A stretch of 64,000 nucleotides of DNA from an uncultured Pontibacter sp. (GTDB taxonomy: Bacteria > Bacteroidota > Bacteroidia > Cytophagales > Hymenobacteraceae). A model generated the notes under the pieces. The model was not told the DNA's origin. It ran no database searches and was given only the letters and a program-made list of their open reading frames with translations. Position numbers and translations under genes: made by a program. Below are positions 1-64,000 of the stretch, piece after piece. Numbering within the stretch: the first letter of the stretch is position 1; each line of letters begins with the position of its first letter. The stretch lies in NCBI RefSeq assembly GCF_947495565.1, contig NZ_CANLZM010000001.1, positions 372,001 through 436,000 of the forward strand. The letters run 5' to 3'.

Positions 1-1834
1 GGGCATCGCTGTAAATGGCGTACAGCACCTTGTCATAAAACACACCGAAACCGCCGCGCAAGGTACTATTGGGAGTCAGTTGGTAATTAAAGCTAATCCG
101 TGGTGCCAGGTTATTGAAATCGCCTTTGCCGCTGCCGCCTTGGGATAGGTTATCGTAATCGTAGCGCAGGCCGAGATTCAGGTTCAGGCGGTCGGTGGCC
201 TGTAGTTGGTCCTCGAGGTATAAAGTATACATGTTTTGCCGCTTGCCAAACGAAGTCGGGCGCAGTTCCACGCTGTAGTTCGTTACCAGCGCATCCGCCG
301 GAATGTCATTTATACTTAAACCCAAGCCGAAGTTTTGAGCGCTTATGTTGGCGAGTTGCTCCTGTGTAAGCTGCACGCGGTAGCTGCCGTTGGGGTTGCC
401 GCCGCCAAAAAGTTCATGGTTGGTGCTCAGGATTTCAGCTCCGGCTCTTAACGTATGGATGCCCATGCTCCAGGTGGCTTTTTGCTGTGCCTGCAGGGTA
501 TGCTGTATACTTTCGAAGGCATAGCCGGGGTGACCTAAAACAGCCACAGTTTCGCCGGTTGGGCCAGCCACAGCAACATCGGGGCTGCCTGGGTTGTCAG
601 GCGAGGCATAATCCCAGCGGAAGCGGGCATATTGCAGGCTCGTTTCCAGCGTCAGGTTGCCGGAGGTGTATACATTGGTGCTGGCCAGGTTAAGCGAGTT
701 GCGCACCTGGTCGCTGGCTGCCGACGGAAAACTCAATCCGCCCGACAAGCCTCCGGCCTGCCGCCCAATGCCCACTACGCCCACATTGGCCCGAATGGCC
801 GAGTGAAAGCGGTCGCTCCAGTAATGGTCCAGCTTGCCCGAAAGGTAGTTGAAGTAGTTTTTGCCGCGCACCGTTTCGTTCACGCCCAAAGCCGGGCTGC
901 GCAGCAAGTTGTCTTTCAGGTCGGTGGTGTGTTCGTAGTTCAGGTAGTAAAACGTTTGCCCTTTAATGATTGGTCCACCCACGCCAAACCCTGCCTGGTA
1001 ACGCTGGAACCCGTCTTTTACCTGGTTGCCGGATAAATCGCGCTGCGCGTAGGGTGAGGAGGCATCCAGGAAACCGGGGCGCGTCAGGAAAAACGCCTCG
1101 CCCTGCAGCTCGTTGCTACCCGATTTGGTTGTGATGTTGATAATGCCGTTGCCCGTGTTCCCAAACTCCGCTGAGTAATTGTTCGTCAGCACCGATACGT
1201 TTTGCACAAACCCGATAGGCATGTTAAAGCGCGACCCACCCAGGAACTGCTCGTTGTTGTCCAGCCCATCGATGAGGTAATTGTTGAACAGCGGGTTAGC
1301 TCCGTTTATACTTACATTGGGCGCCTCCGGGAAAAAGCCTGTGGCCTGCGTTACGTTGGGCAGGCGGTACAGCATTCGGGTTACATCGCGGCCTTCCACG
1401 GGCAGGCTCCTGATCTCTGCAATCCGCATCTCCGACGAAACCTCGGCATTATGCATGTTGATGCGCGTGGTGCTGGGCGCATACACGGTTACTCCCTGCA
1501 AATCCACTTCGCGCTTGTAAGGCAGCACTAGGGTAACCGTGCGTTTAAAGTTTGAGCGTAAAATAACAGGCTCGGATGCGGTGAACGTATAGGTTTCAGT
1601 TTCAGCGGAAAGGATGGTATAGCTGCCAGCGGTGTTAAGGCCGGAGAAAGTGGCAACGCCTTTGCTGTTGGTGCTTTTGCTGGTTTTAAAACCGATGGCA
1701 GCGTTTTGCGCCGTCAGTTGCATGCCCTCCAGCGGCTCCAGTTTGGGGTTGAGTACGGTTACTTCAATGTCGCCTTGCGCCAATGCCGCGGCCATGGGTA
1801 CAAAATACCCGAGTATGAGGAAAAGTCTTCTCAT
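1..1834 (-). CDS. TonB-dependent outer-membrane receptor (3' end cut by window edge)
   Basis: This is a minus-strand gene whose start is the ATG at 1834; its end lies before base 1, so about 611 residues are visible. It opens with a signal peptide (MRRLFLILGY...AALAQ), followed by a carboxypeptidase-regulatory-like beta-sandwich and a plug domain containing SLPVEGRDV and IDGLDNNEQF. Barrel strands with alternating aromatic residues follow. Such proteins sit in the outer membrane and import large substrates using TonB energy; this one resembles the CarboxypepD_reg receptors that lack a SusD partner. No SusD gene is adjacent. It begins 47 nt after the DUF2064 gene on the same strand, so the two may be co-transcribed. 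The substrate cannot be read from the sequence. Confidence 0.9.
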   Translation of the reverse strand, partial: MRRLFLILGYFVPMAAALAQGDIEVTVLNPKLEPLEGMQLTAQNAAIGFKTSKSTNSKGVATFSGLNTAGSYTILSAETETYTFTASEPVILRSNFKRTVTLVLPYKREVDLQGVTVYAPSTTRINMHNAEVSSEMRIAEIRSLPVEGRDVTRMLYRLPNVTQATGFFPEAPNVSINGANPLFNNYLIDGLDNNEQFLGGSRFNMPIGFVQNVSVLTNNYSAEFGNTGNGIINITTKSGSNELQGEAFFLTRPGFLDASSPYAQRDLSGNQVKDGFQRYQAGFGVGGPIIKGQTFYYLNYEHTTDLKDNLLRSPALGVNETVRGKNYFNYLSGKLDHYWSDRFHSAIRANVGVVGIGRQAGGLSGGLSFPSAASDQVRNSLNLASTNVYTSGNLTLETSLQYARFRWDYASPDNPGSPDVAVAGPTGETVAVLGHPGYAFESIQHTLQAQQKATWSMGIHTLRAGAEILSTNHELFGGGNPNGSYRVQLTQEQLANISAQNFGLGLSINDIPADALVTNYSVELRPTSFGKRQNMYTLYLEDQLQATDRLNLNLGLRYDYDNLSQGGSGKGDFNNLAPRISFNYQLTPNSTLRGGFGVFYDKVLYAIYSDA

Positions 1835-1881
1835 CAAGTATAAATCTGTAAATGAAATCAGGAAATGAAGCGGGAGATTAC

Positions 1882-2568
1882 TTACAGAACGGGCGGCGCG
1901 CGCAGGGATTTGGTAGCTACGACAGCTGATGGTATGGGAGAGAAGCTATAATTTATCTTTGTAGGAGCGACCTGCAGCAGTGACCATAATACATGTGTCA
2001 ACTTACCTAAGTTTGAACTGCTGCTAATGCGTAAAATTCCGGCGCGGTCGTCGGTATCGGAAAGTATGGGGGCAAGTATGCTTACTGTAGCGGGTGCGGT
2101 TTGCGCGCAAAGCTGGGCAAAAACGTGGCTGGTGTTCCAGGAAATCTGCCGGAAATCGAGCTGCACCATGCTTTGGCGGCTCAGCCCCATCAGGTATACG
2201 CCACCGTCAGCGGCTCGCCCAAACACAAAGTCTTCTTGCTGTAGTTGGCTGGCGGCGCTTCGGAGCAGGGCAGGTGTAAGGCCGGGCGTATCGTTACCGA
2301 GGCAAATTACCTGCTCGTAACCGGCGGCAAAAGCCTGTGCAAAAGCATGCTCCAAACGCTCCCCGAAGGTATGACCCTGCTGGCTGGCAGAATCAACTAC
2401 AAACAGCGGCAAACCCGACTGCTGCACTACCTTTTTGGTATGGCTGATGAGCTGGGCCGCAATCGCTTTTCGGCGGGCATGGCCGTTGCAGAAATGCTTT
2501 GCCTGCGCCTCCTGGGTGGAGCTGCGGGTAAAAAGCATAACGGCGATATGTGGCGGTGCGGGCATCAA
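1882..2568 (-). CDS. DUF2064 / TIGR04282 family glycosyltransferase-like protein
   Basis: The protein has 228 residues. It has the GT-A-like core of the DUF2064 (TIGR04282) family: GNDTPGL near residues 91-97, in the place of the family's nucleotide/metal-binding acidic motif, then FGRAADGGVYLMGL near 115-128. These proteins are often called rSAM/selenodomain-associated transferases; their substrate is not established and no radical-SAM gene is visible here. The C-terminal 40 residues are poorly conserved in character. It lies just upstream of the TonB receptor in the same direction. The family call is firm, the function is not. Confidence 0.8.
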   Translation of the reverse strand: MMPAPPHIAVMLFTRSSTQEAQAKHFCNGHARRKAIAAQLISHTKKVVQQSGLPLFVVDSASQQGHTFGERLEHAFAQAFAAGYEQVICLGNDTPGLTPALLRSAASQLQQEDFVFGRAADGGVYLMGLSRQSMVQLDFRQISWNTSHVFAQLCAQTAPATVSILAPILSDTDDRAGILRISSSSNLGKLTHVLWSLLQVAPTKINYSFSPIPSAVVATKSLRAPPVL

Positions 2569-2734
2569 GTTCCTTTCTTTACACGAATATCGCTGAAATG
2601 TTTAAAGAATAGTGTCGGCAGGTAGACAATTGAATGTTATTTTCCGGTTTGTGCAGCGGATGTTTGTAGTTATTGGCCAAAAGAAAAGACGTATCAGGAT
2701 GCCTTTTCTTTGATCATCGAATAATTAGTAGCTA

Positions 2735-3550
2735 CTAACTCCCCAGCGAATCAACCTCGGCGTTGGCTGGCATGGCAAACTGCTCTGCAGCCGGTTGCTG
2801 TTGCATCAGTTGCACGTTGTCAAACGAAACCTGGTAGCGTACATCGCCAATCTGGCCGTTTTCATACTTGTAACCCGTTAGCTTGTTTGGCAACAACAGC
2901 CCCTGCTGCTCCTGGTAATCCTCATACTTCAGAGCGTTGAACTGAACATTGTCGCTGCCGAAATAGGTAACCGTGTAGAGCAGCCACTCCATCTGGTTTG
3001 TTTCCGGGTTAATAAGCATGCGGTACTGGTCCTCGGGCGTGTCGCCGATGCCCTGGCCAAAGCTCGTGCCGATGACGCGGTACGTTTTGCCCTGCAGTTC
3101 CAGATCATCCAATTGCTCATAGTTTACACCAGGGTCAGCCAGCACAAAAGGGATGGTATAAAAATAGAAAAACAGGTTATGATAAAATCTGGCAGACTTA
3201 CCCGGATAAGCGGCGCGGTTTGGGCTCACCCATACTTGCTGGCCATTATAACCAATAGTATAGTCGCCTCCCTTTACCAGATCTTTGCGTGTTTTCAGGT
3301 CGATGATATGCGTTTCGGTAGCTGGGTTGCCGCCTAAATCGGTTTGCAGCTCGTATTGCATGCCTCCAAACTGCTGCCATTTTTCAAGGCCTCCGTGTGC
3401 CTGTAGCACTTGCTCAAAGTATGCCGGGAAGGTGGCAGCGGCGTTTATTTCTGTTGTTGACTCAGTCGTTTCCGTCGTTTTATCTTCGGATGGTTGGCAG
3501 GCAGCTAACGCGAGGGCAGCAAGTATAAAGGAGTTGGTAATCAGTTTCAT
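2735..3550 (-). CDS. Lipoprotein with outer-membrane-lipoprotein-sorting-like fold, function unknown
   Basis: I place the start at the ATG at 3550, giving 271 residues with a type II signal peptide (MKLITNSFILAALALAAC). An open frame extends upstream to 3862, but that part has no coding character and would bury the signal peptide. After a Thr/Glu-rich linker the protein reads like the beta-rich LolA/LolB-type family, with phrases such as QVLQAHGGLEKW and NPETNQMEWLLYTVTYFG. It is probably anchored to a membrane facing the periplasm. The opposite-strand neighbour at 3881 is also a lipoprotein. No specific function can be given. Confidence 0.78.
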   Translation of the reverse strand: MKLITNSFILAALALAACQPSEDKTTETTESTTEINAAATFPAYFEQVLQAHGGLEKWQQFGGMQYELQTDLGGNPATETHIIDLKTRKDLVKGGDYTIGYNGQQVWVSPNRAAYPGKSARFYHNLFFYFYTIPFVLADPGVNYEQLDDLELQGKTYRVIGTSFGQGIGDTPEDQYRMLINPETNQMEWLLYTVTYFGSDNVQFNALKYEDYQEQQGLLLPNKLTGYKYENGQIGDVRYQVSFDNVQLMQQQPAAEQFAMPANAEVDSLGS

Positions 3551-3880
3551 GGTTGATAGATTGGGTTTCTTTTTAGATACGATGGCAAAGCTAAGAAGCG
3601 CTGATTTTACTTTTTGTCGGGAAAGCGACAATTCCTCTAATCGCGTTGTGCTTCCTTTATCTTTGCAAAAGTATGCGGAATGGCGCCTTTGGGAAAGGTG
3701 ATATGGCAGGCACAGGATGCTTCTTGTCGAAGGACAAAGGATGCTAAAGTGACACAGCCACGTATAGCTAAGCAAGAAGTCACTTAGAACTTCTCTGAAA
3801 TCAAACCTTAGCTGCATCATTTTAAACATCCAGAAACAGGTGCCACCGCGTAATTTTACCAATTCTTATAAACAAGAACC
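3551..3880. other. Intergenic region between divergent lipoprotein genes
   Basis: These 330 nt separate two divergently transcribed lipoprotein genes. Two sites resemble the Bacteroidota -7 element TAnnTTTG: CAAAGCTA at 3586-3593 (TAGCTTTG on the minus strand, about 36 nt from the minus gene start) and TATCTTTG at 3658-3665 on the plus strand. Neither has a clear -33 TTTG at the usual spacing. The open frame running through here on the minus strand looks spurious. Confidence 0.4.
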
Positions 3881-4639
3881 ATGCGCTTGATGTTGATATG
3901 TATACTTGCTGTGCTGCTGGCAAGCTGTAGTGGCAGCGTTCCAACTGGGGCAACCGGCACGTCACCGCCCTCGCATCAACTCTGGACGGAGCTGCTGAAA
4001 ATGCACGTGAGCGATGATGGCAACGTGAATTACCGAGGCTTTATGCAGGACAAAGCCAAACTGCAGCGCTACCTCGATACGCTCAGCCAAAACCCGCCCG
4101 ACACAACTAGCTGGAGCGAAGCCGAGCAACTGGCCTACTGGATAAATGCCTACAATGCCTTTACCGTGAAGCTGATCGTGGACAATTACCCGCTGGAAAG
4201 TATAACCGAGCTGCACCCGACCCTGCATGTGCCGGGCGTAAACACGGTGTGGCACAAGAAGTTTTTCAGGATCGGCAACCAGAAATCGAGCCTGGATGAG
4301 ATTGAGCACCAAATTCTGCGGAAGCAGTTTAAGGAGCCGCGCATCCATTTTGCCATCAATTGCGCCTCTAAATCCTGTCCGCCTTTAAGGCCGGAGGCGT
4401 ATGAGGCGGGCAAGCTGGAAGAGCAGCTGACGGAGCAGGCCAGGAGTTTCATCAACAACCCGAAGTATAACCAGCTTGAGGCGGAGCGGGCGGAAGTATC
4501 GAAAATCTTCAGTTGGTTTAGCGGCGATTTTACCAAGCAGGGCAGCCTTCAGGAGTATCTGAATAAGTATAGCGCCGTGCAGCTTAAAGCTGATGCAGCC
4601 ATAGCTTACAAGGACTACGACTGGAGCCTGAACGAGTAA
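3881..4639 (+). CDS. DUF547 domain lipoprotein
   Basis: The 252-residue protein begins with a lipobox signal (MRLMLICILAVLLASC, acylated Cys16). A DUF547 domain follows, recognisable from YWINAYNAF at residues 86-94, the downstream VNTVWHKKFF and HFAINCASKSCPPL near 155-168. DUF547 proteins are widespread in Bacteroidota and plants; the conserved Cys and His residues suggest catalysis, but no reaction is established. It probably faces the periplasm. The gene appears monocistronic, with about 70-110 nt before the next gene. Confidence 0.88.
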   Translation: MRLMLICILAVLLASCSGSVPTGATGTSPPSHQLWTELLKMHVSDDGNVNYRGFMQDKAKLQRYLDTLSQNPPDTTSWSEAEQLAYWINAYNAFTVKLIVDNYPLESITELHPTLHVPGVNTVWHKKFFRIGNQKSSLDEIEHQILRKQFKEPRIHFAINCASKSCPPLRPEAYEAGKLEEQLTEQARSFINNPKYNQLEAERAEVSKIFSWFSGDFTKQGSLQEYLNKYSAVQLKADAAIAYKDYDWSLNE

Positions 4640-4684
4640 AAGGCCAGCGATCTGCCGAGGCAGGTGCCCCGTCTGTCGTGAAAC

Positions 4685-4692
4685 TATATTTG
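4685..4692 (+). promoter_or_regulatory. Candidate Bacteroidota -7 promoter element
   Basis: TATATTTG matches the Bacteroidota sigma-A -7 consensus TAnnTTTG. It lies 59 nt before the ATG at 4751 of the FAD oxidoreductase and 20 nt before the alternative TTG start at 4712. I do not see a convincing -33 TTTG, so this is tentative. Confidence 0.35.
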
Positions 4693-4750
4693 ACCGCGTA
4701 ATTACGCTAACTTGAACCCGATTTCAACACAAAAGTCTTTTCACCGACGC

Positions 4751-6139
4751 ATGAGAGAAGCCAAACCCATCGGCGATTTTTGCATCAACTCCTGTGGCCG
4801 CCGCATCGTGATCATCGGCAACGGCATTGCAGGCGTTACCTGCGCGCGGCACTTGCGCAAACGCGACAGCGCCGCCCACATCACCATCATCTCCGGCGAA
4901 ACTGAGCATTTCTTCTCCCGCACCGCGCTTATGTACATTTACATGGGCCACATGAAGTATGCGCACACCAAACCTTACGAAGATAAGTTCTGGGGTAAAA
5001 ACCGCTTAAACCTGGTGTACGACTGGGTAACACATATAGATTTTGAGCAAAAGCAATTACAGCTACAGCAGCAGGAGCCCATTGGGTATGATGTTCTGAT
5101 CTTGGCGCTCGGCTCTACATCCAACAAATTTGGCTGGCCGGGGCAGGAGCTAAAAGGAGTGCAGGGTTTGTACAGTTACCAGGATTTGGAAAGTATGGAA
5201 ACCAACACGCAAAGCTGCCAGCGTGCCGTAGTGGTGGGCGGCGGACTGATCGGGATTGAGATGGCCGAAATGCTGCGCAGTCGCAAAATTCCGGTTACAT
5301 TGTTAGTGCGTGAGCAGGAGTTCTGGAACAATGTGCTGCCGCAGGAAGAGGCAAAATTGGTAAGCCGCCACATCCGCGAGCACCACATCAACCTAAGATT
5401 AGGTGCGGAGCTGGATAAGATTCTGGATGATGGAACGGGCAAGGTAAAAGCGGTGGTTACTAAAGACGGGGAGGAGATTCCGTGCCAGTTTGTAGGCCTT
5501 GCCGTAGGCGTAAGTCCGAACATAGACCTGCTGCGCAACACGGCCCTGGAAGTTAACAAAGGCATTCTGGTGGATGAGCATTTCGCCACGAACATCCCTG
5601 ATGTGTTTGCCATTGGGGATTGTGTGGAGTACCGCACGCCGCCACCGCAGCGCCGCCCTGTAGAGCAAGTATGGTATACGGGCCGCATGCACGGCGAAAC
5701 GCTGGCGCATAACCTGGCGCACCAGCCGGTGCCCTACAAGCCCGGCCCGTGGTTCAACTCCGCCAAATTCCTCGACATCGAATATCAGACTTACGGGCAA
5801 GTACCCAGCACCTGGGAGAAACCTACGGCCAGCTTTTACTGGGAGCACCCCGATGGGCGTACCTGCTTTCGGGCTTTGTTTGATGAAGAAAAACGCACCT
5901 TGCTGGGTGTAAACGCTTTTGGCATGCGGCTGCGCCACGAGTATTTTGATGAAGTCCTGCGCAAGGGGGCAACAGTGGAGCAAGTACTGGAGCAGCTGCC
6001 CACCGCCAACTTCGACCCGGAATTTTACGACAAGCACTACCCAAGTATACTTCAGGCTTTTAACCAGCATTTTGGCACCAGCCTGCAGCCACGCAAAAAG
6101 AAAGAGAAGAAAGGCATCCTTTCCATCTTCGGTTTATAA
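4751..6139 (+). CDS. FAD/NAD(P)-dependent oxidoreductase, partner of a polyferredoxin
   Basis: This is a pyridine-nucleotide-disulfide-oxidoreductase-type flavoprotein of 462 residues from the ATG at 4751; an in-frame TTG at 4712 would add 13. It carries an N-terminal FAD Rossmann motif (VIIGNGIAG near 20-28), a central NAD(P) Rossmann motif (VVVGGGLIGIEMAE) and the second FAD motif (VFAIGDCVEY). No CxxxxC redox disulfide is seen, so it resembles nitrite/rubredoxin-reductase-like oxidases rather than thioredoxin reductases. The C-terminus is basic (RKKKEKKG) and ends in a short hydrophobic stretch. The next gene, 9 nt away, encodes a membrane 4Fe-4S protein, so the two probably pass electrons between NAD(P)H and the membrane. 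Confidence 0.88.
   Translation: MREAKPIGDFCINSCGRRIVIIGNGIAGVTCARHLRKRDSAAHITIISGETEHFFSRTALMYIYMGHMKYAHTKPYEDKFWGKNRLNLVYDWVTHIDFEQKQLQLQQQEPIGYDVLILALGSTSNKFGWPGQELKGVQGLYSYQDLESMETNTQSCQRAVVVGGGLIGIEMAEMLRSRKIPVTLLVREQEFWNNVLPQEEAKLVSRHIREHHINLRLGAELDKILDDGTGKVKAVVTKDGEEIPCQFVGLAVGVSPNIDLLRNTALEVNKGILVDEHFATNIPDVFAIGDCVEYRTPPPQRRPVEQVWYTGRMHGETLAHNLAHQPVPYKPGPWFNSAKFLDIEYQTYGQVPSTWEKPTASFYWEHPDGRTCFRALFDEEKRTLLGVNAFGMRLRHEYFDEVLRKGATVEQVLEQLPTANFDPEFYDKHYPSILQAFNQHFGTSLQPRKKKEKKGILSIFGL
6043..6052. repeat. Palindromic double copy of the window-wide motif (AAGTATACTT)
   Basis: Two overlapping opposite copies of the 7-mer form the palindrome AAGTATACTT inside the FAD oxidoreductase gene. 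The same 10-mer recurs at 21752-21761 and 61693-61702. It is a representative of roughly 140 single copies spread across the window. Confidence 0.7.
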
Positions 6140-6148
6140 AACATCCTC

Positions 6149-7693
6149 ATGAAAACGCTACAAAAATTTGGATTCGGTATATTTCTGACGGCGCTGCTAC
6201 TCTTTAACCTGTTGCTTTTTATAGGCGATTTCAGGTTAACCGAGCAGAAGCTGCAGCAGGTTACCAGCCTCGAAAACTACGAGATTCTGCGCCCGGAGTT
6301 AGCGCCCATCCTTGGTAAAACTTACAACACCAGCTTTGCCTTTTCGCAGGATTTTAGAAAATACTTTGGGGCCTACAACACGCGCCAGCAGGAAAACGAG
6401 CAGTGGGACCGCGTGATCTGGGACGATTATACTTTTGCCGCCACCAAAGCCGCCAGCGTAGGTTTTGTGGCCAATAACAAGCTGCTGCTCCTGTTGCTGA
6501 CCATTGCCTTGGGCACGGCTGGCGCACTTCTCAACATCCTGCCCAAATACAGCGATGAGCCTGCCGGCATCAAGCACAACGGCGTCATGTTCTCATCCAA
6601 CAAATCGCGGGGCTTTATCGGGATTATACTTGGCGCTTACCTGATCGGTATTTACGTGCTGCTGTACTGGTTTCCGGAGCTTATCGTGAACTGGACGCTG
6701 CTCGTGGACCCGCTGAGCCAGCTGCTTTCGGGCGGCCCGGCCAGCCAGTGGTTCCTGTACGGAACCATTTATACCTTAGCTATTTTGGTGATGGGCGTGC
6801 GCATGTTCCGCAAGTACCGGGGCAACAAGTACCAGACGCTACGCACCTCATCTGTCATGTTTTTTCAGCTGAGTTTCGCCTTTCTGATTCCGGAGATTCT
6901 GGTGCTGCTCAACAAGCCCTGGCACGACTTTAAAAACATCTGGCCGCTGGATTATACGTTCTTTTTTGATTACCGCGTAGAGGGTTTCTTGAACAGCGGC
7001 AGCATCGGGATGCTCATGTTTGTGTGGGGAATTCTGCTGATCATTTTAGGTGTGCCGTTAATGACGTACTTTTACGGCAAGCGCTGGTACTGCAGTTGGG
7101 TTTGCGGATGCGGCGGCCTGGCCGAAACAGCCGGCGACCCCTACCGCCACCTCTCTGATAAATCCTTAAGTGCCTGGCAAGTGGAACGCTGGATGGTGCA
7201 CGGGGTGCTGGTTTTTGCCGTGGTGATGACGCTGCTAACGATTGTTAATTACTTTTCCGGCTTCGAGCTGCTGGGCCAATGGACAAACACGCTGCACGAG
7301 TGGTACGGCTTCCTGATTGGGGCGGCCTTTGCCGGTGTGGTGGGTGTAGGCTTTTACCCACTGATGGGCAACCGTGTGTGGTGCCGTTTTGGCTGTCCGC
7401 TGGCGGCTTACCTGGGTATTGTGCAGCGTTTTAAATCGAGGTTCCGGATTACCACCAACGGTGGCCAGTGCATTTCCTGCGGCAACTGCTCTACCTATTG
7501 CGAAATGGGAATTGATGTGCGCTGGTATGCGCAGCGTGGCCAGAATATCGTGCGCGCCTCCTGCGTGGGCTGCGGCGTGTGCGCCTCGGTTTGCCCACGC
7601 GGTGTGCTCAAGCTCGAGAACGGACTGGAGCAACAGCGCATTGTGGATATTCCTATACTTACCGGCAACGAGTCGGTGAAGGTGCTAAGCTAA
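6149..7693 (+). CDS. Membrane polyferredoxin (NapH/CcoG-like 4Fe-4S protein)
   Basis: The 514-residue protein has several hydrophobic membrane spans. Within the membrane part are the cysteine clusters CSWVCGCGG and CRFGCPL, like those of NapH/CcoG/RdxA-type membrane ferredoxins. Near the C-terminus are two [4Fe-4S] motifs, CISCGNCSTYC (Cys 441, 444, 447, 451) and CVGCGVCASVCPRG (Cys 472, 475, 478, 482). It starts 9 nt after the flavoprotein gene, arguing for one operon and one electron-transfer complex. The electron acceptor is unknown; there is no nitrate reductase, cytochrome oxidase or Rnf gene close by. The N-terminal periplasmic segment of about 80 residues is unusual for NapH. Confidence 0.88.
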   Translation: MKTLQKFGFGIFLTALLLFNLLLFIGDFRLTEQKLQQVTSLENYEILRPELAPILGKTYNTSFAFSQDFRKYFGAYNTRQQENEQWDRVIWDDYTFAATKAASVGFVANNKLLLLLLTIALGTAGALLNILPKYSDEPAGIKHNGVMFSSNKSRGFIGIILGAYLIGIYVLLYWFPELIVNWTLLVDPLSQLLSGGPASQWFLYGTIYTLAILVMGVRMFRKYRGNKYQTLRTSSVMFFQLSFAFLIPEILVLLNKPWHDFKNIWPLDYTFFFDYRVEGFLNSGSIGMLMFVWGILLIILGVPLMTYFYGKRWYCSWVCGCGGLAETAGDPYRHLSDKSLSAWQVERWMVHGVLVFAVVMTLLTIVNYFSGFELLGQWTNTLHEWYGFLIGAAFAGVVGVGFYPLMGNRVWCRFGCPLAAYLGIVQRFKSRFRITTNGGQCISCGNCSTYCEMGIDVRWYAQRGQNIVRASCVGCGVCASVCPRGVLKLENGLEQQRIVDIPILTGNESVKVLS

Positions 7694-7736
7694 ATACCCG
7701 AAGCCTGGCCCTGTTTTGATTATACTTTTAACCTGA

Positions 7737-9206
7737 ATGACTGCTTTACTTTTAGTAATTGTATTGATTTACGCCGCCGCCATGCTGTTTATACTTTTTT
7801 ACAGCGTAGCACAGGCACACTTACTTTACAGGTTCAGGCGCTACCTGAAACGCGGCTCAAAGCCAGCACCCGCCGCACCCAACGAATGGCCAATGGTAAC
7901 TGTGCAACTGCCCCTCTACAACGAACAGTATGTGGTCGAACGACTGCTGGATGCCGTAGCCGCAGTCGATTACCCTGCCGACAAACTCGAGATACAGATT
8001 CTGGATGATAGCGATGATGAAACCTCAGCACTGGTGCAGCAGAAAATCCAGCAGTATTCGCAACTCCAGCTTCGGCACATACAGCGCCCGGACCGAAGCG
8101 GCTACAAAGCCGGGGCGCTGAAGTATGGCTTGGAATTCGCCAAAGGAGAGTACATTGCTATTTTTGACGCTGATTTTATACCTAAATCATATTTTCTCAA
8201 GCGCACGGTCCCATATTTTTCTGATCAGGAAACTGGCATGGTGCAAACCCGCTGGACGCACCTGAACAAAACCTATTCGCTGCTGACGCGCTTGCAGGCC
8301 TTTGCTTTGGATGCGCATTTTTACGTAGAGCAGGTTGGCCGCAACAGCCTCAGTGCCTACATAAACTTTAACGGCACGGCAGGCATCTGGCGCAAGCAAA
8401 CCATCCTGGATGCCGGCAATTGGCAGGATGATACCCTTACCGAAGATCTGGACCTGAGCTACCGCGCCCAGATGAAAGGGTGGCGCTTTGTGTACCTGCC
8501 CGAAGTGGAATCCCCGGCGGAGTTGCCGCCCGTTATGAGTGCGCTAAAGTCGCAGCAATTCCGCTGGACCAAGGGCGGGGCAGAATCGGCGTTAAAGCAT
8601 TTGGGTAATGTGTTGCGCTCCGGTGCTCCGCTGCACGTAAAGTACCACGCGTTGGCGCATCTGCTAAACAGCTCTGTTTTTGTGGCTGTGCTGCTGGCTT
8701 CGCTAACGAGTATTCCGCTGCTTTGGGCAAAGGTGAATGGCCTGCTCCCGGAGGTGGTTTTTGAAGTGGCGGCTATTACCTTGTTTAGCTTTTTGGTGAT
8801 CAGCCTGGTGTACTTTCAGGCAAATACGCAGGAGCAGGGGGCGTTTGGCCGTCGGTTAGGGAGTTTTTTGGTATACTTCCCGCTGTTCCTTTCCGTATCG
8901 ATGGGGTTGGCGCTGCATAATGCCGTGGCGGTCTGGGAAGGCTGGAGCGGCCGGAAATCACCCTTCATCCGTACACCGAAATTTAACCTGGAAGCGCGCG
9001 ACAAGAAGTGGCAGGACAACTTTTACCTGAATTTCAAAACGCCCTACACGACCTGGGCCGAAGGCTTGCTAGGTTTGCTGTTTCTGGGTGTAGCCGCCTG
9101 GAGCGTGGCGCAGCGGGAATACGGCCTCTTGCTTTTCCATGGCATGCTGGCCATTGGCTACCTGCTGGTGTTTTACCACTCTTTTCAATCGTACCGTAAA
9201 GTATAA
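7737..9206 (+). CDS. Processive GT2 glycosyltransferase (cellulose synthase / glucosylceramide synthase-like)
   Basis: The 489-residue protein has an N-terminal membrane span, a cytosolic GT-A domain and a group of C-terminal membrane spans. The GT2 signature is complete: DD at 90-91 (ILDDSDD), DAD at 144-146, TED at 235-237 and QQFRW at 273-277, the Q/RxxRW motif of processive beta-glycosyltransferases. It probably moves a UDP-sugar onto a polysaccharide or lipid and translocates the product. No PilZ domain or bcs partner is present, so cellulose itself is not supported. The stop codon (GTA TAA) lies inside a copy of the AAGTATA repeat. The following small gene begins 4 nt later, so the two are coupled. 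Confidence 0.88.
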   Translation: MTALLLVIVLIYAAAMLFILFYSVAQAHLLYRFRRYLKRGSKPAPAAPNEWPMVTVQLPLYNEQYVVERLLDAVAAVDYPADKLEIQILDDSDDETSALVQQKIQQYSQLQLRHIQRPDRSGYKAGALKYGLEFAKGEYIAIFDADFIPKSYFLKRTVPYFSDQETGMVQTRWTHLNKTYSLLTRLQAFALDAHFYVEQVGRNSLSAYINFNGTAGIWRKQTILDAGNWQDDTLTEDLDLSYRAQMKGWRFVYLPEVESPAELPPVMSALKSQQFRWTKGGAESALKHLGNVLRSGAPLHVKYHALAHLLNSSVFVAVLLASLTSIPLLWAKVNGLLPEVVFEVAAITLFSFLVISLVYFQANTQEQGAFGRRLGSFLVYFPLFLSVSMGLALHNAVAVWEGWSGRKSPFIRTPKFNLEARDKKWQDNFYLNFKTPYTTWAEGLLGLLFLGVAAWSVAQREYGLLLFHGMLAIGYLLVFYHSFQSYRKV

Positions 9207-9210
9207 ACCG

Positions 9211-9579
9211 ATGGCTCAAAAACTGCAATTTATATACAATGCCGAAACAGGTTTCTTTAACAAGCTAACCGATTTCGCACATAAAATAATCTCGCCTAAA
9301 ACTTATGCCTGCAGTCTGTGCGCGCTAACCTATGGCAAATTTACCATAAAAGAGGAGTGGGCCGATTACATTAAAAGCCTGCCCATGGAGGTGGAGTTTA
9401 TCTATAAAAATGAATGGAAGTTTGCGCCTGTGCGGCAGGAGTACCCACTGGTAGCGCTGCAAACCGGGACCGACCGCGTAGAAGTGCTGCTGGAGGCCTC
9501 CGAACTGAACCAAATCAAATCCCTGAAACAGTTGAGGACCAAACTTGACGAAGTGCTGCAAAATGCCTTTGTCGGTTAA
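9211..9579 (+). CDS. Conserved small protein with CxxC motif, function unknown
   Basis: I take the ATG at 9211, four nt after the GT2 stop, giving 122 residues; longer starts would overlap the GT2 gene. It reads like a small cytosolic protein known in many Bacteroidota: an opening beta strand (LQFIYNAETG), the segment AHKIISPKTYACSLCALTYG with a CxxC, and a helix-rich end. Some databases label relatives GTPase, but no P-loop or other GTPase motif is visible. Its tight spacing to the glycosyltransferase suggests co-expression. Confidence 0.75.
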   Translation: MAQKLQFIYNAETGFFNKLTDFAHKIISPKTYACSLCALTYGKFTIKEEWADYIKSLPMEVEFIYKNEWKFAPVRQEYPLVALQTGTDRVEVLLEASELNQIKSLKQLRTKLDEVLQNAFVG

Positions 9580-9618
9580 TAAGCTTAAAGTCCTGCAACT
9601 GAACCAAATCCTAAAACT

Positions 9619-10548
9619 ATGCTACGAAACCTGAAACTTCTCCCGCTCATACTTCTGCTCCTTGGCTGCTCCGGCGCCAGCAAAAATAACGCTGAAAGTA
9701 TGGCTTCGCGGCAACTCGATTTTGATGCCTTTGGAGAATACTGGTACCAGGGCAAAGCTGAGCTTAACTCGTATACTTTGGAGCAGTACCGCTACGGCGA
9801 AAAAAGGGAAGGAGAGGCTGTGTTGATTTTCGTGACGGAGGATTTCTCGCGCGAGAAACAGGTGAAATTGGACAAGCCGCAGGCCAACGAGCAGGATGCG
9901 CAAAAGGTGCTCAAACTTAACCTGACCAAAAAATTTGTGACGGGCATTTACCCGTACTCCATGATGCTCTCGGTGTTTACGCCCGTGTATGATGCCGTGC
10001 CTGCGGTAAAAGTTACGGCCAGCTCGCAGGAGTGGTGCGGCCATACTTTTACGCAAATGAACCGGCAGGGCGGCAAGTATAACGCGCAGCTGCGTTCATA
10101 CTTCGAAAAGGAAAGCGACCAGCAGCTAACCATGGATGCCATGCCCGAGGATAACCTCTGGACGCTGCTGCGCCTCGACCCAAAGCAAATTCCGACAGGT
10201 GATATCAGACTCATCCCGGCATTGCTGGACCAGCGAATGATGCACGAAAAACTGGAGGAGGAAGACGCCAGCATTCAAATAGTTGCGGCTCCGGATAGTA
10301 TGGGCAGTTTTGCTGCCAAAGACCTGCAAGTGCTGGAGGTAAAGTATAAAGACTACCCGCGCGAGTTGCGCATTTTTTATACTTCCGCTTTCCCTTATGA
10401 GATTGCCGGTTGGGAGGAAGTTAGGACAATCCGAAACGGAGAAAAGGAGACAAGCCGCGCCACGCGCAAGGCCAAGCTGATTACTGACTACTGGACCAAG
10501 AACAGCAACACCGATGAAATACTGCGCCAGAACCTGAAGCTGGACTGA
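9619..10548 (+). CDS. Lipoprotein of unknown function
   Basis: The 309-residue protein has a lipobox (LLLLGC, Cys17) and then a soluble, beta-rich domain without recognisable catalytic motifs. Relatives in Bacteroidota are sometimes named septum formation inhibitor Maf, but the Maf nucleotide-binding pattern is absent and I regard that name as wrong. A conserved-looking core is EWCGHTFTQMNRQGGKYN. A strong hairpin terminator follows at 10641-10667, closing this gene group. Confidence 0.75.
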   Translation: MLRNLKLLPLILLLLGCSGASKNNAESMASRQLDFDAFGEYWYQGKAELNSYTLEQYRYGEKREGEAVLIFVTEDFSREKQVKLDKPQANEQDAQKVLKLNLTKKFVTGIYPYSMMLSVFTPVYDAVPAVKVTASSQEWCGHTFTQMNRQGGKYNAQLRSYFEKESDQQLTMDAMPEDNLWTLLRLDPKQIPTGDIRLIPALLDQRMMHEKLEEEDASIQIVAAPDSMGSFAAKDLQVLEVKYKDYPRELRIFYTSAFPYEIAGWEEVRTIRNGEKETSRATRKAKLITDYWTKNSNTDEILRQNLKLD

Positions 10549-10640
10549 TCCCAAGTGGGTGAGCCGCATTTTTGGCTGCGCTTCTTCGTACTCGGGTTAA
10601 AGTTTTCTAACGCCTATACTTTTCAACAATTTTTTACTTG

Positions 10641-10667
10641 CCCGCTTAACCGTAAGCGGGTTTTTTT
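10641..10667 (+). terminator. Rho-independent terminator
   Basis: CCCGCTTA pairs with TAAGCGGG around a short loop and is followed by seven T. It lies about 90 nt after the lipoprotein stop at 10548. Confidence 0.85.
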
Positions 10668-10733
10668 GTTTCTGCTTTTTCTTGTAGCACTAGTGGCCTT
10701 GCAGCCGTACCTAGGTTTATACTTTACAACAAT

Positions 10734-12464
10734 ATGGGAAGAAGCAAAATAAGCATACAGGACCTGGCCCTGATCGGAGACCGTCGCACCTGCGCCTACA
10801 TCTCAAAGGATAGTACGGTAGTATGGTACTGCCCGGGCCGGTTTGATGCGCCTGCGCTGCTGGCTGGCCTGCTGGATGAGGCAAAGGGCGGGCTTTGGCA
10901 AATACAAGCTGAAAACCTGCGGGCAAGCACCCGGTACTACCACAGCGATAGCAGCATACTTTGCACACACCTGGCTACTGAGTCCGGCGAATTAAAAGTA
11001 GAGGACTTCATGCCGATCGGTGCCAGTTTCAACGGGATCTGCCGCATGCTTTCCAAGGCTCCGTACCAGCTTAAAGTAGTGCTCTCTCCTAAACCAGACT
11101 ATGCACGCCAAGCACCGCTTTTCCAACCTGAGCCCGATGGGGCTATAAGTATAAATGGTAGCATGTTCTTGTATGCCTCACATCCGCTTCAGGTTCAGAC
11201 TGATAGTATTCATTGCGATGTTCCTGCCGGGCAAGCTTCCTGGTTTGTGCTGTGTGAGCAGGCGGCGGGCATCACCTCTGCAAAAATAAAACAAGCACAT
11301 ACAGTAACCCGAGAAAGCTGGCAGGAGGTAACGAGCCACATCACCTACCACGGCCCCTACGAGCAGCAGGTGCGCGATTCGCTGCGTGTGCTCAGGCTGA
11401 TGACATTTGAGGAAAACGGAGGGATTATCGCGGCGGGCACTACTTCGTTGCCGGAAGTAAAAGCAGGTTTCCGGAACTACGATTACCGCTACGTTTGGCT
11501 GCGCGATGCCGCCATGATTGGCAGCGCCCTGACGCGCGCCGGCTCCGACGGGGAGGAAGAGCGCCGTTTCCTGAGCTTCATCTGCGATGCCATGTACCAT
11601 GTGGAAGAGCCGGTGGTACCGTTTTTTACACTGGATAAAAAGCCTGCGCCGGGCGAACTGCTGCTGCATCACCTGGAAGGTTACGCCCAAAGCCTGCCCA
11701 TACGTGTGGGTAACGATGCCAACGATCAACTGCAACTCGACGCCATCAGCAATGTGCTGCTTGCCGCCAAACTTATCTACAACCGTTTCGATACGCGCGA
11801 GCATTGGGAGCTGGTAGCTATGCTGGCCGATTACTTGACAGAGCACTGGCATGAAAAAGACCATGGCCTGTGGGAGGAAACGCAGCTGCAGCATTATACT
11901 TCCAGCAAAGTAGTGGCAGCCGTTAGCCTGGAGTACATCGCAGAGCACAGCCAGGAAGAAGCGCAGCGGCAGCGCTGGGAAAGTGCCGCCGCCGACATTC
12001 GCGCTTTCGTGGAGGAGAACTGCCTGACTTCGGAAGGGGCGTATGCAGCCTACGCAGGTTCAGAAGCCGTGGACGTGAGCGCCATACTTTTTCCGATCTG
12101 GGCCTATGTTGATGCCGATGCACCGCAGGTTCTTAAAACGATAGAAGTGCTGGAGCGCGATCATTGCCAAAACTACCTGTTCCGGAGGCATCTCGTTGAT
12201 TTTGATGCGAAGCAGGAAGGGGCTTTTCTGGCCGGTACATTTTGGGTGGCGCAATACTGGGTAATGCGCCGCAACTGGCAGAAATTTAAAGGCGTCATGG
12301 ATGCCGCACTCACCTTTATGAACGATGTGGGCCTGATGCCGGAAGAAGGCGACCCGGAAACAGGAGAGTACCTGGGCAACATCCCGCAGACCTTCGTGCA
12401 CGCCTCCCTGATCGGGGCTGTGATAGATTATAAAGCGGCAATGGAAGAAGAATCAGACAACTAA
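10734..12464 (+). CDS. Glycoside hydrolase family 15 enzyme (glucoamylase/trehalase-like)
   Basis: The 576-residue protein has the two-part GH15 layout: an N-terminal beta-sandwich (from IGDRRTCAYISKDSTVVWYC) and an (alpha/alpha)6 barrel. Barrel landmarks are FRNYDYRYVWLRDA near 246-259, the HHLEGYAQS segment near 312-320 and LWEETQLQHYTSSK near 379-391, where the Glu is expected to be catalytic. Its length fits the bacterial GH15 group, which includes trehalases and isomaltodextrin or glucoamylase-type enzymes. It has no signal peptide, so a cytosolic role in trehalose or maltodextrin turnover is likely. The alpha/beta hydrolase gene follows by 12 nt. Confidence 0.9.
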   Translation: MGRSKISIQDLALIGDRRTCAYISKDSTVVWYCPGRFDAPALLAGLLDEAKGGLWQIQAENLRASTRYYHSDSSILCTHLATESGELKVEDFMPIGASFNGICRMLSKAPYQLKVVLSPKPDYARQAPLFQPEPDGAISINGSMFLYASHPLQVQTDSIHCDVPAGQASWFVLCEQAAGITSAKIKQAHTVTRESWQEVTSHITYHGPYEQQVRDSLRVLRLMTFEENGGIIAAGTTSLPEVKAGFRNYDYRYVWLRDAAMIGSALTRAGSDGEEERRFLSFICDAMYHVEEPVVPFFTLDKKPAPGELLLHHLEGYAQSLPIRVGNDANDQLQLDAISNVLLAAKLIYNRFDTREHWELVAMLADYLTEHWHEKDHGLWEETQLQHYTSSKVVAAVSLEYIAEHSQEEAQRQRWESAAADIRAFVEENCLTSEGAYAAYAGSEAVDVSAILFPIWAYVDADAPQVLKTIEVLERDHCQNYLFRRHLVDFDAKQEGAFLAGTFWVAQYWVMRRNWQKFKGVMDAALTFMNDVGLMPEEGDPETGEYLGNIPQTFVHASLIGAVIDYKAAMEEESDN

Positions 12465-12476
12465 AAATAACAAGCT

Positions 12477-13361
12477 ATGAGCACAGACAAAGCAGTTGAA
12501 CAGGTAATTCAGAAGCATAAGGCGTCCGGAAAGTATATAACAGTAGACGGAATCAAGACCTTCGTGCTGGACGAAGGAGAAGGCGAAGTTGTATTCTGCA
12601 TACACGGTGTGCCCACTTCGTCGTTTCTTTACCGCAAGGTGATTAAGGAGTTGGCGGCGAAAGGCATGCGCGGTATCTGTGTGGACCTTCCCGGCCTCGG
12701 CCTCTCCGATAGGCCAACGGATTTTGAGTATACTTTCCCTAATTTTGCCCGTTTTTTGGCCAGAGCGGCAGAGGTAATGGGCCTAGACAAATACCACCTC
12801 CTCATCCACGATATTGGCGGACCAATCGGGTTTGCCATGGCAGCAGCTAACAAGCAAAAAGTAAAGTCGCTTACTATACTGAACACCTGGATTGATGTGG
12901 TGAATTTTAAAAAGCCACTGCCGATGCGCCCCTTCGAAATTCCATTGCTGGGGGAGGCAGAGCTGAAAACCATCACCCATACAACCTGGAAGCTAGGATT
13001 TAAAAAAGCGGCAGTACACAATGCGGAAGGCATTCCGGAAGAGGAAATCAGTGCTTACGTGGATTTGCTGAAACGAGAAGATGATGGGGCCGCCTTTCTG
13101 AAAATTATGCGCCAATTCGATAAGTCAGAGGAGTTCAGGCGCCACTGTTTACAGGCGGTGGAGCAGGTGCCCTATCCTGTGCAGGCTATTTGGGGAGCGG
13201 AAGACGCGGGCTTAACCTACGAGCATTACGGGCAGGAGATAAAATCGGCGGCTAACTTAAAAGAAGTACACAAACTGGAGGCAAGTCATTTTCTGCAGGA
13301 GGAGAAACCAGTTGAAATTGCGCAACTGGTCATGCAACTGGCCAAAAGCAGCAAAGTATAG
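12477..13361 (+). CDS. Alpha/beta-fold hydrolase, haloalkane-dehalogenase-like
   Basis: The 294-residue protein has the alpha/beta hydrolase fold. HGVPTSSFLYRKV near 44-56 provides the oxyanion region; the nucleophile elbow reads HDIGGPIG, with Asp where serine esterases have Ser, as in haloalkane dehalogenases and epoxide hydrolases. A C-terminal His (ASHFLQEEKP) completes the triad. This supports a dehalogenase/epoxide-hydrolase-like mechanism, though the substrate is open. It is coupled to the GH15 gene and ends tail to tail with dinB, one nt apart. Its stop codon (GTA TAG) sits in an AAGTATA copy. Confidence 0.85.
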   Translation: MSTDKAVEQVIQKHKASGKYITVDGIKTFVLDEGEGEVVFCIHGVPTSSFLYRKVIKELAAKGMRGICVDLPGLGLSDRPTDFEYTFPNFARFLARAAEVMGLDKYHLLIHDIGGPIGFAMAAANKQKVKSLTILNTWIDVVNFKKPLPMRPFEIPLLGEAELKTITHTTWKLGFKKAAVHNAEGIPEEEISAYVDLLKREDDGAAFLKIMRQFDKSEEFRRHCLQAVEQVPYPVQAIWGAEDAGLTYEHYGQEIKSAANLKEVHKLEASHFLQEEKPVEIAQLVMQLAKSSKV

Positions 13362-13362
13362 C

Positions 13363-14445
13363 TTAAAGCTCCAGCGTAAATTGGTACCCTTCGCGCAGCC
13401 TGTCGTGCTGGTAGGTAAGGCTAGAAACGGAAACGCCAAGCAGGCGCACGGGGTAAGCAGGCAGGTGCGGTGTGCGCAGCAAATCGCGTGCGATGGTGTA
13501 GACCGCATCTGCACTGCTAAACTCGCTCAGAAAAGTTTTGCTGCGGGTGTTCTGGGTAAAATCGAAGTACTTGATCTTTAGGGTTACGGTTTTGGCACTT
13601 GCTTTCAGCCGCTCCATATCCTGCGCCACTTCCAGGCAAAGCTTATCGATCTGCAGCAGCATGTCATGCTCCTCCAGCAGGTCCACATCAAACGTACGCT
13701 CCGAGCCGATGGATTTCCGGATACGGTGCGGCTGTACTTCGCGGTCGTCCTGGGCGCGGGCAATCCGGAAATAGTAACGGCCCACCTTGCCGAAGTTTCG
13801 CACTAGTTCTTCCTCTGATTTCTCACGTAAATCGGCTCCAGTCAAGATGCCCATACTTTGCATTTTGGCTGCTGTCACCTTCCCAATGCCGTGAAATTTT
13901 TCGATAACCAGGCCGGCTACCAAGTCTTCCGCCTTATCGGGCGTAATAAGCGTAAAACCGTTAGGCTTGTTAAAGTCAGACGCTATTTTAGCCAAAAACT
14001 TATTATAAGACACACCCGCCGAAGCAGTTAACCCAGTCTCCTCAAAAATTCGCTTTCTTATTTCCTGGGCGATGATGGTGGCAGAGGGCATCCCGATCTT
14101 GTTTTCGGTTACATCCAGGTAAGCCTCATCCAACGAAAGTGGCTCCACCAGATCGGTATAAGAGTGGAAAATCTCCCGAATCTGGCGAGAAACAGCGCTG
14201 TAAACCTCAAACCGAGCTTTCACGAATATCAGGTGCGGGCAACGTTGCGCCGCAATTTTAGAGGCAAGCGCAGAGTGCACGCCATACTTGCGGGCCTCGT
14301 AACTGGCTGCCGCTACCACACCTCTGGCCCTGGAGCCACCCACAGCCACAGGTTTTCCGCGCAGCTCCGGGTTATCGCGCTGCTCCACAGATGCAAAAAA
14401 GGCATCCATGTCTACGTGTATGATTTTGCGAATGGGAGCGTCCAA
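13363..14445 (-). CDS. dinB: DNA polymerase IV (Y-family translesion polymerase)
   Basis: The 360-residue protein matches Pol IV in length and order. The catalytic acids are visible in HVDMDAFFASVEQ (Asp12) and SLDEAYLDVT (Asp106, Glu107). Helix-hairpin-helix residues (FHGIGKVTAAKM) and the little-finger domain (RKSIGSERTF) follow. No beta-clamp pentapeptide is obvious at the C-terminus. It copies damaged DNA in the cytosol with low fidelity. It converges with the hydrolase gene; I see no LexA-like operator in front of it. Confidence 0.95.
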   Translation of the reverse strand: MDAPIRKIIHVDMDAFFASVEQRDNPELRGKPVAVGGSRARGVVAAASYEARKYGVHSALASKIAAQRCPHLIFVKARFEVYSAVSRQIREIFHSYTDLVEPLSLDEAYLDVTENKIGMPSATIIAQEIRKRIFEETGLTASAGVSYNKFLAKIASDFNKPNGFTLITPDKAEDLVAGLVIEKFHGIGKVTAAKMQSMGILTGADLREKSEEELVRNFGKVGRYYFRIARAQDDREVQPHRIRKSIGSERTFDVDLLEEHDMLLQIDKLCLEVAQDMERLKASAKTVTLKIKYFDFTQNTRSKTFLSEFSSADAVYTIARDLLRTPHLPAYPVRLLGVSVSSLTYQHDRLREGYQFTLEL

Positions 14446-14472
14446 AATGTTTTAGGCTTTTATACTTGCGGC

Positions 14473-14586
14473 ATGCTAAGTTACCAATTTTGGACTGATT
14501 TGCCTGCCAATTTCAGCGAAGAAAAGCCTGCCATACTTTCTGCAAAACAGGAAGTATGGCCCAGTTCAGTTTACCCATTTCCATAA
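14473..14586 (+). CDS. Possible small protein (37 residues), weakly supported
   Basis: A short plus-strand frame begins with ATG at 14473 in the gap between dinB and the small monooxygenase-like gene. It could encode MLSYQFWTDL and ends SSVYPFP. Its composition is protein-like, but no family is recognised and no ribosome site is visible. Part of it is an inverted pair of the AAGTATG-type repeat (GCCATACTT and AAGTATGGC, about 14530-14560), so it may simply be non-coding. Confidence 0.2.
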   Translation: MLSYQFWTDLPANFSEEKPAILSAKQEVWPSSVYPFP

Positions 14587-14631
14587 TCGAAAGTATCTCG
14601 TTCGCAGCAACACCGATTCCAAGACAAGCGT

Positions 14632-14904
14632 TTAGGAGGCTTCCCGCAAAATGTGCATCTCAGGCGTGCCCAGTACACCGGCTTCTTTCATGGCCTGCTC
14701 CAGGTCTTTGGACTCCATAAACTCCAAGGCTTTGCCCTCGCTTTTAGCCTGAAACAGCAACACTACTTCGTTGTGGTTGTGGGTGTTCTGCAGCAAGTAT
14801 AGCTCTTTCAGGTCCATCTGGTCGCGTACAGATTTATGTTCATCATAAGCTGTTTTCCAGTGGTCAAAGTCTTCAACTTCGTGTTTGATGAGTAAGAATG
14901 GCAT
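14632..14904 (-). CDS. Small dimeric alpha-beta barrel protein (antibiotic biosynthesis monooxygenase-like)
   Basis: The 90-residue protein has the ferredoxin-like pattern of DABB/ABM proteins: a first strand PFLLIKHEVEDFDHWKTAYDEH, a central strand LLQNTHNHNEVVLLFQ and the helix EFMESKDLEQAMKEAGV. Such proteins act as small oxygenases, cyclases or isomerases, or have no known activity. It lies 58 nt after the FAD oxidase on the same strand, so the two were probably expressed together. The substrate is unknown. Confidence 0.75.
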   Translation of the reverse strand: MPFLLIKHEVEDFDHWKTAYDEHKSVRDQMDLKELYLLQNTHNHNEVVLLFQAKSEGKALEFMESKDLEQAMKEAGVLGTPEMHILREAS

Positions 14905-14962
14905 GGCTTAAAATTTTGTCTGTTGAGGTATCCATACTTTACCAGTGAGACATGGATGAGAA

Positions 14963-16240
14963 TTAAACAAGCGCTGGTTTTATGTTCTGGTTCAGCTTAA
15001 AGAGGTTGTCCGGGTCATACTTCTGTTTGATTCGTGCCAGTTTATCATAGTTGTCCCGGTAGGTGTCTTTTATCCGTTCATCGCCTTCATCCATCAGGAA
15101 ATTTATATAGGCGCCCCCTGCTGCGTATGGGTGAAGCGCATTGTGGTAGGCTTTAACCCACTCCGTGATTTTTTCCGCGTTCTCATACGCTGGGTCTTCC
15201 CCAATCACTACCTGCGACCACTTGGCATCCCGGAAACTCCAGGCCATATCGCTTTCACTTGGTTTGTGAGCAGCGTCGTCAATAGGGTATAGGTGCATAC
15301 CAGAGGTTGGTGTCGGTAGTTCTCTGGCAAAAGCGATGTACTGGTCTATGGCTTCGTCTGGTATCTCGTTGACGAAATCACCTTTAAAATACCAGTAGTG
15401 GCCTGCCGGATACAGCCCATCAAACATACTCTGCAGCGCCGGGTGCGGTACAGGGGCTATCAGGTCTAAGGCTGGTTTAATTTGATTGCGGATGGATGCA
15501 AAGGCCTGTTCTGCATTCTCCTTATCTCCTACATAAAACCACATCACACCTCCCATTTTTTTGTTATAATGCTCTTCTGGGAACGGAGGCCCGGGTGGTA
15601 CCTGCATAAAAACAAAGAAGCCGTAAAGTTCTTCCGGCGCTTGCGGCATAAAGTCGCGGTACCATTGCATGACAGGCTTCACATCGTCCAGTTCCCAAAG
15701 CATTGGGCCAGCATAATCTATGCTTGCCGGGTGCGCTTGAAAGAGAAATGACGTAACCACCCCAAAGTTGCCGCCGCCGCCACGCAGCGCCCAGAACAGA
15801 TCGTCGTTTTCCTGCTCACTGGCTTTTACAAAGCTGCCGTCGGCCAGCACCACGTCCGCCTCCAGCAGGTTGTCTATGGAGAGGCCATACTTGCGGGTAA
15901 GGTAGCCGGTGCCGCCGCCAAGTGTTAGGCCTGCTACTCCTGTGGTTGAAATTATGCCGCCTGGCACAGCTAAGCCAAAAGGGTGGGTGGCATGGTCTAT
16001 AGCGTGCCAGGTGCCGCCGGCTTCTACTCTGGCGGTACGTTTGGCAGCGTCAACTCTAACTCCGTTCATGGGAGAAGGGTCTATAACCAACCCGTCATCG
16101 CAAGTACACTTACCTGTTATGCTGTGCCCGCCTGCTTTTACAGCCAACTGCAAGTTGTTGTCTTGGGCAAAGTTTACTGAGGCAATGACATCGGCTGCGT
16201 CTTCGCACCGGGCCATAAAGCGCGGGTGCTTGTCTATCAT
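14963..16240 (-). CDS. FAD-binding oxidoreductase (berberine-bridge type), N-terminus lost by frameshift
   Basis: From the ATG at 16240 the frame codes for 425 residues. It has a PCMH FAD domain (VKAGGHSITG with the flavin-linking His, a Cys in KCTCDDG suggesting bicovalent flavin, and GGGTGYLTRKYG) and a C-terminal BBE segment (YINFLMDEGDERI, YDPDNLFKLNQNI). Enzymes of this family oxidise sugars or other alcohols. The start is abnormal: family members have about 35 more residues, and these are found upstream in another frame (see 16241-16335). In this frame the sequence just before the ATG still reads RSIYNA before running back into a stop, so translation from 16240 would give a clipped FAD domain. 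Confidence 0.8.
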   Translation of the reverse strand: MIDKHPRFMARCEDAADVIASVNFAQDNNLQLAVKAGGHSITGKCTCDDGLVIDPSPMNGVRVDAAKRTARVEAGGTWHAIDHATHPFGLAVPGGIISTTGVAGLTLGGGTGYLTRKYGLSIDNLLEADVVLADGSFVKASEQENDDLFWALRGGGGNFGVVTSFLFQAHPASIDYAGPMLWELDDVKPVMQWYRDFMPQAPEELYGFFVFMQVPPGPPFPEEHYNKKMGGVMWFYVGDKENAEQAFASIRNQIKPALDLIAPVPHPALQSMFDGLYPAGHYWYFKGDFVNEIPDEAIDQYIAFARELPTPTSGMHLYPIDDAAHKPSESDMAWSFRDAKWSQVVIGEDPAYENAEKITEWVKAYHNALHPYAAGGAYINFLMDEGDERIKDTYRDNYDKLARIKQKYDPDNLFKLNQNIKPALV

Positions 16241-16335
16241 AGCGTTGTAAATGGAACGTAACTTACATCCCCAGATAGTAAAAGCTCACCTCGCAAGGCT
16301 GATTTATAGTTTGTGATTTTTACTTCGTCTTCCAC
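16241..16335 (-). pseudogene. Frameshifted N-terminal piece of the FAD oxidoreductase
   Basis: Reading the minus strand from GTG at 16335 gives MEDEVKITNYKSALRG and then ELLLSGDVSY, the usual N-terminal segment of this oxidase family (RGELLLPGD...Y). A Shine-Dalgarno-like AAGGAGG lies just upstream, which favours this start. After Tyr26 (16258-16260) the frame hits a stop at the overlapping ATGA, while the continuation RSIYNAMIDKHP is in another frame. The expected join is Y-D-E-A-R-S-I-Y-N, so about 10 nt appear to be missing near 16257. This is either a true disruption or a sequencing or assembly error. Confidence 0.7.
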
Positions 16336-16487
16336 GGCTTCCTCCTTTTTGCTAATTACTGCACCAATTGCTAGTCTTAACTGTGAGGGTGAGAATTTGT
16401 ATCTGGCTTATTAGTGTGCAATTATTTAATTAAATTATAATATAGTATACGATGGCGCTAAAATTACAGAAGAGATGTCTTTCTTAA

Positions 16488-16620
16488 ATGGGTAGTTATA
16501 AGGTGTGAGCCTCCCAATGGAACGGTAGAAGGGATAAATAAAGAGGTGTTTGATGCTGAAGAAGCTGCCAAAGCAGCTCATGATGCTATAAGTAGTTCAC
16601 AGCTCCAGCTGCGCCTGTAA
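16488..16620 (+). pseudogene. Possible relic of a small protein gene
   Basis: ATG at 16488 opens a frame reading MGSYKV and then a stop (TGA, 16506-16508). One base out of frame, the sequence continues as EPPNGTVEGINKEVFD and AEEAAKAAHDAIS to a TAA at 16618. The second part has strongly protein-like composition. Removing one base near 16506 would give a single 43-residue protein. I do not recognise a family. Together with the broken oxidase next to it, this marks the 16.2-16.7 kb stretch as decaying DNA. Confidence 0.35.
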
Positions 16621-16704
16621 GTGGAGCTGATTAAGTTATTATCCAACTTAGGAGCCGACTTGCAACGTATAGTATAGACTTATATAAAACATAGTATATT
16701 ATCC

Positions 16705-18009
16705 ATGAAAAGAAGACAATGGCAAATGCCACTAATGGCTATGCTTGCAAGTATGGCCATATTTAGCTGCGCCGAAACAGCACGCACGCAAGAAGAAGCA
16801 AATCAGGAAGGTACAGAAGCAAACTATAATCCTGATGCAGATACGGTAAACACCCAGACAAACCAGAGCCTGTACTTACCGGCACCCGATACAACCCACA
16901 GAGCCGAAAAGCGCAGCAAAGTAATTGGCTGGCCAGAGGGCAAAATGCCAACTGCTCCGGCTGGTTTCACGGTTTCTAAATTCGCTGGCGAGCTAGAGCA
17001 CCCACGCAGGATATACATCGCACCGAACAAAGACATTTTTGTGGTGGAGTCGGATGATGAGGGCAAAAGCGCCAACCGCATTACCATGTTCCGGGACTCC
17101 AACAACGATGGCAAACCAGACATGCGCGAAGTATTTATGACCAACTTAAACCAACCTTACGGTATGCTGGTGCTTGATGGGTACTTCTACGTGGGCAACA
17201 CCGATGGCGTGGTGCGCTATCCCTACAAAGAAGGCCAGACGAAAATAACAGCCAAGGGCGAGAAAATTGTGGAGTTGCCAGCCGAAGGGTATAATCACCA
17301 CTGGACGCGTAACCTCATTGCCGGCCCGGACGGCTCAAAAATCTACATCTCGGTAGGATCTGCCAGTAATGTGGGCGAATACGGTATGGAAAAAGAAGAA
17401 CGCCGCGCTGCCATACTTGAAGTTAACCCTGACGGAAGCGGAGAGCGCATATACGCCAGCGGGCTACGTAACCCGGTCGGCATTGATTGGGCTCCCGGCA
17501 CCAAAACCCTTTGGGCAGCAGTGAATGAGCGTGACGAACTGGGCGATGAGCTGGTGCCGGATTATCTGACAAGCGTGCAGGAGGGAGGCTTCTACGGTTG
17601 GCCTTACTCATACTTCGGCCAGAACGTGGACCCGCGCCGTAAGGGAGAACGGCCTGACCTGGTGCAGAAAGCCATTGTGCCTGATGTGCCGCTAGGCTCT
17701 CACACTGCCTCGCTGGGCTTGGAGTTTTACAACGGTAACCGCTTCCCGGCAAAGTATAGAAACGGGGCTTTTATCGGGCAGCACGGCTCCTGGAACCGAA
17801 GCGAATTTGTAGGCTACAAAGTGGTTTTCGTGCCTTTCCAGAACGGAAAACCAAGCGGCAAGTATGAGGATTTTCTGACAGGTTTTATAGCCGATGCTAG
17901 CAAAAGCGAAGTATACGGCAGGCCTGTAGGCATTGCCGAATTGCCGGACGGGTCGCTGCTGGTGGCCGACGATGACGGAAACACCGTTTGGCGCGTAGCC
18001 GCTAACTAG
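16705..18009 (+). CDS. Sorbosone dehydrogenase / PQQ-type sugar dehydrogenase lipoprotein
   Basis: The 434-residue protein has a lipobox signal (MLASMAIFSC) and a linker, then a six-bladed propeller of the glucose/sorbosone dehydrogenase family. Typical segments are AGELEHPRRIYIAPN, HHWTRNLIAGPDGSKIYISVGS, ASGLRNPVGIDW and QEGGFYGWPYSYFG. Family members bind PQQ and oxidise aldoses or sorbosone, feeding electrons to the respiratory chain. No PQQ synthesis genes are visible in the window, so PQQ would have to come from elsewhere. A hairpin terminator follows. Confidence 0.88.
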   Translation: MKRRQWQMPLMAMLASMAIFSCAETARTQEEANQEGTEANYNPDADTVNTQTNQSLYLPAPDTTHRAEKRSKVIGWPEGKMPTAPAGFTVSKFAGELEHPRRIYIAPNKDIFVVESDDEGKSANRITMFRDSNNDGKPDMREVFMTNLNQPYGMLVLDGYFYVGNTDGVVRYPYKEGQTKITAKGEKIVELPAEGYNHHWTRNLIAGPDGSKIYISVGSASNVGEYGMEKEERRAAILEVNPDGSGERIYASGLRNPVGIDWAPGTKTLWAAVNERDELGDELVPDYLTSVQEGGFYGWPYSYFGQNVDPRRKGERPDLVQKAIVPDVPLGSHTASLGLEFYNGNRFPAKYRNGAFIGQHGSWNRSEFVGYKVVFVPFQNGKPSGKYEDFLTGFIADASKSEVYGRPVGIAELPDGSLLVADDDGNTVWRVAAN

Positions 18010-18028
18010 CAATAACTGATGTACAAAG

Positions 18029-18068
18029 TCCTTTGCAGCTAACTTTGCTGCAAGGGATTTTTGCTTTT
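18029..18068 (+). terminator. Rho-independent terminator
   Basis: TCCTTTGCAGC pairs with GCTGCAAGGGA (one wobble or mismatch) and is followed by TTTTT. It lies 20 nt after the sorbosone dehydrogenase stop. Confidence 0.75.
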
Positions 18069-18116
18069 CCGCAAATTATAAATCAGAATTGAAAACTGTG
18101 CGTAGACAGAAGCTGC

Positions 18117-18797
18117 ATGTTTACCATCAATGACATACCGAAGTTTATACTAGCGTTTTTCCTGGTGTTGCCTCTGATCACCTTTATACATGAAGCCGGG
18201 CATGTGTTTTTTGCCTGGCTGATGGGGGGCAAGAATATTAAGGTAACCATTGGTACAGGCAAGGTTTTATTCCGTCTGGGCTTGGTGGAGGTCCGAAAAT
18301 ACTACTTCTGGTACGGCCTCTGCAGCTTCGATAACCTGAAACGAAACGAGCGGCTTGCCAATATCCTCATCTTCTCGGGCGGTATTCTGTTCAATAGCCT
18401 TACTACGTTGTTGGTAATGTACCTGATCGAAAACGGCAGTCTGCAGGAAAGTATGCTCACGTACCAGTTTACTTACTTTTCGCTATACTTTATCTTTTTT
18501 GCTGTTTTGCCCATGCCATACCCAGATGGTAATTATTCAGACGGTAAAATAATCCTTGATTTGATTCGCCACAAAACCATACCCGGCGAGCAGGTATACC
18601 GCATCCAGTGGAGCGAAGAAAAAAGCCAATGGAGTGTGCTGGACCAGGAGCAGAACGAGCTACACACGTTTGCAGAGCCGGAGGAGGCAGTGCAGAAAGC
18701 AAAAGAACTGGCAGTAGCCAACAGGCCAAGCCGCCTGCTGCATCACAAATCTGAAAAAGAAATAGAAGAGTATAACTTCCCCAGGATACCGCAGTAA
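18117..18797 (+). CDS. M50-like membrane metalloprotease with DUF2188-like tail
   Basis: The 226-residue protein has an HEAGH zinc motif at residues 25-29 inside a hydrophobic helix and several more membrane spans. VLPMPYPDGNYSDGK resembles the second M50 motif (NPxPxLDG) but with an altered spacing. From about residue 165 it has a soluble end, YRIQWSEEKSQWSVLDQ and then AVQKAKELAVANRPS, that resembles the small DUF2188 domain. It is shorter than site-2 proteases such as RseP and has no PDZ domain. Intramembrane proteolysis is inferred; the target is unknown. Confidence 0.72.
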   Translation: MFTINDIPKFILAFFLVLPLITFIHEAGHVFFAWLMGGKNIKVTIGTGKVLFRLGLVEVRKYYFWYGLCSFDNLKRNERLANILIFSGGILFNSLTTLLVMYLIENGSLQESMLTYQFTYFSLYFIFFAVLPMPYPDGNYSDGKIILDLIRHKTIPGEQVYRIQWSEEKSQWSVLDQEQNELHTFAEPEEAVQKAKELAVANRPSRLLHHKSEKEIEEYNFPRIPQ

Positions 18798-18900
18798 CTC
18801 TATAAGGCAACGCTGTGTAAGTATAAGGTATAAAAAGTAAACATATGCGGCTTTGGATTGTGTAACAGGTGTTGATTAACGGAAATTAAGTATAAAATCT

Positions 18901-19581
18901 ATGAAAGTATTGTTTGTTTTAACGTCCCACTCAGAGTTGGGCGATACAGGTAAGAAGACTGGTTTCTGGGTAGAAGAGTTTGCAGCGCCATACTATGTTT
19001 TGGCTGATGCCGGAGTAGACGTAACGCTGGCATCTCCTGCTGGCGGAAAGCCTCCGATTGACCCAAGCAGCGAAGTGCCCGATGCGCAGACAGAAGCCAC
19101 AGACCGGTATAATAAAGATCAGGAGCTGCAGGATAAGCTGAGCAGCACCAAAAAACTGAGCGAGGTAAGCGCCGATGACTTTGACGCCGTGTTTTACCCT
19201 GGTGGCCACGGTCCGCTTTGGGATTTGTCAGAAAGTGAAGATTCAGTAAGCTTGATTGAGGCATTTGCAAAGCAGAAGAAACCAGTGGCAGCAGTGTGTC
19301 ATGCACCGGCCATTTTCGCGAAGGTTAAGAACGAGAAAGGAGAGCCCCTTGTGAAAGGAAAGAACGTGACAGGCTTTACAAACTCCGAGGAAGAAGCTGT
19401 ACAACTGACGGATGTTGTGCCTTTTCTGGTGGAGGACAAACTGCAGGAGCTAGGCGGCAACTACTCTAAAGTTGATGACTGGCAACCACACGTGGTAAGA
19501 GACGGGTTACTTATTACGGGCCAGAACCCTGCCTCATCGGAGGGGGCAGCCAAAGAGCTGCTGCAACTGCTGCAGAAGTAA
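18901..19581 (+). CDS. DJ-1/PfpI family protein (Hsp31/glyoxalase III-like)
   Basis: The 226-residue protein has the class I glutamine-amidotransferase-like fold. The nucleophile elbow is AAVCHAPA with Cys133 and His134, and Glu26 (GFWVEE) is placed to complete the active site, as in Hsp31/YhbO-type proteins. YPGGHGPLWDL near 99-109 is the conserved loop before it. Members act as methylglyoxal hydrolases (glyoxalase III), deglycases or chaperones; which applies cannot be told. It is cytosolic and probably monocistronic, ending at a strong terminator. Confidence 0.9.
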   Translation: MKVLFVLTSHSELGDTGKKTGFWVEEFAAPYYVLADAGVDVTLASPAGGKPPIDPSSEVPDAQTEATDRYNKDQELQDKLSSTKKLSEVSADDFDAVFYPGGHGPLWDLSESEDSVSLIEAFAKQKKPVAAVCHAPAIFAKVKNEKGEPLVKGKNVTGFTNSEEEAVQLTDVVPFLVEDKLQELGGNYSKVDDWQPHVVRDGLLITGQNPASSEGAAKELLQLLQK

Positions 19582-19588
19582 CCAAGTT

Positions 19589-19632
19589 AAAAGAAGCGCC
19601 AGCCATATAAACCAGGCTGGCGCTTCTTTTAA
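19589..19632 (+). terminator. Rho-independent terminator
   Basis: AAGAAGCGCCAGCC pairs with GGCTGGCGCTTCTT around a 10-nt loop, with T residues after it and A residues before it. It sits just after the DJ-1 family gene and could work in both directions. Confidence 0.88.
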
Positions 19633-19764
19633 TTTATAACCTGCTGTTAATTTATAATCTGCTGTGTTTTAACACCAAGACTTTGGGCTGGCAAATAGCA
19701 TCTGCATGGTCAAAAACTAATTCATACTTTCGCGGTTTTCCACACGACCAATCAAAGACTTATT

Positions 19765-20649
19765 ATGGCAACGCTACTCGATTTTATAGGTAACACTCCG
19801 CTGGTAGAGTTAAACAAAATTAATACGAAACCCGGTGTAAAACTCTACGGCAAGCTGGAGGGAAACAACCCCGGCGGCAGCGTAAAAGACCGCGCTGCTT
19901 ACAGCATGATCAAAGGCGCACTTGATAGAGGCGACTTAAAACCGGGCATGAAACTGATTGAGGCAACCAGCGGCAATACCGGCATTGCCCTGGCCATGAT
20001 AGCGCGTTTGTTCGGAGTAGAGATAGAGCTTGTGATGCCTGCCAGCGCCACCAAAGAGCGGGTGCAAACCATGGAGGCTTACGGGGCGAAAGTTATACTT
20101 ACGCCCGCCGAAAAATCAATGGAAGGCGCTATAGATTTTGTGGCGGAGCAGGTGGAGAAGGGTGGCTACCTGGTGCTTAATCAGTTTGGAAACCCAGACA
20201 ACTTTATGGCGCACGTACGCACCACCGGCCCAGAAATTTGGCGCGATACCGAGGGGCAGGTAACGCACTTTGTTTCGTCTATGGGAACAACGGGCACTAT
20301 TATGGGCGTATCGCGCTACCTGAAGGAGCAGAACCAGCAGGTGCAGATTGTTGGCGCGCAGCCGGTGGAGGGGTCCCAGATTCCGGGTATCAGAAGGTGG
20401 CCAAAAGAATACCTGCCTAAGATTTTTGAGGCAGAGCGCGTAGACCGCACCATTGACGTAAGCCAGCAGGAAGCCACCGCCATGACCAGAAGGCTGGCCC
20501 GCGAAGAAGGAATTTTTGCCGGGATGAGCAGCGGAGGTGCCGTGCACGTAGCTACCAAACTAATCGAACAGCTAGAGGAGGGTGTGGTTGTCTGCATCAT
20601 CTGCGACCGCGGTGACCGTTACCTGTCTTCCGATTTGTTTGCGTTTTAG
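19765..20649 (+). CDS. cysM: Cysteine synthase (O-acetylserine sulfhydrylase), CysM type
   Basis: The 294-residue protein makes cysteine from O-acetylserine and sulfide (or thiosulfate) using PLP. The PLP lysine is Lys41 in GGSVKDRAA; TSGNTGIALA and SSMGTTGTIMG are the substrate and phosphate loops. The PVEGSQIPGIRRWP segment and short length fit CysM rather than CysK. It is cytosolic. Flanking gaps of over 150 nt on both sides suggest a single-gene unit. Confidence 0.93.
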   Translation: MATLLDFIGNTPLVELNKINTKPGVKLYGKLEGNNPGGSVKDRAAYSMIKGALDRGDLKPGMKLIEATSGNTGIALAMIARLFGVEIELVMPASATKERVQTMEAYGAKVILTPAEKSMEGAIDFVAEQVEKGGYLVLNQFGNPDNFMAHVRTTGPEIWRDTEGQVTHFVSSMGTTGTIMGVSRYLKEQNQQVQIVGAQPVEGSQIPGIRRWPKEYLPKIFEAERVDRTIDVSQQEATAMTRRLAREEGIFAGMSSGGAVHVATKLIEQLEEGVVVCIICDRGDRYLSSDLFAF

Positions 20650-20814
20650 CAGGCTGGGCAAGTATAAAAAAGCTGTTTTGTTTTCCAAAGTGATATGCTG
20701 TTAAACGGCTTCTACTGTTAACTAAGTCAAACGGATGTAATTGAAATATAACATGCAAAACTTGTATGGCTGCTTTAGCGTTTCTAAATTAGTGTACATA
20801 CATTAATTAAAGAT

Positions 20815-21675
20815 ATGAGAAAGATCAAAAAGGTGCATAAAGCTGTGAGTGCGCCCATAGATGATTTGGTGACTTACAGAGCGCTGCCAACTAGTTCGGT
20901 AAATTATATAGATCCGTTCCTGTTTCTGAACCACCACGGGCCGCAGGTGTATAAACCTGGCAACCGCGGGCTGCCGTTCGGCCCGCACCCGCACCGTGGC
21001 TTCGAAACCCTGACGTTTATACTTGCCGGCGACATTACGCACCAGGATACCGGTGGAGGCAAAGACGTAATTGAGGCAGGCGGTGTGCAGTGGATGACAG
21101 CAGGCCGCGGCTTGATTCATGCCGAGGTATCTTCTGAAAAGTTTAAAAAAGAAGGCGGCCCGATGGAGATTCTGCAGCTGTGGTTTAACCTGCCGGCCAA
21201 GTATAAATTGACTGATCCGAAGTATGTTGGGCTTCAAAAAGACAGTATCCCTACTGTTACAGAAGATGGAGGCAAGGTGAAGGTAAATGTTGTGTCAGGC
21301 AGCTGGCGCGAAACCGCAGGGCCTATTCCATCGCTGAGCGACATACACATGGCAAGTATAGAGTTGCAGCAGGGCGGCAGTTTTACTACGTCTATTCCTG
21401 CTGAGCGGAATATTTTCTTTTATGTGGTGCGCGGAACCGTAAAAGTGAACGGCGAAACAGTAAGCAAGCTCAACCTGGTGGAGTTTACCAATGATGGGGA
21501 GCAAGTACAGGTAGAGGCGCAGGAGGATAGTTACGTGCTGCTTGGGCATGCCCAGCCTTTTAACGAGCCTGTTGTGGCGCAAGGTCCGTTTGTGATGAAT
21601 ACGGAGGAGGAAATACACGAAGCCTACCGTGATTACCAGCAGGGAAAAATGGGCAGTTGGGAAAGCTGGGACTAG
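20815..21675 (+). CDS. Pirin family protein
   Basis: The 286-residue bicupin has the pirin metal-binding motif HPHRGFET near residues 58-65, followed by the His and Glu of RGLIHAE. The N-terminal cupin holds the iron site and the second cupin (ERNIFFYVVRGTVKVNG) is degenerate. Bacterial pirins include quercetinases and redox regulators; the role here is not known. The gene ends at a bidirectional terminator shared with the pseudouridine synthase gene. Confidence 0.93.
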   Translation: MRKIKKVHKAVSAPIDDLVTYRALPTSSVNYIDPFLFLNHHGPQVYKPGNRGLPFGPHPHRGFETLTFILAGDITHQDTGGGKDVIEAGGVQWMTAGRGLIHAEVSSEKFKKEGGPMEILQLWFNLPAKYKLTDPKYVGLQKDSIPTVTEDGGKVKVNVVSGSWRETAGPIPSLSDIHMASIELQQGGSFTTSIPAERNIFFYVVRGTVKVNGETVSKLNLVEFTNDGEQVQVEAQEDSYVLLGHAQPFNEPVVAQGPFVMNTEEEIHEAYRDYQQGKMGSWESWD

Positions 21676-21811
21676 ATGCTCAAAGTAGCGCTACAGTATC
21701 GCTTTTATACTTTGTTTGAGTGGTTATTAGATTACTGCACCTTCACCACCGAAGTATACTTCAGAGCAGGAAAAGCAGGAGGTGAAAACGCTACACGATG
21801 GGAAAGTATAA

Positions 21812-21857
21812 AACAAAACATCCCCTGCCGCACTTCAAGCGGCAGGGGATGTTTTGT
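21812..21857. terminator. Bidirectional hairpin terminator
   Basis: ACATCCCCTGCCGC pairs with GCGGCAGGGGATGT, with A and T runs on either side. It separates the pirin gene (plus) from the pseudouridine synthase gene (minus) and can serve both. Confidence 0.88.
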
Positions 21858-21869
21858 AAAGTATAAATT

Positions 21870-22871
21870 CTAACGTGAGCGGTTAGGGGAGCCGCCTCTG
21901 GATGGGCCGCTCTTTTTTGCTCCGCCCTTAAAACCTCCTTTGTCTGAAGCGCCTTTTGCGCCGCCTCTAGAGCCTTTCGCGTTACCAGAATCTGCTGTGG
22001 CGGGCCTGGATTTGCCAATGCGTTTGCCTGAGCCGGCATACTCTGCCACACCGGATTTTGATGGCTTTTGATACGCGCCTTTTTCTGATGGAGCTTTCCC
22101 TTTACCAGCGGCAGCTCTGCTTTTAAAATCTTTCTCTGATTTTGCCTTGGCAGCTTTTTCAGGTTTGGCAGAGGCAATGTGCTTCAGGTTTTCGATTTCC
22201 TGTGCCGTAAGGGTTCTCCAGTGGCCTTTCTGCAACTTGGTGAGCGTAATGTTCTCAATTTTCACGCGCTGTAAAAACGTAACAGTATAGCCCAAAGCCT
22301 CACAGATTTTCTTTATGCCATGGTTCATGCCCGGCTCCAGCACTATCCTGAATCTGGTGGTTGTTTCCTTGTTTACAACAGCCTTCTTCGGGTTACCGTC
22401 TTCAAAAGACGCGCAAGCCTCGCTGAGCTTGAGTATAAACTCTGATGAAAACGGCTTGTTAACCGTCACGATCAATTCCTTCTCCATCCTGCTGTCAGAC
22501 TTAGACAGTTTACGGACAAAGTCACCGTCGTTGCTCAGAAAAAGCACACCTTCATCTTCCCGGTCCAGCTTACCGATAGGCTGCAGCGATGCAGGGTGGT
22601 TGATAGCCCGCACCACATTGTCGCGCACGCCCATATCGGCTGTTGCCGACATACCGGATGGCTTATTAAGCACCAGGAACACAGGCGACTCATTGCGCAC
22701 ACTCAGCAGCTGGTCGTCAATTCTTATTTTGTCTTTCGGTGTTACTTTGGTGCCCGCGTCTGGCTCTTTGCCATTCACAGTTACTCTTCCCTCCTCAATC
22801 AGCCGGTCGGCCTCGCGACGAGAGCAGAAGCCTGCGTCGCTGATAAATTTATTTAATCGCTTTGGTTCCAT
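21870..22871 (-). CDS. RluF-like pseudouridine synthase paralog lacking the conserved tyrosine
   Basis: Started at the ATG at 22871, the protein has 333 residues beginning [20 protein letters not shown], an S4 RNA-binding domain. The synthase domain keeps the catalytic Asp103 (GKLDREDEG). The base-stacking Tyr of the K-x-Y motif is Leu133 (KELIV against KEYIV in the neighbour), and the RNA-binding NRQIRRM is NHGIKKI. The last 100 or so residues are a Lys/Gly/Ser/Arg-rich disordered tail. It probably arose by duplication of the adjacent gene and may bind rRNA with reduced or altered activity. Confidence 0.85.
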   Translation of the reverse strand: MEPKRLNKFISDAGFCSRREADRLIEEGRVTVNGKEPDAGTKVTPKDKIRIDDQLLSVRNESPVFLVLNKPSGMSATADMGVRDNVVRAINHPASLQPIGKLDREDEGVLFLSNDGDFVRKLSKSDSRMEKELIVTVNKPFSSEFILKLSEACASFEDGNPKKAVVNKETTTRFRIVLEPGMNHGIKKICEALGYTVTFLQRVKIENITLTKLQKGHWRTLTAQEIENLKHIASAKPEKAAKAKSEKDFKSRAAAGKGKAPSEKGAYQKPSKSGVAEYAGSGKRIGKSRPATADSGNAKGSRGGAKGASDKGGFKGGAKKSGPSRGGSPNRSR

Positions 22872-23036
22872 GATTTGATTGGCGCTAGGTGGCAAGTATA
22901 AATAGTATAGTATGCCGTGTTTTGTTACGCCGTTTTAATTTAATGGCAAAATTACAGCAAAAGGATTGCTTTACCTATTGCTGTTGATAAGCGGCTCCTC
23001 GTTTAAAGATCCTCAGGATGAAAAGAAACCTGCAGC

Positions 23037-24014
23037 TTATCTTCTTCTGCCGCCTTTGCCTGCTGTGCCTCTGCCTTTGCCACCGGCTGTGTTACCTTTC
23101 GCGGCGCCCCTGGAGCCTCTGGCGCTTCCGGAGCTTTTGGGCTTGTCGCGTTTGCCGGCGGCTGCGCTTTTGCTGCTTTTAGGCGCCCCTCCTGAGCGAG
23201 CTGGTTTGCCAGCACCGGAGCTGCTGCGTGGCTTAGGCTTGTTACTTTTAGTTGGAGCAGCTGGTTCGCTGGTGCGTTTTTTCCCGGTAGAGCCTTCTTC
23301 TGTTTTGGTAGAGTGCTCCACCAGGCGCATCATTTCTGTTACTTCAGAGTCGGTCATGTTGCGCCACTGGCCCAGCGGGATTTTAGCCAGCGACAAGTGC
23401 ATGATGCGCGTGCGCTGCAAAGTCTGTACTTCGTAGCCTAAGGCCTCGCACATGCGCCGTATCTGGCGGTTCATGCCCTGGGTAAGGATGATCCTGAACT
23501 TGTTTGCTCCCAGCTGCTCTACAAAACACTTTTTAGTGTTCACCCCAAGTATGGATACGCCATTGCTCATGCGCTCCACAAACTCATGGTTTATAGGCTT
23601 ATCCACGGTAACAATATACTCTTTTTCGTGCTTGTTGCCAGCCCGCAGAATCTTGTTTACAATGTCACCGTTGTTGGTAAGGATGATCAGGCCTTCGGAA
23701 TCTTTATCGAGGCGACCAACCGGGAAAATGCGCTCCGGGTAATTGGTGAAGCGGATGATATTGTCTTTCTGAGATGTGTCTGTGGTTGTCTCGATGCCGG
23801 GCGGCTTGTTCAGGAGCAAGTATACTAGTTCTACAGCGTTTACTTCCAGTAGGTTGCCGTCTACCCGCACCTTATCCCGTACCGTTACTTTTGCGCCAAC
23901 TTCAGGTCGTTTGCCGTTCAACATTACCCGGCCCTGCTCAATTAATTTGTCGGCTTCGCGGCGTGAGCAGTAGCCGGAGTCGCTTATAAACTTATTTAAT
24001 CTGATCGGTTCCAT
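23037..24014 (-). CDS. rluF: 23S rRNA pseudouridine synthase, RluF type
   Basis: The 325-residue protein has an N-terminal S4 domain ([20 protein letters not shown]) and a complete RsuA/RluF catalytic domain: Asp103 in GRLDKDSEG, Tyr133 in KEYIV and [14 protein letters not shown]. It isomerises a uridine of 23S rRNA (U2604 in E. coli). The C-terminal 80 residues are Lys/Ser/Gly/Ala rich and likely disordered, as in many Bacteroidota RNA-binding proteins. Its paralog lies 165 nt downstream in the same direction. The name rests on family similarity. Confidence 0.88.
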
Positions 24015-24233
24015 ATCATGCCGGAGTTAATGCGGCTGGTTTATTCTTGCTGTACACTGACAGCCTTTCAGCTGATTTATACTTCTATACCCCAAAAGTA
24101 CGCGAATGTATGTGGTATACCTACTGCAAGTAGTTAATAATATAGATTACCGGCCCTACAGCAGCAGTGTATTTATACTTGCAAAATCAACCGTAAAGCC
24201 ATTACCACGCATAGTCCTTCAGCCAAGTATAAA

Positions 24234-24269
24234 CACAAAGAGGCTGCCCATATAGGCAGCCTCTTTGTG
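24234..24269 (-). terminator. Rho-independent terminator
   Basis: CACAAAGAGGCTGCC pairs with GGCAGCCTCTTTGTG around a 6-nt loop. It lies just past the stop of the M28 peptidase gene on the minus strand. Confidence 0.85.
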
Positions 24270-24290
24270 CAGTGTAGGGTAAAGTATAGC

Positions 24291-25847
24291 TTATTGGTCT
24301 AAGCCGCCTTTACGGGTTGGCTCTCTCAAAGCCGGCCAGGTTCTCTGCTCACCTGTTCTGGAATCTACCGGTAGGTTAATGCGTTCGCGGTTAGACATTT
24401 CCGGATCTTCGCTGGCTTTGTACGCAAGTATAGCCACCAGTATAGCGTTGCTACGAACATCATCAAAAACGATCTTGTCATACGTATCGCGGTTGGTGTG
24501 CCAGGTGTAGTTGCCGTACGACCAGCTAAGCGAGCTCAGCATAAACGCCGGTGCGCCTGCCGCCACAAAAGAGGCATGGTCAGAGCCGCCACCGCCCGGG
24601 AAGCCCGGAAACTGCGTTTCGATACCGCTGGTGATTTCTCTGGGTGCCGCGCTAAGCCAGCGACCAAGGTAGTCGTAAGCGTGCAGGAAGCCCTGGCCCG
24701 AGATGTTAACGACACGACCGGTACCGTTATCCTGGTTAAAAACAGCCTGTACGTTCTTTACGATCTCCGGATGATCTGCCACAAAAGCGCGTGAGCCGTT
24801 CAGGCCCTGCTCTTCGCTGCCCCAGTGGCCAGCTAAAATGGTGCGTTTCGGGTTCGGGTACATTTTTTTGAGGATGCGCATGGCTTCCATCATCACAATG
24901 GTGCCGGTGCCGTTATCGGTTGCGCCTGTGCCGCCGTCCCATGAGTCGAAGTGAGCTGAAAGGATCACGTATTCCTCGGGTTTCTCGGTTCCTTTTATCT
25001 CAGCGATGGTGTTAAAAGTCGGGGCGTTCTTCAGGTTTTTAGACTCCGCTTGAATGTTTATTTGCGGTTTTCGGCCAGACTCTGCCAAACGGTACAGCAT
25101 GCCGTAGTCTTCCAGCGCCATGTCGATGCTCGGGATTTTTTTGGTGTAGGCACCGAAAATCTTGTTCACGCCAAAGCCGCGCGACCAGTTGGACGTAACC
25201 ACACCGGCGGCGCCTGCCTGCTCCAGCGCAGCAGGCAGGGTACGGGTGTTGTAGCCCATCTTTTTCATGCGCTCAGACCAGGCATCGCTCAGCGAGTCGC
25301 GGTGCTGCTTCATGCTTTCCAAAGACTCTTTGGTAGCAAATTCTTCCCAGTTATAGTCAGGTCTGCCAGTTGGCTGCTGCATAGAGATCATTACAATTTT
25401 GCCTTTTGCGTTTGGCAGCCAGCGCTGAAACGCCACCGAGTCCTGCACATCCGGAAGTACGATTACCTCAGCTGTTACGCCTTTGCTTTTGGTGCCGGGG
25501 CTCCAGGCAAGCTGCGTCGCCTCTAAAGACTGTACGCGCGGGTGCACCATATCCACATGCGTGGTGCCGCGTTGCCAGCCGCGCCACTCGCCCCATTTTT
25601 CGTTGCGGGACTCAATGCCCCAGCTTTTATACTTTGCAGCAGCCCAGTCGTGCGCCTTTTGCATTTCGGGTGTGCCAACCAGGCGGGGGCCGATGCCGTC
25701 CAGCAGCTCATGCGCCAGCACCTCCAGTTGCGAGTTCTCGTTCGCCTCCTTCACAATGCTTTCCACCACGGGGTCTTTTACCTGAGCTTGCACCAGGTTG
25801 CCGCTCAGGAGCAGGAAAAAGGCAAAAGCGTAAACTTTTCTTTTCAT
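24291..25847 (-). CDS. Secreted M28 family zinc peptidase
   Basis: The 518-residue protein has a Sec signal peptide ending at VQAQ. A PA-like insert precedes the M28 domain. Zinc ligands are in HFDSWDGGTGATDNGTG, the Glu pair in GHWGSEEQGL, an Asp in FNQDNGTG, and the final His in WHTNRDTYD. This is the aminopeptidase/carboxypeptidase Q layout. It probably clips peptides in the periplasm or outside the cell. It is monocistronic, bounded by a terminator. Confidence 0.92.
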   Translation of the reverse strand: MKRKVYAFAFFLLLSGNLVQAQVKDPVVESIVKEANENSQLEVLAHELLDGIGPRLVGTPEMQKAHDWAAAKYKSWGIESRNEKWGEWRGWQRGTTHVDMVHPRVQSLEATQLAWSPGTKSKGVTAEVIVLPDVQDSVAFQRWLPNAKGKIVMISMQQPTGRPDYNWEEFATKESLESMKQHRDSLSDAWSERMKKMGYNTRTLPAALEQAGAAGVVTSNWSRGFGVNKIFGAYTKKIPSIDMALEDYGMLYRLAESGRKPQINIQAESKNLKNAPTFNTIAEIKGTEKPEEYVILSAHFDSWDGGTGATDNGTGTIVMMEAMRILKKMYPNPKRTILAGHWGSEEQGLNGSRAFVADHPEIVKNVQAVFNQDNGTGRVVNISGQGFLHAYDYLGRWLSAAPREITSGIETQFPGFPGGGGSDHASFVAAGAPAFMLSSLSWSYGNYTWHTNRDTYDKIVFDDVRSNAILVAILAYKASEDPEMSNRERINLPVDSRTGEQRTWPALREPTRKGGLDQ

Positions 25848-26066
25848 AAGGGTTAGTTAAATATGAGATTGAAATATATAGTAGTTTGGCATTAGAGGCA
25901 AAAATATCAGGAAAGTTTAATTTTGAGTACCTAAAGTTAATCTTGCTAGGCCTGTTGTAGGTAAGAGGCCGCAAAATACCTGTTTTAGAGCTACACGTGC
26001 TCGGGTAAAACTGAAACTAATTTGCTGCTTCCGTACTTATTTAAATTGCACCATAAGAGAATATGT

Positions 26067-26324
26067 ATGTTAGAGCATTCCATGTTTGAGCGGCTCCCGT
26101 TGCGGAGCCAGGCCGAGACTTTAGCTAAGGAGGGCACCCTACTTGCCCAACGCAAATTTAATAGCTGGACAGTAAAGCTTTATACTTTGAACAATACCTT
26201 TGTAGAGCTTTGGACGGGAGAGGAGGCGCAGGTAATCAGCACGTTCAAGACATCCGCCAGCGCTGTGGCTGTGCTGGAGCCATACTTGGGTGAGGTAGAT
26301 GTGCGGGAGGTGCTGGGGCTGTAG
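26067..26324 (+). CDS. Small conserved protein of unknown function
   Basis: From ATG at 26067 the protein has 85 residues (MLEHSMFERL...); an alternative start at 26082 would drop five. It alternates beta-like and helical segments (TVKLYTLNNTFVELW, AVAVLEPYLGEVDV) and has no signal peptide. I know similar short proteins from Hymenobacteraceae only as hypothetical. It stands alone between two minus-strand peptidase genes. Confidence 0.6.
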   Translation: MLEHSMFERLPLRSQAETLAKEGTLLAQRKFNSWTVKLYTLNNTFVELWTGEEAQVISTFKTSASAVAVLEPYLGEVDVREVLGL

Positions 26325-26524
26325 GTAAAGTGCATTAGCTGCTTGTAACGGCAGCCGTTATCCTTGGCGCAATTCGAAAATACTACTCTGTTTTTGCGCT
26401 AGTATGAATTGGAAGCAATAGTAATTTCTGGTTACTACTCCATCAGGTGCAGCGGAAGATTTAGTTATATAACTCTAGGTCTATTATTGAGCAACGAGTA
26501 ATAAGCGGGGGCTGGTCAGGATAT

Positions 26525-26554
26525 AAAAATAAAACCCGCCTTCTTCAAGGCAGG
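26525..26554 (-). terminator. Rho-independent terminator
   Basis: On the minus strand CCTGCCTT pairs with AAGGCGGG (one wobble) around GAAG and is followed by TTTTATTTTT. It ends the zinc metalloprotease transcript. Confidence 0.8.
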
Positions 26555-26577
26555 TCTTATCGGAAATATAGGTTCCT

Positions 26578-29025
26578 TTACTCACATCCTAAAACTTCTC
26601 CGCTTCCTATCGGTGAACCAGGAGGCAAATCGAGTGCTTTGCTTGGCTGCACCTGCTCGGACACTGGCCGGTTGAGCCTTTCCAAAGCGAAGGTGAGGTG
26701 GGCGTGGTAAGCACCTTGTTTGTTGGTGCGCAGCCTTGTTTCTATGTAGTTCTTAAGATCGTTTAGCGTGGCAGTGGCAACGGCGCGGGCCTGGTAAGAG
26801 GCGTTTTCGTTGTGGGCCAATGCCATCAGGTGCGTAAGTATAACCTGCTCCGTCTGCAGTTGCACCTGCTCCTGCAGCCCTTTCTCGCGGCGGCTTTTCC
26901 AGGTGTTCTGAACCAGCTGCTCTATTACATCCTGCAAGCTGAGGCTGTTGCTACGGGCACCTAACTCCACTAAACGGGAGGCGCGCTCCGGGTGCAGCAG
27001 GAAAGAAAGAGAGAAGTCGGCAGAGGCTTCTGCGGCAGCCAGCGGATCGAAGGTGAGGCCGGTGCGTTTGGCAAAAAGCTCGCGGCTGTTGCGCAGGTTA
27101 GGCGCGCGTGGCGGTATAAGTTTGATGATGTGCTCCGGCACCGTCAGCACTTCCGGACTTAAGGTGGTCAGCATCGCATCCAGGGCTTTCTGCTGCTCGC
27201 GTTTGTCCAGCACTTCTGTTACCAGCTGCCCATCGCCACGAACGGCATAAGTATAATTTAAGCCGCCAATCAGTTTAGCCACAGCCTCGGTCTGGTAGCG
27301 GTGGTAGTTATAAATCGGCACCAGCACATCTTCTAACGTACTCATGGCAGCACCTGGCTTAATATTTTTCTCAGAGAAGTTCTGAAGCGCTTTCTCACGG
27401 ATGCGCAGTACGTTCTGCAGTTCGTCGGTGGCGCTGGCGCCGTTATCCCATAAGTGGGCAACCGGATGCGCTCCTCCCGGAGAACGAGCGTCGCGGTCCG
27501 AGATAAACTGCAGGCCGTTTGCTCTGCCTTTAGCCAATATCTCGTTAAGTGCGCTTTTCTCGTTAGTGCCAGCCGGAAAATCCTGATAGCCGTAGGTAAC
27601 AGCCATTTTATCCCAGTCTCCTATACTTGTGCCATAAGCTTTGGAAAGATCTATGTTGCCGGCGCGGTCCAGCTTTACCTGCGGGTGCGGGTAATCCATC
27701 ACCGAGGCGTTGTTGTTGGCGGCGTAGTTGTGCATAATGCCCAGTGTGTGGCCGAGCTCGTGTGCCGACAGCTGCCGGATGCGTGCCAGCGCCATATCTA
27801 TCATCGCTTTATTTACCGGTTTGCCATCTTCATAAGGCGCCAGCAAGCCTTCAGCAATCAGGTAATCCTGGCGAACGCGCAACGAGCCAAGCGATACGTG
27901 CCCTTTGATGATCTCGCCGGTGCGTGGATCGGTAACGGTAGCGCCGTAAGACCAGCCGCGTGTGCTGCGGTGCACCCACTGTATAATATTGTAGCGCACA
28001 TCCATCGGGTCGGCACCATCAGGCAGTATTTCTACCCTGAAAGCGTCTTTATACCCAGCCGCCTCAAAAGCCTGGTTCCACCAGCGGGCTCCGTCCAGCA
28101 GGGCCGAACGGATAGGCTCTGGCGCTCCGTTATCCACGTAGTAGACAATAGGCTCCACAGCTTCGGATACTCTGGCAGACGGGTCTTTTTTCTGAAGGCG
28201 GTGGCGGGCAATAAAGCGCTTTTCAATATTCTGATCTACCGGTGTGGCATAGTCGAAGTAGGAGATGCCGAAGAAGCCGGCCCGCGGATCGGCCTCGCGC
28301 GGTTTATACTTGTTGTCGGGCAGTTGAATAAACGAGTGGTGCTGGCGCAGCGTCAGGGCCTGCACATCCGGAGCCACCTCACGCACAAAGCGGCCTGCGT
28401 CTTCGCCTCCGGTAAAGGTAAGCGTGGCTTCAAACTCGGTGTTCTGCGGAAAGTTTTTGGTGCGTGGCAAGTATAAAGCCGAACGGCTGGCGTCCAGTTT
28501 GTAGTTGCCCTGTTTGCTGCGTTTTATACTTCCGGTCACGTCATGGCCATCGCGGAGCAGGAAATCAGTCGCGTCTACCAGCACTTTCTCGCCGTCCTCA
28601 GCCTCAGCCTTAAAGCCCCAAAGTATAGATTTGGCGAAAGACTCCTCTACGGCACGAGCCTCATTTTTATTGCTTGTTTCGGCGCGATAATCCAGGTTAG
28701 GCTGCACGAGCATTACCTTCGGACCAATTTTCTCGAAGTATACCACACGCTGCCCGCCCAGCTGCCCCCGGTCCAGGCCGATGTCGTTGGAGCCAAGGCC
28801 TGCAGCAAGTGAGTTAACATAAAGGAACTCCTGGTTCAGCTTATCCACTTCCAGCCATATTTTGCCGGCGGCATCATCATAGTAAAAGTTAAAGTAGCCG
28901 GGGTATTTCTGCATGCCCGCTGTTTTGGAGGCGATGCCGGGGAGCTTCTGGGCTACGGCCATACTTGCCATTAGCAGCGGCAGCATCAGCAAAGCCCATA
29001 ATGTTCTGGTAAAGGGTGAGATCAT
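26578..29025 (-). CDS. Large secreted zinc-dependent metalloprotease (DUF5117/DUF4953 type)
   Basis: The 815-residue protein has a signal peptide (LPLLMASMAVAQ) and the Bacteroidota arrangement of a DUF5117-like N-terminal domain and a metzincin-like catalytic domain. HELGHTLGIMHN lies near residues 422-433, a metzincin HExxHxxGxxH motif, followed by the conserved SVMDYPHP Met-turn region. The C-terminal helical part matches DUF4953. It likely acts in the periplasm or is exported; no type IX secretion tail is seen. The gene stands alone. Confidence 0.9.
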   Translation of the reverse strand: MISPFTRTLWALLMLPLLMASMAVAQKLPGIASKTAGMQKYPGYFNFYYDDAAGKIWLEVDKLNQEFLYVNSLAAGLGSNDIGLDRGQLGGQRVVYFEKIGPKVMLVQPNLDYRAETSNKNEARAVEESFAKSILWGFKAEAEDGEKVLVDATDFLLRDGHDVTGSIKRSKQGNYKLDASRSALYLPRTKNFPQNTEFEATLTFTGGEDAGRFVREVAPDVQALTLRQHHSFIQLPDNKYKPREADPRAGFFGISYFDYATPVDQNIEKRFIARHRLQKKDPSARVSEAVEPIVYYVDNGAPEPIRSALLDGARWWNQAFEAAGYKDAFRVEILPDGADPMDVRYNIIQWVHRSTRGWSYGATVTDPRTGEIIKGHVSLGSLRVRQDYLIAEGLLAPYEDGKPVNKAMIDMALARIRQLSAHELGHTLGIMHNYAANNNASVMDYPHPQVKLDRAGNIDLSKAYGTSIGDWDKMAVTYGYQDFPAGTNEKSALNEILAKGRANGLQFISDRDARSPGGAHPVAHLWDNGASATDELQNVLRIREKALQNFSEKNIKPGAAMSTLEDVLVPIYNYHRYQTEAVAKLIGGLNYTYAVRGDGQLVTEVLDKREQQKALDAMLTTLSPEVLTVPEHIIKLIPPRAPNLRNSRELFAKRTGLTFDPLAAAEASADFSLSFLLHPERASRLVELGARSNSLSLQDVIEQLVQNTWKSRREKGLQEQVQLQTEQVILTHLMALAHNENASYQARAVATATLNDLKNYIETRLRTNKQGAYHAHLTFALERLNRPVSEQVQPSKALDLPPGSPIGSGEVLGCE

Positions 29026-29251
29026 GATTGTTTAGGTTATATGATAGCTTGATGATGTAAGATAAGTATTTTGCGCATTCTTTGGCATCTCTAACCGCTG
29101 CTGATGCTCAGTTCCATACTTCAAGGAGCCGATTGAATTCGTGCTGATCTTCCGCGAAAATTGTTTTAGAAGTATGGCTGCCTAAAAGTACAGCCTCGTA
29201 ACAAAGAGCCGCTGTGCGGGGTATAGCTTTCTGAACCATGCCTCTACAACT

Positions 29252-29713
29252 ATGAGCACAAAATACTTTTTTGCCGCACTCGGACTAAGTTTTATACTTG
29301 CATCCTGCAGCGATAGCAGCTCGGAGTACGACCGCTATTACGAGCGTAGTTACCGCGACTCCGTAGCCACTGCAAAAGCCAACGAGCCTGCCCCAGCCCC
29401 AGCTAACCGAAAGGCTGTGGGTACTACCCGCACCTCCGCAGAAACAAAGCGCACAGAGCAGCCGGGAGCCATGCTGATTGCCGGGTCTGATTGTACGGCC
29501 TGCCATAATAACCAGCAGAAACTGGTAGGGCCAGCTTATGTGGATGTAGCCGAAAAGTATGAGGACAATGATAAAAACCGCCAATACCTGATTGGGAAAA
29601 TAAAAGAAGGCGGGGCAGGAGTTTGGGGGCAGGTACCCATGCCGGCGCACCCAGACATCAGCAACGACGATGCCGGCAAAATGGTGGATTATATTTTATC
29701 CCTGAACAACTAA
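29252..29713 (+). CDS. Lipid-anchored cytochrome c
   Basis: The 153-residue protein has a lipobox (FILASC, Cys19), a flexible Ala/Pro/Thr linker and one class I cytochrome c domain. Heme attaches at CTACH (Cys81, Cys84, His85) and Met130 in VPMPAHP is the likely sixth ligand. It would carry electrons on the periplasmic side. The SMP-30 gene follows by 19 nt, suggesting an operon and perhaps a role in sugar-acid or lactone oxidation. Confidence 0.92.
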   Translation: MSTKYFFAALGLSFILASCSDSSSEYDRYYERSYRDSVATAKANEPAPAPANRKAVGTTRTSAETKRTEQPGAMLIAGSDCTACHNNQQKLVGPAYVDVAEKYEDNDKNRQYLIGKIKEGGAGVWGQVPMPAHPDISNDDAGKMVDYILSLNN

Positions 29714-29732
29714 AAACAGGAGCTAACGATAA

Positions 29733-30638
29733 ATGGCTTCTGTTTTACAAAGCCCACGCATAACAGCCGCAGCCATACCCGGCACCCAAAGCCGCCTGGG
29801 AGAGGGGCCGTGCTGGCATGCGCAGGAGCAGGTGCTGTATTGGGTGGATATTGAAGGCTGCGCCCTGCGGAAGTTTGACCCATCCACCGGCAAAGTACAA
29901 GTATACCCGATGCCGGAGCGTATCAGTGCTGTTGTGCCTACTGCTGAGGGAGAGTTGCTGGTGGCGCTGCAGAACGGTATCTGTAAGTATAAGCCAAGCA
30001 CTGGCGAATTCAGGGAGCTTGCAAAGCCGCTGGAGGATGCGTCTATCCGCCTGAACGAGGGAAAGTGCGATCCTGCTGGCAGGCTGTGGGTGGGTACTAT
30101 GGCCCTGGATGTGCGTCCGGGTGCGGCGGCGCTGTTTTGCATCAGCCCTGATTTGCAGGTAACGCAGGTGCTGCAAAACCTTACCATCTCCAACGGCCTC
30201 GCCTGGTCTGCCGGCGATCATACTTTATACTTCATCGATTCTCCCACGCATACCATTCAGGCTTTTGATTTTGATATGGCTACTGGGCAAATCAGCAAAT
30301 CCAAAGATGTGGTGCGTGTGCCGGAGCAGGAGGGGATGCCGGACGGAATGACTATAGATGCCAACGGGAACCTTTGGGTAGTGCTGCACGGCGGCGGGGC
30401 GGTGGTTTGCTATAATCCGGGAAGTGGCCAGGAGTTGCAGCGTATCAAAGTGCCGATCCCAAACGTGACCTCCTGTACTTTTGGCGGAAATGATTTGGAT
30501 ACGCTCTACATCACCACCGCCCGGGAGTGGCTCACAGAAGAGCAGCTAGAGCAGTATCCGTTGAGCGGTTGCGTGTTTGAGGTGAAGCTGAATGTGAAGG
30601 GGCGTGAGGCAAATCTGTTTCGGAGCCAAGGTTTATAG
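29733..30638 (+). CDS. SMP-30/gluconolactonase/LRE family protein
   Basis: The 301-residue protein is a six-bladed propeller of the SMP-30 family. The divalent-metal ligands are expected at Glu in GEGPCWH, Asn/Asp in KCDPAGRLWVGTMA and SNGLAWS, and Asp in GMPDGMTID. Family members hydrolyse sugar lactones such as gluconolactone or arabinonolactone. There is no signal peptide, so it is cytosolic. It is coupled to the cytochrome gene in front. Confidence 0.9.
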   Translation: MASVLQSPRITAAAIPGTQSRLGEGPCWHAQEQVLYWVDIEGCALRKFDPSTGKVQVYPMPERISAVVPTAEGELLVALQNGICKYKPSTGEFRELAKPLEDASIRLNEGKCDPAGRLWVGTMALDVRPGAAALFCISPDLQVTQVLQNLTISNGLAWSAGDHTLYFIDSPTHTIQAFDFDMATGQISKSKDVVRVPEQEGMPDGMTIDANGNLWVVLHGGGAVVCYNPGSGQELQRIKVPIPNVTSCTFGGNDLDTLYITTAREWLTEEQLEQYPLSGCVFEVKLNVKGREANLFRSQGL

Positions 30639-30766
30639 CAGCAGCACGACTGCTGATGCATTTAAACTATTTTTTTGTTCCACGTAGTGTTGCTAAGTGT
30701 AGCGTTGAAGGCATTTATTAAAACGCTCTTTTAATGTATATCATCTCCTGCAAAAGGAACCTTAAA

Positions 30767-31426
30767 CTAGTTCTTAATTTTATTCATCACCCTTAGAGGC
30801 TCCTCCATTTTCCGCAGCACCAGCGTCGTCATACTTCGTTCCTGTTCCACCAGTACCGTCTTTAGGGGCTCCAGCAGCTCGGCTCCCAAAGTATAAATCA
30901 GCTCCCGCAGCAGCGCTTCATCTGCCAGAAACCAAACCGGGCCATGCGGCATCTGGTATTTTCTTGGCCCCACCTGTTGCAGCTTGCCTTCCATACCTAT
31001 GGTGGTGCTGAAGCGGCAGAACAGCATGCCTCCAGGTTTTAATACCCGCCACAACTCCTGCAACATGTTCCTGAAATGCGCCTCATCTCGAGCAAAATGC
31101 AGCACAGCGCTACACAGCACCACGTCAAACGCATTATCGGCATCAGGTAGATCCGCTAAGTCAGCCACCACAAAGTTTTTAGAAGCTAAAGTGGGAGCCA
31201 CTTCTGCGGCCATTTTCCGCACTTCTGAAATAGCTGCCTCAGAGGCATCGGCACCATACACTTTCACGCCCGCCTGCATCAGGTAGTGCACATTCCGTCC
31301 GCCGCCGCAACCTGCATCCAGCAGCTTCATGCCTTTCTGAATCCGGCCCTTCAGCAGCTGGTCGAAGAGGTAAATATCTATGTTGCCGAATTGGCCAGGG
31401 AGCGAGGAAATAGGTAGGTGAAACAT
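30767..31426 (-). CDS. SAM-dependent class I methyltransferase
   Basis: The 219-residue protein has the Rossmann methyltransferase core: motif I LLDAGCGGGRN near 36-46, an acidic residue after VYGADAS, and AFDVVLCSAVLHF. It is similar in pattern to the methyltransf_11/TehB-like group. The substrate is not identifiable. It converges with the SMP-30 gene and diverges from hutU. Confidence 0.85.
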   Translation of the reverse strand: MFHLPISSLPGQFGNIDIYLFDQLLKGRIQKGMKLLDAGCGGGRNVHYLMQAGVKVYGADASEAAISEVRKMAAEVAPTLASKNFVVADLADLPDADNAFDVVLCSAVLHFARDEAHFRNMLQELWRVLKPGGMLFCRFSTTIGMEGKLQQVGPRKYQMPHGPVWFLADEALLRELIYTLGAELLEPLKTVLVEQERSMTTLVLRKMEEPLRVMNKIKN

Positions 31427-31547
31427 GAGCGCAGAAGTATAAGAGGTTATAGCAGGCAGGTTCTGTCACTTAAAATTAGCATGCTTTTGCTGTCTTTTTT
31501 AATTAAATTTTCAGATAATTGAACAAACCCAAACTGGAATCAGAACT

Positions 31548-33260
31548 ATGAATACATCAGCAGCAACAGCATTATCGCCCAGAGCCGGCCTTACCGCCGA
31601 GCAGTTTATACAGAAATACGCCAACCATCCAACTTACATTCCGCCGCGCGGGCCGGAGCTTCATGCCAAAAACTGGCAAGCCGAAGCTGCCCTCCGCATG
31701 TTCCTCAATAACCTGACCGACGAAGTGGCCGAAGCCCCAGCTGATCTGGTTGTTTATGGTGGAACTGGCCAGGCGGCACGTACGCCGGAGGATGCCCGCA
31801 AAATAATAGAGGTGCTGCTGGAGCTGGAGGAGGATGAGAGTCTGCTGGTACAGTCGGGGAAGCCGGTGGGCAAGGTGCGTACCCACCCTGAAGCGCCGCG
31901 CGTGCTTATCGCCAACTCTAACCTGGTGCCGCATTGGGCCACCTGGGAGTATTTTAACGATCTGCGCAAGCGTGGCCTGATCATGTATGGCCAGATGACG
32001 GCTGGCAGCTGGATTTACATCGGCTCACAGGGCATTTTGCAGGGAACTTATGAAACCTTTGCTGCCTGCGGCGATAAATATTTTAACGGTGATCTGCGCC
32101 ACAAGCTGCTCGTAACAGGCGGTTTAGGCGGCATGGGCGGCGCTCAGCCTTTGGCAGCCACCATGGCAGGCGCTACTTTTCTGGGCGTGGATGTAGACCC
32201 GGAGCGCATTAAAAAGCGCCTGGAAACCCGCTACATCGATAAAATGACGTTTGATTATGAGGAGGCGAAAACCTGGGTAATGGAAGCCAAGGAGCGAGGC
32301 GAGGCTATTTCGGTAGGCTTGGTTGGCGACATCGGCGACGTGCTGGAGCGCCTTATTGCAGACAACATCACTCCTGAAATCCTGACCGACCAAACCTCAG
32401 CCCATGACCCGCTGAACGGCTACGTGCCGAACGGCTTGAGCTTAAAAGAGGCCCTGGAGCTGCGCCAGCAGGACCCGGCAAAGTATAAAGAGCTGTCGCT
32501 GAAAAGTATGGCCCGCCATGTAGGCTTTATGTTGGAGTTGCAGCAGCGCGGCAGCAAGACTTTTGACTATGGCAATAACCTGCGCGAGTTCGCACAGCAG
32601 GGTGGTGAGCCGAATGCCTTCAACATACCGGGCTTTGTGCCGGAGTACATTCGTCCGCTGTTCTGCGAGGGCAAAGGTCCGTTCCGCTGGGCGGCACTGT
32701 CCGGCGACCCAGAGGATATTCGAGTGACGGATGAAGCCCTAAAGGAACTGTTTCCGGAGAATACGCACATGATCAATTGGCTGGAAGAGGCGCAGGAGAA
32801 AGTGGCGTTTCAGGGATTGCCATGCCGTATTTGCTGGCTGGGCATGGGGGAGCGCGAGAAAGCCGGATTGCTGTTTAACCAACTGGTGCGCGAGGGGAAG
32901 GTAAAAGCACCTATCGTGATTGGCCGCGACCACCTGGACTGCGGCTCCGTAGCCTCTCCGTACCGCGAAACTGAAGGTATGAAAGACGGCTCCGATGCCA
33001 TCTCAGACTGGCCGCTGCTCAACCTGATGGCCAACACGGCTGGCGGCGCTACCTGGGTATCGTTTCACCACGGTGGCGGTGTGGGCATCGGTTACTCGCA
33101 GCATGCCGGTATGGTTATTCTTGCCGATGGCACCGACCGTGCCGAGCGCTGCTTACGCCGCGTGCTCCACAACGACCCAGCCATGGGTATCTTCCGCCAC
33201 GCCGACGCCGGCTACGAAACGGCTCAGGAGAATGCAAAGGAGTTTGGGCTGGAGCTATAA
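31548..33260 (+). CDS. hutU: Urocanate hydratase
   Basis: The 570-residue protein is full length for urocanase, which converts urocanate to imidazolonepropionate in histidine breakdown. NAD binds at [12 protein letters not shown], and the conserved [11 protein letters not shown] carries the active-site Cys. The gene starts with [12 protein letters not shown] and the family homology begins at about residue 14. hutI and hutG follow in the same direction, after an unusually long 594-nt gap. It has only one copy of the AAGTATA repeat. Confidence 0.96.
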
Positions 33261-33274
33261 CTACACTCTTTGTC

Positions 33275-33313
33275 TGAATCAGGATTTATAGGATGTAAGG
33301 ATGGACAGGATTG
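33275..33313. repeat. Iterated GGAT-type short repeat
   Basis: The stretch reads as successive units around CAGGATT, TAGGATG, AAGGATG and CAGGATT spaced 8-9 nt apart. It resembles a dispersed repeat (AATCAGGATT...ACAGGATT) that I recall from many Bacteroidota and cyanobacterial genomes. It begins 14 nt after the hutU stop. Confidence 0.5.
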
Positions 33314-33512
33314 CAGTATCCGGTTCATCCACCTTGGCTCTCTACTGAAAAAAGGTCGAGATTTGATACTTGGCGAAGGAGGAGAGTTTGTAACTGCTTT
33401 GGCTAAGGTATTCGTTGCATAGCTGCTGGTATAGCGTAGATAGGTCGCGACCTGATCCTGCAATTCTGTTCATGTTTCTATCCTACTGCGGTGGCTATTG
33501 AAAATGATCCCA

Positions 33513-33608
33513 GTCCTTGGGTTGAGCGCCTTGTATTGATGCGGTGCCCGAAGGGCAGCCTACAGCGTAGCGATGGCAGCTTCAATACACAGCGCGATGC
33601 CCAAGGAC
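33513..33608. repeat. 96-nt symmetrical palindrome with two inner hairpins (REP-like or structured RNA)
   Basis: Three paired blocks share one exact centre: GTCCTTGGG (33513-33521) with CCCAAGGAC (33600-33608), GCGC (33526-33529) with GCGC (33592-33595), and TGTATTGA (33532-33539) with TCAATACA (33582-33589). GC at 33541-33542 pairs with 33579-33580. The interior holds two perfect small hairpins, TGCCC-GAA-GGGCA (33545-33557) and CTAC-AGC-GTAG (33560-33570). The result is a three-way junction. There is no T run after it, so it is not a simple terminator. It could be a mobile REP-like unit or an RNA. Confidence 0.7.
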
Positions 33609-33854
33609 GAGCCCTCCCGGGCTTGAGGGAGCCAAAGCAGGAAATGAAATGAGCCGCTTGTAGGTCTGAGGATTAACTCCAGCTAGCAAGTATAGTTAGG
33701 TTCAAGTTGAAAAAAGCAGCGGCTATGAAAGTATAAACAGGCATCAACCGAAGGAATGCAAATATAACCTGAAAGCAATAAACCACAGGTTGGGCAGTAG
33801 CCAAAAGCCACTACCACAAGTATAAAGTAATCGGAGATCAATAAATCAAAAACT

Positions 33855-35111
33855 ATGAATACTACTAACGCAACCCACACTTTAATCGGTCCCTTCAGCC
33901 AAATACTGCCCATGACGAACCTGCCCGAGGCTGGCGCCATACAAGATGAGCAGCTGCAGGTTGTAGAGCGCGCGGGTGTGCTGGTGCAGGACGGTAAGGT
34001 GCTGAAAACAGGCAGCTATGATAAATTGCACCGCGAGGCGCTGGATAATAAGTATAAACTGGAGCTGATAGAGGAGCCGATGGTGCTGCTGCCAGGACTT
34101 ATTGACGCCCATACCCATATCTGCTTTGCCGGTAGCCGCGCCAACGATTATGCCCTGCGTGTGGCCGGAAAATCATACCTGGAGATAGCGCGTAGTGGCG
34201 GCGGTATACTGGACAGTGTGCGCAAAACCCGTGAAGCAACGCTGGTAGAGCTGGTTGATTTTATGAAAAAGCGCTGCGACCGCCACTTAGAAGAAGGCAT
34301 TACCACCTGCGAGGTAAAGAGTGGATACGGCCTGACGGTGGAGGAGGAGTTGAAGATGCTGGAGGTGATAAATCTCGTAAACAAGCATCATACAATGGAG
34401 CTTATCCCGACCTGTCTAGCTGCGCACATGCTGCCGCCTGAGCATACTGATGCCCGTTTATACTTACAGGAAGTGCTAACAGAACTTTTGCCGCAGGTGC
34501 AGGAGCAAGGTTTGGCGAACAGGGTAGACATCTTTGTGGAAGAGACCGCTTTTAAAGAAGCAGAAGCGCTGGAATACCTGTTAGCCGCCAAAGAAATGGG
34601 TTTTGATGTAACCGTGCACGCTGACCAGTTTAGCACGAGCGGCAGCAAGGTGGCAGCAGAGGCTGGAGCTATTAGCGCCGACCATTTAGAGGCAAGCGGT
34701 GACCAGGAAATAGCACTCTTGCATGAAGCCGGCGTAGTAGCAACTGTATTGCCGGGTGCTTCGCTGGGCCTTGGCATGCATTACGCGCCTGCCCGTAAGA
34801 TGCTGGATGGAGGTCTTTGCCTCGCCATCGCAACCGATTGGAACCCCGGCTCCGCACCTATGGGCGATCTTTTGCTGCAAGCTTCCTTACTTGGTGCCGC
34901 CGAAAAACTAACCACCGCCGAAACGCTGGCTGCCATCACCACCCGCGCCGCCCGCGCCCTCAACCTTACCGACCGTGGCGAACTAGCCAAAGGCAAGCTA
35001 GCTGACATGATCGCCTTCCCGACAGACAATTTTAAAGAGATTTTATACTTCCAAGGCAAGCTGAAGCCGACCAAAGTATGGAAAGGTGGGAAATCAGTCA
35101 AAACAGTTTAA
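33855..35111 (+). CDS. hutI: Imidazolonepropionase
   Basis: The 418-residue amidohydrolase opens the imidazolone ring to N-formimidoylglutamate. The metal site HTHICFAGSR contains His86 and His88; a further His is in VTVHADQF and the Asp in ATDWNPGSAP. It is cytosolic. hutG follows after 12 nt, so hutI-hutG form one operon. hutU lies upstream across the 594-nt gap. Confidence 0.95.
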   Translation: MNTTNATHTLIGPFSQILPMTNLPEAGAIQDEQLQVVERAGVLVQDGKVLKTGSYDKLHREALDNKYKLELIEEPMVLLPGLIDAHTHICFAGSRANDYALRVAGKSYLEIARSGGGILDSVRKTREATLVELVDFMKKRCDRHLEEGITTCEVKSGYGLTVEEELKMLEVINLVNKHHTMELIPTCLAAHMLPPEHTDARLYLQEVLTELLPQVQEQGLANRVDIFVEETAFKEAEALEYLLAAKEMGFDVTVHADQFSTSGSKVAAEAGAISADHLEASGDQEIALLHEAGVVATVLPGASLGLGMHYAPARKMLDGGLCLAIATDWNPGSAPMGDLLLQASLLGAAEKLTTAETLAAITTRAARALNLTDRGELAKGKLADMIAFPTDNFKEILYFQGKLKPTKVWKGGKSVKTV

Positions 35112-35123
35112 GTCAAGCTACTC

Positions 35124-36098
35124 ATGTATAAACCTGCTACAAAAGCAGCCTGGAAAGGGCGTTTGGATAAACAGGACGGCGAGTTGGGGCTGCGCTGGCA
35201 CCAGGCGTTGCAATTCTTAGACCTGAGCGTAGATTTTCCGGATGTGAAACCAGGGAAAACAGCCTTTGCTTTTCTTGGCTTCTGCTGCGACGAAGGCGTT
35301 CGCCGTAACCAGGGCAGAACAGGTGCAGCGGCCGGCCCGGGAGCATTGCGCGGGGCGATGGCCTCCTTCGCGCACCACCTGCCGGAGCAGACAGAGCTTT
35401 ACGATGCCGGCGATGTTATCTGCACCCCTGGTAACCTGGAGGAGGCGCAGGAGAGGCTGGGCGAAAAAGCGGCTTTGCTGCTACAGAAAGGCTACAGGCC
35501 GCTGGTGCTTGGCGGCGGACATGAAACGGCCTTTGGTCATTTTCTGGGCTTAGAAAAAGAGGTTCAAAAAGCTCTGTTTGGTATACTTAACTTCGATGCC
35601 CACTTTGACCTGCGCAGCTATGCGCAGCAAGCTAGCTCTGGCACACCCTTCCTCCAGATAGCCGATAGGCTTCAGGCTGTCGGTAGTGCCTTTAAGTATA
35701 AAGTGCTGGGCTTGCAGGAGTACGGAAACACCAGAATTCTTTTTAAAACCGCCGATGAACTGGGTGTGGAATATACTTTTGCTGCAGATGTACAGACACA
35801 CCAACTAGAGCAACTGAAGCAGGGGCTGCAGATGTTTTTAAGTGAGGTAGATAAAGTATACGTTACTGTAGATTTAGACGTATTTGCCGCTGCTTATGCT
35901 CCGGGAGTGAGCGCGGTTAATGCCATGGGGCTGCAGCCTGAGGTTGTAATAGAACTGTTAAAATGCGTAGCAAGCAGCGGCAAACTGCTAAGTATAGATA
36001 TCACAGAACTAAACCCATCCCTCGATATGGATAACAGAACTGCCAAATTAGGAGCAGCCATACTTTATGAGGTAGTGCGGGAGTGGCAAAAAGTATAA
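35124..36098 (+). CDS. hutG: Formimidoylglutamase
   Basis: The 324-residue ureohydrolase-family enzyme splits N-formimidoylglutamate into glutamate and formamide. The binuclear Mn ligands are in GGGHET, NFDAHFDLR and TVDLDVFAAAYAPG. This is the last step of the short hut route, so histidine should end as glutamate, ammonia and formamide. The stop codon (GTA TAA) lies in an AAGTATA repeat and a strong terminator follows directly. No hutH is present in the window. Confidence 0.93.
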   Translation: MYKPATKAAWKGRLDKQDGELGLRWHQALQFLDLSVDFPDVKPGKTAFAFLGFCCDEGVRRNQGRTGAAAGPGALRGAMASFAHHLPEQTELYDAGDVICTPGNLEEAQERLGEKAALLLQKGYRPLVLGGGHETAFGHFLGLEKEVQKALFGILNFDAHFDLRSYAQQASSGTPFLQIADRLQAVGSAFKYKVLGLQEYGNTRILFKTADELGVEYTFAADVQTHQLEQLKQGLQMFLSEVDKVYVTVDLDVFAAAYAPGVSAVNAMGLQPEVVIELLKCVASSGKLLSIDITELNPSLDMDNRTAKLGAAILYEVVREWQKV

Positions 36099-36137
36099 AC
36101 AACAAGGCCTCAGGTTTTTCCTGAGGCCTTGTTGTTA
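36099..36137. terminator. Bidirectional hairpin terminator
   Basis: AACAACAAGGCCTCAGG pairs with CCTGAGGCCTTGTTGTT around five T. It ends hutG on the plus strand and touches the stop of the secreted protein gene on the minus strand. Confidence 0.88.
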
Positions 36138-36545
36138 TCTTCCTACTTTAAACTTTGTCCAATAGGTGGTGTCGCTGGTTCTGACCTCTACCAGGTAAGT
36201 GTCAGGTTTGAGTTTGCCGAGTTGGTAACGCCAGGCATTGCGTTTTGTCTCTACGTTTACAGGCTTCTGATACACCAGTTTACCGGCAGAATCCTTCACC
36301 TGAAGCAGGGCATTTTCATTTAGTTGCTGCGAGAAATCAAGCTGGAATGTGCCTTTTTTTGTTGGGGTCATGTAGATACCAGAAAGCGTTTCTCTATTTC
36401 CTTCAGGTTGATCAGCACTTACCAGAATATGCTCTTTTTGCTGATGCGGCAGCGGAGTAGTTTGTGCGGTAGATGTGGTTGGGGAAAGTGTGATCAGGGG
36501 CAGGCCAAGGGCCAGCGCTAAGGCATATGTTTGCTTCATATTCAT
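36135..36545 (-). CDS. Secreted protein with beta-sandwich-like C-terminus, function unknown
   Basis: The 136-residue protein has a signal peptide (ALALALGLPLITLSPTTSTAQ). The mature part reads like a small beta-sandwich (LLQVKDSAGKLVYQKPV, LGKLKPDTYLVEVRTSD). That pattern is reminiscent of type IX secretion sorting domains, but it makes up most of the protein, so I do not call it one. A second start (MKQTYA, 36539) is equally good. The role is unknown. Confidence 0.65.
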   Translation of the reverse strand: MNMKQTYALALALGLPLITLSPTTSTAQTTPLPHQQKEHILVSADQPEGNRETLSGIYMTPTKKGTFQLDFSQQLNENALLQVKDSAGKLVYQKPVNVETKRNAWRYQLGKLKPDTYLVEVRTSDTTYWTKFKVGR

Positions 36546-36606
36546 CTGCTTGCTGCTTAAAATTTAAGGTATGCTACAGCTGTTGCATTTTTGGTGCCAA
36601 ACTGCT

Positions 36607-37530
36607 TCAGCAATTTTTGCGGAGGCTGTTTTTCTCCGTGTCAAAGCAATAGGGGCAGCTGCCGTTTATCTCCATACCTCCGAGCCAGCGCTTTTTAGGT
36701 GTAAATGCAGCAAAGCCCTCCAACACCCGTTCCCCAAAAAAACTGAGCGACAAAGGTTCTTTCGATTTTACCAGGTCAGGTTGCAGGCAGGCCAGAATCT
36801 GCTGCAGCTGCACATCAGCAAAACCATAGCCGGGGTCTTGTTGCCAAAACTGCTGCATCACCTCTTTTATACTTGAAGCGCCGGACTGAATAATTTGTAG
36901 CAGCATTTGTTCCGGCTGGCTCAGGCCGTAGGTGCAGCTCGGGAAGCGGAGAAGGTGCAGCTGTAAGGCGTGCTCCAGGTGCGGAAAGACAATAGCTATT
37001 TGCTGCAGGTGCAGTTGCAGATCGAGAGGGTGCGGGCTGGCGTACAGTTGCCAAAGCGATGCAGCCTGCTGCAGTTCCTCCTCACCTAGCTGCTGCCTCT
37101 CATCAAACAGGTTTTGTAGCTCCTGCGGCTGCATGTTGCCAATGTTTTGACCTTTCCCTGGCGTGCATACTGTTAGCAAAGATGGCTTATTACGCTGCAG
37201 GCGCTGCAGCAAGTAAAGCAGGTTAATCTGGCACATAAGGTCCGCATCAAACCAGAGCACTACTTCAAAGAAGGCTTCTATTCCCTCCAGCTTTTGCACT
37301 TCGTCCAGCACCTTCTCTTTATACTTATTACTGGGCTCACAGTAGGCGTCCGTAATAAACTCCTGGCGTTTCTGCCAGAATTCAGGCTCAGGTAAAGTAT
37401 AAAACACTGGCCCTTCCGAAAGCACCTCACGCCACACCAGCACCTGCCCGGGCAGGTTCGCGGCAGCAAAGGCAGGCAAGGAGGCGTCGCCGTTGATGAT
37501 ATGTAGTGTGGCTAGTTTTTTCATCAGCAT
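36607..37530 (-). CDS. DUF1835 domain protein
   Basis: The 307-residue protein matches DUF1835 at its start (LHIINGDASLPAFAAANLPGQVLVWREVLSEGP) and has the typical VLWFDADLMCQINLLYLL segment. The C-terminal third is helical, and a CPYC pair sits near the end. Such proteins occur alone in many Bacteroidota and Firmicutes; no function is established. It is Gln-rich, which fits the CAG/CTG-rich codons. It is cytosolic. Confidence 0.82.
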   Translation of the reverse strand: MLMKKLATLHIINGDASLPAFAAANLPGQVLVWREVLSEGPVFYTLPEPEFWQKRQEFITDAYCEPSNKYKEKVLDEVQKLEGIEAFFEVVLWFDADLMCQINLLYLLQRLQRNKPSLLTVCTPGKGQNIGNMQPQELQNLFDERQQLGEEELQQAASLWQLYASPHPLDLQLHLQQIAIVFPHLEHALQLHLLRFPSCTYGLSQPEQMLLQIIQSGASSIKEVMQQFWQQDPGYGFADVQLQQILACLQPDLVKSKEPLSLSFFGERVLEGFAAFTPKKRWLGGMEINGSCPYCFDTEKNSLRKNC

Positions 37531-37625
37531 AAAATAAAAAAGTACCTAAAATGAGAAGGCAACTAACACGTAACGGTGCAGCTGCCTTGCCTCAAACATT
37601 ATAACGGTATAATTATCTAACGCAA

Positions 37626-38504
37626 TTATCTCTCTCTTAGTCTATATGCTACTACTCTATTATCCTTAAAAGTAGGGACGAGCAGCAGGCCGGGCTGGGC
37701 GGCATAGTGAATGTCTGCGGTGTTCATGTTCTGATCAGTAGTGTTGAGCAGGCTCCATTTGCGGTTACGCTCATCTATATGGAATATCTCTCCGTTCCAG
37801 CTGGAGGCCAAGTAGCTGCCATCGCCTACGGCATCTATACCGTCTGCTGCCTTCACACCGTCTATCCACTCCGAAAATCTTTTTGTCTCGGGGTCCAGCA
37901 GCATCACCTCGCCGCTACCTGAAAAAGCAACCAGCATGCGGTTGCCCCGGATGGAAATGCCGTTGGGCCTGCTGGCTTTTGTCTTGTCAATCCAAGGGCT
38001 TATGCGGCCGTTTCTTAACACATAAATGCGGTCTTCTTCTGTATCAGTAACATAGATGTTGCCGTTGTCGTCTGCTGCCACGCCGTTAAGCATGCGGGCT
38101 CTGTCTGCCTTGTAGCGCCCTAGCACGCCACCTGATTGAGTGGAGATGGCCACTACTTCATCCATATCAGCTACGTAAAGCACGTTGTTATGCAGTGCCA
38201 GGCCGTGCGGGTTGTTCAGGCCGGATACCCAGTAAAGCTCCTGCACCTCGCCTGTAGGGCTAAGCTTGGAGATAAAGCCGTCGCCGTCTTTACTTGTTTT
38301 GGTGTTGTTGTTTATGTTGCTTACGTAAATCACATTGCGCTGTGGGTCATACAGGGCAGATTCCGGTGTTTTGAATGTGTTGTCGGATGCCCAGGCTTGC
38401 TCTAACTCAACAGGAGCACGTGATGATATGCGTCCGCTGCTGCAGCTGCCGAGGGTAAGTATAAACAACATGGCACACGCACCTGTAAGTATATTGCTTT
38501 TCAT
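37626..38504 (-). CDS. Beta-propeller lipoprotein (SMP-30/NHL-like)
   Basis: The 292-residue protein has a lipobox (LFILTLGSC) and a propeller built from repeats such as ESALYDPQRNVIYVSNINN, GLALHNNVLYVADMDE, GVAADDNGNIYVTDTEED and GISIRGNRMLVAF. It resembles SMP-30/gluconolactonase-like propellers but lacks obvious metal ligands at all positions. It is probably periplasmic, perhaps a binding protein or lactonase. It ends near the DUF1835 gene on the same strand. Confidence 0.78.
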   Translation of the reverse strand: MKSNILTGACAMLFILTLGSCSSGRISSRAPVELEQAWASDNTFKTPESALYDPQRNVIYVSNINNNTKTSKDGDGFISKLSPTGEVQELYWVSGLNNPHGLALHNNVLYVADMDEVVAISTQSGGVLGRYKADRARMLNGVAADDNGNIYVTDTEEDRIYVLRNGRISPWIDKTKASRPNGISIRGNRMLVAFSGSGEVMLLDPETKRFSEWIDGVKAADGIDAVGDGSYLASSWNGEIFHIDERNRKWSLLNTTDQNMNTADIHYAAQPGLLLVPTFKDNRVVAYRLRER

Positions 38505-38566
38505 ATTTACTTGATTTGGTTTATACTTTGTACGGGTATGTGCCTCTGTCGTTTTCTGGCTGGCTT

Positions 38567-39679
38567 TTACTCGGTGTGGAGGCCCAGCTTCTGCAGGGTG
38601 CGCTGCCGCGATACTTTACCGGTGGCAGTTTCTGAAAAAGCGCGGCTATAGTATACTTCTTTCGGCATCTCAAACTTTTTAAGCAGGGGGCGGAGGCGCT
38701 CAAACAGCTGCTGCTCTTCCTGCTCGCCAAGTTTTTCTCCCTCTAGTATAAGTACCACTTTATCGCCGAGCACTTCGTCGGACTGCGGTGCTATAAAAAA
38801 GCGGGGGGAGTTGGCATTATCTGCAAATGCTTCGGCGATGGCTAGTTCTACCGTTTCTATCTGAACCTTTACGCCACCGGTGTTGATGGTATGGTCGGCG
38901 CGGCCAATCCAGCGGAAACGGGTAGGGGTAAGCAGCTCGACAATGTCGTTGGTAACCAGCAGTTCGTTGTTCGTCACATCACCTTTTATGGTCAGGCAGC
39001 CGCGCTTATCCAAACCTACCTCTATATCATCCAGCACATTGTAATAGTCTGCCGCATCAGGGCCGTTGAGTCGGCGCAGGGCAATATGCGAGGCGGTTTC
39101 GGTCATGCCGTAAGTATGGAAAATGGGTGCCTGAATACGGAGCAACTCCCGCTGCTGTGTTGGTGTAACCGGGGCACCGCCTACCAAAATCCCTTTCATC
39201 TGGTTTAGCTGCTCCAGCCGCTCCGGGCTTTCCTGAAGTATGGTATGCAGCTGCATCGGCACAAAAGCGCCAAAGGCGATATTCTCATCCGGGCTAATCA
39301 ATGTAAGCGGGTTGCTGATCGGCTCCACAATAATCATCTGCAGGCCGGCTATAAAACCGCGTATCAGCATCATCATACCGGCAACATACTCTGTGTTCAG
39401 GCAGACAAATGTGCAGTCGTTGGGTTTAAGGTTGAGAAGTTTAATGGTGCGCCTGGCGCTTGCCTCCAGCTGTTTGCGGGTAAGGCTGATGATTTTAGGA
39501 GCTCCAGTGGAACCGGAAGTCTGGATCGGAAACTCCTGAACCCCGTTAAGCCAGTTGCGGCAAAATTCCAGGGTTTTGCTTTCATATCCGTTCAGCGGGA
39601 TACTGTTGCGGAAAGAGTAAGATGCGATTTCGTCGTAATAGAACTTCTTGCCATTCAGGCTTAGGTACTTGTCTGTCAT
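38567..39679 (-). CDS. menE: o-Succinylbenzoate-CoA ligase
   Basis: The 370-residue AMP-forming ligase has the P-loop TSGSTGAPK, the A5 motif HTYGMTETASH and the A7/A8 region WIGRADHTINTGGVKVQ. It is short for the superfamily, as MenE of Bacteroidota usually is. It would activate o-succinylbenzoate in menaquinone synthesis. The call is supported by menD and menF a few genes upstream in the same direction. menB and menC are not in the window, so the pathway is split. Confidence 0.85.
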   Translation of the reverse strand: MTDKYLSLNGKKFYYDEIASYSFRNSIPLNGYESKTLEFCRNWLNGVQEFPIQTSGSTGAPKIISLTRKQLEASARRTIKLLNLKPNDCTFVCLNTEYVAGMMMLIRGFIAGLQMIIVEPISNPLTLISPDENIAFGAFVPMQLHTILQESPERLEQLNQMKGILVGGAPVTPTQQRELLRIQAPIFHTYGMTETASHIALRRLNGPDAADYYNVLDDIEVGLDKRGCLTIKGDVTNNELLVTNDIVELLTPTRFRWIGRADHTINTGGVKVQIETVELAIAEAFADNANSPRFFIAPQSDEVLGDKVVLILEGEKLGEQEEQQLFERLRPLLKKFEMPKEVYYSRAFSETATGKVSRQRTLQKLGLHTE

Positions 39680-39862
39680 GTAGCTATAATCATAAATCCT
39701 GTTCTGGCTTGCGGAGCCGGAACAGGATGATACCCCATCAGGTTAAACTATACACGTACGTGCTGATGCAAAAATGGGGTAAAGCCTTGTTAAAACAAAC
39801 AATGCGGAAAAGCTTTTAGAGGGCTCGGCATCAGAAAATGTTGTTTTCCGAACCTGCAGCTC

Positions 39863-40318
39863 TTAATACAGCCAGTCTTTATCGGGCTTACGAATAAGCC
39901 GATCTACAGAGTAGCGTCCTGAACCAAAAATCAGGAAGAAAACAAGTAACAGCAATACAATGATGGATGACCAGAGCTCGGTGTTTTCTGAGTAGAAACC
40001 CCGGTCAGGATTGATGAAGAAAACGGCTCCGATAAGAATTGGCAGTTGGAACAAAATGGCCACCCGCGTAAGCAGACCAAGCGCAATAAGCAGCCCGCCC
40101 ACCAGGTGCACAAAAGCTACGTAGTGCGCCAAACCCATAGAAACCCACGGAAACTGACTTTTGTTCATGATGCTAAATAACGCTTGTGTATCCTGGATGA
40201 ACATAAAGCCCTTTACCATCAGGAAAACACCCAATCCAACCCTGAGTATATCGAGCCACGCCGGGTGGTGTGTGTCCGCCCAGCGCTCAACGCGGTGCAT
40301 GTCGTGTGAAAGGTTCAT
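39863..40318 (-). CDS. DoxX family membrane protein
   Basis: The 151-residue protein has four membrane spans in the DoxX pattern (RVGLGVFLMVKGFMFI, HLVGGLLIALGLLTRVAILFQLPILIGAVFFIN). It starts with an MHRVERW soluble end. DoxX proteins associate with respiratory or thiosulfate-oxidising systems, but most are uncharacterised. A similar copy lies 143 nt upstream on the same strand, and both sit between menE and menD. Confidence 0.85.
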   Translation of the reverse strand: MNLSHDMHRVERWADTHHPAWLDILRVGLGVFLMVKGFMFIQDTQALFSIMNKSQFPWVSMGLAHYVAFVHLVGGLLIALGLLTRVAILFQLPILIGAVFFINPDRGFYSENTELWSSIIVLLLLVFFLIFGSGRYSVDRLIRKPDKDWLY

Positions 40319-40461
40319 GGCTTTAGAGTTTAAAATAAAACAAATTGACTCTCAGTATATTAAACGAGTTTTAGGGCAAACCGGATAATTTTAAGTGCAA
40401 ATTATATTTTTACCTTTTGCACTAGCTGAGTCAAGTTTAAAGCAATGATCCTGAAACTGTG

Positions 40462-40905
40462 CTATTTCAGCTGTCGCAGCACCTTGTTGTCTACTGAGTA
40501 GCGGCCAGGGCCAACCACCATAAAAAAGAGCAACAGCCCCAGCACCACCACCGATAGCCACAGTTCTGTATTGCCCAGGTGCAGGCCGCGCTGCGGGTTT
40601 ACGATCAGCATGGCTCCCATCAACACTGGAATTTGCAGCAAAATGGCAAAGCGTGTCAGCAGGCCGACCGTAATCATCAGGCCACCAGTAATATGCACCG
40701 CACTGGTAAACAAAGAGGCTTTCTCAACGCTGATAAATTCCTGGCTCTGGCTGAAAATGTAAAAAACATCGGTGTTGTGCTCCAAAAAGAGTATGCCCTT
40801 AGTGAAGAGAAACAAGCCTAACAGAATTCGGAGGCTATCCATCCAGACGGGGTTGCTGGCACTGGTGCGAGGTGCAGCATGGTTAATTTCTCGCGTGTAG
40901 TTCAT
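40462..40905 (-). CDS. DoxX family membrane protein (second copy)
   Basis: The 147-residue protein shares the layout and many phrases with the copy at 39863 (RILLGLFLFTKGILFLEH, GGLMITVGLLTRFAILLQIPVLMGAML), so the pair arose by tandem duplication. Four membrane spans are predicted. The position in the menaquinone cluster suggests a link to quinone-dependent respiration, but this is only positional evidence. Confidence 0.85.
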   Translation of the reverse strand: MNYTREINHAAPRTSASNPVWMDSLRILLGLFLFTKGILFLEHNTDVFYIFSQSQEFISVEKASLFTSAVHITGGLMITVGLLTRFAILLQIPVLMGAMLIVNPQRGLHLGNTELWLSVVVLGLLLFFMVVGPGRYSVDNKVLRQLK

Positions 40906-41175
40906 GGCGCAGAAGGTTTAGTGAAACATGCTTCTATTTATATATACGCCTTGATCGCTTTATAAGGTGAGAATAAGGTTTTTAATTGAAGTTTTTATAC
41001 TTGCCAGGGATGGATAGCAATGAAACATTTATACTTTATCCAGCGCTGAAGTATAAACTATAGATAACTATAGATTATGTATAGTACCAAAAGTATAGCG
41101 TAATTATTCGCTTTCTACGCACGCGGAATTATCCTCGCAAATAAGTTAAAGTATATAGCCGCGAAAAGCTGGTTT
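40906..41175. other. 270-nt AT-rich gap with repeat cluster before menD end
   Basis: This gap between the second DoxX gene and the end of menD has five exact AAGTATA/TATACTT copies between 40996 and 41157 and short ACTATAGAT repeats near 41057-41075. No gene or clear terminator is visible. Confidence 0.5.
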
Positions 41176-42879
41176 CTACAAAAGCTTTAGATTACGAACG
41201 GCTTTTCGATAAGACTCAAACGCCTGGGCATTGGTTGTGCTGTCGGTGAAAATTTCCAGAATGCCAGCTCCTGCCTCTGCCTTAAAAAAGTCACTGAGCG
41301 CCTGCTCCAGCTCACTTAAAGTATAAACCGGGGTGTATTGCATCTTAAAATCACGTGCCGTGTTCTCCGCGTTCAGTGCCTGGTGCGTTTCAAAGTATGG
41401 CTCAAGCTCGGGCTGCTGTTTGGGTCCGTCAATCAACCTGAAAATACCGCCGGCGTGGTTGTTTAGCAGTACGATGCGCAGGTTTTGGGGCAGGTAATTG
41501 TGCCATAATCCGTTGCGGTCATAGAAAAAGGCAAGGTCTCCGGTGATAAGCGTTGTGATGCCCGGGCTGGTGAGGGCGCAGCCAACAGCGGTGCTGGTGC
41601 TGCCGTCTATGCCGCTGGTGCCCCGGTTAGCATACACGTGCACTTGTTGCCCAGGCGACAACCCTACTATATTGGCATAGCGTACCGACATAGAGTTTGC
41701 TAAGTGCAAGTTGCTGTGCTGGGGCAGCTGCTGAAGTACACGGGCTACAATTGGCAGCTCACTGTAGTTTGCTTGTGCTGTGTAATGTTTCAGAAAAGCG
41801 TCGGCTGCTTTGTTCGCTCCTGCCCAGGCTGCAGCAAAAGTACCAGCTGATTTTACACTTCCGGCCATGGCTGCAAAAAAGCTATGAGGCGAGCAGCGTA
41901 TAATCTTCGTAAGCGACTGAAACGTGTCTGCCACTTGGCCTGCTGGCTGTAGGTGCCACTGCGCGGCAGCTTTATACTTGCGCAGGTATAGTTTCAGTGA
42001 TTTAGAGATGATAGACTTGCCAAAAGTAATGAGCAGGTCGGGCTGAAGCGCTGCCAGAAGCTCCTGATTAGGGTTGGCAAAAATCACATCCTGATGGCGC
42101 ACTGCACTCGGCAAATGATGTGTGTTGCTGATGATGTCGCCTACTATTACAGCGCCAGTAGTATCGGCAAATGCCTGAATGGCTTGCAGCAATGCCTCGT
42201 CCTTTTGATCGTGCCTGGCCAGCACCAGCACCTTTCTATACTTCAGGATTTCCTCTTGCAACTTTAGAGCCTGCGCGGCGCTCAACATAAACGCAGGCTG
42301 TTCTTCCTCAATAATCTTAACCTGGTTGTTATAGGTCAACTCCTCTTGCTGGCCAGGGTAAAAAGGCTCCCGTAGCGGAACATTTATATGAACCGGACCG
42401 GCAGGGAATTCCGCCGCTTCGTTCAGCGCCTCAGACACCATCCGCTCACTGTGCCACACGGCATCCGGGTGAGTAAAATCAACGGGGAAAGTATAGCTTT
42501 GCTTGATGTGCTGCCCGAATACGTTGTGTTGGCGAATGGTTTGCCCGTCCAGCTGATCAATCCACTCTGGGGGTCTATCGGCGGTAAGTATGAGCAAGGG
42601 CACCTGCTGAAAATATGCTTCGGCCACGGCAGGGGCGTAGTTTAACGCAGCTGTGCCAGAGGTGCACACCAGCACGGTTGGTTTACCTGTTGTCTGGGCA
42701 ATACCAAGCGCGATAAACGCAGCCGCGCGTTCATCGCTAATTGTGCGCACCGTAAAATTGGCGTGGCGGGCAAAGGCGATCGTCAGGGGCGCGCAGCGTG
42801 AGCCCGGCGACAGCACCGCATGCTCCACACCTTTCTGGGCGCAAATCTCAGCTATATTAACAACAGGTTGGATGATCAT
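41176..42879 (-). CDS. menD: 2-Succinyl-5-enolpyruvyl-6-hydroxy-3-cyclohexene-1-carboxylate synthase
   Basis: The 567-residue ThDP enzyme joins isochorismate and 2-oxoglutarate in menaquinone synthesis. The N-terminal LSPGSRCAPLT (residues 23-33) and the ThDP-activating Glu50 in ISDERAAAF are visible. The C-terminal ThDP/Mg segment includes GDLAFFYDRNGLW and NNHAGGIFRLI. Length and order fit MenD well. It is followed downstream by the DoxX pair and menE; menF lies upstream. Confidence 0.94.
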   Translation of the reverse strand: MIIQPVVNIAEICAQKGVEHAVLSPGSRCAPLTIAFARHANFTVRTISDERAAAFIALGIAQTTGKPTVLVCTSGTAALNYAPAVAEAYFQQVPLLILTADRPPEWIDQLDGQTIRQHNVFGQHIKQSYTFPVDFTHPDAVWHSERMVSEALNEAAEFPAGPVHINVPLREPFYPGQQEELTYNNQVKIIEEEQPAFMLSAAQALKLQEEILKYRKVLVLARHDQKDEALLQAIQAFADTTGAVIVGDIISNTHHLPSAVRHQDVIFANPNQELLAALQPDLLITFGKSIISKSLKLYLRKYKAAAQWHLQPAGQVADTFQSLTKIIRCSPHSFFAAMAGSVKSAGTFAAAWAGANKAADAFLKHYTAQANYSELPIVARVLQQLPQHSNLHLANSMSVRYANIVGLSPGQQVHVYANRGTSGIDGSTSTAVGCALTSPGITTLITGDLAFFYDRNGLWHNYLPQNLRIVLLNNHAGGIFRLIDGPKQQPELEPYFETHQALNAENTARDFKMQYTPVYTLSELEQALSDFFKAEAGAGILEIFTDSTTNAQAFESYRKAVRNLKLL

Positions 42880-43040
42880 ATTTTCTTGATGAACTGCTTA
42901 ATTGATAGACTGTTTAGTGGCGCTGCGGCTAAGCTAGCTTTTGAGAAGTTACAGGGAACGTGTTTCACCAATATCTTTTTAGAGCATAATAACTTAGCTG
43001 AGCAACAAGTTAACCTTATGGCAATTCAGCACTTAATAAC

Positions 43041-44213
43041 TCAGTCAAAATTAACAAGTATCTGCCGCATCGTCTGCATTTTATGCTGTGTTTCCTGCCA
43101 CTCTTTTTGCGGATCGGAAGCTTCTGTTATGCCAGCACCGGCGTAAAGTATAGCTTCATGCTTTTGCAGCTGCATACAGCGTAAATTAACATATAGATGC
43201 GAGCCGCTGGAGCTGTTTACCGGGCCCAGGTAGCCGCTGTAGTAGCTGCGATTATAGCCTTCGTGGGCAATTATAAACGCCAGCGCCGGCTCCTTTGGCA
43301 AACCGCAAACCGCAGAGGTAGGGTGCAGCAGCTCCAGCATATCGGTTCCGAGTGTTGGGAAGTGCACTTCTTTTAGGTTGACTTTAAAATCGGTGCGCAG
43401 GTGCATCAGGTTACCGGCCACCACGGTTTTAGGGCCTACTTCCGTATAATCGCGGAGGCGCAATTTTTTAAAGCAGCTCAGGATGTACCGCTCCACCATT
43501 GCCTGTTCCTCAATTTCCTTCTGTCGCCAGATAGCGTCTGCCACGTTTGCGACAGCCGTTTGGGTACCGGCCAGCGCCATGGTATGAAATATCTGCTGCT
43601 CGTTTATGCTTACCAGTATCTCCGGCGAAGCGCCCATCCAGGTGCCTGCGCCCGGCACCGACACCAGCGATACGAAAGCCCTCGGGTAAGCGGCAGCCAT
43701 TTTCATAAAAGCAGAAACAGGTGAGAAGCCATCCGGCAGCGGCTCCCGCCTGTTGCGCGACAGCACCACTTTTTCCATCTGCTCGGCCTGTATACTTTCT
43801 ACCGCTTTGCGTATGGCTATGGTAAACCCTTCCTCTGTCTGGTAAGTATGATTTTGTGCGCTAGGCGAGGTGTGCCAGTCCGGCTGCTGCTGTTGCCCAT
43901 CCAGCAAAGTATAAAACGCCTGTAGCTGTTGCGGCGGCGCATCGGGAGCGGGAGTCAGGGTTTCACCGTCAAAGTATACATCACCTTTGATAAAGATATT
44001 CTGCTCTTGCCCGGATACCTGAAAAGGGCAGAAGAAGAACCCAAAAGGACTAGTCTCCAGTTGCGGCTGCCCGGTTGTGTAATGCTCCCGCAACTGCACG
44101 CAGGCATGCATGCTATCGGTATTGGGCAGGCGCCACACAGCTACTGCCATATTTCCGGCAATGGCCGCCCTGAAAATGTCTGATAAAGTATACACGCGGG
44201 TTGCTGTACCCAT
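43041..44213 (-). CDS. menF: Isochorismate synthase
   Basis: The 390-residue protein belongs to the chorismate-binding family. Key segments are EKVVLSRNRREPL, LLHPTSAVCGLPKEPA and EGYNRSYYSGYLGP, typical for isochorismate synthases (MenF/EntC). It converts chorismate to isochorismate, the first step toward menaquinone. menD follows downstream after 161 nt. The thioesterase gene is 33 nt upstream on the same strand, so they probably share a transcript. Confidence 0.92.
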   Translation of the reverse strand: MGTATRVYTLSDIFRAAIAGNMAVAVWRLPNTDSMHACVQLREHYTTGQPQLETSPFGFFFCPFQVSGQEQNIFIKGDVYFDGETLTPAPDAPPQQLQAFYTLLDGQQQQPDWHTSPSAQNHTYQTEEGFTIAIRKAVESIQAEQMEKVVLSRNRREPLPDGFSPVSAFMKMAAAYPRAFVSLVSVPGAGTWMGASPEILVSINEQQIFHTMALAGTQTAVANVADAIWRQKEIEEQAMVERYILSCFKKLRLRDYTEVGPKTVVAGNLMHLRTDFKVNLKEVHFPTLGTDMLELLHPTSAVCGLPKEPALAFIIAHEGYNRSYYSGYLGPVNSSSGSHLYVNLRCMQLQKHEAILYAGAGITEASDPQKEWQETQHKMQTMRQILVNFD

Positions 44214-44246
44214 TAGGTCTTCTCCTGAGGCCGAAATAGCCTCTTT

Positions 44247-44666
44247 TTACTTTTTGTCAATAACGGCTACTGTCATGCGGCTGATGCAGATCATGTCGCC
44301 GGCTTCGTTCGTGATTTTAGTTTCCCACACCTGCGTGCTTCGGCCCACATGTATGGGAGTGGCTTTGCCATACACCCAGCCGGAGCTGATGCCGCGCATG
44401 TGGTTGGCATTAATCTCTAAACCGACGCAGGCTTTTTTTGTTAAGTCAACCTGCAGGGCTGCGCCCATACTTGCCAAAGACTCGGCCAGCACAACCGAGG
44501 CGCCACCGTGTAGCAGTCCCATCGGCTGGTGCGTGCGCTGGTCTACCGGCATTCTGCCGCACAGGTAATTCTTGCCAACCTCTGTTATCTCAATGCCCAG
44601 GTGCTCGATCATGGTATTTTTACACCACTGTTTTACCTGCTCCACCGTATCATTATTTTTATCCAT
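44247..44666 (-). CDS. menI: Hotdog-fold thioesterase, probable DHNA-CoA hydrolase
   Basis: The 139-residue PaaI/YbdB-type protein has the catalytic pattern LLHGGASVVLAESLAS with His53 and Glu62. Next to menF and menD, the likely substrate is 1,4-dihydroxy-2-naphthoyl-CoA in menaquinone synthesis, the MenI step. That role rests on family plus position; other acyl-CoA thioesters are possible. It is cytosolic and heads the menI-menF-menD group. Confidence 0.82.
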   Translation of the reverse strand: MDKNNDTVEQVKQWCKNTMIEHLGIEITEVGKNYLCGRMPVDQRTHQPMGLLHGGASVVLAESLASMGAALQVDLTKKACVGLEINANHMRGISSGWVYGKATPIHVGRSTQVWETKITNEAGDMICISRMTVAVIDKK

Positions 44667-44722
44667 CGCCGCAATGCCTAAATTCGCACTGATTTATGTA
44701 AGAAGGCAAAAGTAGAAGAATT

Positions 44723-45364
44723 TTGAGTATTAAGAAAGTATACCTGATCCGCCACGGGCAAACAGACTATAACCTGCAGAGCATTGTGCAGGGCAGCGGC
44801 GTGGATTCTGTGCTGAACGCGGAAGGGCAGCGGCAGGCGGCGTTGTTTTTCGAGAAGTATAAAGATGTTAAATTCGACAAGGTTTATACTTCCACGCTGC
44901 AGCGCAGCATACAGTCCGTGCAGCAGTTCATTGATTTAGGCATACCGCACGAAAAGCACTCCGGTTTAAACGAGATAAACTGGGGCACCCGCGAAGGAAC
45001 CCGCATCACTCCAGAAGAAGATGCCTATTACCATGGAATATTGCAGACCTGGTGCGATGGCAATACCGGCATTTGCATAGAAGGCGGCGAGAGCCCGGAA
45101 CTTGTTTACGAGCGGCAGAAACCTTTTGTAGACCTTATGCTAAGCCGGCCAGAGGAGGAAACCATACTGGTGTGTATGCACGGCAGAGCCATGCGTATTA
45201 TGCTTTGCCACCTGCTGCGTTACCCTTTACGCTGTATGGATGAGTTCCGGCACCAGAACCTCTGCCTCTACCAGTTAGACTTTACGGGCAGCATGTTTTC
45301 CGTTAGAAAATACTGCGATGTGGCGCACCTGCAGCCATCTGTTGAAGGTATAACGCAGAAGTAA
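44723..45364 (+). CDS. Histidine phosphatase (phosphoglycerate mutase-like)
   Basis: The 213-residue protein starts at a TTG (44723); there is no ATG before the catalytic motif RHGQTDYN (His11). The second catalytic His is in VCMHGRAMRI, and Glu in LNEINWGTREG completes the site. Members of the branch include cobalamin phosphatases, broad phosphatases and phosphoglycerate mutases; the substrate is not clear. It diverges from the menI group. Confidence 0.87.
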   Translation: MSIKKVYLIRHGQTDYNLQSIVQGSGVDSVLNAEGQRQAALFFEKYKDVKFDKVYTSTLQRSIQSVQQFIDLGIPHEKHSGLNEINWGTREGTRITPEEDAYYHGILQTWCDGNTGICIEGGESPELVYERQKPFVDLMLSRPEEETILVCMHGRAMRIMLCHLLRYPLRCMDEFRHQNLCLYQLDFTGSMFSVRKYCDVAHLQPSVEGITQK

Positions 45365-45562
45365 TTGCCCAATGCTTTAGAAATTAAGCATGTTTGATTA
45401 ACTTGCTTCTCAGTACTATGTACAGGCTTGAGGTTGGCCACTTATACTTAATATTAGGTGATCCTATCTTTTGTGTGCCAACATAGTTTGAATAAAATAT
45501 TTTTAAATCTAATTTTGGGCGGATAATACAGACCTTTTGGGCGAACAAACAACACGAAATTT

Positions 45563-47260
45563 ATGGCTGAAGTTATAAGAATGCCCAAGATGAGCGACAC
45601 GATGACAGAGGGGGTGATTGCATCTTGGTTGAAAAAAGAAGGCGACAAAGTGAGCTCCGGCGACATACTGGCCGAAGTGGAAACTGACAAGGCTACCATG
45701 GAGCTAGAGTCGTATGAAGACGGTACACTGCTGCACATCGGTCCTAAAAAGGGCGATTCTGTACCTGTAGATGCTGTTATCGCTATCATCGGTAAAGAGG
45801 GCGAGGATATCTCCGGGCTTCTGAGCGAGGTGAAAGACGGTGGCGCACCAGCTTCCAAATCTGAACAGAAAGAGGAGAAGCCAGAGCCGAAGAAAGAAGA
45901 AACCAAGCCTGCTGTAGCCAAAGAAGAGGCTCCCGCTAAAACCGCTGTTGACACAAGCAACATCAAGGCTTCTGTAATCCGCATGCCAAAAATGAGCGAC
46001 ACCATGACAGAAGGCGTACTGGTGAGCTGGCAGAAAAAAGAAGGCGACAAAGTTAAGTCCGGCGATATTCTGGCTGAGGTGGAAACCGATAAGGCTACCA
46101 TGGAGCTGGAGTCTTATGAAGACGGCACCTTGCTTTACCTGGGCGTAAAAGAAGGCGACTCTGTTGCCGTTGATGCCATTATCGCTATCATAGGTGAGGA
46201 AGGCGCTGATTATAAATCGCTTTTAGGAGCAGCCTCATCAGACACGCAGGAGCGTCAGGAAAATGCAAAGACTGATGAAGCAATTGAGGCAGGAGTAGAT
46301 GCTACTACCTCTGAGAAAGTGCAGGATACTAAAGTAACCGATACTGCTGAAGAGGAAGCTGCTGCTATTTCTGAGAATGGCCGCATCAAGGCCTCTCCGT
46401 TGGCGAAGCGAGTTGCTAAAGAGAAAGGCTTTAAGCTGTCCCAAATAAAAGGCACCGGTGAAGGTGGCCGTATTGTGCTGCGCGACGTTGAGAATTTCAC
46501 TCCGTCTGCCGCACCGCAAAAAGCTACTGCGCCACAGGCCGCCGCACCTCAGGCTGCTGCCATACCTGGCGCACCAGCCGAGGCTTACGAAGAAGTGAGC
46601 GTATCGCAGATGCGCAAGGTGATTGCCCGCCGCCTGGCCGAGAGCAAGTTCACGGCGCCGCACTTCTACCTGACCATGGAAATTGATATGGACAAAGCCA
46701 TCGAGGCGCGCGCCAGCATCAACGAAGTGTCTCCGGTGAAGGTATCGTTTAACGACCTTGTGATCAAAGCTGCAGCTGCTGCCCTACGTCAGCACCCGGC
46801 GGTTAACTCATCCTGGTTAGGAGACAAGATCCGTTACAACAAGCACATCAACATTGGTGTAGCCGTAGCGGTAGAAGAAGGTCTGCTGGTACCGGTTGTT
46901 CGCAACGCTGATTTTAAATCTTTATCTGCCATTTCTGCGGAGGTAAAAGACTTGGGTGGCAAAGCGAAAACCAAGAAGCTGCAGCCGTCTGATTGGGAAG
47001 GAAACACCTTTACCATCTCCAACCTGGGCATGTTCGGCATCGAAGAATTCACGGCTATCATCAACCCACCAGATGCCTGCATTATGGCAGTGGGCGGTAT
47101 TAAGCAGATTCCGGTTGTGAAGAACGGTAACATCCAGATCGGAAACGTTATGAAGGTAACGCTTTCCTGCGACCACCGCGTAGTGGATGGTGCTGTAGGC
47201 TCAGCTTTCCTGCAAACATTCAAAAACCTGCTGGAGAATCCGGTGAGAATACTGGTTTAA
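45563..47260 (+). CDS. pdhC: Pyruvate dehydrogenase E2 (dihydrolipoamide acetyltransferase), two lipoyl domains
   Basis: The 565-residue protein has two near-identical lipoyl domains, each with ETDKATMELESYEDG (lipoyl Lys43 and its repeat near 175), joined by a Glu/Lys/Pro/Ala linker. An E3/E1-binding domain (KASPLAKRVAKEKGF) near 272-310 and the catalytic domain with SCDHRVVDG (His near 537) follow. It transfers acetyl to CoA in the core of the complex. The E1 and E3 genes are not adjacent. It contains no exact AAGTATA repeat, unlike most genes here. A strong terminator follows. Confidence 0.94.
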   Translation: MAEVIRMPKMSDTMTEGVIASWLKKEGDKVSSGDILAEVETDKATMELESYEDGTLLHIGPKKGDSVPVDAVIAIIGKEGEDISGLLSEVKDGGAPASKSEQKEEKPEPKKEETKPAVAKEEAPAKTAVDTSNIKASVIRMPKMSDTMTEGVLVSWQKKEGDKVKSGDILAEVETDKATMELESYEDGTLLYLGVKEGDSVAVDAIIAIIGEEGADYKSLLGAASSDTQERQENAKTDEAIEAGVDATTSEKVQDTKVTDTAEEEAAAISENGRIKASPLAKRVAKEKGFKLSQIKGTGEGGRIVLRDVENFTPSAAPQKATAPQAAAPQAAAIPGAPAEAYEEVSVSQMRKVIARRLAESKFTAPHFYLTMEIDMDKAIEARASINEVSPVKVSFNDLVIKAAAAALRQHPAVNSSWLGDKIRYNKHINIGVAVAVEEGLLVPVVRNADFKSLSAISAEVKDLGGKAKTKKLQPSDWEGNTFTISNLGMFGIEEFTAIINPPDACIMAVGGIKQIPVVKNGNIQIGNVMKVTLSCDHRVVDGAVGSAFLQTFKNLLENPVRILV

Positions 47261-47279
47261 GTAGCAGCAAGTATAAAGC

Positions 47280-47315
47280 AAAAGAGGTCCCTCCGGAAAC
47301 GGAGGGACCTCTTTT
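47280..47315 (+). terminator. Rho-independent terminator
   Basis: AAAAGAGGTCCCTCC pairs with GGAGGGACCTCTTTT around a 6-nt loop, with T-rich sequence after it. It ends the E2 gene. Confidence 0.88.
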
Positions 47316-47429
47316 GCTTTTAAAAATTTTTAAAGAACTGGGAGTTTCTCTACTGCGAGTTTTCAGCTCGTGGTGATGCATGTGCTAAGCTCCCAGCATA
47401 CGTGACTCCAATTTGTACTTTCATACTTT

Positions 47430-47472
47430 AGCACATCGTGTTGTATACAGAAAGCTCACAACACGATGTGCT
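47430..47472. terminator. Perfect 15-bp hairpin, probable terminator
   Basis: AGCACATCGTGTTGT (47430-47444) pairs exactly with ACAACACGATGTGCT (47458-47472). It ends 3 nt before the stop codon of the M1 aminopeptidase on the minus strand. The T run is weak, so the role is likely but not certain. Confidence 0.65.
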
Positions 47473-47475
47473 TTA

Positions 47476-50073
47476 TTACTGTTTCACCAGCTTCTCCGCC
47501 CTGAACAGATCATCCGCTGCCTGTAAAATCTTTGCTTTTAGCTTTGGATTATAGTTTGGGTTGGCGGCCAAAAAGTTGCGTACCACTTCAGCCGCCGCTG
47601 TTGTCTGGTAAAAGCCAAAGGTGGCGCGAAGCCAGTTGTAAGGAAAGAAGATGTCGCCGGTACGTTGTATCTCCTCCAGCAGCTCCAGGCTCTGCGGCAG
47701 GTACTTCTCTGATGTTTCAGCACGCAGCGGGTGGTGCAGGTAGCCTAACGCAGAAGCTACCCAAGATTCTTTTTCACGGTTTTCTGCCGCTTTCAGAGAG
47801 GCAAAAAACGCATCCCGCACTTGCACCTCTGGCGATAAAGCCGGCATCATAAATTCCAGCCTCTTTTTCCTGTCCGGGTTCTGAATACGAGCTAACTGCT
47901 GCTCCAGTATATTTTCAGCCGGGTAGTTGCGTACAGCCAGGGCAAGCGCCAGCGAAGTGTAATCATCTTCATTTAGCTTTATGCCCGTGGGCGGCTGCTG
48001 CTTTTGCCAAATCTGGTACAGCCTTTCCTGTGCCTGCTGGGTGAGGGCTATACTTTGATAGGTTTTAAAAAGCAGTTTTTTAACGTTAGATGCCTGCTGC
48101 TGCGCAAGCGCATGCCAAACATTCTGCTCCAGTTGTGCCGTATGCTGCTGGCGCTGTGCCGGAGTGAGCAGCCCCCAATAAATGTCGCTCAGTTGGCCAG
48201 TCAGCAGCTTTATATTCAGCTCTTCCTGCTCCTGGAGTAGTCCCTTCTGGTAAAAATCAAGCAGCTGCGAGGGTGTAAGGCTGCGGCCGTTCAGCATGTT
48301 TTCGTAAAGATTGATGTAGGCGGAGGCACGCTGCACCGGGTCCTGCAACGTATACAGCCGCTGCAGCATCGCCTCATCAACCGGGAATACGCCGTAGCCC
48401 TGCCCCGTGGAGTTGAAAAGTATAAACAGTGGTGCTTCTTTGCCAGCGGCGGCTTCTACTATAATTTCTTTGTTGGTCATGTCCACGGTCAGTTCTTCGA
48501 GGCGGTCCGGGTATACCAGTGCTATCTCGAAAAACTGTGGCCATACTCTGTCGGAGCCATCTTCGCCTTTCTGCGACACGCGCAGTTGCGCTATTTTGCC
48601 GTTGCTGGTTTTTAGCTCGTGTGTAAAAACCGGGCGGCCTGGTTCATTTACCCATACCTGGTTCCACTGCTGCAGATCGGTGGTGGTGCGGGCATCCAGA
48701 ATTTTAATCAGGTCAGGCCAGGTGGCATTATGGTAGGCGTAGGTTTTCAGGTACTCCTGCAGCCCTTTGCGTAATTCTTCCTCACCCATCAAACGTTCCA
48801 GCTGCCGCATCATGATTGGTGCTTTGTGGTAGATGATGCCTCCGTAAAGTGAGCCAGCGTCCTGCAGGTTATCCAGCGGTTGCCGGATGGGGTTGGCTCC
48901 GGAGGTGCGGTCTATACCGTAAGCAGCCGGGAAGTGATCTACCAGAAACTTCATGTCATAGTTGGTGTTCTCCAGCGCCACCTGCGTTACTTTGTCGGCC
49001 ATAAAGTTGGCGAACACCTCTTTCATCCACACATCGTCAAACCACTGCATGGTTACCAGGTCGCCAAACCACATGTGCGCTGTTTCGTGGGCGATGAGGT
49101 TGGAGCGAGCTATTTTCTCATCCTTTGTAGCGCCTTCGTCTAAAAACAGGGTAGAGGCTTTGTACTGAATCGCCCCTACGTGCTCCATGCCGCCGTACTG
49201 GAAATCCGGAATCGCCACAAAATCAAACTTCTGGAATGGGTACGGAATCTGTGTGTAATCCTCCAGAAAAACCAGTGCATCGCTGTGGATCTGGAAGATC
49301 GGGTCCATACTTTCGCGGATCTTGCTTTGGTCGGTTTCCCGGTGGTAGAAGTGCATGGCGGTGCCCCGCATGTCGCGCTGCACGTGCTTGAACTTGCCAG
49401 CCGCAAAAGAGAATAGGTAAGTCGGGATGGTATCCGAAGCAGCGAAAGTATAGCTTTTACTAGTGCCGGAGCGCGTGGAATCTACCAATGTGCCATTTGC
49501 CAAGGCGTTCCAGTCTGCTGGCATGGTTAAGTTGAGCTTGAACGTGGCCTTAAGGTTAGGCTGATCAAACACGGGCAGCACCGTGCGGGCGCGGTCGGGC
49601 ACCAGCAACGTGTAAAGGTAATCCTGGTTGCGGTTCAGGGATAAATCACCGGCTATAAAATCTATCTTCACCACGTTCTCGCCGAGCTTCAGATGGCTGG
49701 CCGGAAGTATAATATGCTCATTCTCCAGCTTCGCCTCCAGTTGCTGTCCGTTCAGCCATACCTGCTTCAGGTGGTCAGGGTTCTCTTTAAAGTCGAGCTG
49801 CAGGGGTTTGCTGTTGTCGGAAAGGCGGAAGGTAATGGTCTCGCTGCCGGGGATAGGTTGCTGCCGCTCTGCGGGAATATCCAGGCTAATATCGTAAGCA
49901 ATGTGGCTGAGCACTTGCTTGCGGAAGTCGGCCAGCTCTTTGGATACGCCGGTTTCTACAGGTATGGGCTCAGATACGGTTTTGGTGCCACTGCAGGAAG
50001 CCATGCTGCCGGCGCTGAACAAAGCTATACCTGCTATCAGTAGGTTTCTGTTTCTCTTTTTCATACTTTTCAA
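47476..50073 (-). CDS. M1 family aminopeptidase lipoprotein
   Basis: The 865-residue protein has a lipobox (GSMASC, Cys27) and the M1 layout: beta-saddle, catalytic domain and helical repeats. The exopeptidase motif is GGMEH (294-298) in place of the common GAMEN, and the zinc motif is HETAH (329-333) followed by WFGDLVTMQWFDDVWMKE, with the third ligand Glu. Start MKSMKK or the nearby MKKRNRN are both possible. It trims peptides on the periplasmic side. Confidence 0.92.
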   Translation of the reverse strand: MKSMKKRNRNLLIAGIALFSAGSMASCSGTKTVSEPIPVETGVSKELADFRKQVLSHIAYDISLDIPAERQQPIPGSETITFRLSDNSKPLQLDFKENPDHLKQVWLNGQQLEAKLENEHIILPASHLKLGENVVKIDFIAGDLSLNRNQDYLYTLLVPDRARTVLPVFDQPNLKATFKLNLTMPADWNALANGTLVDSTRSGTSKSYTFAASDTIPTYLFSFAAGKFKHVQRDMRGTAMHFYHRETDQSKIRESMDPIFQIHSDALVFLEDYTQIPYPFQKFDFVAIPDFQYGGMEHVGAIQYKASTLFLDEGATKDEKIARSNLIAHETAHMWFGDLVTMQWFDDVWMKEVFANFMADKVTQVALENTNYDMKFLVDHFPAAYGIDRTSGANPIRQPLDNLQDAGSLYGGIIYHKAPIMMRQLERLMGEEELRKGLQEYLKTYAYHNATWPDLIKILDARTTTDLQQWNQVWVNEPGRPVFTHELKTSNGKIAQLRVSQKGEDGSDRVWPQFFEIALVYPDRLEELTVDMTNKEIIVEAAAGKEAPLFILFNSTGQGYGVFPVDEAMLQRLYTLQDPVQRASAYINLYENMLNGRSLTPSQLLDFYQKGLLQEQEELNIKLLTGQLSDIYWGLLTPAQRQQHTAQLEQNVWHALAQQQASNVKKLLFKTYQSIALTQQAQERLYQIWQKQQPPTGIKLNEDDYTSLALALAVRNYPAENILEQQLARIQNPDRKKRLEFMMPALSPEVQVRDAFFASLKAAENREKESWVASALGYLHHPLRAETSEKYLPQSLELLEEIQRTGDIFFPYNWLRATFGFYQTTAAAEVVRNFLAANPNYNPKLKAKILQAADDLFRAEKLVKQ

Positions 50074-50191
50074 ATATACTTATAAAAGTTAGAGAGTTGT
50101 AGAAAGGCCATGCTTTACAGCTTTATAGTGAGAGAAGTAAAAGCGTAGGGCTTGATCTCGGCATCTTTTAAATCTATACTTTAATTTGATC

Positions 50192-50758
50192 ATGGAGAAC
50201 AAAACATACAGCGTAATCATCGCTTCTAAAAACCCTGTGAAGGTAAATGCTGCGGTGGACGGACTAAAGCGCATGTTTCCGGAGGCAGATTTTATACCTG
50301 AGCCTGTAAGCGTGGCGTCGGGTGTGGCAGACCAACCCATGACCGGGCAGGAGACGCTGCAGGGGGCGCTGAACCGTGTGGCCAATGCAAAAGAAATACA
50401 CCCGGAGGCTGATTTCTGGATCGGGATAGAAGGCGGTGTGGAGGTGATAACGGAGGAGCTGGCAACTTTTGCGTGGGTGGTGGTGCAGGGCCGGGAGCAG
50501 CTTGGCAAAGCACGATCAGGTACTTTTTTCCTGCCTACGCAGGTGCGCGAGCTGGTGGAGCAGGGGGTAGAGTTAGGCACAGCCAACGACAGGGTTTTCA
50601 GCCACTCCAACTCCAAACAGAAAGGCGGGGCCATCGGTATTTTATCGCATAACGTGGTGGACAGGCGCGAACTGTACGAGCAGGCGGTGGTGCTGGCGCT
50701 GCTGCCTTTCCGGAACAAAAGCCTGTATTTGAAACCACAGCCGCAGCCGCAAGTATAA
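50192..50758 (+). CDS. yjjX: Inosine/xanthosine triphosphatase (YjjX family)
   Basis: From ATG at 50192 the protein has 188 residues; a TTG six nt earlier is less likely. YjjX signatures are VIIASKNPVKVNAAVDGLKRMFP, VADQPMTGQETLQGALNR and FWIGIEGGVE. It hydrolyses ITP and XTP to keep them out of nucleic acids. Its stop codon (GTA TAA) is in an AAGTATA repeat, and pxpB begins 7 nt later, so it probably leads the pxp operon. Confidence 0.9.
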   Translation: MENKTYSVIIASKNPVKVNAAVDGLKRMFPEADFIPEPVSVASGVADQPMTGQETLQGALNRVANAKEIHPEADFWIGIEGGVEVITEELATFAWVVVQGREQLGKARSGTFFLPTQVRELVEQGVELGTANDRVFSHSNSKQKGGAIGILSHNVVDRRELYEQAVVLALLPFRNKSLYLKPQPQPQV

Positions 50759-50765
50759 AATCCTT

Positions 50766-51500
50766 ATGCCTCACATCATCCAAAATCCGCCGCTGCAACT
50801 TTGCCCCCTCGGCGACTCAGCTGTGGTGCTGCAGTTCGGCGGGGAGATAGACCTAAACACGCATCATCGTATACGTGCCGTGTCTCAGGTGCTGGAGCAG
50901 CAGCCTTTTGCTGGTTTAGTAGAGTTTGTGCCAGCTTTTACCACCATCACCGTTTACTATGATCCTTGGGTGTTGAGCCAGGAAGGAAAGCTGGATGCCT
51001 ACAGCGAAGCAGTGCAGCAGCTGGAGGTATTGCTGGAGCAGGCAGAAAAAGCCGAGCCAGCGCCAGCGCGGGTGGTGGAGCTGCCAGTAGTGTACGGCGG
51101 CAAGTATGGCCCTGATCTGCAGGAGGTCGCGGATCATGCCGGACTGGATGCAGCGGAAGTGATTCGGATACACAGCAGCGGGAAATACCATGTTTACATG
51201 ATCGGGTTTGCACCTGGCTTTCCGTACTTAGGAGGTATGGATGCGCGTATTGCTACACCTCGTAAAGCCAGCCCAAGAGCAAGTATACCAGCCGGAAGTG
51301 TAGGCATTGCCGGAGCGCAGACAGGAGTATACCCTATCAGCACCCCCGGTGGCTGGCAACTTGTAGGGCGCACACCGCTACAGCTCTTCAACCCAAACCG
51401 CGATGAGCCGAGTCTTTTGCAAGCAGGTGATGAAGTTCGTTTTGTACCGATTCCGGAGGAGGAATACATAGATAGAGAGGAGGGGCAGGCATGGGTGTGA
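50766..51500 (+). CDS. pxpB: 5-oxoprolinase subunit B (KipI-like)
   Basis: The 244-residue protein matches KipI/allophanate hydrolase subunit 1: LGDSAVVLQFGGEID at the start, YMIGFAPGFPYLGGMD and the region IPAGSVGIAGAQTGVYPISTPGGW. With PxpA and PxpC it cleaves 5-oxoproline to glutamate using ATP. It overlaps pxpC by 10 nt. The order here is pxpB-pxpC-pxpA-transporter. Confidence 0.94.
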   Translation: MPHIIQNPPLQLCPLGDSAVVLQFGGEIDLNTHHRIRAVSQVLEQQPFAGLVEFVPAFTTITVYYDPWVLSQEGKLDAYSEAVQQLEVLLEQAEKAEPAPARVVELPVVYGGKYGPDLQEVADHAGLDAAEVIRIHSSGKYHVYMIGFAPGFPYLGGMDARIATPRKASPRASIPAGSVGIAGAQTGVYPISTPGGWQLVGRTPLQLFNPNRDEPSLLQAGDEVRFVPIPEEEYIDREEGQAWV

Positions 51501-52504
51501 AAGTGCTTAAGCCCGGCCTGCTAACTACCGTGCAGGACCTTGGCCGCTACGGCTATCAAAAACAAGGTGTGGTGGTGGGCGGAGCCATGGATGCCCTGGC
51601 GCTGCGCATCGCGAATCTGCTGGCTGGCAATAGCGAAGGTGCCGCTGCTTTGGAGATTTGCATGCAGGGGCCGGAGCTGCAGTTTGAGCAGGATGCCATG
51701 ATCGCCATAGCCGGCGCTGACTTATCCGCAAGTATAAATGATAAGCCGGTGCGCCTGTGGCGGCCGGTGCTCGTAAAGGCCGGAAACATACTGCGTTTCG
51801 GCAAGCCAAAGCATGCGAATTATGCTTACCTGGCCATGGCCGGAGGAATAAACGTGCCGGTGCAGATGGGCAGCCGCTCCACTTACTTAAGCGCAGGTAT
51901 CGGAGGACTGGAAGGCAGGGCCTTACGAAGCGCTGATACTTTACACTGTGGTGAGCTGAGTGAGCTGAACAGGGCCATGCTGAGTGAGCTGCTGCTACAG
52001 GTAAAAAAGGACGATACTTTTACAGAAGCCAGTTGGAGCCCGGAGCCGGAACTGCTGCCAAGCTATGAGCAAAACCCGGTGCTGCGCGCAAGGGGCGGAC
52101 TGGAGTATAACTGGTTTTCAGAAAACAGCCGAGGCTATATCTGGAGCGAAAAGTACCAGCTGACCCCGCAGTCAGACAGAATGGGATACAGGTTGCGCGG
52201 AGCCACGCTGGCGCTGGAGGAGGAGAAAGACATGCTTTCCTCGGCCGTGAGTTTCGGAACGGTACAGGTGCCGCCGCAGGGTTCTCCCATTATTCTGATG
52301 GCCGACTCCCAAACCACCGGCGGTTATCCGCGCATTGCCCAAATCATTACCGCCGACTTGCCCAAGCTGGCACAGGTGCAGTTCGGTGGCATCATTCGGT
52401 TTGAGGATGTTAGCCTGGAGGAGGCGCAGCGGCTATTATACAACCAGAAAAAACAAGTGCTTGCCCTGCAGCAGGCAATTAAATACAAGCTTTACCAAGC
52501 ATGA
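51491..52504 (+). CDS. pxpC: 5-oxoprolinase subunit C (KipA-like)
   Basis: The 337-residue protein matches KipA/allophanate hydrolase subunit 2: [19 protein letters not shown] at the start, [17 protein letters not shown] and [13 protein letters not shown]. It starts within the end of pxpB and overlaps pxpA by 4 nt (ATGA), showing translational coupling. Confidence 0.94.
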
Positions 52505-53262
52505 ACCACCTTACTGTAGACCTCAACTGCGACATGGGCGAGAGCTTCGGCTCCTGGAACATGGGCAACGACAGCGAATTGCTCCACTACGTCAGCTCCG
52601 CCAACATTGCCTGCGGCTTTCATGCCGGTGATCCTGCCACTATGAAAAAGACGGTGAGGTTGGCCCTGGTAAAAAAAGTGGCAATCGGCGCGCATCCGGG
52701 CCTGCCCGATTTAGTTGGCTTTGGAAGAAGAGAGATGGCCGTATCGGCGGCGGAGGTGTATGATATGGTGCTGTACCAGGTGGGGGCGCTGGCTGCCATT
52801 GCAAAAGCCGAGGGAGCAAGCCTGCACCACGTAAAGCCGCACGGGGCACTCTACAACATGGCCGCAACCAACCAACAGCTAGCCGAAGCCATAGCCGATG
52901 CTGTCTCTAAAATCAATCCGGAACTAATACTATACGGCCTTGCCGGAAGTGAATTGGTAAAGGCCGGCGGAAAGTTTGGCCTCAGGACCGCGAATGAGGT
53001 TTTTGCCGATCGTACTTACCAACAGAACGGAACGCTCACGCCTCGCAGCCAGCCCAACGCGCTCATCACCGACGATAAGCAGGCGGTGCAGCAGGTGCTG
53101 CGCATGGTGCAGGAAGGCAAAGTGCAGTCGCGGCAGGGGACGGAGGTAAGGATACAAGCAGACACTGTTTGCATACACGGCGACGGGCCACATGCCCTGC
53201 CTTTTGCTAAACTAATCCGTGAGCGCCTCATTTCGGAAGGCATTCACATTTCAGCCCTTTAA
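52501..53262 (+). CDS. pxpA: 5-oxoprolinase subunit A (LamB/YcsF family)
   Basis: The 253-residue protein has the LamB/YcsF barrel signatures [39 protein letters not shown] and VKPHGALYN. PxpA is thought to receive the phosphorylated 5-oxoproline and complete hydrolysis to glutamate. It starts on the ATGA overlap with pxpC, and the transporter gene starts 6 nt after it. Confidence 0.95.
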
Positions 53263-53268
53263 GCAAGT

Positions 53269-54456
53269 ATGAAACAAAAGAACTGGAGTGTATTGCTCGG
53301 TGCGGCTTTTCTGATGGCTACCTCTGCCGTTGGTCCCGGCTTCCTGACGCAAACTACCGTTTTCACGCAGCAATTGGCCGCAAGTTTCGGCTTCGTTATA
53401 CTTATCTCCATTATTCTGGATATCGGTGTGCAGTTGAATGTGTGGCGGGTGATTGCGGTGTCGGAGCGGCGGGCGCAGGACATCGCTAACTTAGTGCTGC
53501 CAGGTTTGGGAGCCGTTATCTCTTTCCTGATTGTGCTGGGTGGCTTGGCTTTCAACATCGGCAATGTGGGCGGTGCCGGGCTTGGCTTTAATGTGCTGCT
53601 GGGCATCTCTCCGGAAGTAGGGGCCATGATTGCCGCCGGCATGGCGATTGCTGTTTTCCTGGTGCGTGAGGCCGGTAAGGTAATGGATCGTTTTGCGCAG
53701 GTAATGGGCTTTCTGATGATTCTGCTTATTGTATACGTGGCCGTTACGTCTGCGCCGCCACTGGGCGAGGCTGTTGCTAAAACCTTCCTGCCGGATGAGG
53801 TGGATGTGCTGGCGATTGTTACCCTGGTGGGCGGCACAGTGGGCGGCTACATTACGTTTGCCGGAGGCCATCGACTGCTGGATGCCGGTATAAAAGGCAA
53901 GGCATCGCTTGGTGAGGTAAATACCAGTGCGGTGTCGGGTATTACGGTGGCCTCGGTTATTCGGGTGTTTCTGTTTCTGGCGGCGCTGGGCGTAGTAAGC
54001 AAAGGGCTGGTGCTGGATGCTGCCAATCCGCCGGCTTCGGTTTTCCAGTTGGCGGCAGGAGAGGTGGGGTATAAGCTTTTTGGTGTGGTGATGCTCTCTG
54101 CTGCGGTTACCTCCGTTATTGGCTCTGCTTATACTTCTGTATCCTTTCTTAAGTCGTTTAGCGGCGTTATCCGCAGGAATGAGAATTGGGTGATCATCGG
54201 GTTTATACTTATCTCCACGGCCATTTTCGTAACTATTGGCCAGCCGGTGCGCCTGCTTATACTTGCCGGAGCTCTGAACGGCCTTATCTTGCCGCTTACA
54301 TTGGGAGTTATACTTTACGCAGCCTACAAGCCAAGCATTATGGGCGATTACCGGCACCCGCCGCTGTTAACGGTTTTCGGTGTGCTGGTGGTGCTGGTGA
54401 TGGCATACCTCGGCGGTTACACGCTGCTGCAGCAGTTGCCAAAGCTATTTAATTAA
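53269..54456 (+). CDS. NRAMP-related membrane transporter of the 5-oxoprolinase operon
   Basis: The 395-residue protein has about 10-11 membrane spans and NRAMP-like order, resembling B. subtilis YcsG, whose gene lies beside ycsF/kipI/kipA. The metal-binding DPGN of true NRAMP transporters is GPGF (residues 22-25), and the TM6 MPH motif is not present (YITFAGGH). Divalent-metal transport is therefore doubtful; uptake of 5-oxoproline or a related amide is a reasonable guess from position. It holds five TATACTT repeats, all in the same orientation. Confidence 0.83.
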   Translation: MKQKNWSVLLGAAFLMATSAVGPGFLTQTTVFTQQLAASFGFVILISIILDIGVQLNVWRVIAVSERRAQDIANLVLPGLGAVISFLIVLGGLAFNIGNVGGAGLGFNVLLGISPEVGAMIAAGMAIAVFLVREAGKVMDRFAQVMGFLMILLIVYVAVTSAPPLGEAVAKTFLPDEVDVLAIVTLVGGTVGGYITFAGGHRLLDAGIKGKASLGEVNTSAVSGITVASVIRVFLFLAALGVVSKGLVLDAANPPASVFQLAAGEVGYKLFGVVMLSAAVTSVIGSAYTSVSFLKSFSGVIRRNENWVIIGFILISTAIFVTIGQPVRLLILAGALNGLILPLTLGVILYAAYKPSIMGDYRHPPLLTVFGVLVVLVMAYLGGYTLLQQLPKLFN

Positions 54457-54723
54457 GTGCTTTGATTGTTGAAAGCCTGCATTGCTGTGCGTTCAGGCAA
54501 GTATGGCGAGAGTCGCGGTGCATTTAACTTTAAGGCTTATACTTTCGAAATCAACCAAAGTATAAGTTTATACTTGCTGCACTTGCAGTTATACTTCATA
54601 TTACCTCAAATCTGATGATCTGCCTCATGCACCGTTTTACTTATACTTCATCTTACTGATATACGCTGCAGCCAACAATCAAAATCCAGCAATCAACAAT
54701 TTCCCACTCCCGTAAACCTGGGT
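54457..54723. repeat. Intergenic cluster of AAGTATA/TATACTT repeats
   Basis: This 267-nt gap has five exact copies within 111 nt (54538, 54558, 54569, 54590 and 54642) plus the variant AAGTATG near 54499. Two face each other as AAGTATA-AGTT-TATACTT. No gene or terminator is evident. Confidence 0.75.
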
Positions 54724-55140
54724 ATGAGCAAACAGCCAGAGCAGACTGCCACTTTCCGATTTCATGGAGCGCTGAATGATTTTCTGAGCAAGCACCGGAA
54801 GCGGCAGGTGATACACTATGCTTTCCGTGGCGCTCCCGCCATAAAAGATGCCATAGAAGCCCTGGGCGTGCCGCATCCGGAGGTGGATGTGGTGCTGGTA
54901 AACGGGATGCCGGTTTTGCTCTCGTATGCGCTGCATCCGGACGACGTAGTAGAAGTATACCCGGTGGAAGAGGGGAGAAGCTGGCCGGCTGGTTATACTT
55001 TTGTGGAGCAGCATCCGCCCAAAACTAGGCAGTATTTCCATGAGTTTTACCGCTGCCCTTTCTGTAGCCGCATTTACTGGAAAGGCTCCCATTATGAGCG
55101 CATGCAGCAGTACATCGCAAAAATCAGGCGCCAGAGTTAA
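54724..55140 (+). CDS. Mut7-C family protein with the nuclease domain deleted (ubiquitin-like domain plus zinc-ribbon end)
   Basis: The 138-residue protein starts with the ubiquitin-like domain of Mut7-C proteins (RFHGALNDFL, VDVVLVNGMPV, DVVEVYPV) and ends with their conserved tail (YFHEFYRCPFCSRIYWKG, SHYERMQ). The family is usually about 250 residues, with a PIN-like Mut7-C RNase domain between these parts. Here VEVYPVEEGRSW is followed almost at once by HPPKTRQYFHEF, so the nuclease core and the first CxxC of the ribbon are absent while the frame stays open. It probably cannot cut RNA. The rest may still bind a partner or be a decaying gene. Confidence 0.8.
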   Translation: MSKQPEQTATFRFHGALNDFLSKHRKRQVIHYAFRGAPAIKDAIEALGVPHPEVDVVLVNGMPVLLSYALHPDDVVEVYPVEEGRSWPAGYTFVEQHPPKTRQYFHEFYRCPFCSRIYWKGSHYERMQQYIAKIRRQS

Positions 55141-55831
55141 GGCTATCACCTCTGAAATACGGTAAAAACTATCCAAGTAAAATTTGCCCTTTTCTCAAGA
55201 ATGAAGTGTGAAACCAATACTGCTTGCTCAAAATTAGGGGGTGAGATGTATGTAGAAGCTTAATTTTTTAGGAAAACCTGTCAAAAACTCCCCTAAATTG
55301 AGCTATTACGCTAAAAATCGCTTCTCGAAATATTGTTTTGACTGCCTGCTTTGGAAAGTACTTCTTTCTAATTACTTCTTTTTCCCGCTAGTATATAAGC
55401 TGCTATGTTTTGCACCTCAGCAAGCATAAGATACGCTACAGATTGTTTAAACTTCATTTTCACTGTGTTTTTTTTGCAATGTTATTGCCAAGGCTGTTGC
55501 GTGGCTATTACAAAAAAGCCTGTACATGAACAGTTGAGTGAATTTCAGCAATTGTATTTATTTTATATGTATAAATTGAGTGAGTGCTTCTTCATTAGAT
55601 GTTATGCGCATTATCGGTATAGTACAGAAATTACTTGGTTTAGATTGCCTTATGCCACAATCTGCTTAAAAATCAAACAATTTAGTATGTTATGGCTATT
55701 GCTTTTTAGGTGTTGCAACAGAGAAGTTGAACCAAAAAAAATCAATGTAAATGCAACTAATTAATTCAAAGATTAGCATGGAATATAAAATATTATATAT
55801 CTTCATGCCTTAATATCAACCTAACATAAAT
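55141..55831. other. 691-nt AT-rich region upstream of the SusC gene
   Basis: The region is clearly more AT-rich than the rest and has no exact AAGTATA copy. An open frame at 55405-55764 has a Cys/Phe/Tyr-rich translation without coding character, and I do not accept it. TTAGGGG and CCCCTAA blocks around 55237 and 55292 could pair. It probably holds the promoter and long leader of the SusC operon. Confidence 0.5.
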
Positions 55832-58800
55832 ATGAAAAACTATTTACGATGTATTTTGTGGGGGCTATGTATGCTCTTACTACATGCAGAGGGTTTTGCG
55901 CAAGGCAAAACTGTAAGTGGAACGGTAACGTCCGCGGAAGACCGAATTGAGCTTCCGGGTGTTTCTGTGACCTTAAAAGGCAAGCAGCGCGGATCTGTAA
56001 CCGATGCTACCGGCCAGTACACTATCAATAATGTGGAGCCGGGCGATGTGCTTGTGTTCTCCTTTATTGGTATGAAACCGGCAGAACGCACTGTCGGTAA
56101 CGCAGCAACCATTAACGTAGCATTGCAAGCCGACACCGAAACCCTGAACGAGGTAGTGGTGACAGCTCTTGGTATTAAGCAGGAGAAAAAAGCACTGGGC
56201 TATGCCGTAACTGAAGTAAAGGGTTCTACCATCGCTCAGACACAGCGCGAGAACTTCGTGAATGGCTTGGCTGGTCGCGTAGCTGGTGTGGACGTAAACA
56301 CTACTTCTGGTATGCCGGGTGCATCTACCTCTATTATGATTCGTGGTGTGTCCTCGCTGAGCGGAAGCAACCAACCGCTTTTTGTGGTTGATGGTCTGCC
56401 TATCAGCAACAGCACGTTCAATACTTCTGCTTTTGCGTCTACGGGTAGCTCTGCTACAGCGCTTAACAACAGGTCTACTGACTTCACTAACCGTGCGGCG
56501 GACATTAACCCCGAAGATATTGAAAGCATCACTATCCTGAAAGGTCCGGAAGCTTCTGCGCTTTACGGTATCGATGCTGCCTCTGGTGCGGTAGTTATTA
56601 CTACTAAAAGAGGTAAGGCTGGTGCCCCACGCATTGATTATAACAACAGCTTTAGAGTAGAGCGCATCAACAAGTTTCCGGAGGTGCAGCGTGTATACGA
56701 CCGTGGTGATAACGGCGTAACAGACCCAACCGGCGAAGCGACTTCATACTTTGGAGCACGTTACCCGGAAGGAACGCAGTTCTACGACAACATCGACAAC
56801 TTCTTCCAGGATGGTTTTACGCAAAAGCATAACCTGTCTTTAAGCGGTGGCTCAGAGAAGGCGACTTACCGTATTTCAGGTGGCTATACAGGACAGGAGG
56901 GTTTTGTGCCAGGCACAGATCTGACCAAGTTTAACCTGTCATCTGCGGTAACAGCTGAGATGAACAAGTATATATCTGCTGACCTTACGTTTGCTTATAC
57001 TTATACAGACAATAACTCAGCCTTTAAAGGCTCGGGTGGTCCGCTGCTGGGCTTGTTAACCTGGCCAGGTACAGACGATGCAAGTGTGTACATGACTCCG
57101 AACGGAGAGCGCAGGTTCTATTCTACCGGCGACGGCGAGATTGAGAACCCGTTCTTTAACGTGAACAAAAACACGATCAACAACACCAACAACCGTTACA
57201 TTACCAACGCGCGCATCATGATTGAGCCACTGGAGTGGTTGCGTTTTGTAGGTAACGCCGGTTTCGACTTCTCTTCTGGCCAGATTACAATGGTACGCCA
57301 CCCGGAGTCGGCTTACGGCTTCTCTCGCGGCGGTATCTTCGACCAGTCTTTGGATAACAGCAAAAACTTTAACCTGCAGTACTACGGTGAGGTAGATCGT
57401 TCTTTCTTCGGCAGCAAACTGAATGCTAACCTGAAAGTTGGTAGCGCTGTTTACTCACAGGAGACTTACACGCAGGCTGTTACAGGCGAGCGTTTCCTGG
57501 CTCCAGGTCTGTTCTCTATCGAAAACACAGACAACACCACACACCGTGGCCGTAACCGTCTGTCTGAGCGCCGCCGTATTGGTGCCTTCGGTAACCTGAC
57601 GCTGGATTATGACAACATCTTCTTCTTAACGCTGACAGGCCGTAACGACTGGAGCTCAACGCTTCCGGTGCAGAACAGGTCTTTCTTCTACCCATCAGTT
57701 GGCGGTAGCTTTATCTTCACTGAACTGGAGCCGCTTCGCGGCATCAACAACGTGCTGAGCTACGGTAAACTGCGTGGTTCGTGGGCGCAAGTAGGTAAAG
57801 ATGCTAACCCGTACAGCATCCGCGCTTTCCTGGAGCCTAAAGGTTCAACCGGCGGTGGATTTGGTTATAGCTTCACTGGCCCTAGCCCAGACCTGCGCCC
57901 GGAAATGACAACTTCTTACGAATTTGGTACTGAGCTGAAGTTCTTCAACAATCGCATTGGTATTGATGCAACCTACTTCAACAAGCTTTCAGAAGACCAG
58001 ATTGTACAGGATATGCGTCTGAGCTATGCCACTGGTTTCATCCTGCAGGCGTTTAACGCTGGTAAAATGAGAACAGAAGGTATAGAGCTGCAGTTTAACG
58101 CTTCTCCGGTAGTAAGCTCTAGCTTTACCTGGGATGTGCTGGCAAACTTCACGCACCTGTGGAGCGAACTGATCTCGCTGCCAACTGGCGTAAACGAGTT
58201 TTACATGTCTGATACCTGGCTGTACGGCAACGTACGTAACGGTTCTATACTTGGCGGGCCGCTTACTACACTTACAGGCTTTGAATACCAGCGCAACGAA
58301 GCAGGCGAGATGCTGATCGACCCGAACACGGGTTACCCGCTTCGCGACCTGACTGAGTGGAAGATTGTAGGTGACAGACAGCCAGACTTTACAGTTGGAT
58401 TAACAAACTCACTCGCTTACAAAAACTTGTCTTTAAGCTTCCTGCTTGATTTCAGAAAAGGCGGAGACATCTACAACGGTACAGAGCACTTCCTGACGGC
58501 CCGCGGCCTGAGCATGAGAACAATGGACCGTGAGACGCCGGTAGTGTTTGAAGGTGTGTTGAAGGATGGCAACGAGAACTCTGCTAACCCAACGCAGAAC
58601 ACAAAAGTGATTGACCCGTCGCGTGACGCGAACTACTGGTCTACTTCTTATGGCCTGCCAGAAACTAACTTTATCGAGAAGGATATCAACTGGGTACGTC
58701 TGCGCGACGTGACATTGAACTACAACTTCGATTCAGATCTGTTGAGCCGTGCTAAGTTCATCAAGGCTGGCAGTGTGTTTATTACAGCCACAGACCTTTT

Positions 58801-58942
58801 CATCCTGACCAACTATTCTGGTTTGGACCCAGTGGTGAACGGTAACTCTGCGGCAGTTGGCGGTAGCGGTGGAGTTGGCTTCGACTATGGTAACTTCCCT
58901 ATGCCAATCGGTGTGAACTTCGGTGTAAGAGTAGGCTTCTAA
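55832..58942 (+). CDS. SusC/RagA family TonB-linked outer-membrane protein
   Basis: The 1036-residue protein has a signal peptide (LHAEGFAQ), a carboxypeptidase-regulatory domain (GTVTSAEDRIELPGVSVTLKG), a TonB box region (LNEVVVTALGIKQEKKALGYAV) and a plug with QPLFVVDGLPI and the NPEDIESITILKGPEASALYG signature. A 22-strand barrel follows. With the next gene (SusD) it forms a TonB-driven importer for a glycan or peptide. Codon choice is cleaner than in neighbours and only three AAGTATA-type repeats occur in 3.1 kb, which fits high expression. Confidence 0.95.
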   Translation: MKNYLRCILWGLCMLLLHAEGFAQGKTVSGTVTSAEDRIELPGVSVTLKGKQRGSVTDATGQYTINNVEPGDVLVFSFIGMKPAERTVGNAATINVALQADTETLNEVVVTALGIKQEKKALGYAVTEVKGSTIAQTQRENFVNGLAGRVAGVDVNTTSGMPGASTSIMIRGVSSLSGSNQPLFVVDGLPISNSTFNTSAFASTGSSATALNNRSTDFTNRAADINPEDIESITILKGPEASALYGIDAASGAVVITTKRGKAGAPRIDYNNSFRVERINKFPEVQRVYDRGDNGVTDPTGEATSYFGARYPEGTQFYDNIDNFFQDGFTQKHNLSLSGGSEKATYRISGGYTGQEGFVPGTDLTKFNLSSAVTAEMNKYISADLTFAYTYTDNNSAFKGSGGPLLGLLTWPGTDDASVYMTPNGERRFYSTGDGEIENPFFNVNKNTINNTNNRYITNARIMIEPLEWLRFVGNAGFDFSSGQITMVRHPESAYGFSRGGIFDQSLDNSKNFNLQYYGEVDRSFFGSKLNANLKVGSAVYSQETYTQAVTGERFLAPGLFSIENTDNTTHRGRNRLSERRRIGAFGNLTLDYDNIFFLTLTGRNDWSSTLPVQNRSFFYPSVGGSFIFTELEPLRGINNVLSYGKLRGSWAQVGKDANPYSIRAFLEPKGSTGGGFGYSFTGPSPDLRPEMTTSYEFGTELKFFNNRIGIDATYFNKLSEDQIVQDMRLSYATGFILQAFNAGKMRTEGIELQFNASPVVSSSFTWDVLANFTHLWSELISLPTGVNEFYMSDTWLYGNVRNGSILGGPLTTLTGFEYQRNEAGEMLIDPNTGYPLRDLTEWKIVGDRQPDFTVGLTNSLAYKNLSLSFLLDFRKGGDIYNGTEHFLTARGLSMRTMDRETPVVFEGVLKDGNENSANPTQNTKVIDPSRDANYWSTSYGLPETNFIEKDINWVRLRDVTLNYNFDSDLLSRAKFIKAGSVFITATDLFILTNYSGLDPVVNGNSAAVGGSGGVGFDYGNFPMPIGVNFGVRVGF

Positions 58943-58954
58943 TCAAGAATTATC

Positions 58955-60619
58955 ATGAGATCAAAATACAATTACTTTAAAAAGATAGTGTGTGCCTCCC
59001 TGTTTGCGGCAGGCACACTAGCAACTACGAGCTGCGATAGCTACCTGGATGTAAACACAAACCCGAACGGACCTGACCAAGTGGTGGCACCGCAGTTTTA
59101 CCTGCCAGCCATTCAGTCTGAGCTTGTTTTGGGTATTCAGTTTGATGCCCGTTACCTGGGCCGCTATATCCAAAACTGGAACTGGCGCGATGTAGACAAC
59201 ACCTGGGATCGCCATGGGTATGTGTCTGGTAGCGATGCGGCCGGCCAGTTATGGCGCTCCGTGTATTGGAACATGGGGGAGAACCTGACCGATATGATCA
59301 GCAAGGCTGAGGAAGAAGAGCGCTGGGAATTTGTGGGCGTAGGTTACGTACTGCGTGCCTACGGCTGGCAGATGCTGACGGATTACCACGGTGAAATTAT
59401 TGTGAAGCAGGCTTTTGAGCCAGGCAGAACAACCTTTGACTATGACTCGCAGGAGTATGTGTACGAAGAGGTAAGACGCCTGACCATGTTGGCCATCGAA
59501 AACCTGCAGCGCACAGACGGTAAAGTGGGCAACTCTACTTTAGCGCAGGGCGATCTGATTTACAGCGGTGACCGTGAGAAGTGGCTTCGCTTTGCTTACG
59601 GCCTGCTTGCTATTAATGAAAGCCGTCTAACTAACAAATCAACCTTTAACCCGGATAAAGTTATTGAGTATGTAGACAAGGCGCTGAGAAGCAATACCGA
59701 CGACGCATCTATTCGTTTTGAGGGTGCTGTTAGCTCAGATACAAACTTCTTCGGCCCGCGCCGTGGTAACCTGAACCCGTACCGCCAGTCTAAGTTTATT
59801 GTAAGCCTGCTGGATGGCACCAACCCGGTGCTGAACGACCCGACCTTACAGAAAGTAGACCCGGTTTTTGCAGATGCGCACCTGAAAGACCCACGCCTGC
59901 CAGTTATGTTGGCTCCTGCTAACGACGGCAAATATCGTGGTGTAACTCCGGGTGTCGGCGTAAACGAGTATACGGTTGCCAATGAGCGTCCGCGTAACCT
60001 TTGGGCTACCCCAACAGATAACGTAGCGGCTACCACGGCGAACAAGTACCTGTTTGGCAACAACGCACGCTTCCCGCTGATGACGTATGCGCAGCTGCAG
60101 TTTATTAAAGCAGAGGCAGCATACATTAAAGGCGACCAAAGCATGGCGCTTGATGCGTACACCAAAGGCGTAAACGCACACATGGATTTTGTTAAGTCTT
60201 TCGTGACCAACGACTCTTCTACACCAGAAGATGAAGTGGCCATTTTCCAGGCCCGCCGTGACGCGTACATGGCCAGCGAGGAACTGATGCCGAAGACTAC
60301 TGCGGAACTGACCCTGCCGAAGATCATGCTGCAGAAATACATCGCGCAGTGGGGTTGGGGCTTCATTGAGACCTGGTCTGACCTGAGAAGGTATGACTAC
60401 ATTGCAAATGAAGACGGCACCATCGACGATAACCCTGCAAATAATGTTTTCGCTGGCTTCGTGCTTCCAAGCCCATTGTTTGGCCTGAATCAAGGCAAGC
60501 CAGCTTACCGTTTCCGTCCGCGCTATAACTCAGAGTATATGTGGAATGTGGCGTCTTTGGAATCAATCGGTGGCTTAGAGCAGGATTACCATACAGTAGA
60601 AATGTGGTTTAGTAAGTAA
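58955..60619 (+). CDS. SusD/RagB family nutrient-binding lipoprotein
   Basis: The 554-residue protein has a lipobox (TLATTSC) and matches the SusD-like family in length and in TPR-like helical segments (RYLGRYIQNWNWRD, LRAYGWQMLTDYHGEI, YAQLQFIKAEAAYIKGD). It caps the SusC barrel outside the cell and captures substrate. It starts 12 nt after the SusC gene. It contains no exact AAGTATA repeat in 1.67 kb. Confidence 0.94.
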   Translation: MRSKYNYFKKIVCASLFAAGTLATTSCDSYLDVNTNPNGPDQVVAPQFYLPAIQSELVLGIQFDARYLGRYIQNWNWRDVDNTWDRHGYVSGSDAAGQLWRSVYWNMGENLTDMISKAEEEERWEFVGVGYVLRAYGWQMLTDYHGEIIVKQAFEPGRTTFDYDSQEYVYEEVRRLTMLAIENLQRTDGKVGNSTLAQGDLIYSGDREKWLRFAYGLLAINESRLTNKSTFNPDKVIEYVDKALRSNTDDASIRFEGAVSSDTNFFGPRRGNLNPYRQSKFIVSLLDGTNPVLNDPTLQKVDPVFADAHLKDPRLPVMLAPANDGKYRGVTPGVGVNEYTVANERPRNLWATPTDNVAATTANKYLFGNNARFPLMTYAQLQFIKAEAAYIKGDQSMALDAYTKGVNAHMDFVKSFVTNDSSTPEDEVAIFQARRDAYMASEELMPKTTAELTLPKIMLQKYIAQWGWGFIETWSDLRRYDYIANEDGTIDDNPANNVFAGFVLPSPLFGLNQGKPAYRFRPRYNSEYMWNVASLESIGGLEQDYHTVEMWFSK

Positions 60620-60636
60620 TTATCAGATAATCATAC

Positions 60637-61413
60637 ATGAAAAATATACTTTATAAATCATTCGCGTTGCTTGCGGCCGGCCTGATGCTGGGCTCCTGCG
60701 ATGAGAATGCCATTGAAGACCATAATGAGCCGGTAAACGGCGGTGCATTTATTAAGTTTGTGCATGCTGCGCCAGCCGCACCTGCCGTAAACTTTATGCT
60801 GGATAATACTAAAATATCTGCACTGGCTGCTAACAGCGCCGGCGAAGAGCAGGGGCTTGGTTATACTACCATCTCAGTTTTTCCGTTAAGCTACGGCTAT
60901 GCAAACGTACCTTCCGGTGCCTACACACTGCAGGCGATGAGCCCTGCTACAGTAGGTGCAGGTGTGGTGAGCAACTCCAGCGTAACCTTAAACGAAGGAG
61001 CGTATTATACTAATTTTCTGCTAGGCGAAGCCGAAGGGTTTAGCAACTTTTTGGTGGAAGACAATTTGCCGGAAGCGGATTATAGCAAGAGCTATATTCG
61101 TTTCGTGAATTTGGCGAAAAACTTTCCGGCAGATTATGATGCCGAGGCTGTGCGCACTGCTACTTCTGAAACGCCAGAAACCAGAACAGTGATAGGAACT
61201 GATGTGGCATACAAAGGTAACACTGCTTATGTAGCTATCGAAGCTCAGGGTTCTTACGTGGTAGAGTTTAAAACGCAGAATGCTGCCGGTGAGCCTGTGA
61301 CGATCAAATCGTCTAGCTTCACGCCTACAGCAGGTCGTGTTTACACGTATACTTTGCGTGGCGATCTTGCTACTACTGCAGCTGTTAGCCATATTCTTTT
61401 CAGAGACAGATAA
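60637..61413 (+). CDS. DUF4397 domain lipoprotein
   Basis: The 258-residue protein has a lipobox (GLMLGSC) and DUF4397 character (FIKFVHAAPAAPAVNFMLDN, SGAYTLQAMSP, YIRFVNLAKNFP). It is the third gene of the SusC-SusD unit, where an accessory surface lipoprotein often sits. It may help bind substrate at the cell surface, though no ligand is known. A strong terminator follows. Confidence 0.88.
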   Translation: MKNILYKSFALLAAGLMLGSCDENAIEDHNEPVNGGAFIKFVHAAPAAPAVNFMLDNTKISALAANSAGEEQGLGYTTISVFPLSYGYANVPSGAYTLQAMSPATVGAGVVSNSSVTLNEGAYYTNFLLGEAEGFSNFLVEDNLPEADYSKSYIRFVNLAKNFPADYDAEAVRTATSETPETRTVIGTDVAYKGNTAYVAIEAQGSYVVEFKTQNAAGEPVTIKSSSFTPTAGRVYTYTLRGDLATTAAVSHILFRDR

Positions 61414-61438
61414 GCTTCACGGCTTTTCATAGGACTGC

Positions 61439-61471
61439 AAGCGCCGCCCAAATGGGCGGCGCTTCTTTTTT
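61439..61471 (+). terminator. Rho-independent terminator
   Basis: AAGCGCCGCCC pairs with GGGCGGCGCTT around an AAAT loop and is followed by CTTTTTT. It ends the SusC-SusD-DUF4397 operon. Confidence 0.9.
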
Positions 61472-61556
61472 GTTTTCTGTTCTAATAACCATACTTGCTG
61501 ATGCAGTGTTTAAGTATAGTTATTTCTCTGCCCAAGCAGCATAGCTCTCTCTAAAA

Positions 61557-61585
61557 CAAAAAGGCCCCACCTTTAAGGCAGGGCC
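61557..61585 (-). terminator. Rho-independent terminator
   Basis: On the minus strand GGCCCTGCCTT pairs with AAGGTGGGGCC (a two-base mismatch inside the stem) and is followed by TTTTTG. It ends the GHL10 gene. Confidence 0.75.
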
Positions 61586-61615
61586 GATATAACCAACATC
61601 AATAGGATAAAGGTA

Positions 61616-63196
61616 TTAGTATTTATACTTTACAGTTACTGCCTGCGAAGGAGCGCTTTCGTTCTGCTGCCTATCCAGAGCCGTGACAACGTAAGTATAC
61701 TTGCCGCTTTCAAGCGGTGTCTCATCAATATAGGCGGTGTTGGTGCCGAATACTTTTGCCACAATACTAACAGGACTGGTAAGGTCAGGTACTACTGGCT
61801 CCCACTTCCGCTCTTCCCAAAAGGCGCGCTTCCAGAATGGGGTTTCCCACATGCTTTCTTTCTCAAACCGGTAAATTACATAATAGCGCACATTCTGGTC
61901 GTGCTGCCAGTGCAGTCTTACACCTGTTTCGGTTTGGCGCACTTTAAGCGAGAAAGGCGGCTCCAGTTCCTCACTTTTCTTCCAGACCATTACAGGCAGC
62001 AGGGCTGGATATTTATAGTATGAGTTCCGGAGCGAATCCTGCAAATTGTTTGGATTGCTCATAACAGATTTAGAGCTGAAAAATACACTTCCTGCTACGT
62101 TTGGCGTCGTTCTGCCCAATTGCAGCTGCCGCGGAATCTGGGTAGGGTCGTGCCACTCCGGGTAAGTAGGGTCTGTGGCTACTTTATAGGCACCCAAGCC
62201 AATGTAAAGGTGGCGCTGAAATGCGTTTTGTCCCCACCATTCAACCACTGTTTTATAGTCAGCGGCCGGGTTGCCTATGTGCCAGTATACTTGCGGAACC
62301 AAATAATCAATCCAGCCAAGCTGCATCCATTTGCGTGTGTCTGCATATAAAGCCGTGTAACTTGGTGCACCTGCGCGTGTGGCAGAACCGTCAGGGCCGT
62401 CGGCAAGGTTTTTCCAGACACCAAACGGGCTTATGCCGAACTTTACCCACGGCTTAGCAGAATTTATACTATCAGAAATCCCTTTGATGAGTTCATCTAC
62501 ATTATAGCGTCGCCAGTCATCTTTGTTTGTAAAAAGGCCTTTGTAGGCAGCATAGGTCTTCTCATCCGGGAAAGGGGATTTAGCAATAGGGTAGGGGTAG
62601 AAGTAATCGTCAAAATGCACGCCGTCAATATCATAGCGGTTTACCACGTCTAGAACAACTTGCGTAATATACTGGCGCACTTCCGGTATACCTGGGTTGA
62701 ACAGCAGTTTGCCGTCATATTTTACAAACCATTCCGGCTTGCGTTTGGTAATGTGTTTTGGGTCTACTTCAGCCTTGGCATCAAACGTGGCGCGGTACGG
62801 GTTAAACCAGGCATGAAACTCCATGCCGCGCTTGTGGGCTTCCTCCAGCATAAACTGCAGCGGGTCATAGGGTGGGTTCATGGCCAGGCCCTGTTTGCCG
62901 GTCAGCCACTCAGACCATGGCTCCAGGTTGCTGCGGTACAAAGCATCGGCTGCAGGGCGAACTTGTACAATTACGGCATTCATGCCGTTTTTCTGGTGCT
63001 CATCCAAAATGTACTTAAACTCCTGTTGCTGCACTGTAGGGGAGAGTCCTTTTTGCCCCGGCCAATCTATGTTGGCTACGGTAGCCACCCAAACAGCACG
63101 GAATTCGCGCTTCATTGGCTGTGGCTGTGCCTGAACTTTAGCCGCAAAAGCCAGCGAAAAAATGATCAGAAAGTACTGTAGTAAAGGTTTGCTCAT
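61616..63196 (-). CDS. Secreted family 10-like glycosyl hydrolase (GHL10/YddW type)
   Basis: The 526-residue protein has a signal peptide (IFSLAFAAKVQAQ), a GHL10 TIM-barrel and a C-terminal fibronectin III-like domain. Barrel landmarks are FRAVWVATVANIDWPGQKG, NAVIVQVRPAADALY, GMEFHAWFNPYRA and YDIDGVHFDDYFYPYP. Relatives such as YddW act on or bind denuded peptidoglycan glycan, so a cell-wall role is likely. Stacked aromatic residues in the C-terminal part support sugar binding. Confidence 0.9.
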   Translation of the reverse strand: MSKPLLQYFLIIFSLAFAAKVQAQPQPMKREFRAVWVATVANIDWPGQKGLSPTVQQQEFKYILDEHQKNGMNAVIVQVRPAADALYRSNLEPWSEWLTGKQGLAMNPPYDPLQFMLEEAHKRGMEFHAWFNPYRATFDAKAEVDPKHITKRKPEWFVKYDGKLLFNPGIPEVRQYITQVVLDVVNRYDIDGVHFDDYFYPYPIAKSPFPDEKTYAAYKGLFTNKDDWRRYNVDELIKGISDSINSAKPWVKFGISPFGVWKNLADGPDGSATRAGAPSYTALYADTRKWMQLGWIDYLVPQVYWHIGNPAADYKTVVEWWGQNAFQRHLYIGLGAYKVATDPTYPEWHDPTQIPRQLQLGRTTPNVAGSVFFSSKSVMSNPNNLQDSLRNSYYKYPALLPVMVWKKSEELEPPFSLKVRQTETGVRLHWQHDQNVRYYVIYRFEKESMWETPFWKRAFWEERKWEPVVPDLTSPVSIVAKVFGTNTAYIDETPLESGKYTYVVTALDRQQNESAPSQAVTVKYKY

Positions 63197-63457
63197 GAAG
63201 GTAGGTGTTAGTGATGGACGGTACTATTAGAAGCCACGTTTTGGTTTAAGCTAGAATCTGGTATGAGAATCATATTTATAGCTAAATATAGTATTTGGAT
63301 GTTATTTAGGAAACAGAGAGGGTAAAATAAAGCGCACAATTTGTACTATATATTTTTAAGCGGAAGAGTGAGAAGAAACTGTCATAACATAGGCTTCTTT
63401 TGTAGTAAAAGGGCTAAATTTACCTTCTAACACGCTAATCATTAATCACTAATTGCT

Positions 63458-64000
63458 TTGAAAAAAAGTTCTAATCTCTTGCTCACCCTTATTGCCTTCC
63501 TGCTAGTGGGGGCAATGCATGCGGAAGCGCAGAGGAGCACCTCTAAGACCCGCCGCAGTTCAACTCAAAAAGCAGCTGCCAAAGTTTTTAACCCAGCCAC
63601 TGACCCGCCGTTTCTGGATGCCAATCAAGCTTGGGTAGACTCCGTATTTAACACGCTGAGCCCGGAAGAGCGCATTGCGCAGCTGATCATGATTCCGGTA
63701 TACTCTAACAAAGACCAGGCGCACATCGACTCTGTAAGCAGGCTGATAACAAAGTATAAAGTAGGTGGGCTGATCTTCTTTCAGGGTGGCCCGGTGCGGC
63801 AGGCGCACATGACCAACCGCTACCAAAAGGAAAGCAAAGTGCCGCTAATGGTAAGTATAGACGGGGAGTGGGGCCTGGCCATGCGCCTCGACAGTACAAT
63901 TAAGTTTCCGTACCAGATGGCCTTGGGTGGCATAGAAGACGAAAAACTGGTATATGAAATGGGAGCCGAAATTGCCCGCCAGTGCCGCCGCTTAGGGATA
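63458..64000 (+). CDS. Glycoside hydrolase family 3 protein (start only)
   Basis: A frame from TTG at 63458 codes for MKKSSNLLLTLIAFLLVGAM, a signal peptide ending HAEAQ, and 181 residues before the window ends. The visible part is the GH3 TIM-barrel start: LSPEERIAQLIMIPVY, KYKVGGLIFFQGGP, PLMVSIDGEWGLAMRLD and FPYQMALGG. The pattern fits beta-N-acetylhexosaminidases (NagZ-like), which in Bacteroidota often carry a C-terminal beta-lactamase-like domain. The catalytic residues lie beyond the window. Confidence 0.85.
   Translation, partial: MKKSSNLLLTLIAFLLVGAMHAEAQRSTSKTRRSSTQKAAAKVFNPATDPPFLDANQAWVDSVFNTLSPEERIAQLIMIPVYSNKDQAHIDSVSRLITKYKVGGLIFFQGGPVRQAHMTNRYQKESKVPLMVSIDGEWGLAMRLDSTIKFPYQMALGGIEDEKLVYEMGAEIARQCRRLGI

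Follow-up and report, generated by a model that had tools for sequence, protein, structure and literature searches.

A candidate uptake-signal-like DNA word and its dialects in Pontibacter

Introduction

What keeps a single seven-letter word at 142 copies in 64 kb of bacterial DNA? The question is raised by a 64,000-nucleotide stretch of an uncultured Pontibacter genome (the window), in which AAGTATA/TATACTT is the commonest 7-mer over both strands. A sequence-only reading had suggested that it might organise the chromosome, signal uptake or repair, or be linked to methylation. Described uptake words come from two families of Proteobacteria, both of which use type IV pili. Here we follow the word through the source genome and 49 Pontibacter relatives, and weigh what may maintain it.

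Results

Abundance beyond base composition

Recounting the plus strand of the window gave 75 AAGTATA and 67 TATACTT, exactly the figures of the sequence-only reading, as well as 27 AAGTATG and 29 CATACTT, a near-variant that it had called common. The principal features are:

1..64000, both strands: position listing of AAGTATA/TATACTT, 142 copies (75 plus, 67 minus), including 31 AAGTATAAA and 28 TTTATACTT
54130..54648, no strand: densest cluster of AAGTATA/TATACTT, nine copies (54130, 54204, 54258, 54309, 54538, 54558, 54569, 54590 and 54642), at the end of ORF 53269-54456 and in the gap that follows
6043..6052, no strand: palindromic overlap AAGTATACTT, with two others at 21752 and 61693

Across the whole 4.52 Mb genome, AAGTATAAA occurs 2695 times (1351 + 1344) and the reversed word 49 times (26 + 23). 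The spread is fairly even, with 37-76 AAGTAT per 20 kb over 20 stretches. A 464-kb sample of the source genome, window included, holds 863 AAGTATA, where 66.7 are expected at zero order, 90.6 at second order and 743.8 at fifth order. The abundance, roughly one copy per kb and well over expectation, is of the kind seen for the DUS of Neisseriaceae and the USS of Pasteurellaceae. In its fullest form the word, AAGTATRV, is about AAAGTATAAA.

Could such counts arise from base composition, biased mutation or a faulty assembly? A fifth-order Markov model does absorb them, leaving a 1.2-fold ratio in the 464-kb sample and 142 copies against 123 in the window; formally, this lies inside the twofold margin, set for the whole genome, at which the sequence-only reading would have abandoned its claim. 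We regard the test as circular for AAGTATA, however, because the fifth-order expectation is computed from AAGTAT and AGTATA, whose own counts the word inflates. The count of the reversed word (49 versus 2695), the low counts in some Pontibacter genomes of similar size and the conservation of sites described below make such an origin scarcely credible.

Placement on genes and strands

Mechanically called ORFs in the window contain 100 copies, distributed over all six frame and orientation classes. The most frequent in-ORF reading is ATA-CTT (25 of 100). These counts agree with the earlier remarks that copies lie in genes and gaps in all frames, and that this codon pair is often forced. Relative to the ORFs, 44 copies run in the same and 56 in the opposite orientation, and a transcript-level role was rejected on account of this mixture. 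Copies are denser between ORFs than within them (5.23 versus 1.79 per kb); 104 permuted words tilt towards inter-ORF DNA likewise, and after composition matching the word has no location preference. The genes of the window considered further are:

41176..42879, minus strand: menD-like gene with TPP enzyme domains, 4 copies; anchor for the orthologous stretch in 49 relatives
45563..47260, plus strand: 2-oxoacid dehydrogenase acyltransferase (pdhC) gene, 0 copies
58955..60619, plus strand: susD-like gene, 0 copies
31548..33260, plus strand: urocanase (hutU) gene, 1 copy

Counter-selection had been proposed for the last three, but 8 of the 42 window genes longer than 600 bp lack a copy where a Poisson model expects 6.3, and the proposal was dropped.

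Replication-strand bias was sought in the 13 of 21 source-genome stretches with clear GC skew and none was found (AAGTAT 463 leading, 455 lagging, p 0.82). The orientations are balanced, as noted from the window, and a replication-strand signal of the Chi or KOPS type was rejected. A Chi-like word could still act otherwise, being read in the cytoplasm by AddAB or RecBCD so that carrier fragments are spared; it too would be driven by recombination and depend on incoming DNA. Its length of 7-8 bp and its change from lineage to lineage fit, as do the menD loci of AAG, AGG and AAC genomes, where 954 copies lie on the positive-GC-skew strand and 776 on the other, though these loci are non-independent. 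Set against the unbiased source genome, we regard a Chi-like role as improbable. Both strands are used equally, in genic as in intergenic DNA, in the way of DUS and USS words. Close pairs, as for a terminator or fixed spacing, are present; they were left unused because the loci are orthologous and were counted repeatedly.

Clade-specific spellings

Dialects were called from the top 7-mers of the source genome and its 49 relatives, with AGGTATAG and AACTATAG taking the place of AAGTATAAA for the other spellings. Among these 50 genomes, 20 use AAGTATRV, 12 AGGTATRV and 5 AACTATRV; 2 carry both, 2 have odd words, and 9 have none clear, a class that includes the weakly enriched G210 (572 AAGTATAAA), G185 and G207. 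Sequence logos give NNSTATRV as the core common to the three main dialects; the flanks, there and in the source genome, are nearly uninformative. Two genomes, G204 and G209, exceed 4200 copies each. Genome sizes of the relatives are rounded to 0.1 Mb, so their word densities carry error. In an order-wide sample of 194 genomes, none of the 190 outside Pontibacter was rich in AAGTATAAA, and the weaker enrichments in Rufibacter and Sabulibacter are unrelated to the Pontibacter words.

The dialects are congruent with clades of the genus tree, a quick search with weak support at 12 of 54 inner branches. One lineage preserves a graded succession: through G239, G206, G235 and the five AAC genomes, AACTATAG rises from 907 through 2002 and 2617 to 6288-8208 while AAGTATAAA falls from 3463 through 2242 and 1968 to 345-1062, the end points being 907 to 8208 and 3463 to 348. 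Residual mixing is visible in G208 (AAC, with 1062 AAGTATAAA) and G239 (AAG, with 907 AACTATAG).

Such respelling bears on the idea of sites for a nucleoid or chromosome-organising protein, each selected individually. That idea would account for the fairly even spread (37-76 AAGTAT per 20 kb) and for conservation above background, but thousands of sites have been respelled in nested clades, location preference vanishes on composition matching and polarity is absent in the source genome; we consider it very improbable.

Gain, loss and respelling of sites

Conservation at orthologous sites had been proposed as a check: in eight pairs of word-bearing genomes, 60-89% of word sites are conserved versus 30-56% for all 7-mers, a comparison set unmatched to the word in composition. 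Most lost sites are one or two substitutions away from the word. A point against the uptake reading is that AAGTATA is conserved at 6 of 10 and 6 of 8 sites, versus a 43% average, in G207/G185 as well, a word-poor pair.

Switching was scored in alignments that are non-independent within one clade. Of 226 alignments to AAG sites of G225, 29 show AGG (other 7-mers: 3.7%) and 4 retain AAG (other 7-mers: 14.4%); switching from AAG to AAC reaches 14-16% versus about 1%. When each site is counted once if any genome has it switched, the figures are 5/24 for AGG and 7/30, 7/32 and 9/34 for AAC. Dialect replacement thus proceeds partly by in-place letter change. Point mutation both creates and erases sites, and existing sites are conserved, as with DUS and USS. 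Copies delivered by mobile elements were rejected as a source, since the flanks bear no signature and losses are mostly substitutions. Directed repair creating the word was likewise rejected, as no one-step neighbour is consistently depleted, though a few ratios are low. Sought as a sign of decay, the excess of one-mismatch neighbours in G214, 0.52 per perfect word, falls inside the 0.32-0.63 of other word-bearing sets.

Second contigs of three genomes, which we assume to be probable plasmids (sampled as 60 of 116 kb, 80 of 204 kb and all of 74 kb), hold 67 copies in 213.8 kb where 33 are expected, a 2-fold excess; the chromosomes of the same genomes hold 303 copies in 240 kb where 25 are expected, a 12-fold excess. 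One 20 kb second-contig stretch, L120, has 20 copies. Five inserts in comM (below) carry 29 AAGTATA in 55 kb, or 0.10-0.96 per kb as raw densities. The scarcity in recently acquired DNA that marks DUS and USS is found here also, despite L120.

Lesions in transformation genes

ComEC, DprA and ComM relatives are each encoded in 50 of 50 genomes. Lesions affect comEC in 2, dprA in 2 and comM in 6 of the 50; comEC and dprA are broken jointly, in G214 and G231 only, where most tested neighbour genes read through. Among 13 comparison genomes, two (G213 and G239) likewise have a control gene whose alignment contains one stop. Broken comM occurs in G214 and G231 and, through inserts, in G194, G195, G215 and G216; four of five comM inserts encode a phage-integrase-type protein, and insertion took place at two gene positions.

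The five comM-broken AAG genomes have the five lowest word densities of the 20 AAG genomes (exact Mann-Whitney p 1.3e-4), an association noticed post hoc rather than predicted. At the menD locus alone they are again lower (p 2.6e-4), with the intact G160 ranking below G215; after normalisation to the reversed-word control, the association drops to p 0.066. A phylogenetic comparison of comM loss came down to only four independent pairs with support, for which a sign test gives p 0.125 at a density threshold picked after the data were seen. Density is lowered with broken comM in 5/5 AAG genomes and not in the 1/1 AGG genome, G231, which has all three genes broken and the third highest density of the 12 AGG genomes. 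No lesion in ComEC, DprA or ComM was found in the nine word-free genomes, so these proteins do not suffice for the word.

Search for a reader or maintainer

The secretin PF00263 was found in 0/50 genomes. A full-length pilus ATPase (PF00437) was not found in the 50 genomes either; the first-look candidates that were scored gave weak matches covering about 40-66 of the 370 positions, just above cut-off in 3/50. The type IV pilus, the known type of receptor, thus seems absent from these genomes and was rejected as reader of the word; with neither secretin nor full-length ATPase found, a classical type IV pilus is an unlikely recognition factor.

Might the word instead resemble cyanobacterial HIP1, for which upkeep by a DNA methyltransferase or methylation-coupled repair has been proposed, with dialects reflecting methylase specificity? 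Like HIP1 and alternate HIPs (PMC4390886), it is very frequent, chromosome-wide and replaced by alternative words in some lineages. HIPs as described there are palindromic and rich in GC and go with cognate methyltransferases, whereas the three main Pontibacter words are AT-rich and non-palindromic, AAGTATACTT numbering only 3 in the window. For a matching methylase, whose search the sequence-only reading had suggested, the family examined was N6_N4_Mtase (PF01555); it is present in 31/50 genomes and missing from 19/50, the word-rich G204 and G209 among them, and given this sporadic distribution it is unlikely as a general maintainer. One-step neighbours lack the consistent depletion that directed repair would leave, a few low ratios aside, and the comM link is not predicted by a HIP-like role, which we judge unlikely.

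Discussion

At a probability of roughly 0.6, we favour AAGTATRV as an uptake-signal-like self-DNA word, kept by natural transformation and putatively read by something other than a pilus. Among the options first raised for the window, uptake fits best because dialects follow clades, sites switch in place, second contigs and inserts are sparser and density is lower in 5/6 comM-broken genomes; a polar chromosome signal is unsupported in the source genome, and the patchy PF01555 is an improbable general maintainer. As in Neisseria and Haemophilus, the word may label self-DNA for exchange, apparently without the pili of those bacteria.

We infer natural transformation in the genus, recognition at the uptake step and spread of the word by drive. 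A candidate recognition factor in competent cells would favour word-bearing fragments, which would enter via ComEC, pass to DprA and ComM and be recombined into the chromosome. Were such fragments preferred and recombined, alleles with the word would be copied more often, and the word would spread by drive to thousands of ordinary sites. A shift in the factor's specificity would let a new dialect supplant the old, site by site, and a broken pathway would let the word decay. The more specific proposal, a sequence-specific transformation free of pilus and secretin, with a TAT-core receptor respelled several times in one genus and living intermediates, we hold at even odds.

Among known systems, the closest is that of the Neisseriaceae, where the minor pilin ComP recognises the DUS dialects (PMC3630211). 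DUS and the Pontibacter word are both short and non-palindromic, present in thousands of copies, and split into phylogeny-congruent dialects around a shared core (CTG in DUS, TAT in the three main Pontibacter dialects); in both, some genome carries two dialects side by side and natural transformation genes are present (PMC3630211). They differ in phylum, and in the secretin and full-length pilus ATPase not found in 50 Pontibacter genomes. Pasteurellaceae USS share the 9-mer scale, an origin by mutation and not insertion, multiple spellings (two, by subclade) and occasional loss of competence genes; USS are flanked by AT-rich repeats, unlike the nearly uninformative Pontibacter flanks, and their uptake is demonstrated experimentally (PMC1626085). 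Riemerella columbina, also of the Bacteroidota, transforms with a preference for its own DNA and has no clear uptake word, the top k-mers of its Table 3 being A-rich runs (PMC7965970). Acinetobacter comM, like that of Pontibacter, is interrupted by mobile elements, some carrying defence genes (PMC11472951); the Pontibacter case differs in the integrase-type protein of 4/5 inserts and the two gene positions. Searches of the open-licence PMC literature returned neither the Pontibacter words, nor an overrepresented genome-wide motif in Pontibacter, nor a Bacteroidota uptake word; PMC5217627 contains neither Pontibacter nor Bacteroid-. In that literature, natural transformation and Pontibacter co-occur in one paper, on LexA.

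If our reading is true, this would be, as far as the literature searched goes, the first such word from Bacteroidota. Sequence-specific DNA exchange would then have evolved separately in pilus-less Bacteroidota, pointing to an undiscovered DNA receptor, and would provide one route by which a transformable Bacteroidota cell prefers its own DNA. The AAG-to-AAC intermediates make the change of a genome's uptake word directly testable.

Abundance and placement of the word

Recounting the window reproduced exactly the plus-strand numbers of the sequence-only reading, 75 AAGTATA and 67 TATACTT. The informative positions of the word reach ~AAAGTATAAA with little beyond, and the whole 4.52 Mb genome contains 1351 + 1344 copies of AAGTATAAA versus 26 + 23 of the reversed word. 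AAGTATA was the top 7-mer in 464 kb sampled, with 863 copies observed and 90.6 expected from a second-order model. The Markov-5 test proposed by the same reading afforded only 1.2-fold enrichment in this sample, and we judged it circular because the word itself raises the 6-mer counts on which the model is built. The AAGTATA feature is real and strong; no description of it was found in the literature searched.

In mechanically called ORFs, copies occur in each of the six frames and orientations, as the earlier claim of all reading frames implied. Word density in the window is 5.23 per kb between ORFs and 1.79 inside, and 104 permuted words tilt towards inter-ORF DNA just as the word does. Absence from susD and pdhC, previously taken to suggest counter-selection, proved to be at chance level, with 8 of 42 genes empty and 6.3 expected. 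The densest cluster of the window (54130-54648) holds nine copies in ~520 bp.

An order-wide sample of 194 genomes comprised four from the window's genus, Pontibacter, two of which were rich in the word, and 190 others, none exceeding ~3.3 times its reversed control, with the top ratios reflecting small counts. Among 50 Pontibacter genomes scanned, with P. flavimaris and P. populi among the relatives, 23 contained more than 1000 copies and 27 contained 84 to 572. In seven Rufibacter loci (L095, L096, L098-L101, L105), CATCGGCG and 7-8-mers related to it were moderately enriched and may constitute a further, weaker word.

Dialects within the genus

Sequence surrounding a menD-like gene was surveyed in relatives of the window's genome (18-20 kb from 48 and 8 kb from one more):

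41176..42879, minus strand, menD-like gene of the window

Ranking of 7-mers in these stretches revealed that most word-'poor' genomes hold a different word.

Table. Words of the menD stretches
AAGTATA: 20 genomes, the window's included
AGGTATA: 12 genomes
AACTATA: 5 genomes
AACTATA and AAGTATA together: 2 genomes
TATATA-like: G140
GGTATAA: G232
No clear word: 9 genomes (4 of 9 examined with more sequence)

The three main dialects, designated AAG, AGG and AAC, share the core NNS-TAT-R-V and differ in their first three letters. In whole-genome counts, AGGTATAG ranged from 2823 to 5222 among the 12 AGG genomes and did not exceed 833 in any other. AACTATAG was most abundant in the five AAC genomes (6288-8208), followed by the two bilingual genomes (2002 and 2617) and G239, an AAG neighbour of the bilinguals (907), and did not exceed 476 in the remainder. 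AAGTATAAA declines from G239 through the bilinguals to the AAC genomes (3463, 2242, 1968, then 345-1062). A tree built from four genes (57 rows; weak support at 12 of 54 inner branches) places the dialects in clades and requires at least seven state changes when the outgroup is counted as a state.

Two other repeats were encountered. A run of at least 39 AGGTATAG at ~66 bp spacing (G194:C1:1944098-1946633) may represent a CRISPR array or some other tandem repeat with the word in its unit, and inflates the AGGTATAG count of G194. In word-free G226, a GAGTTAGAGA / ACTCTCTAACTCC repeat family is strongly enriched in 60 kb (L053, L154, L155).

Site conservation, strand and foreign DNA

Across eight word-bearing genome pairs, 60-89% of words were intact in the partner versus 30-56% for all 7-mers, and losses mostly involved one or two substitutions. 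The word-poor pair G207/G185 kept AAGTATA at 6/10 and 6/8 sites versus a 43% average. Some sites hold position across dialect borders while the dialect letter changes. For the AAG sites of G225, 226 alignments that are not independent gave AGG in 29 and AAG in 4; other 7-mers showed the same single change in 3.7% and no change in 14.4%. The distinct sites switched to AGG were 5/24. Switching from AAG to AAC, again in non-independent alignments, occurred at 14-16% versus ~1% for other 7-mers, with 7/30, 7/32 and 9/34 distinct sites switched.

A Chi-like word, recognised inside the cell, is a possible reading. Of 21 stretches of the window's genome, 13 had a clear GC skew, and in these AAGTAT was divided 463 versus 455, showing no replication-strand bias. 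Across the orthologous, non-independent menD loci of AAG, AGG and AAC genomes, copies were divided 954 to 776 between the strand with positive GC skew and the other.

In three genomes the second contig is a probable plasmid; together these contigs hold 67 copies over 213.8 kb (33 expected), and the chromosomes of the same genomes carry 303 in 240 kb (25 expected). One second-contig stretch, L120, reaches a chromosome-like density, with 20 copies over 20 kb.

Transformation genes and word density

Relatives of ComEC, DprA and ComM were each present in 50/50 genomes, and a secretin in 0/50. Among scored first-look candidates, none was a full-length type IV pilus ATPase; matches to PF00437 were only pieces covering ~40-66 of 370 positions, barely above cut-off in 3/50 genomes. 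Both comEC and dprA are disrupted in G214 and G231 by stops and frame changes, where five control genes lack stops and the tested neighbours have a single reading frame. The alignment of one neighbour gene contains a stop in both G214 and G209, and G213 and G239 each have one stop in a control-gene alignment. In G229, which has the most AACTATAG copies, the comEC match (L197) is spread over two frames and contains no stop, reflecting a frame change or sequencing error. In the window's own genome, a PF01555 methylase match (G000:C6:228998-229959) is split into two pieces that overlap, and one of them contains stops, so the gene may be decayed.

Table. Lesions of comM
G214: stop
G231: frame change
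G194, G195, G216: split by an insert
G215: split by two inserts

The five inserts (~6 to 17 kb) occupy two insertion points, near residues 216-223 and 350-355, and contain 29 AAGTATA in 55 kb (raw density 0.10-0.96 per kb) at a low GC content of 36-43%. Scanning of ten ORFs identified a phage-integrase-type protein in four of the five, and the G194 insert also encodes a type ISP restriction-modification protein. One insert (L202-L206 set) encodes a ThiF-domain protein; cargo of these two kinds is as in defence islands. Mobile elements are described as interrupting comM in Acinetobacter (PMC11472951).

In a post hoc link, spotted after the ComM search and not predicted, the five of 20 AAG genomes with broken comM have the five lowest AAGTATAAA densities (0.231, 0.261, 0.395, 0.413 and 0.414 per kb; others 0.476 to 0.968; exact Mann-Whitney p 1.3e-4). 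Restricting the comparison to the menD locus gave p 2.6e-4, with intact G160 below broken G215; raw AAGTATAAA counts gave p 5e-4 and ratios to the reversed control p 0.066. Five comM losses were placed on the tree, and each of the four supported independent pairs that they yielded went the expected way (p 0.125), using a density threshold set after the densities were known. G231, the sixth genome with broken comM, ranks third from the top among the 12 genomes of its AGG dialect, perhaps, at a guess, owing to young lesions. The nine word-free genomes have no lesion in ComEC, DprA or ComM; therefore, these genes alone yield no word, and a receptor that has been lost or lacks specificity would account for such genomes.

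A putative uptake word

Uptake-signal drive is the simplest account of the word; a methylation word like cyanobacterial HIP is also possible. Under uptake-signal drive, word-carrying fragments would preferentially enter or recombine through a putative recognition step, such that the word would build up at tolerant sites, be conserved there and remain scarce in foreign DNA; failure of transformation would lead to decay, and receptor change to a new spelling. These expectations of accumulation, conservation, foreign scarcity, decay and respelling are each seen or partly seen.

The minor pilin ComP is the receptor in Neisseriaceae and dialects track core phylogeny (PMC3630211), two spellings of the uptake word are known in Pasteurellaceae (PMC1626085), and Riemerella columbina, a member of Bacteroidota, favours its own DNA, with only A-rich k-mers reported (PMC7965970). 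We keep the word outside the DUS and USS families because a search of the Pontibacter genomes for the pilus machinery of those families did not reveal it as a whole. Within the literature searched, the Pontibacter word is an undescribed feature, and it behaves like an uptake word of the DUS and USS kind.
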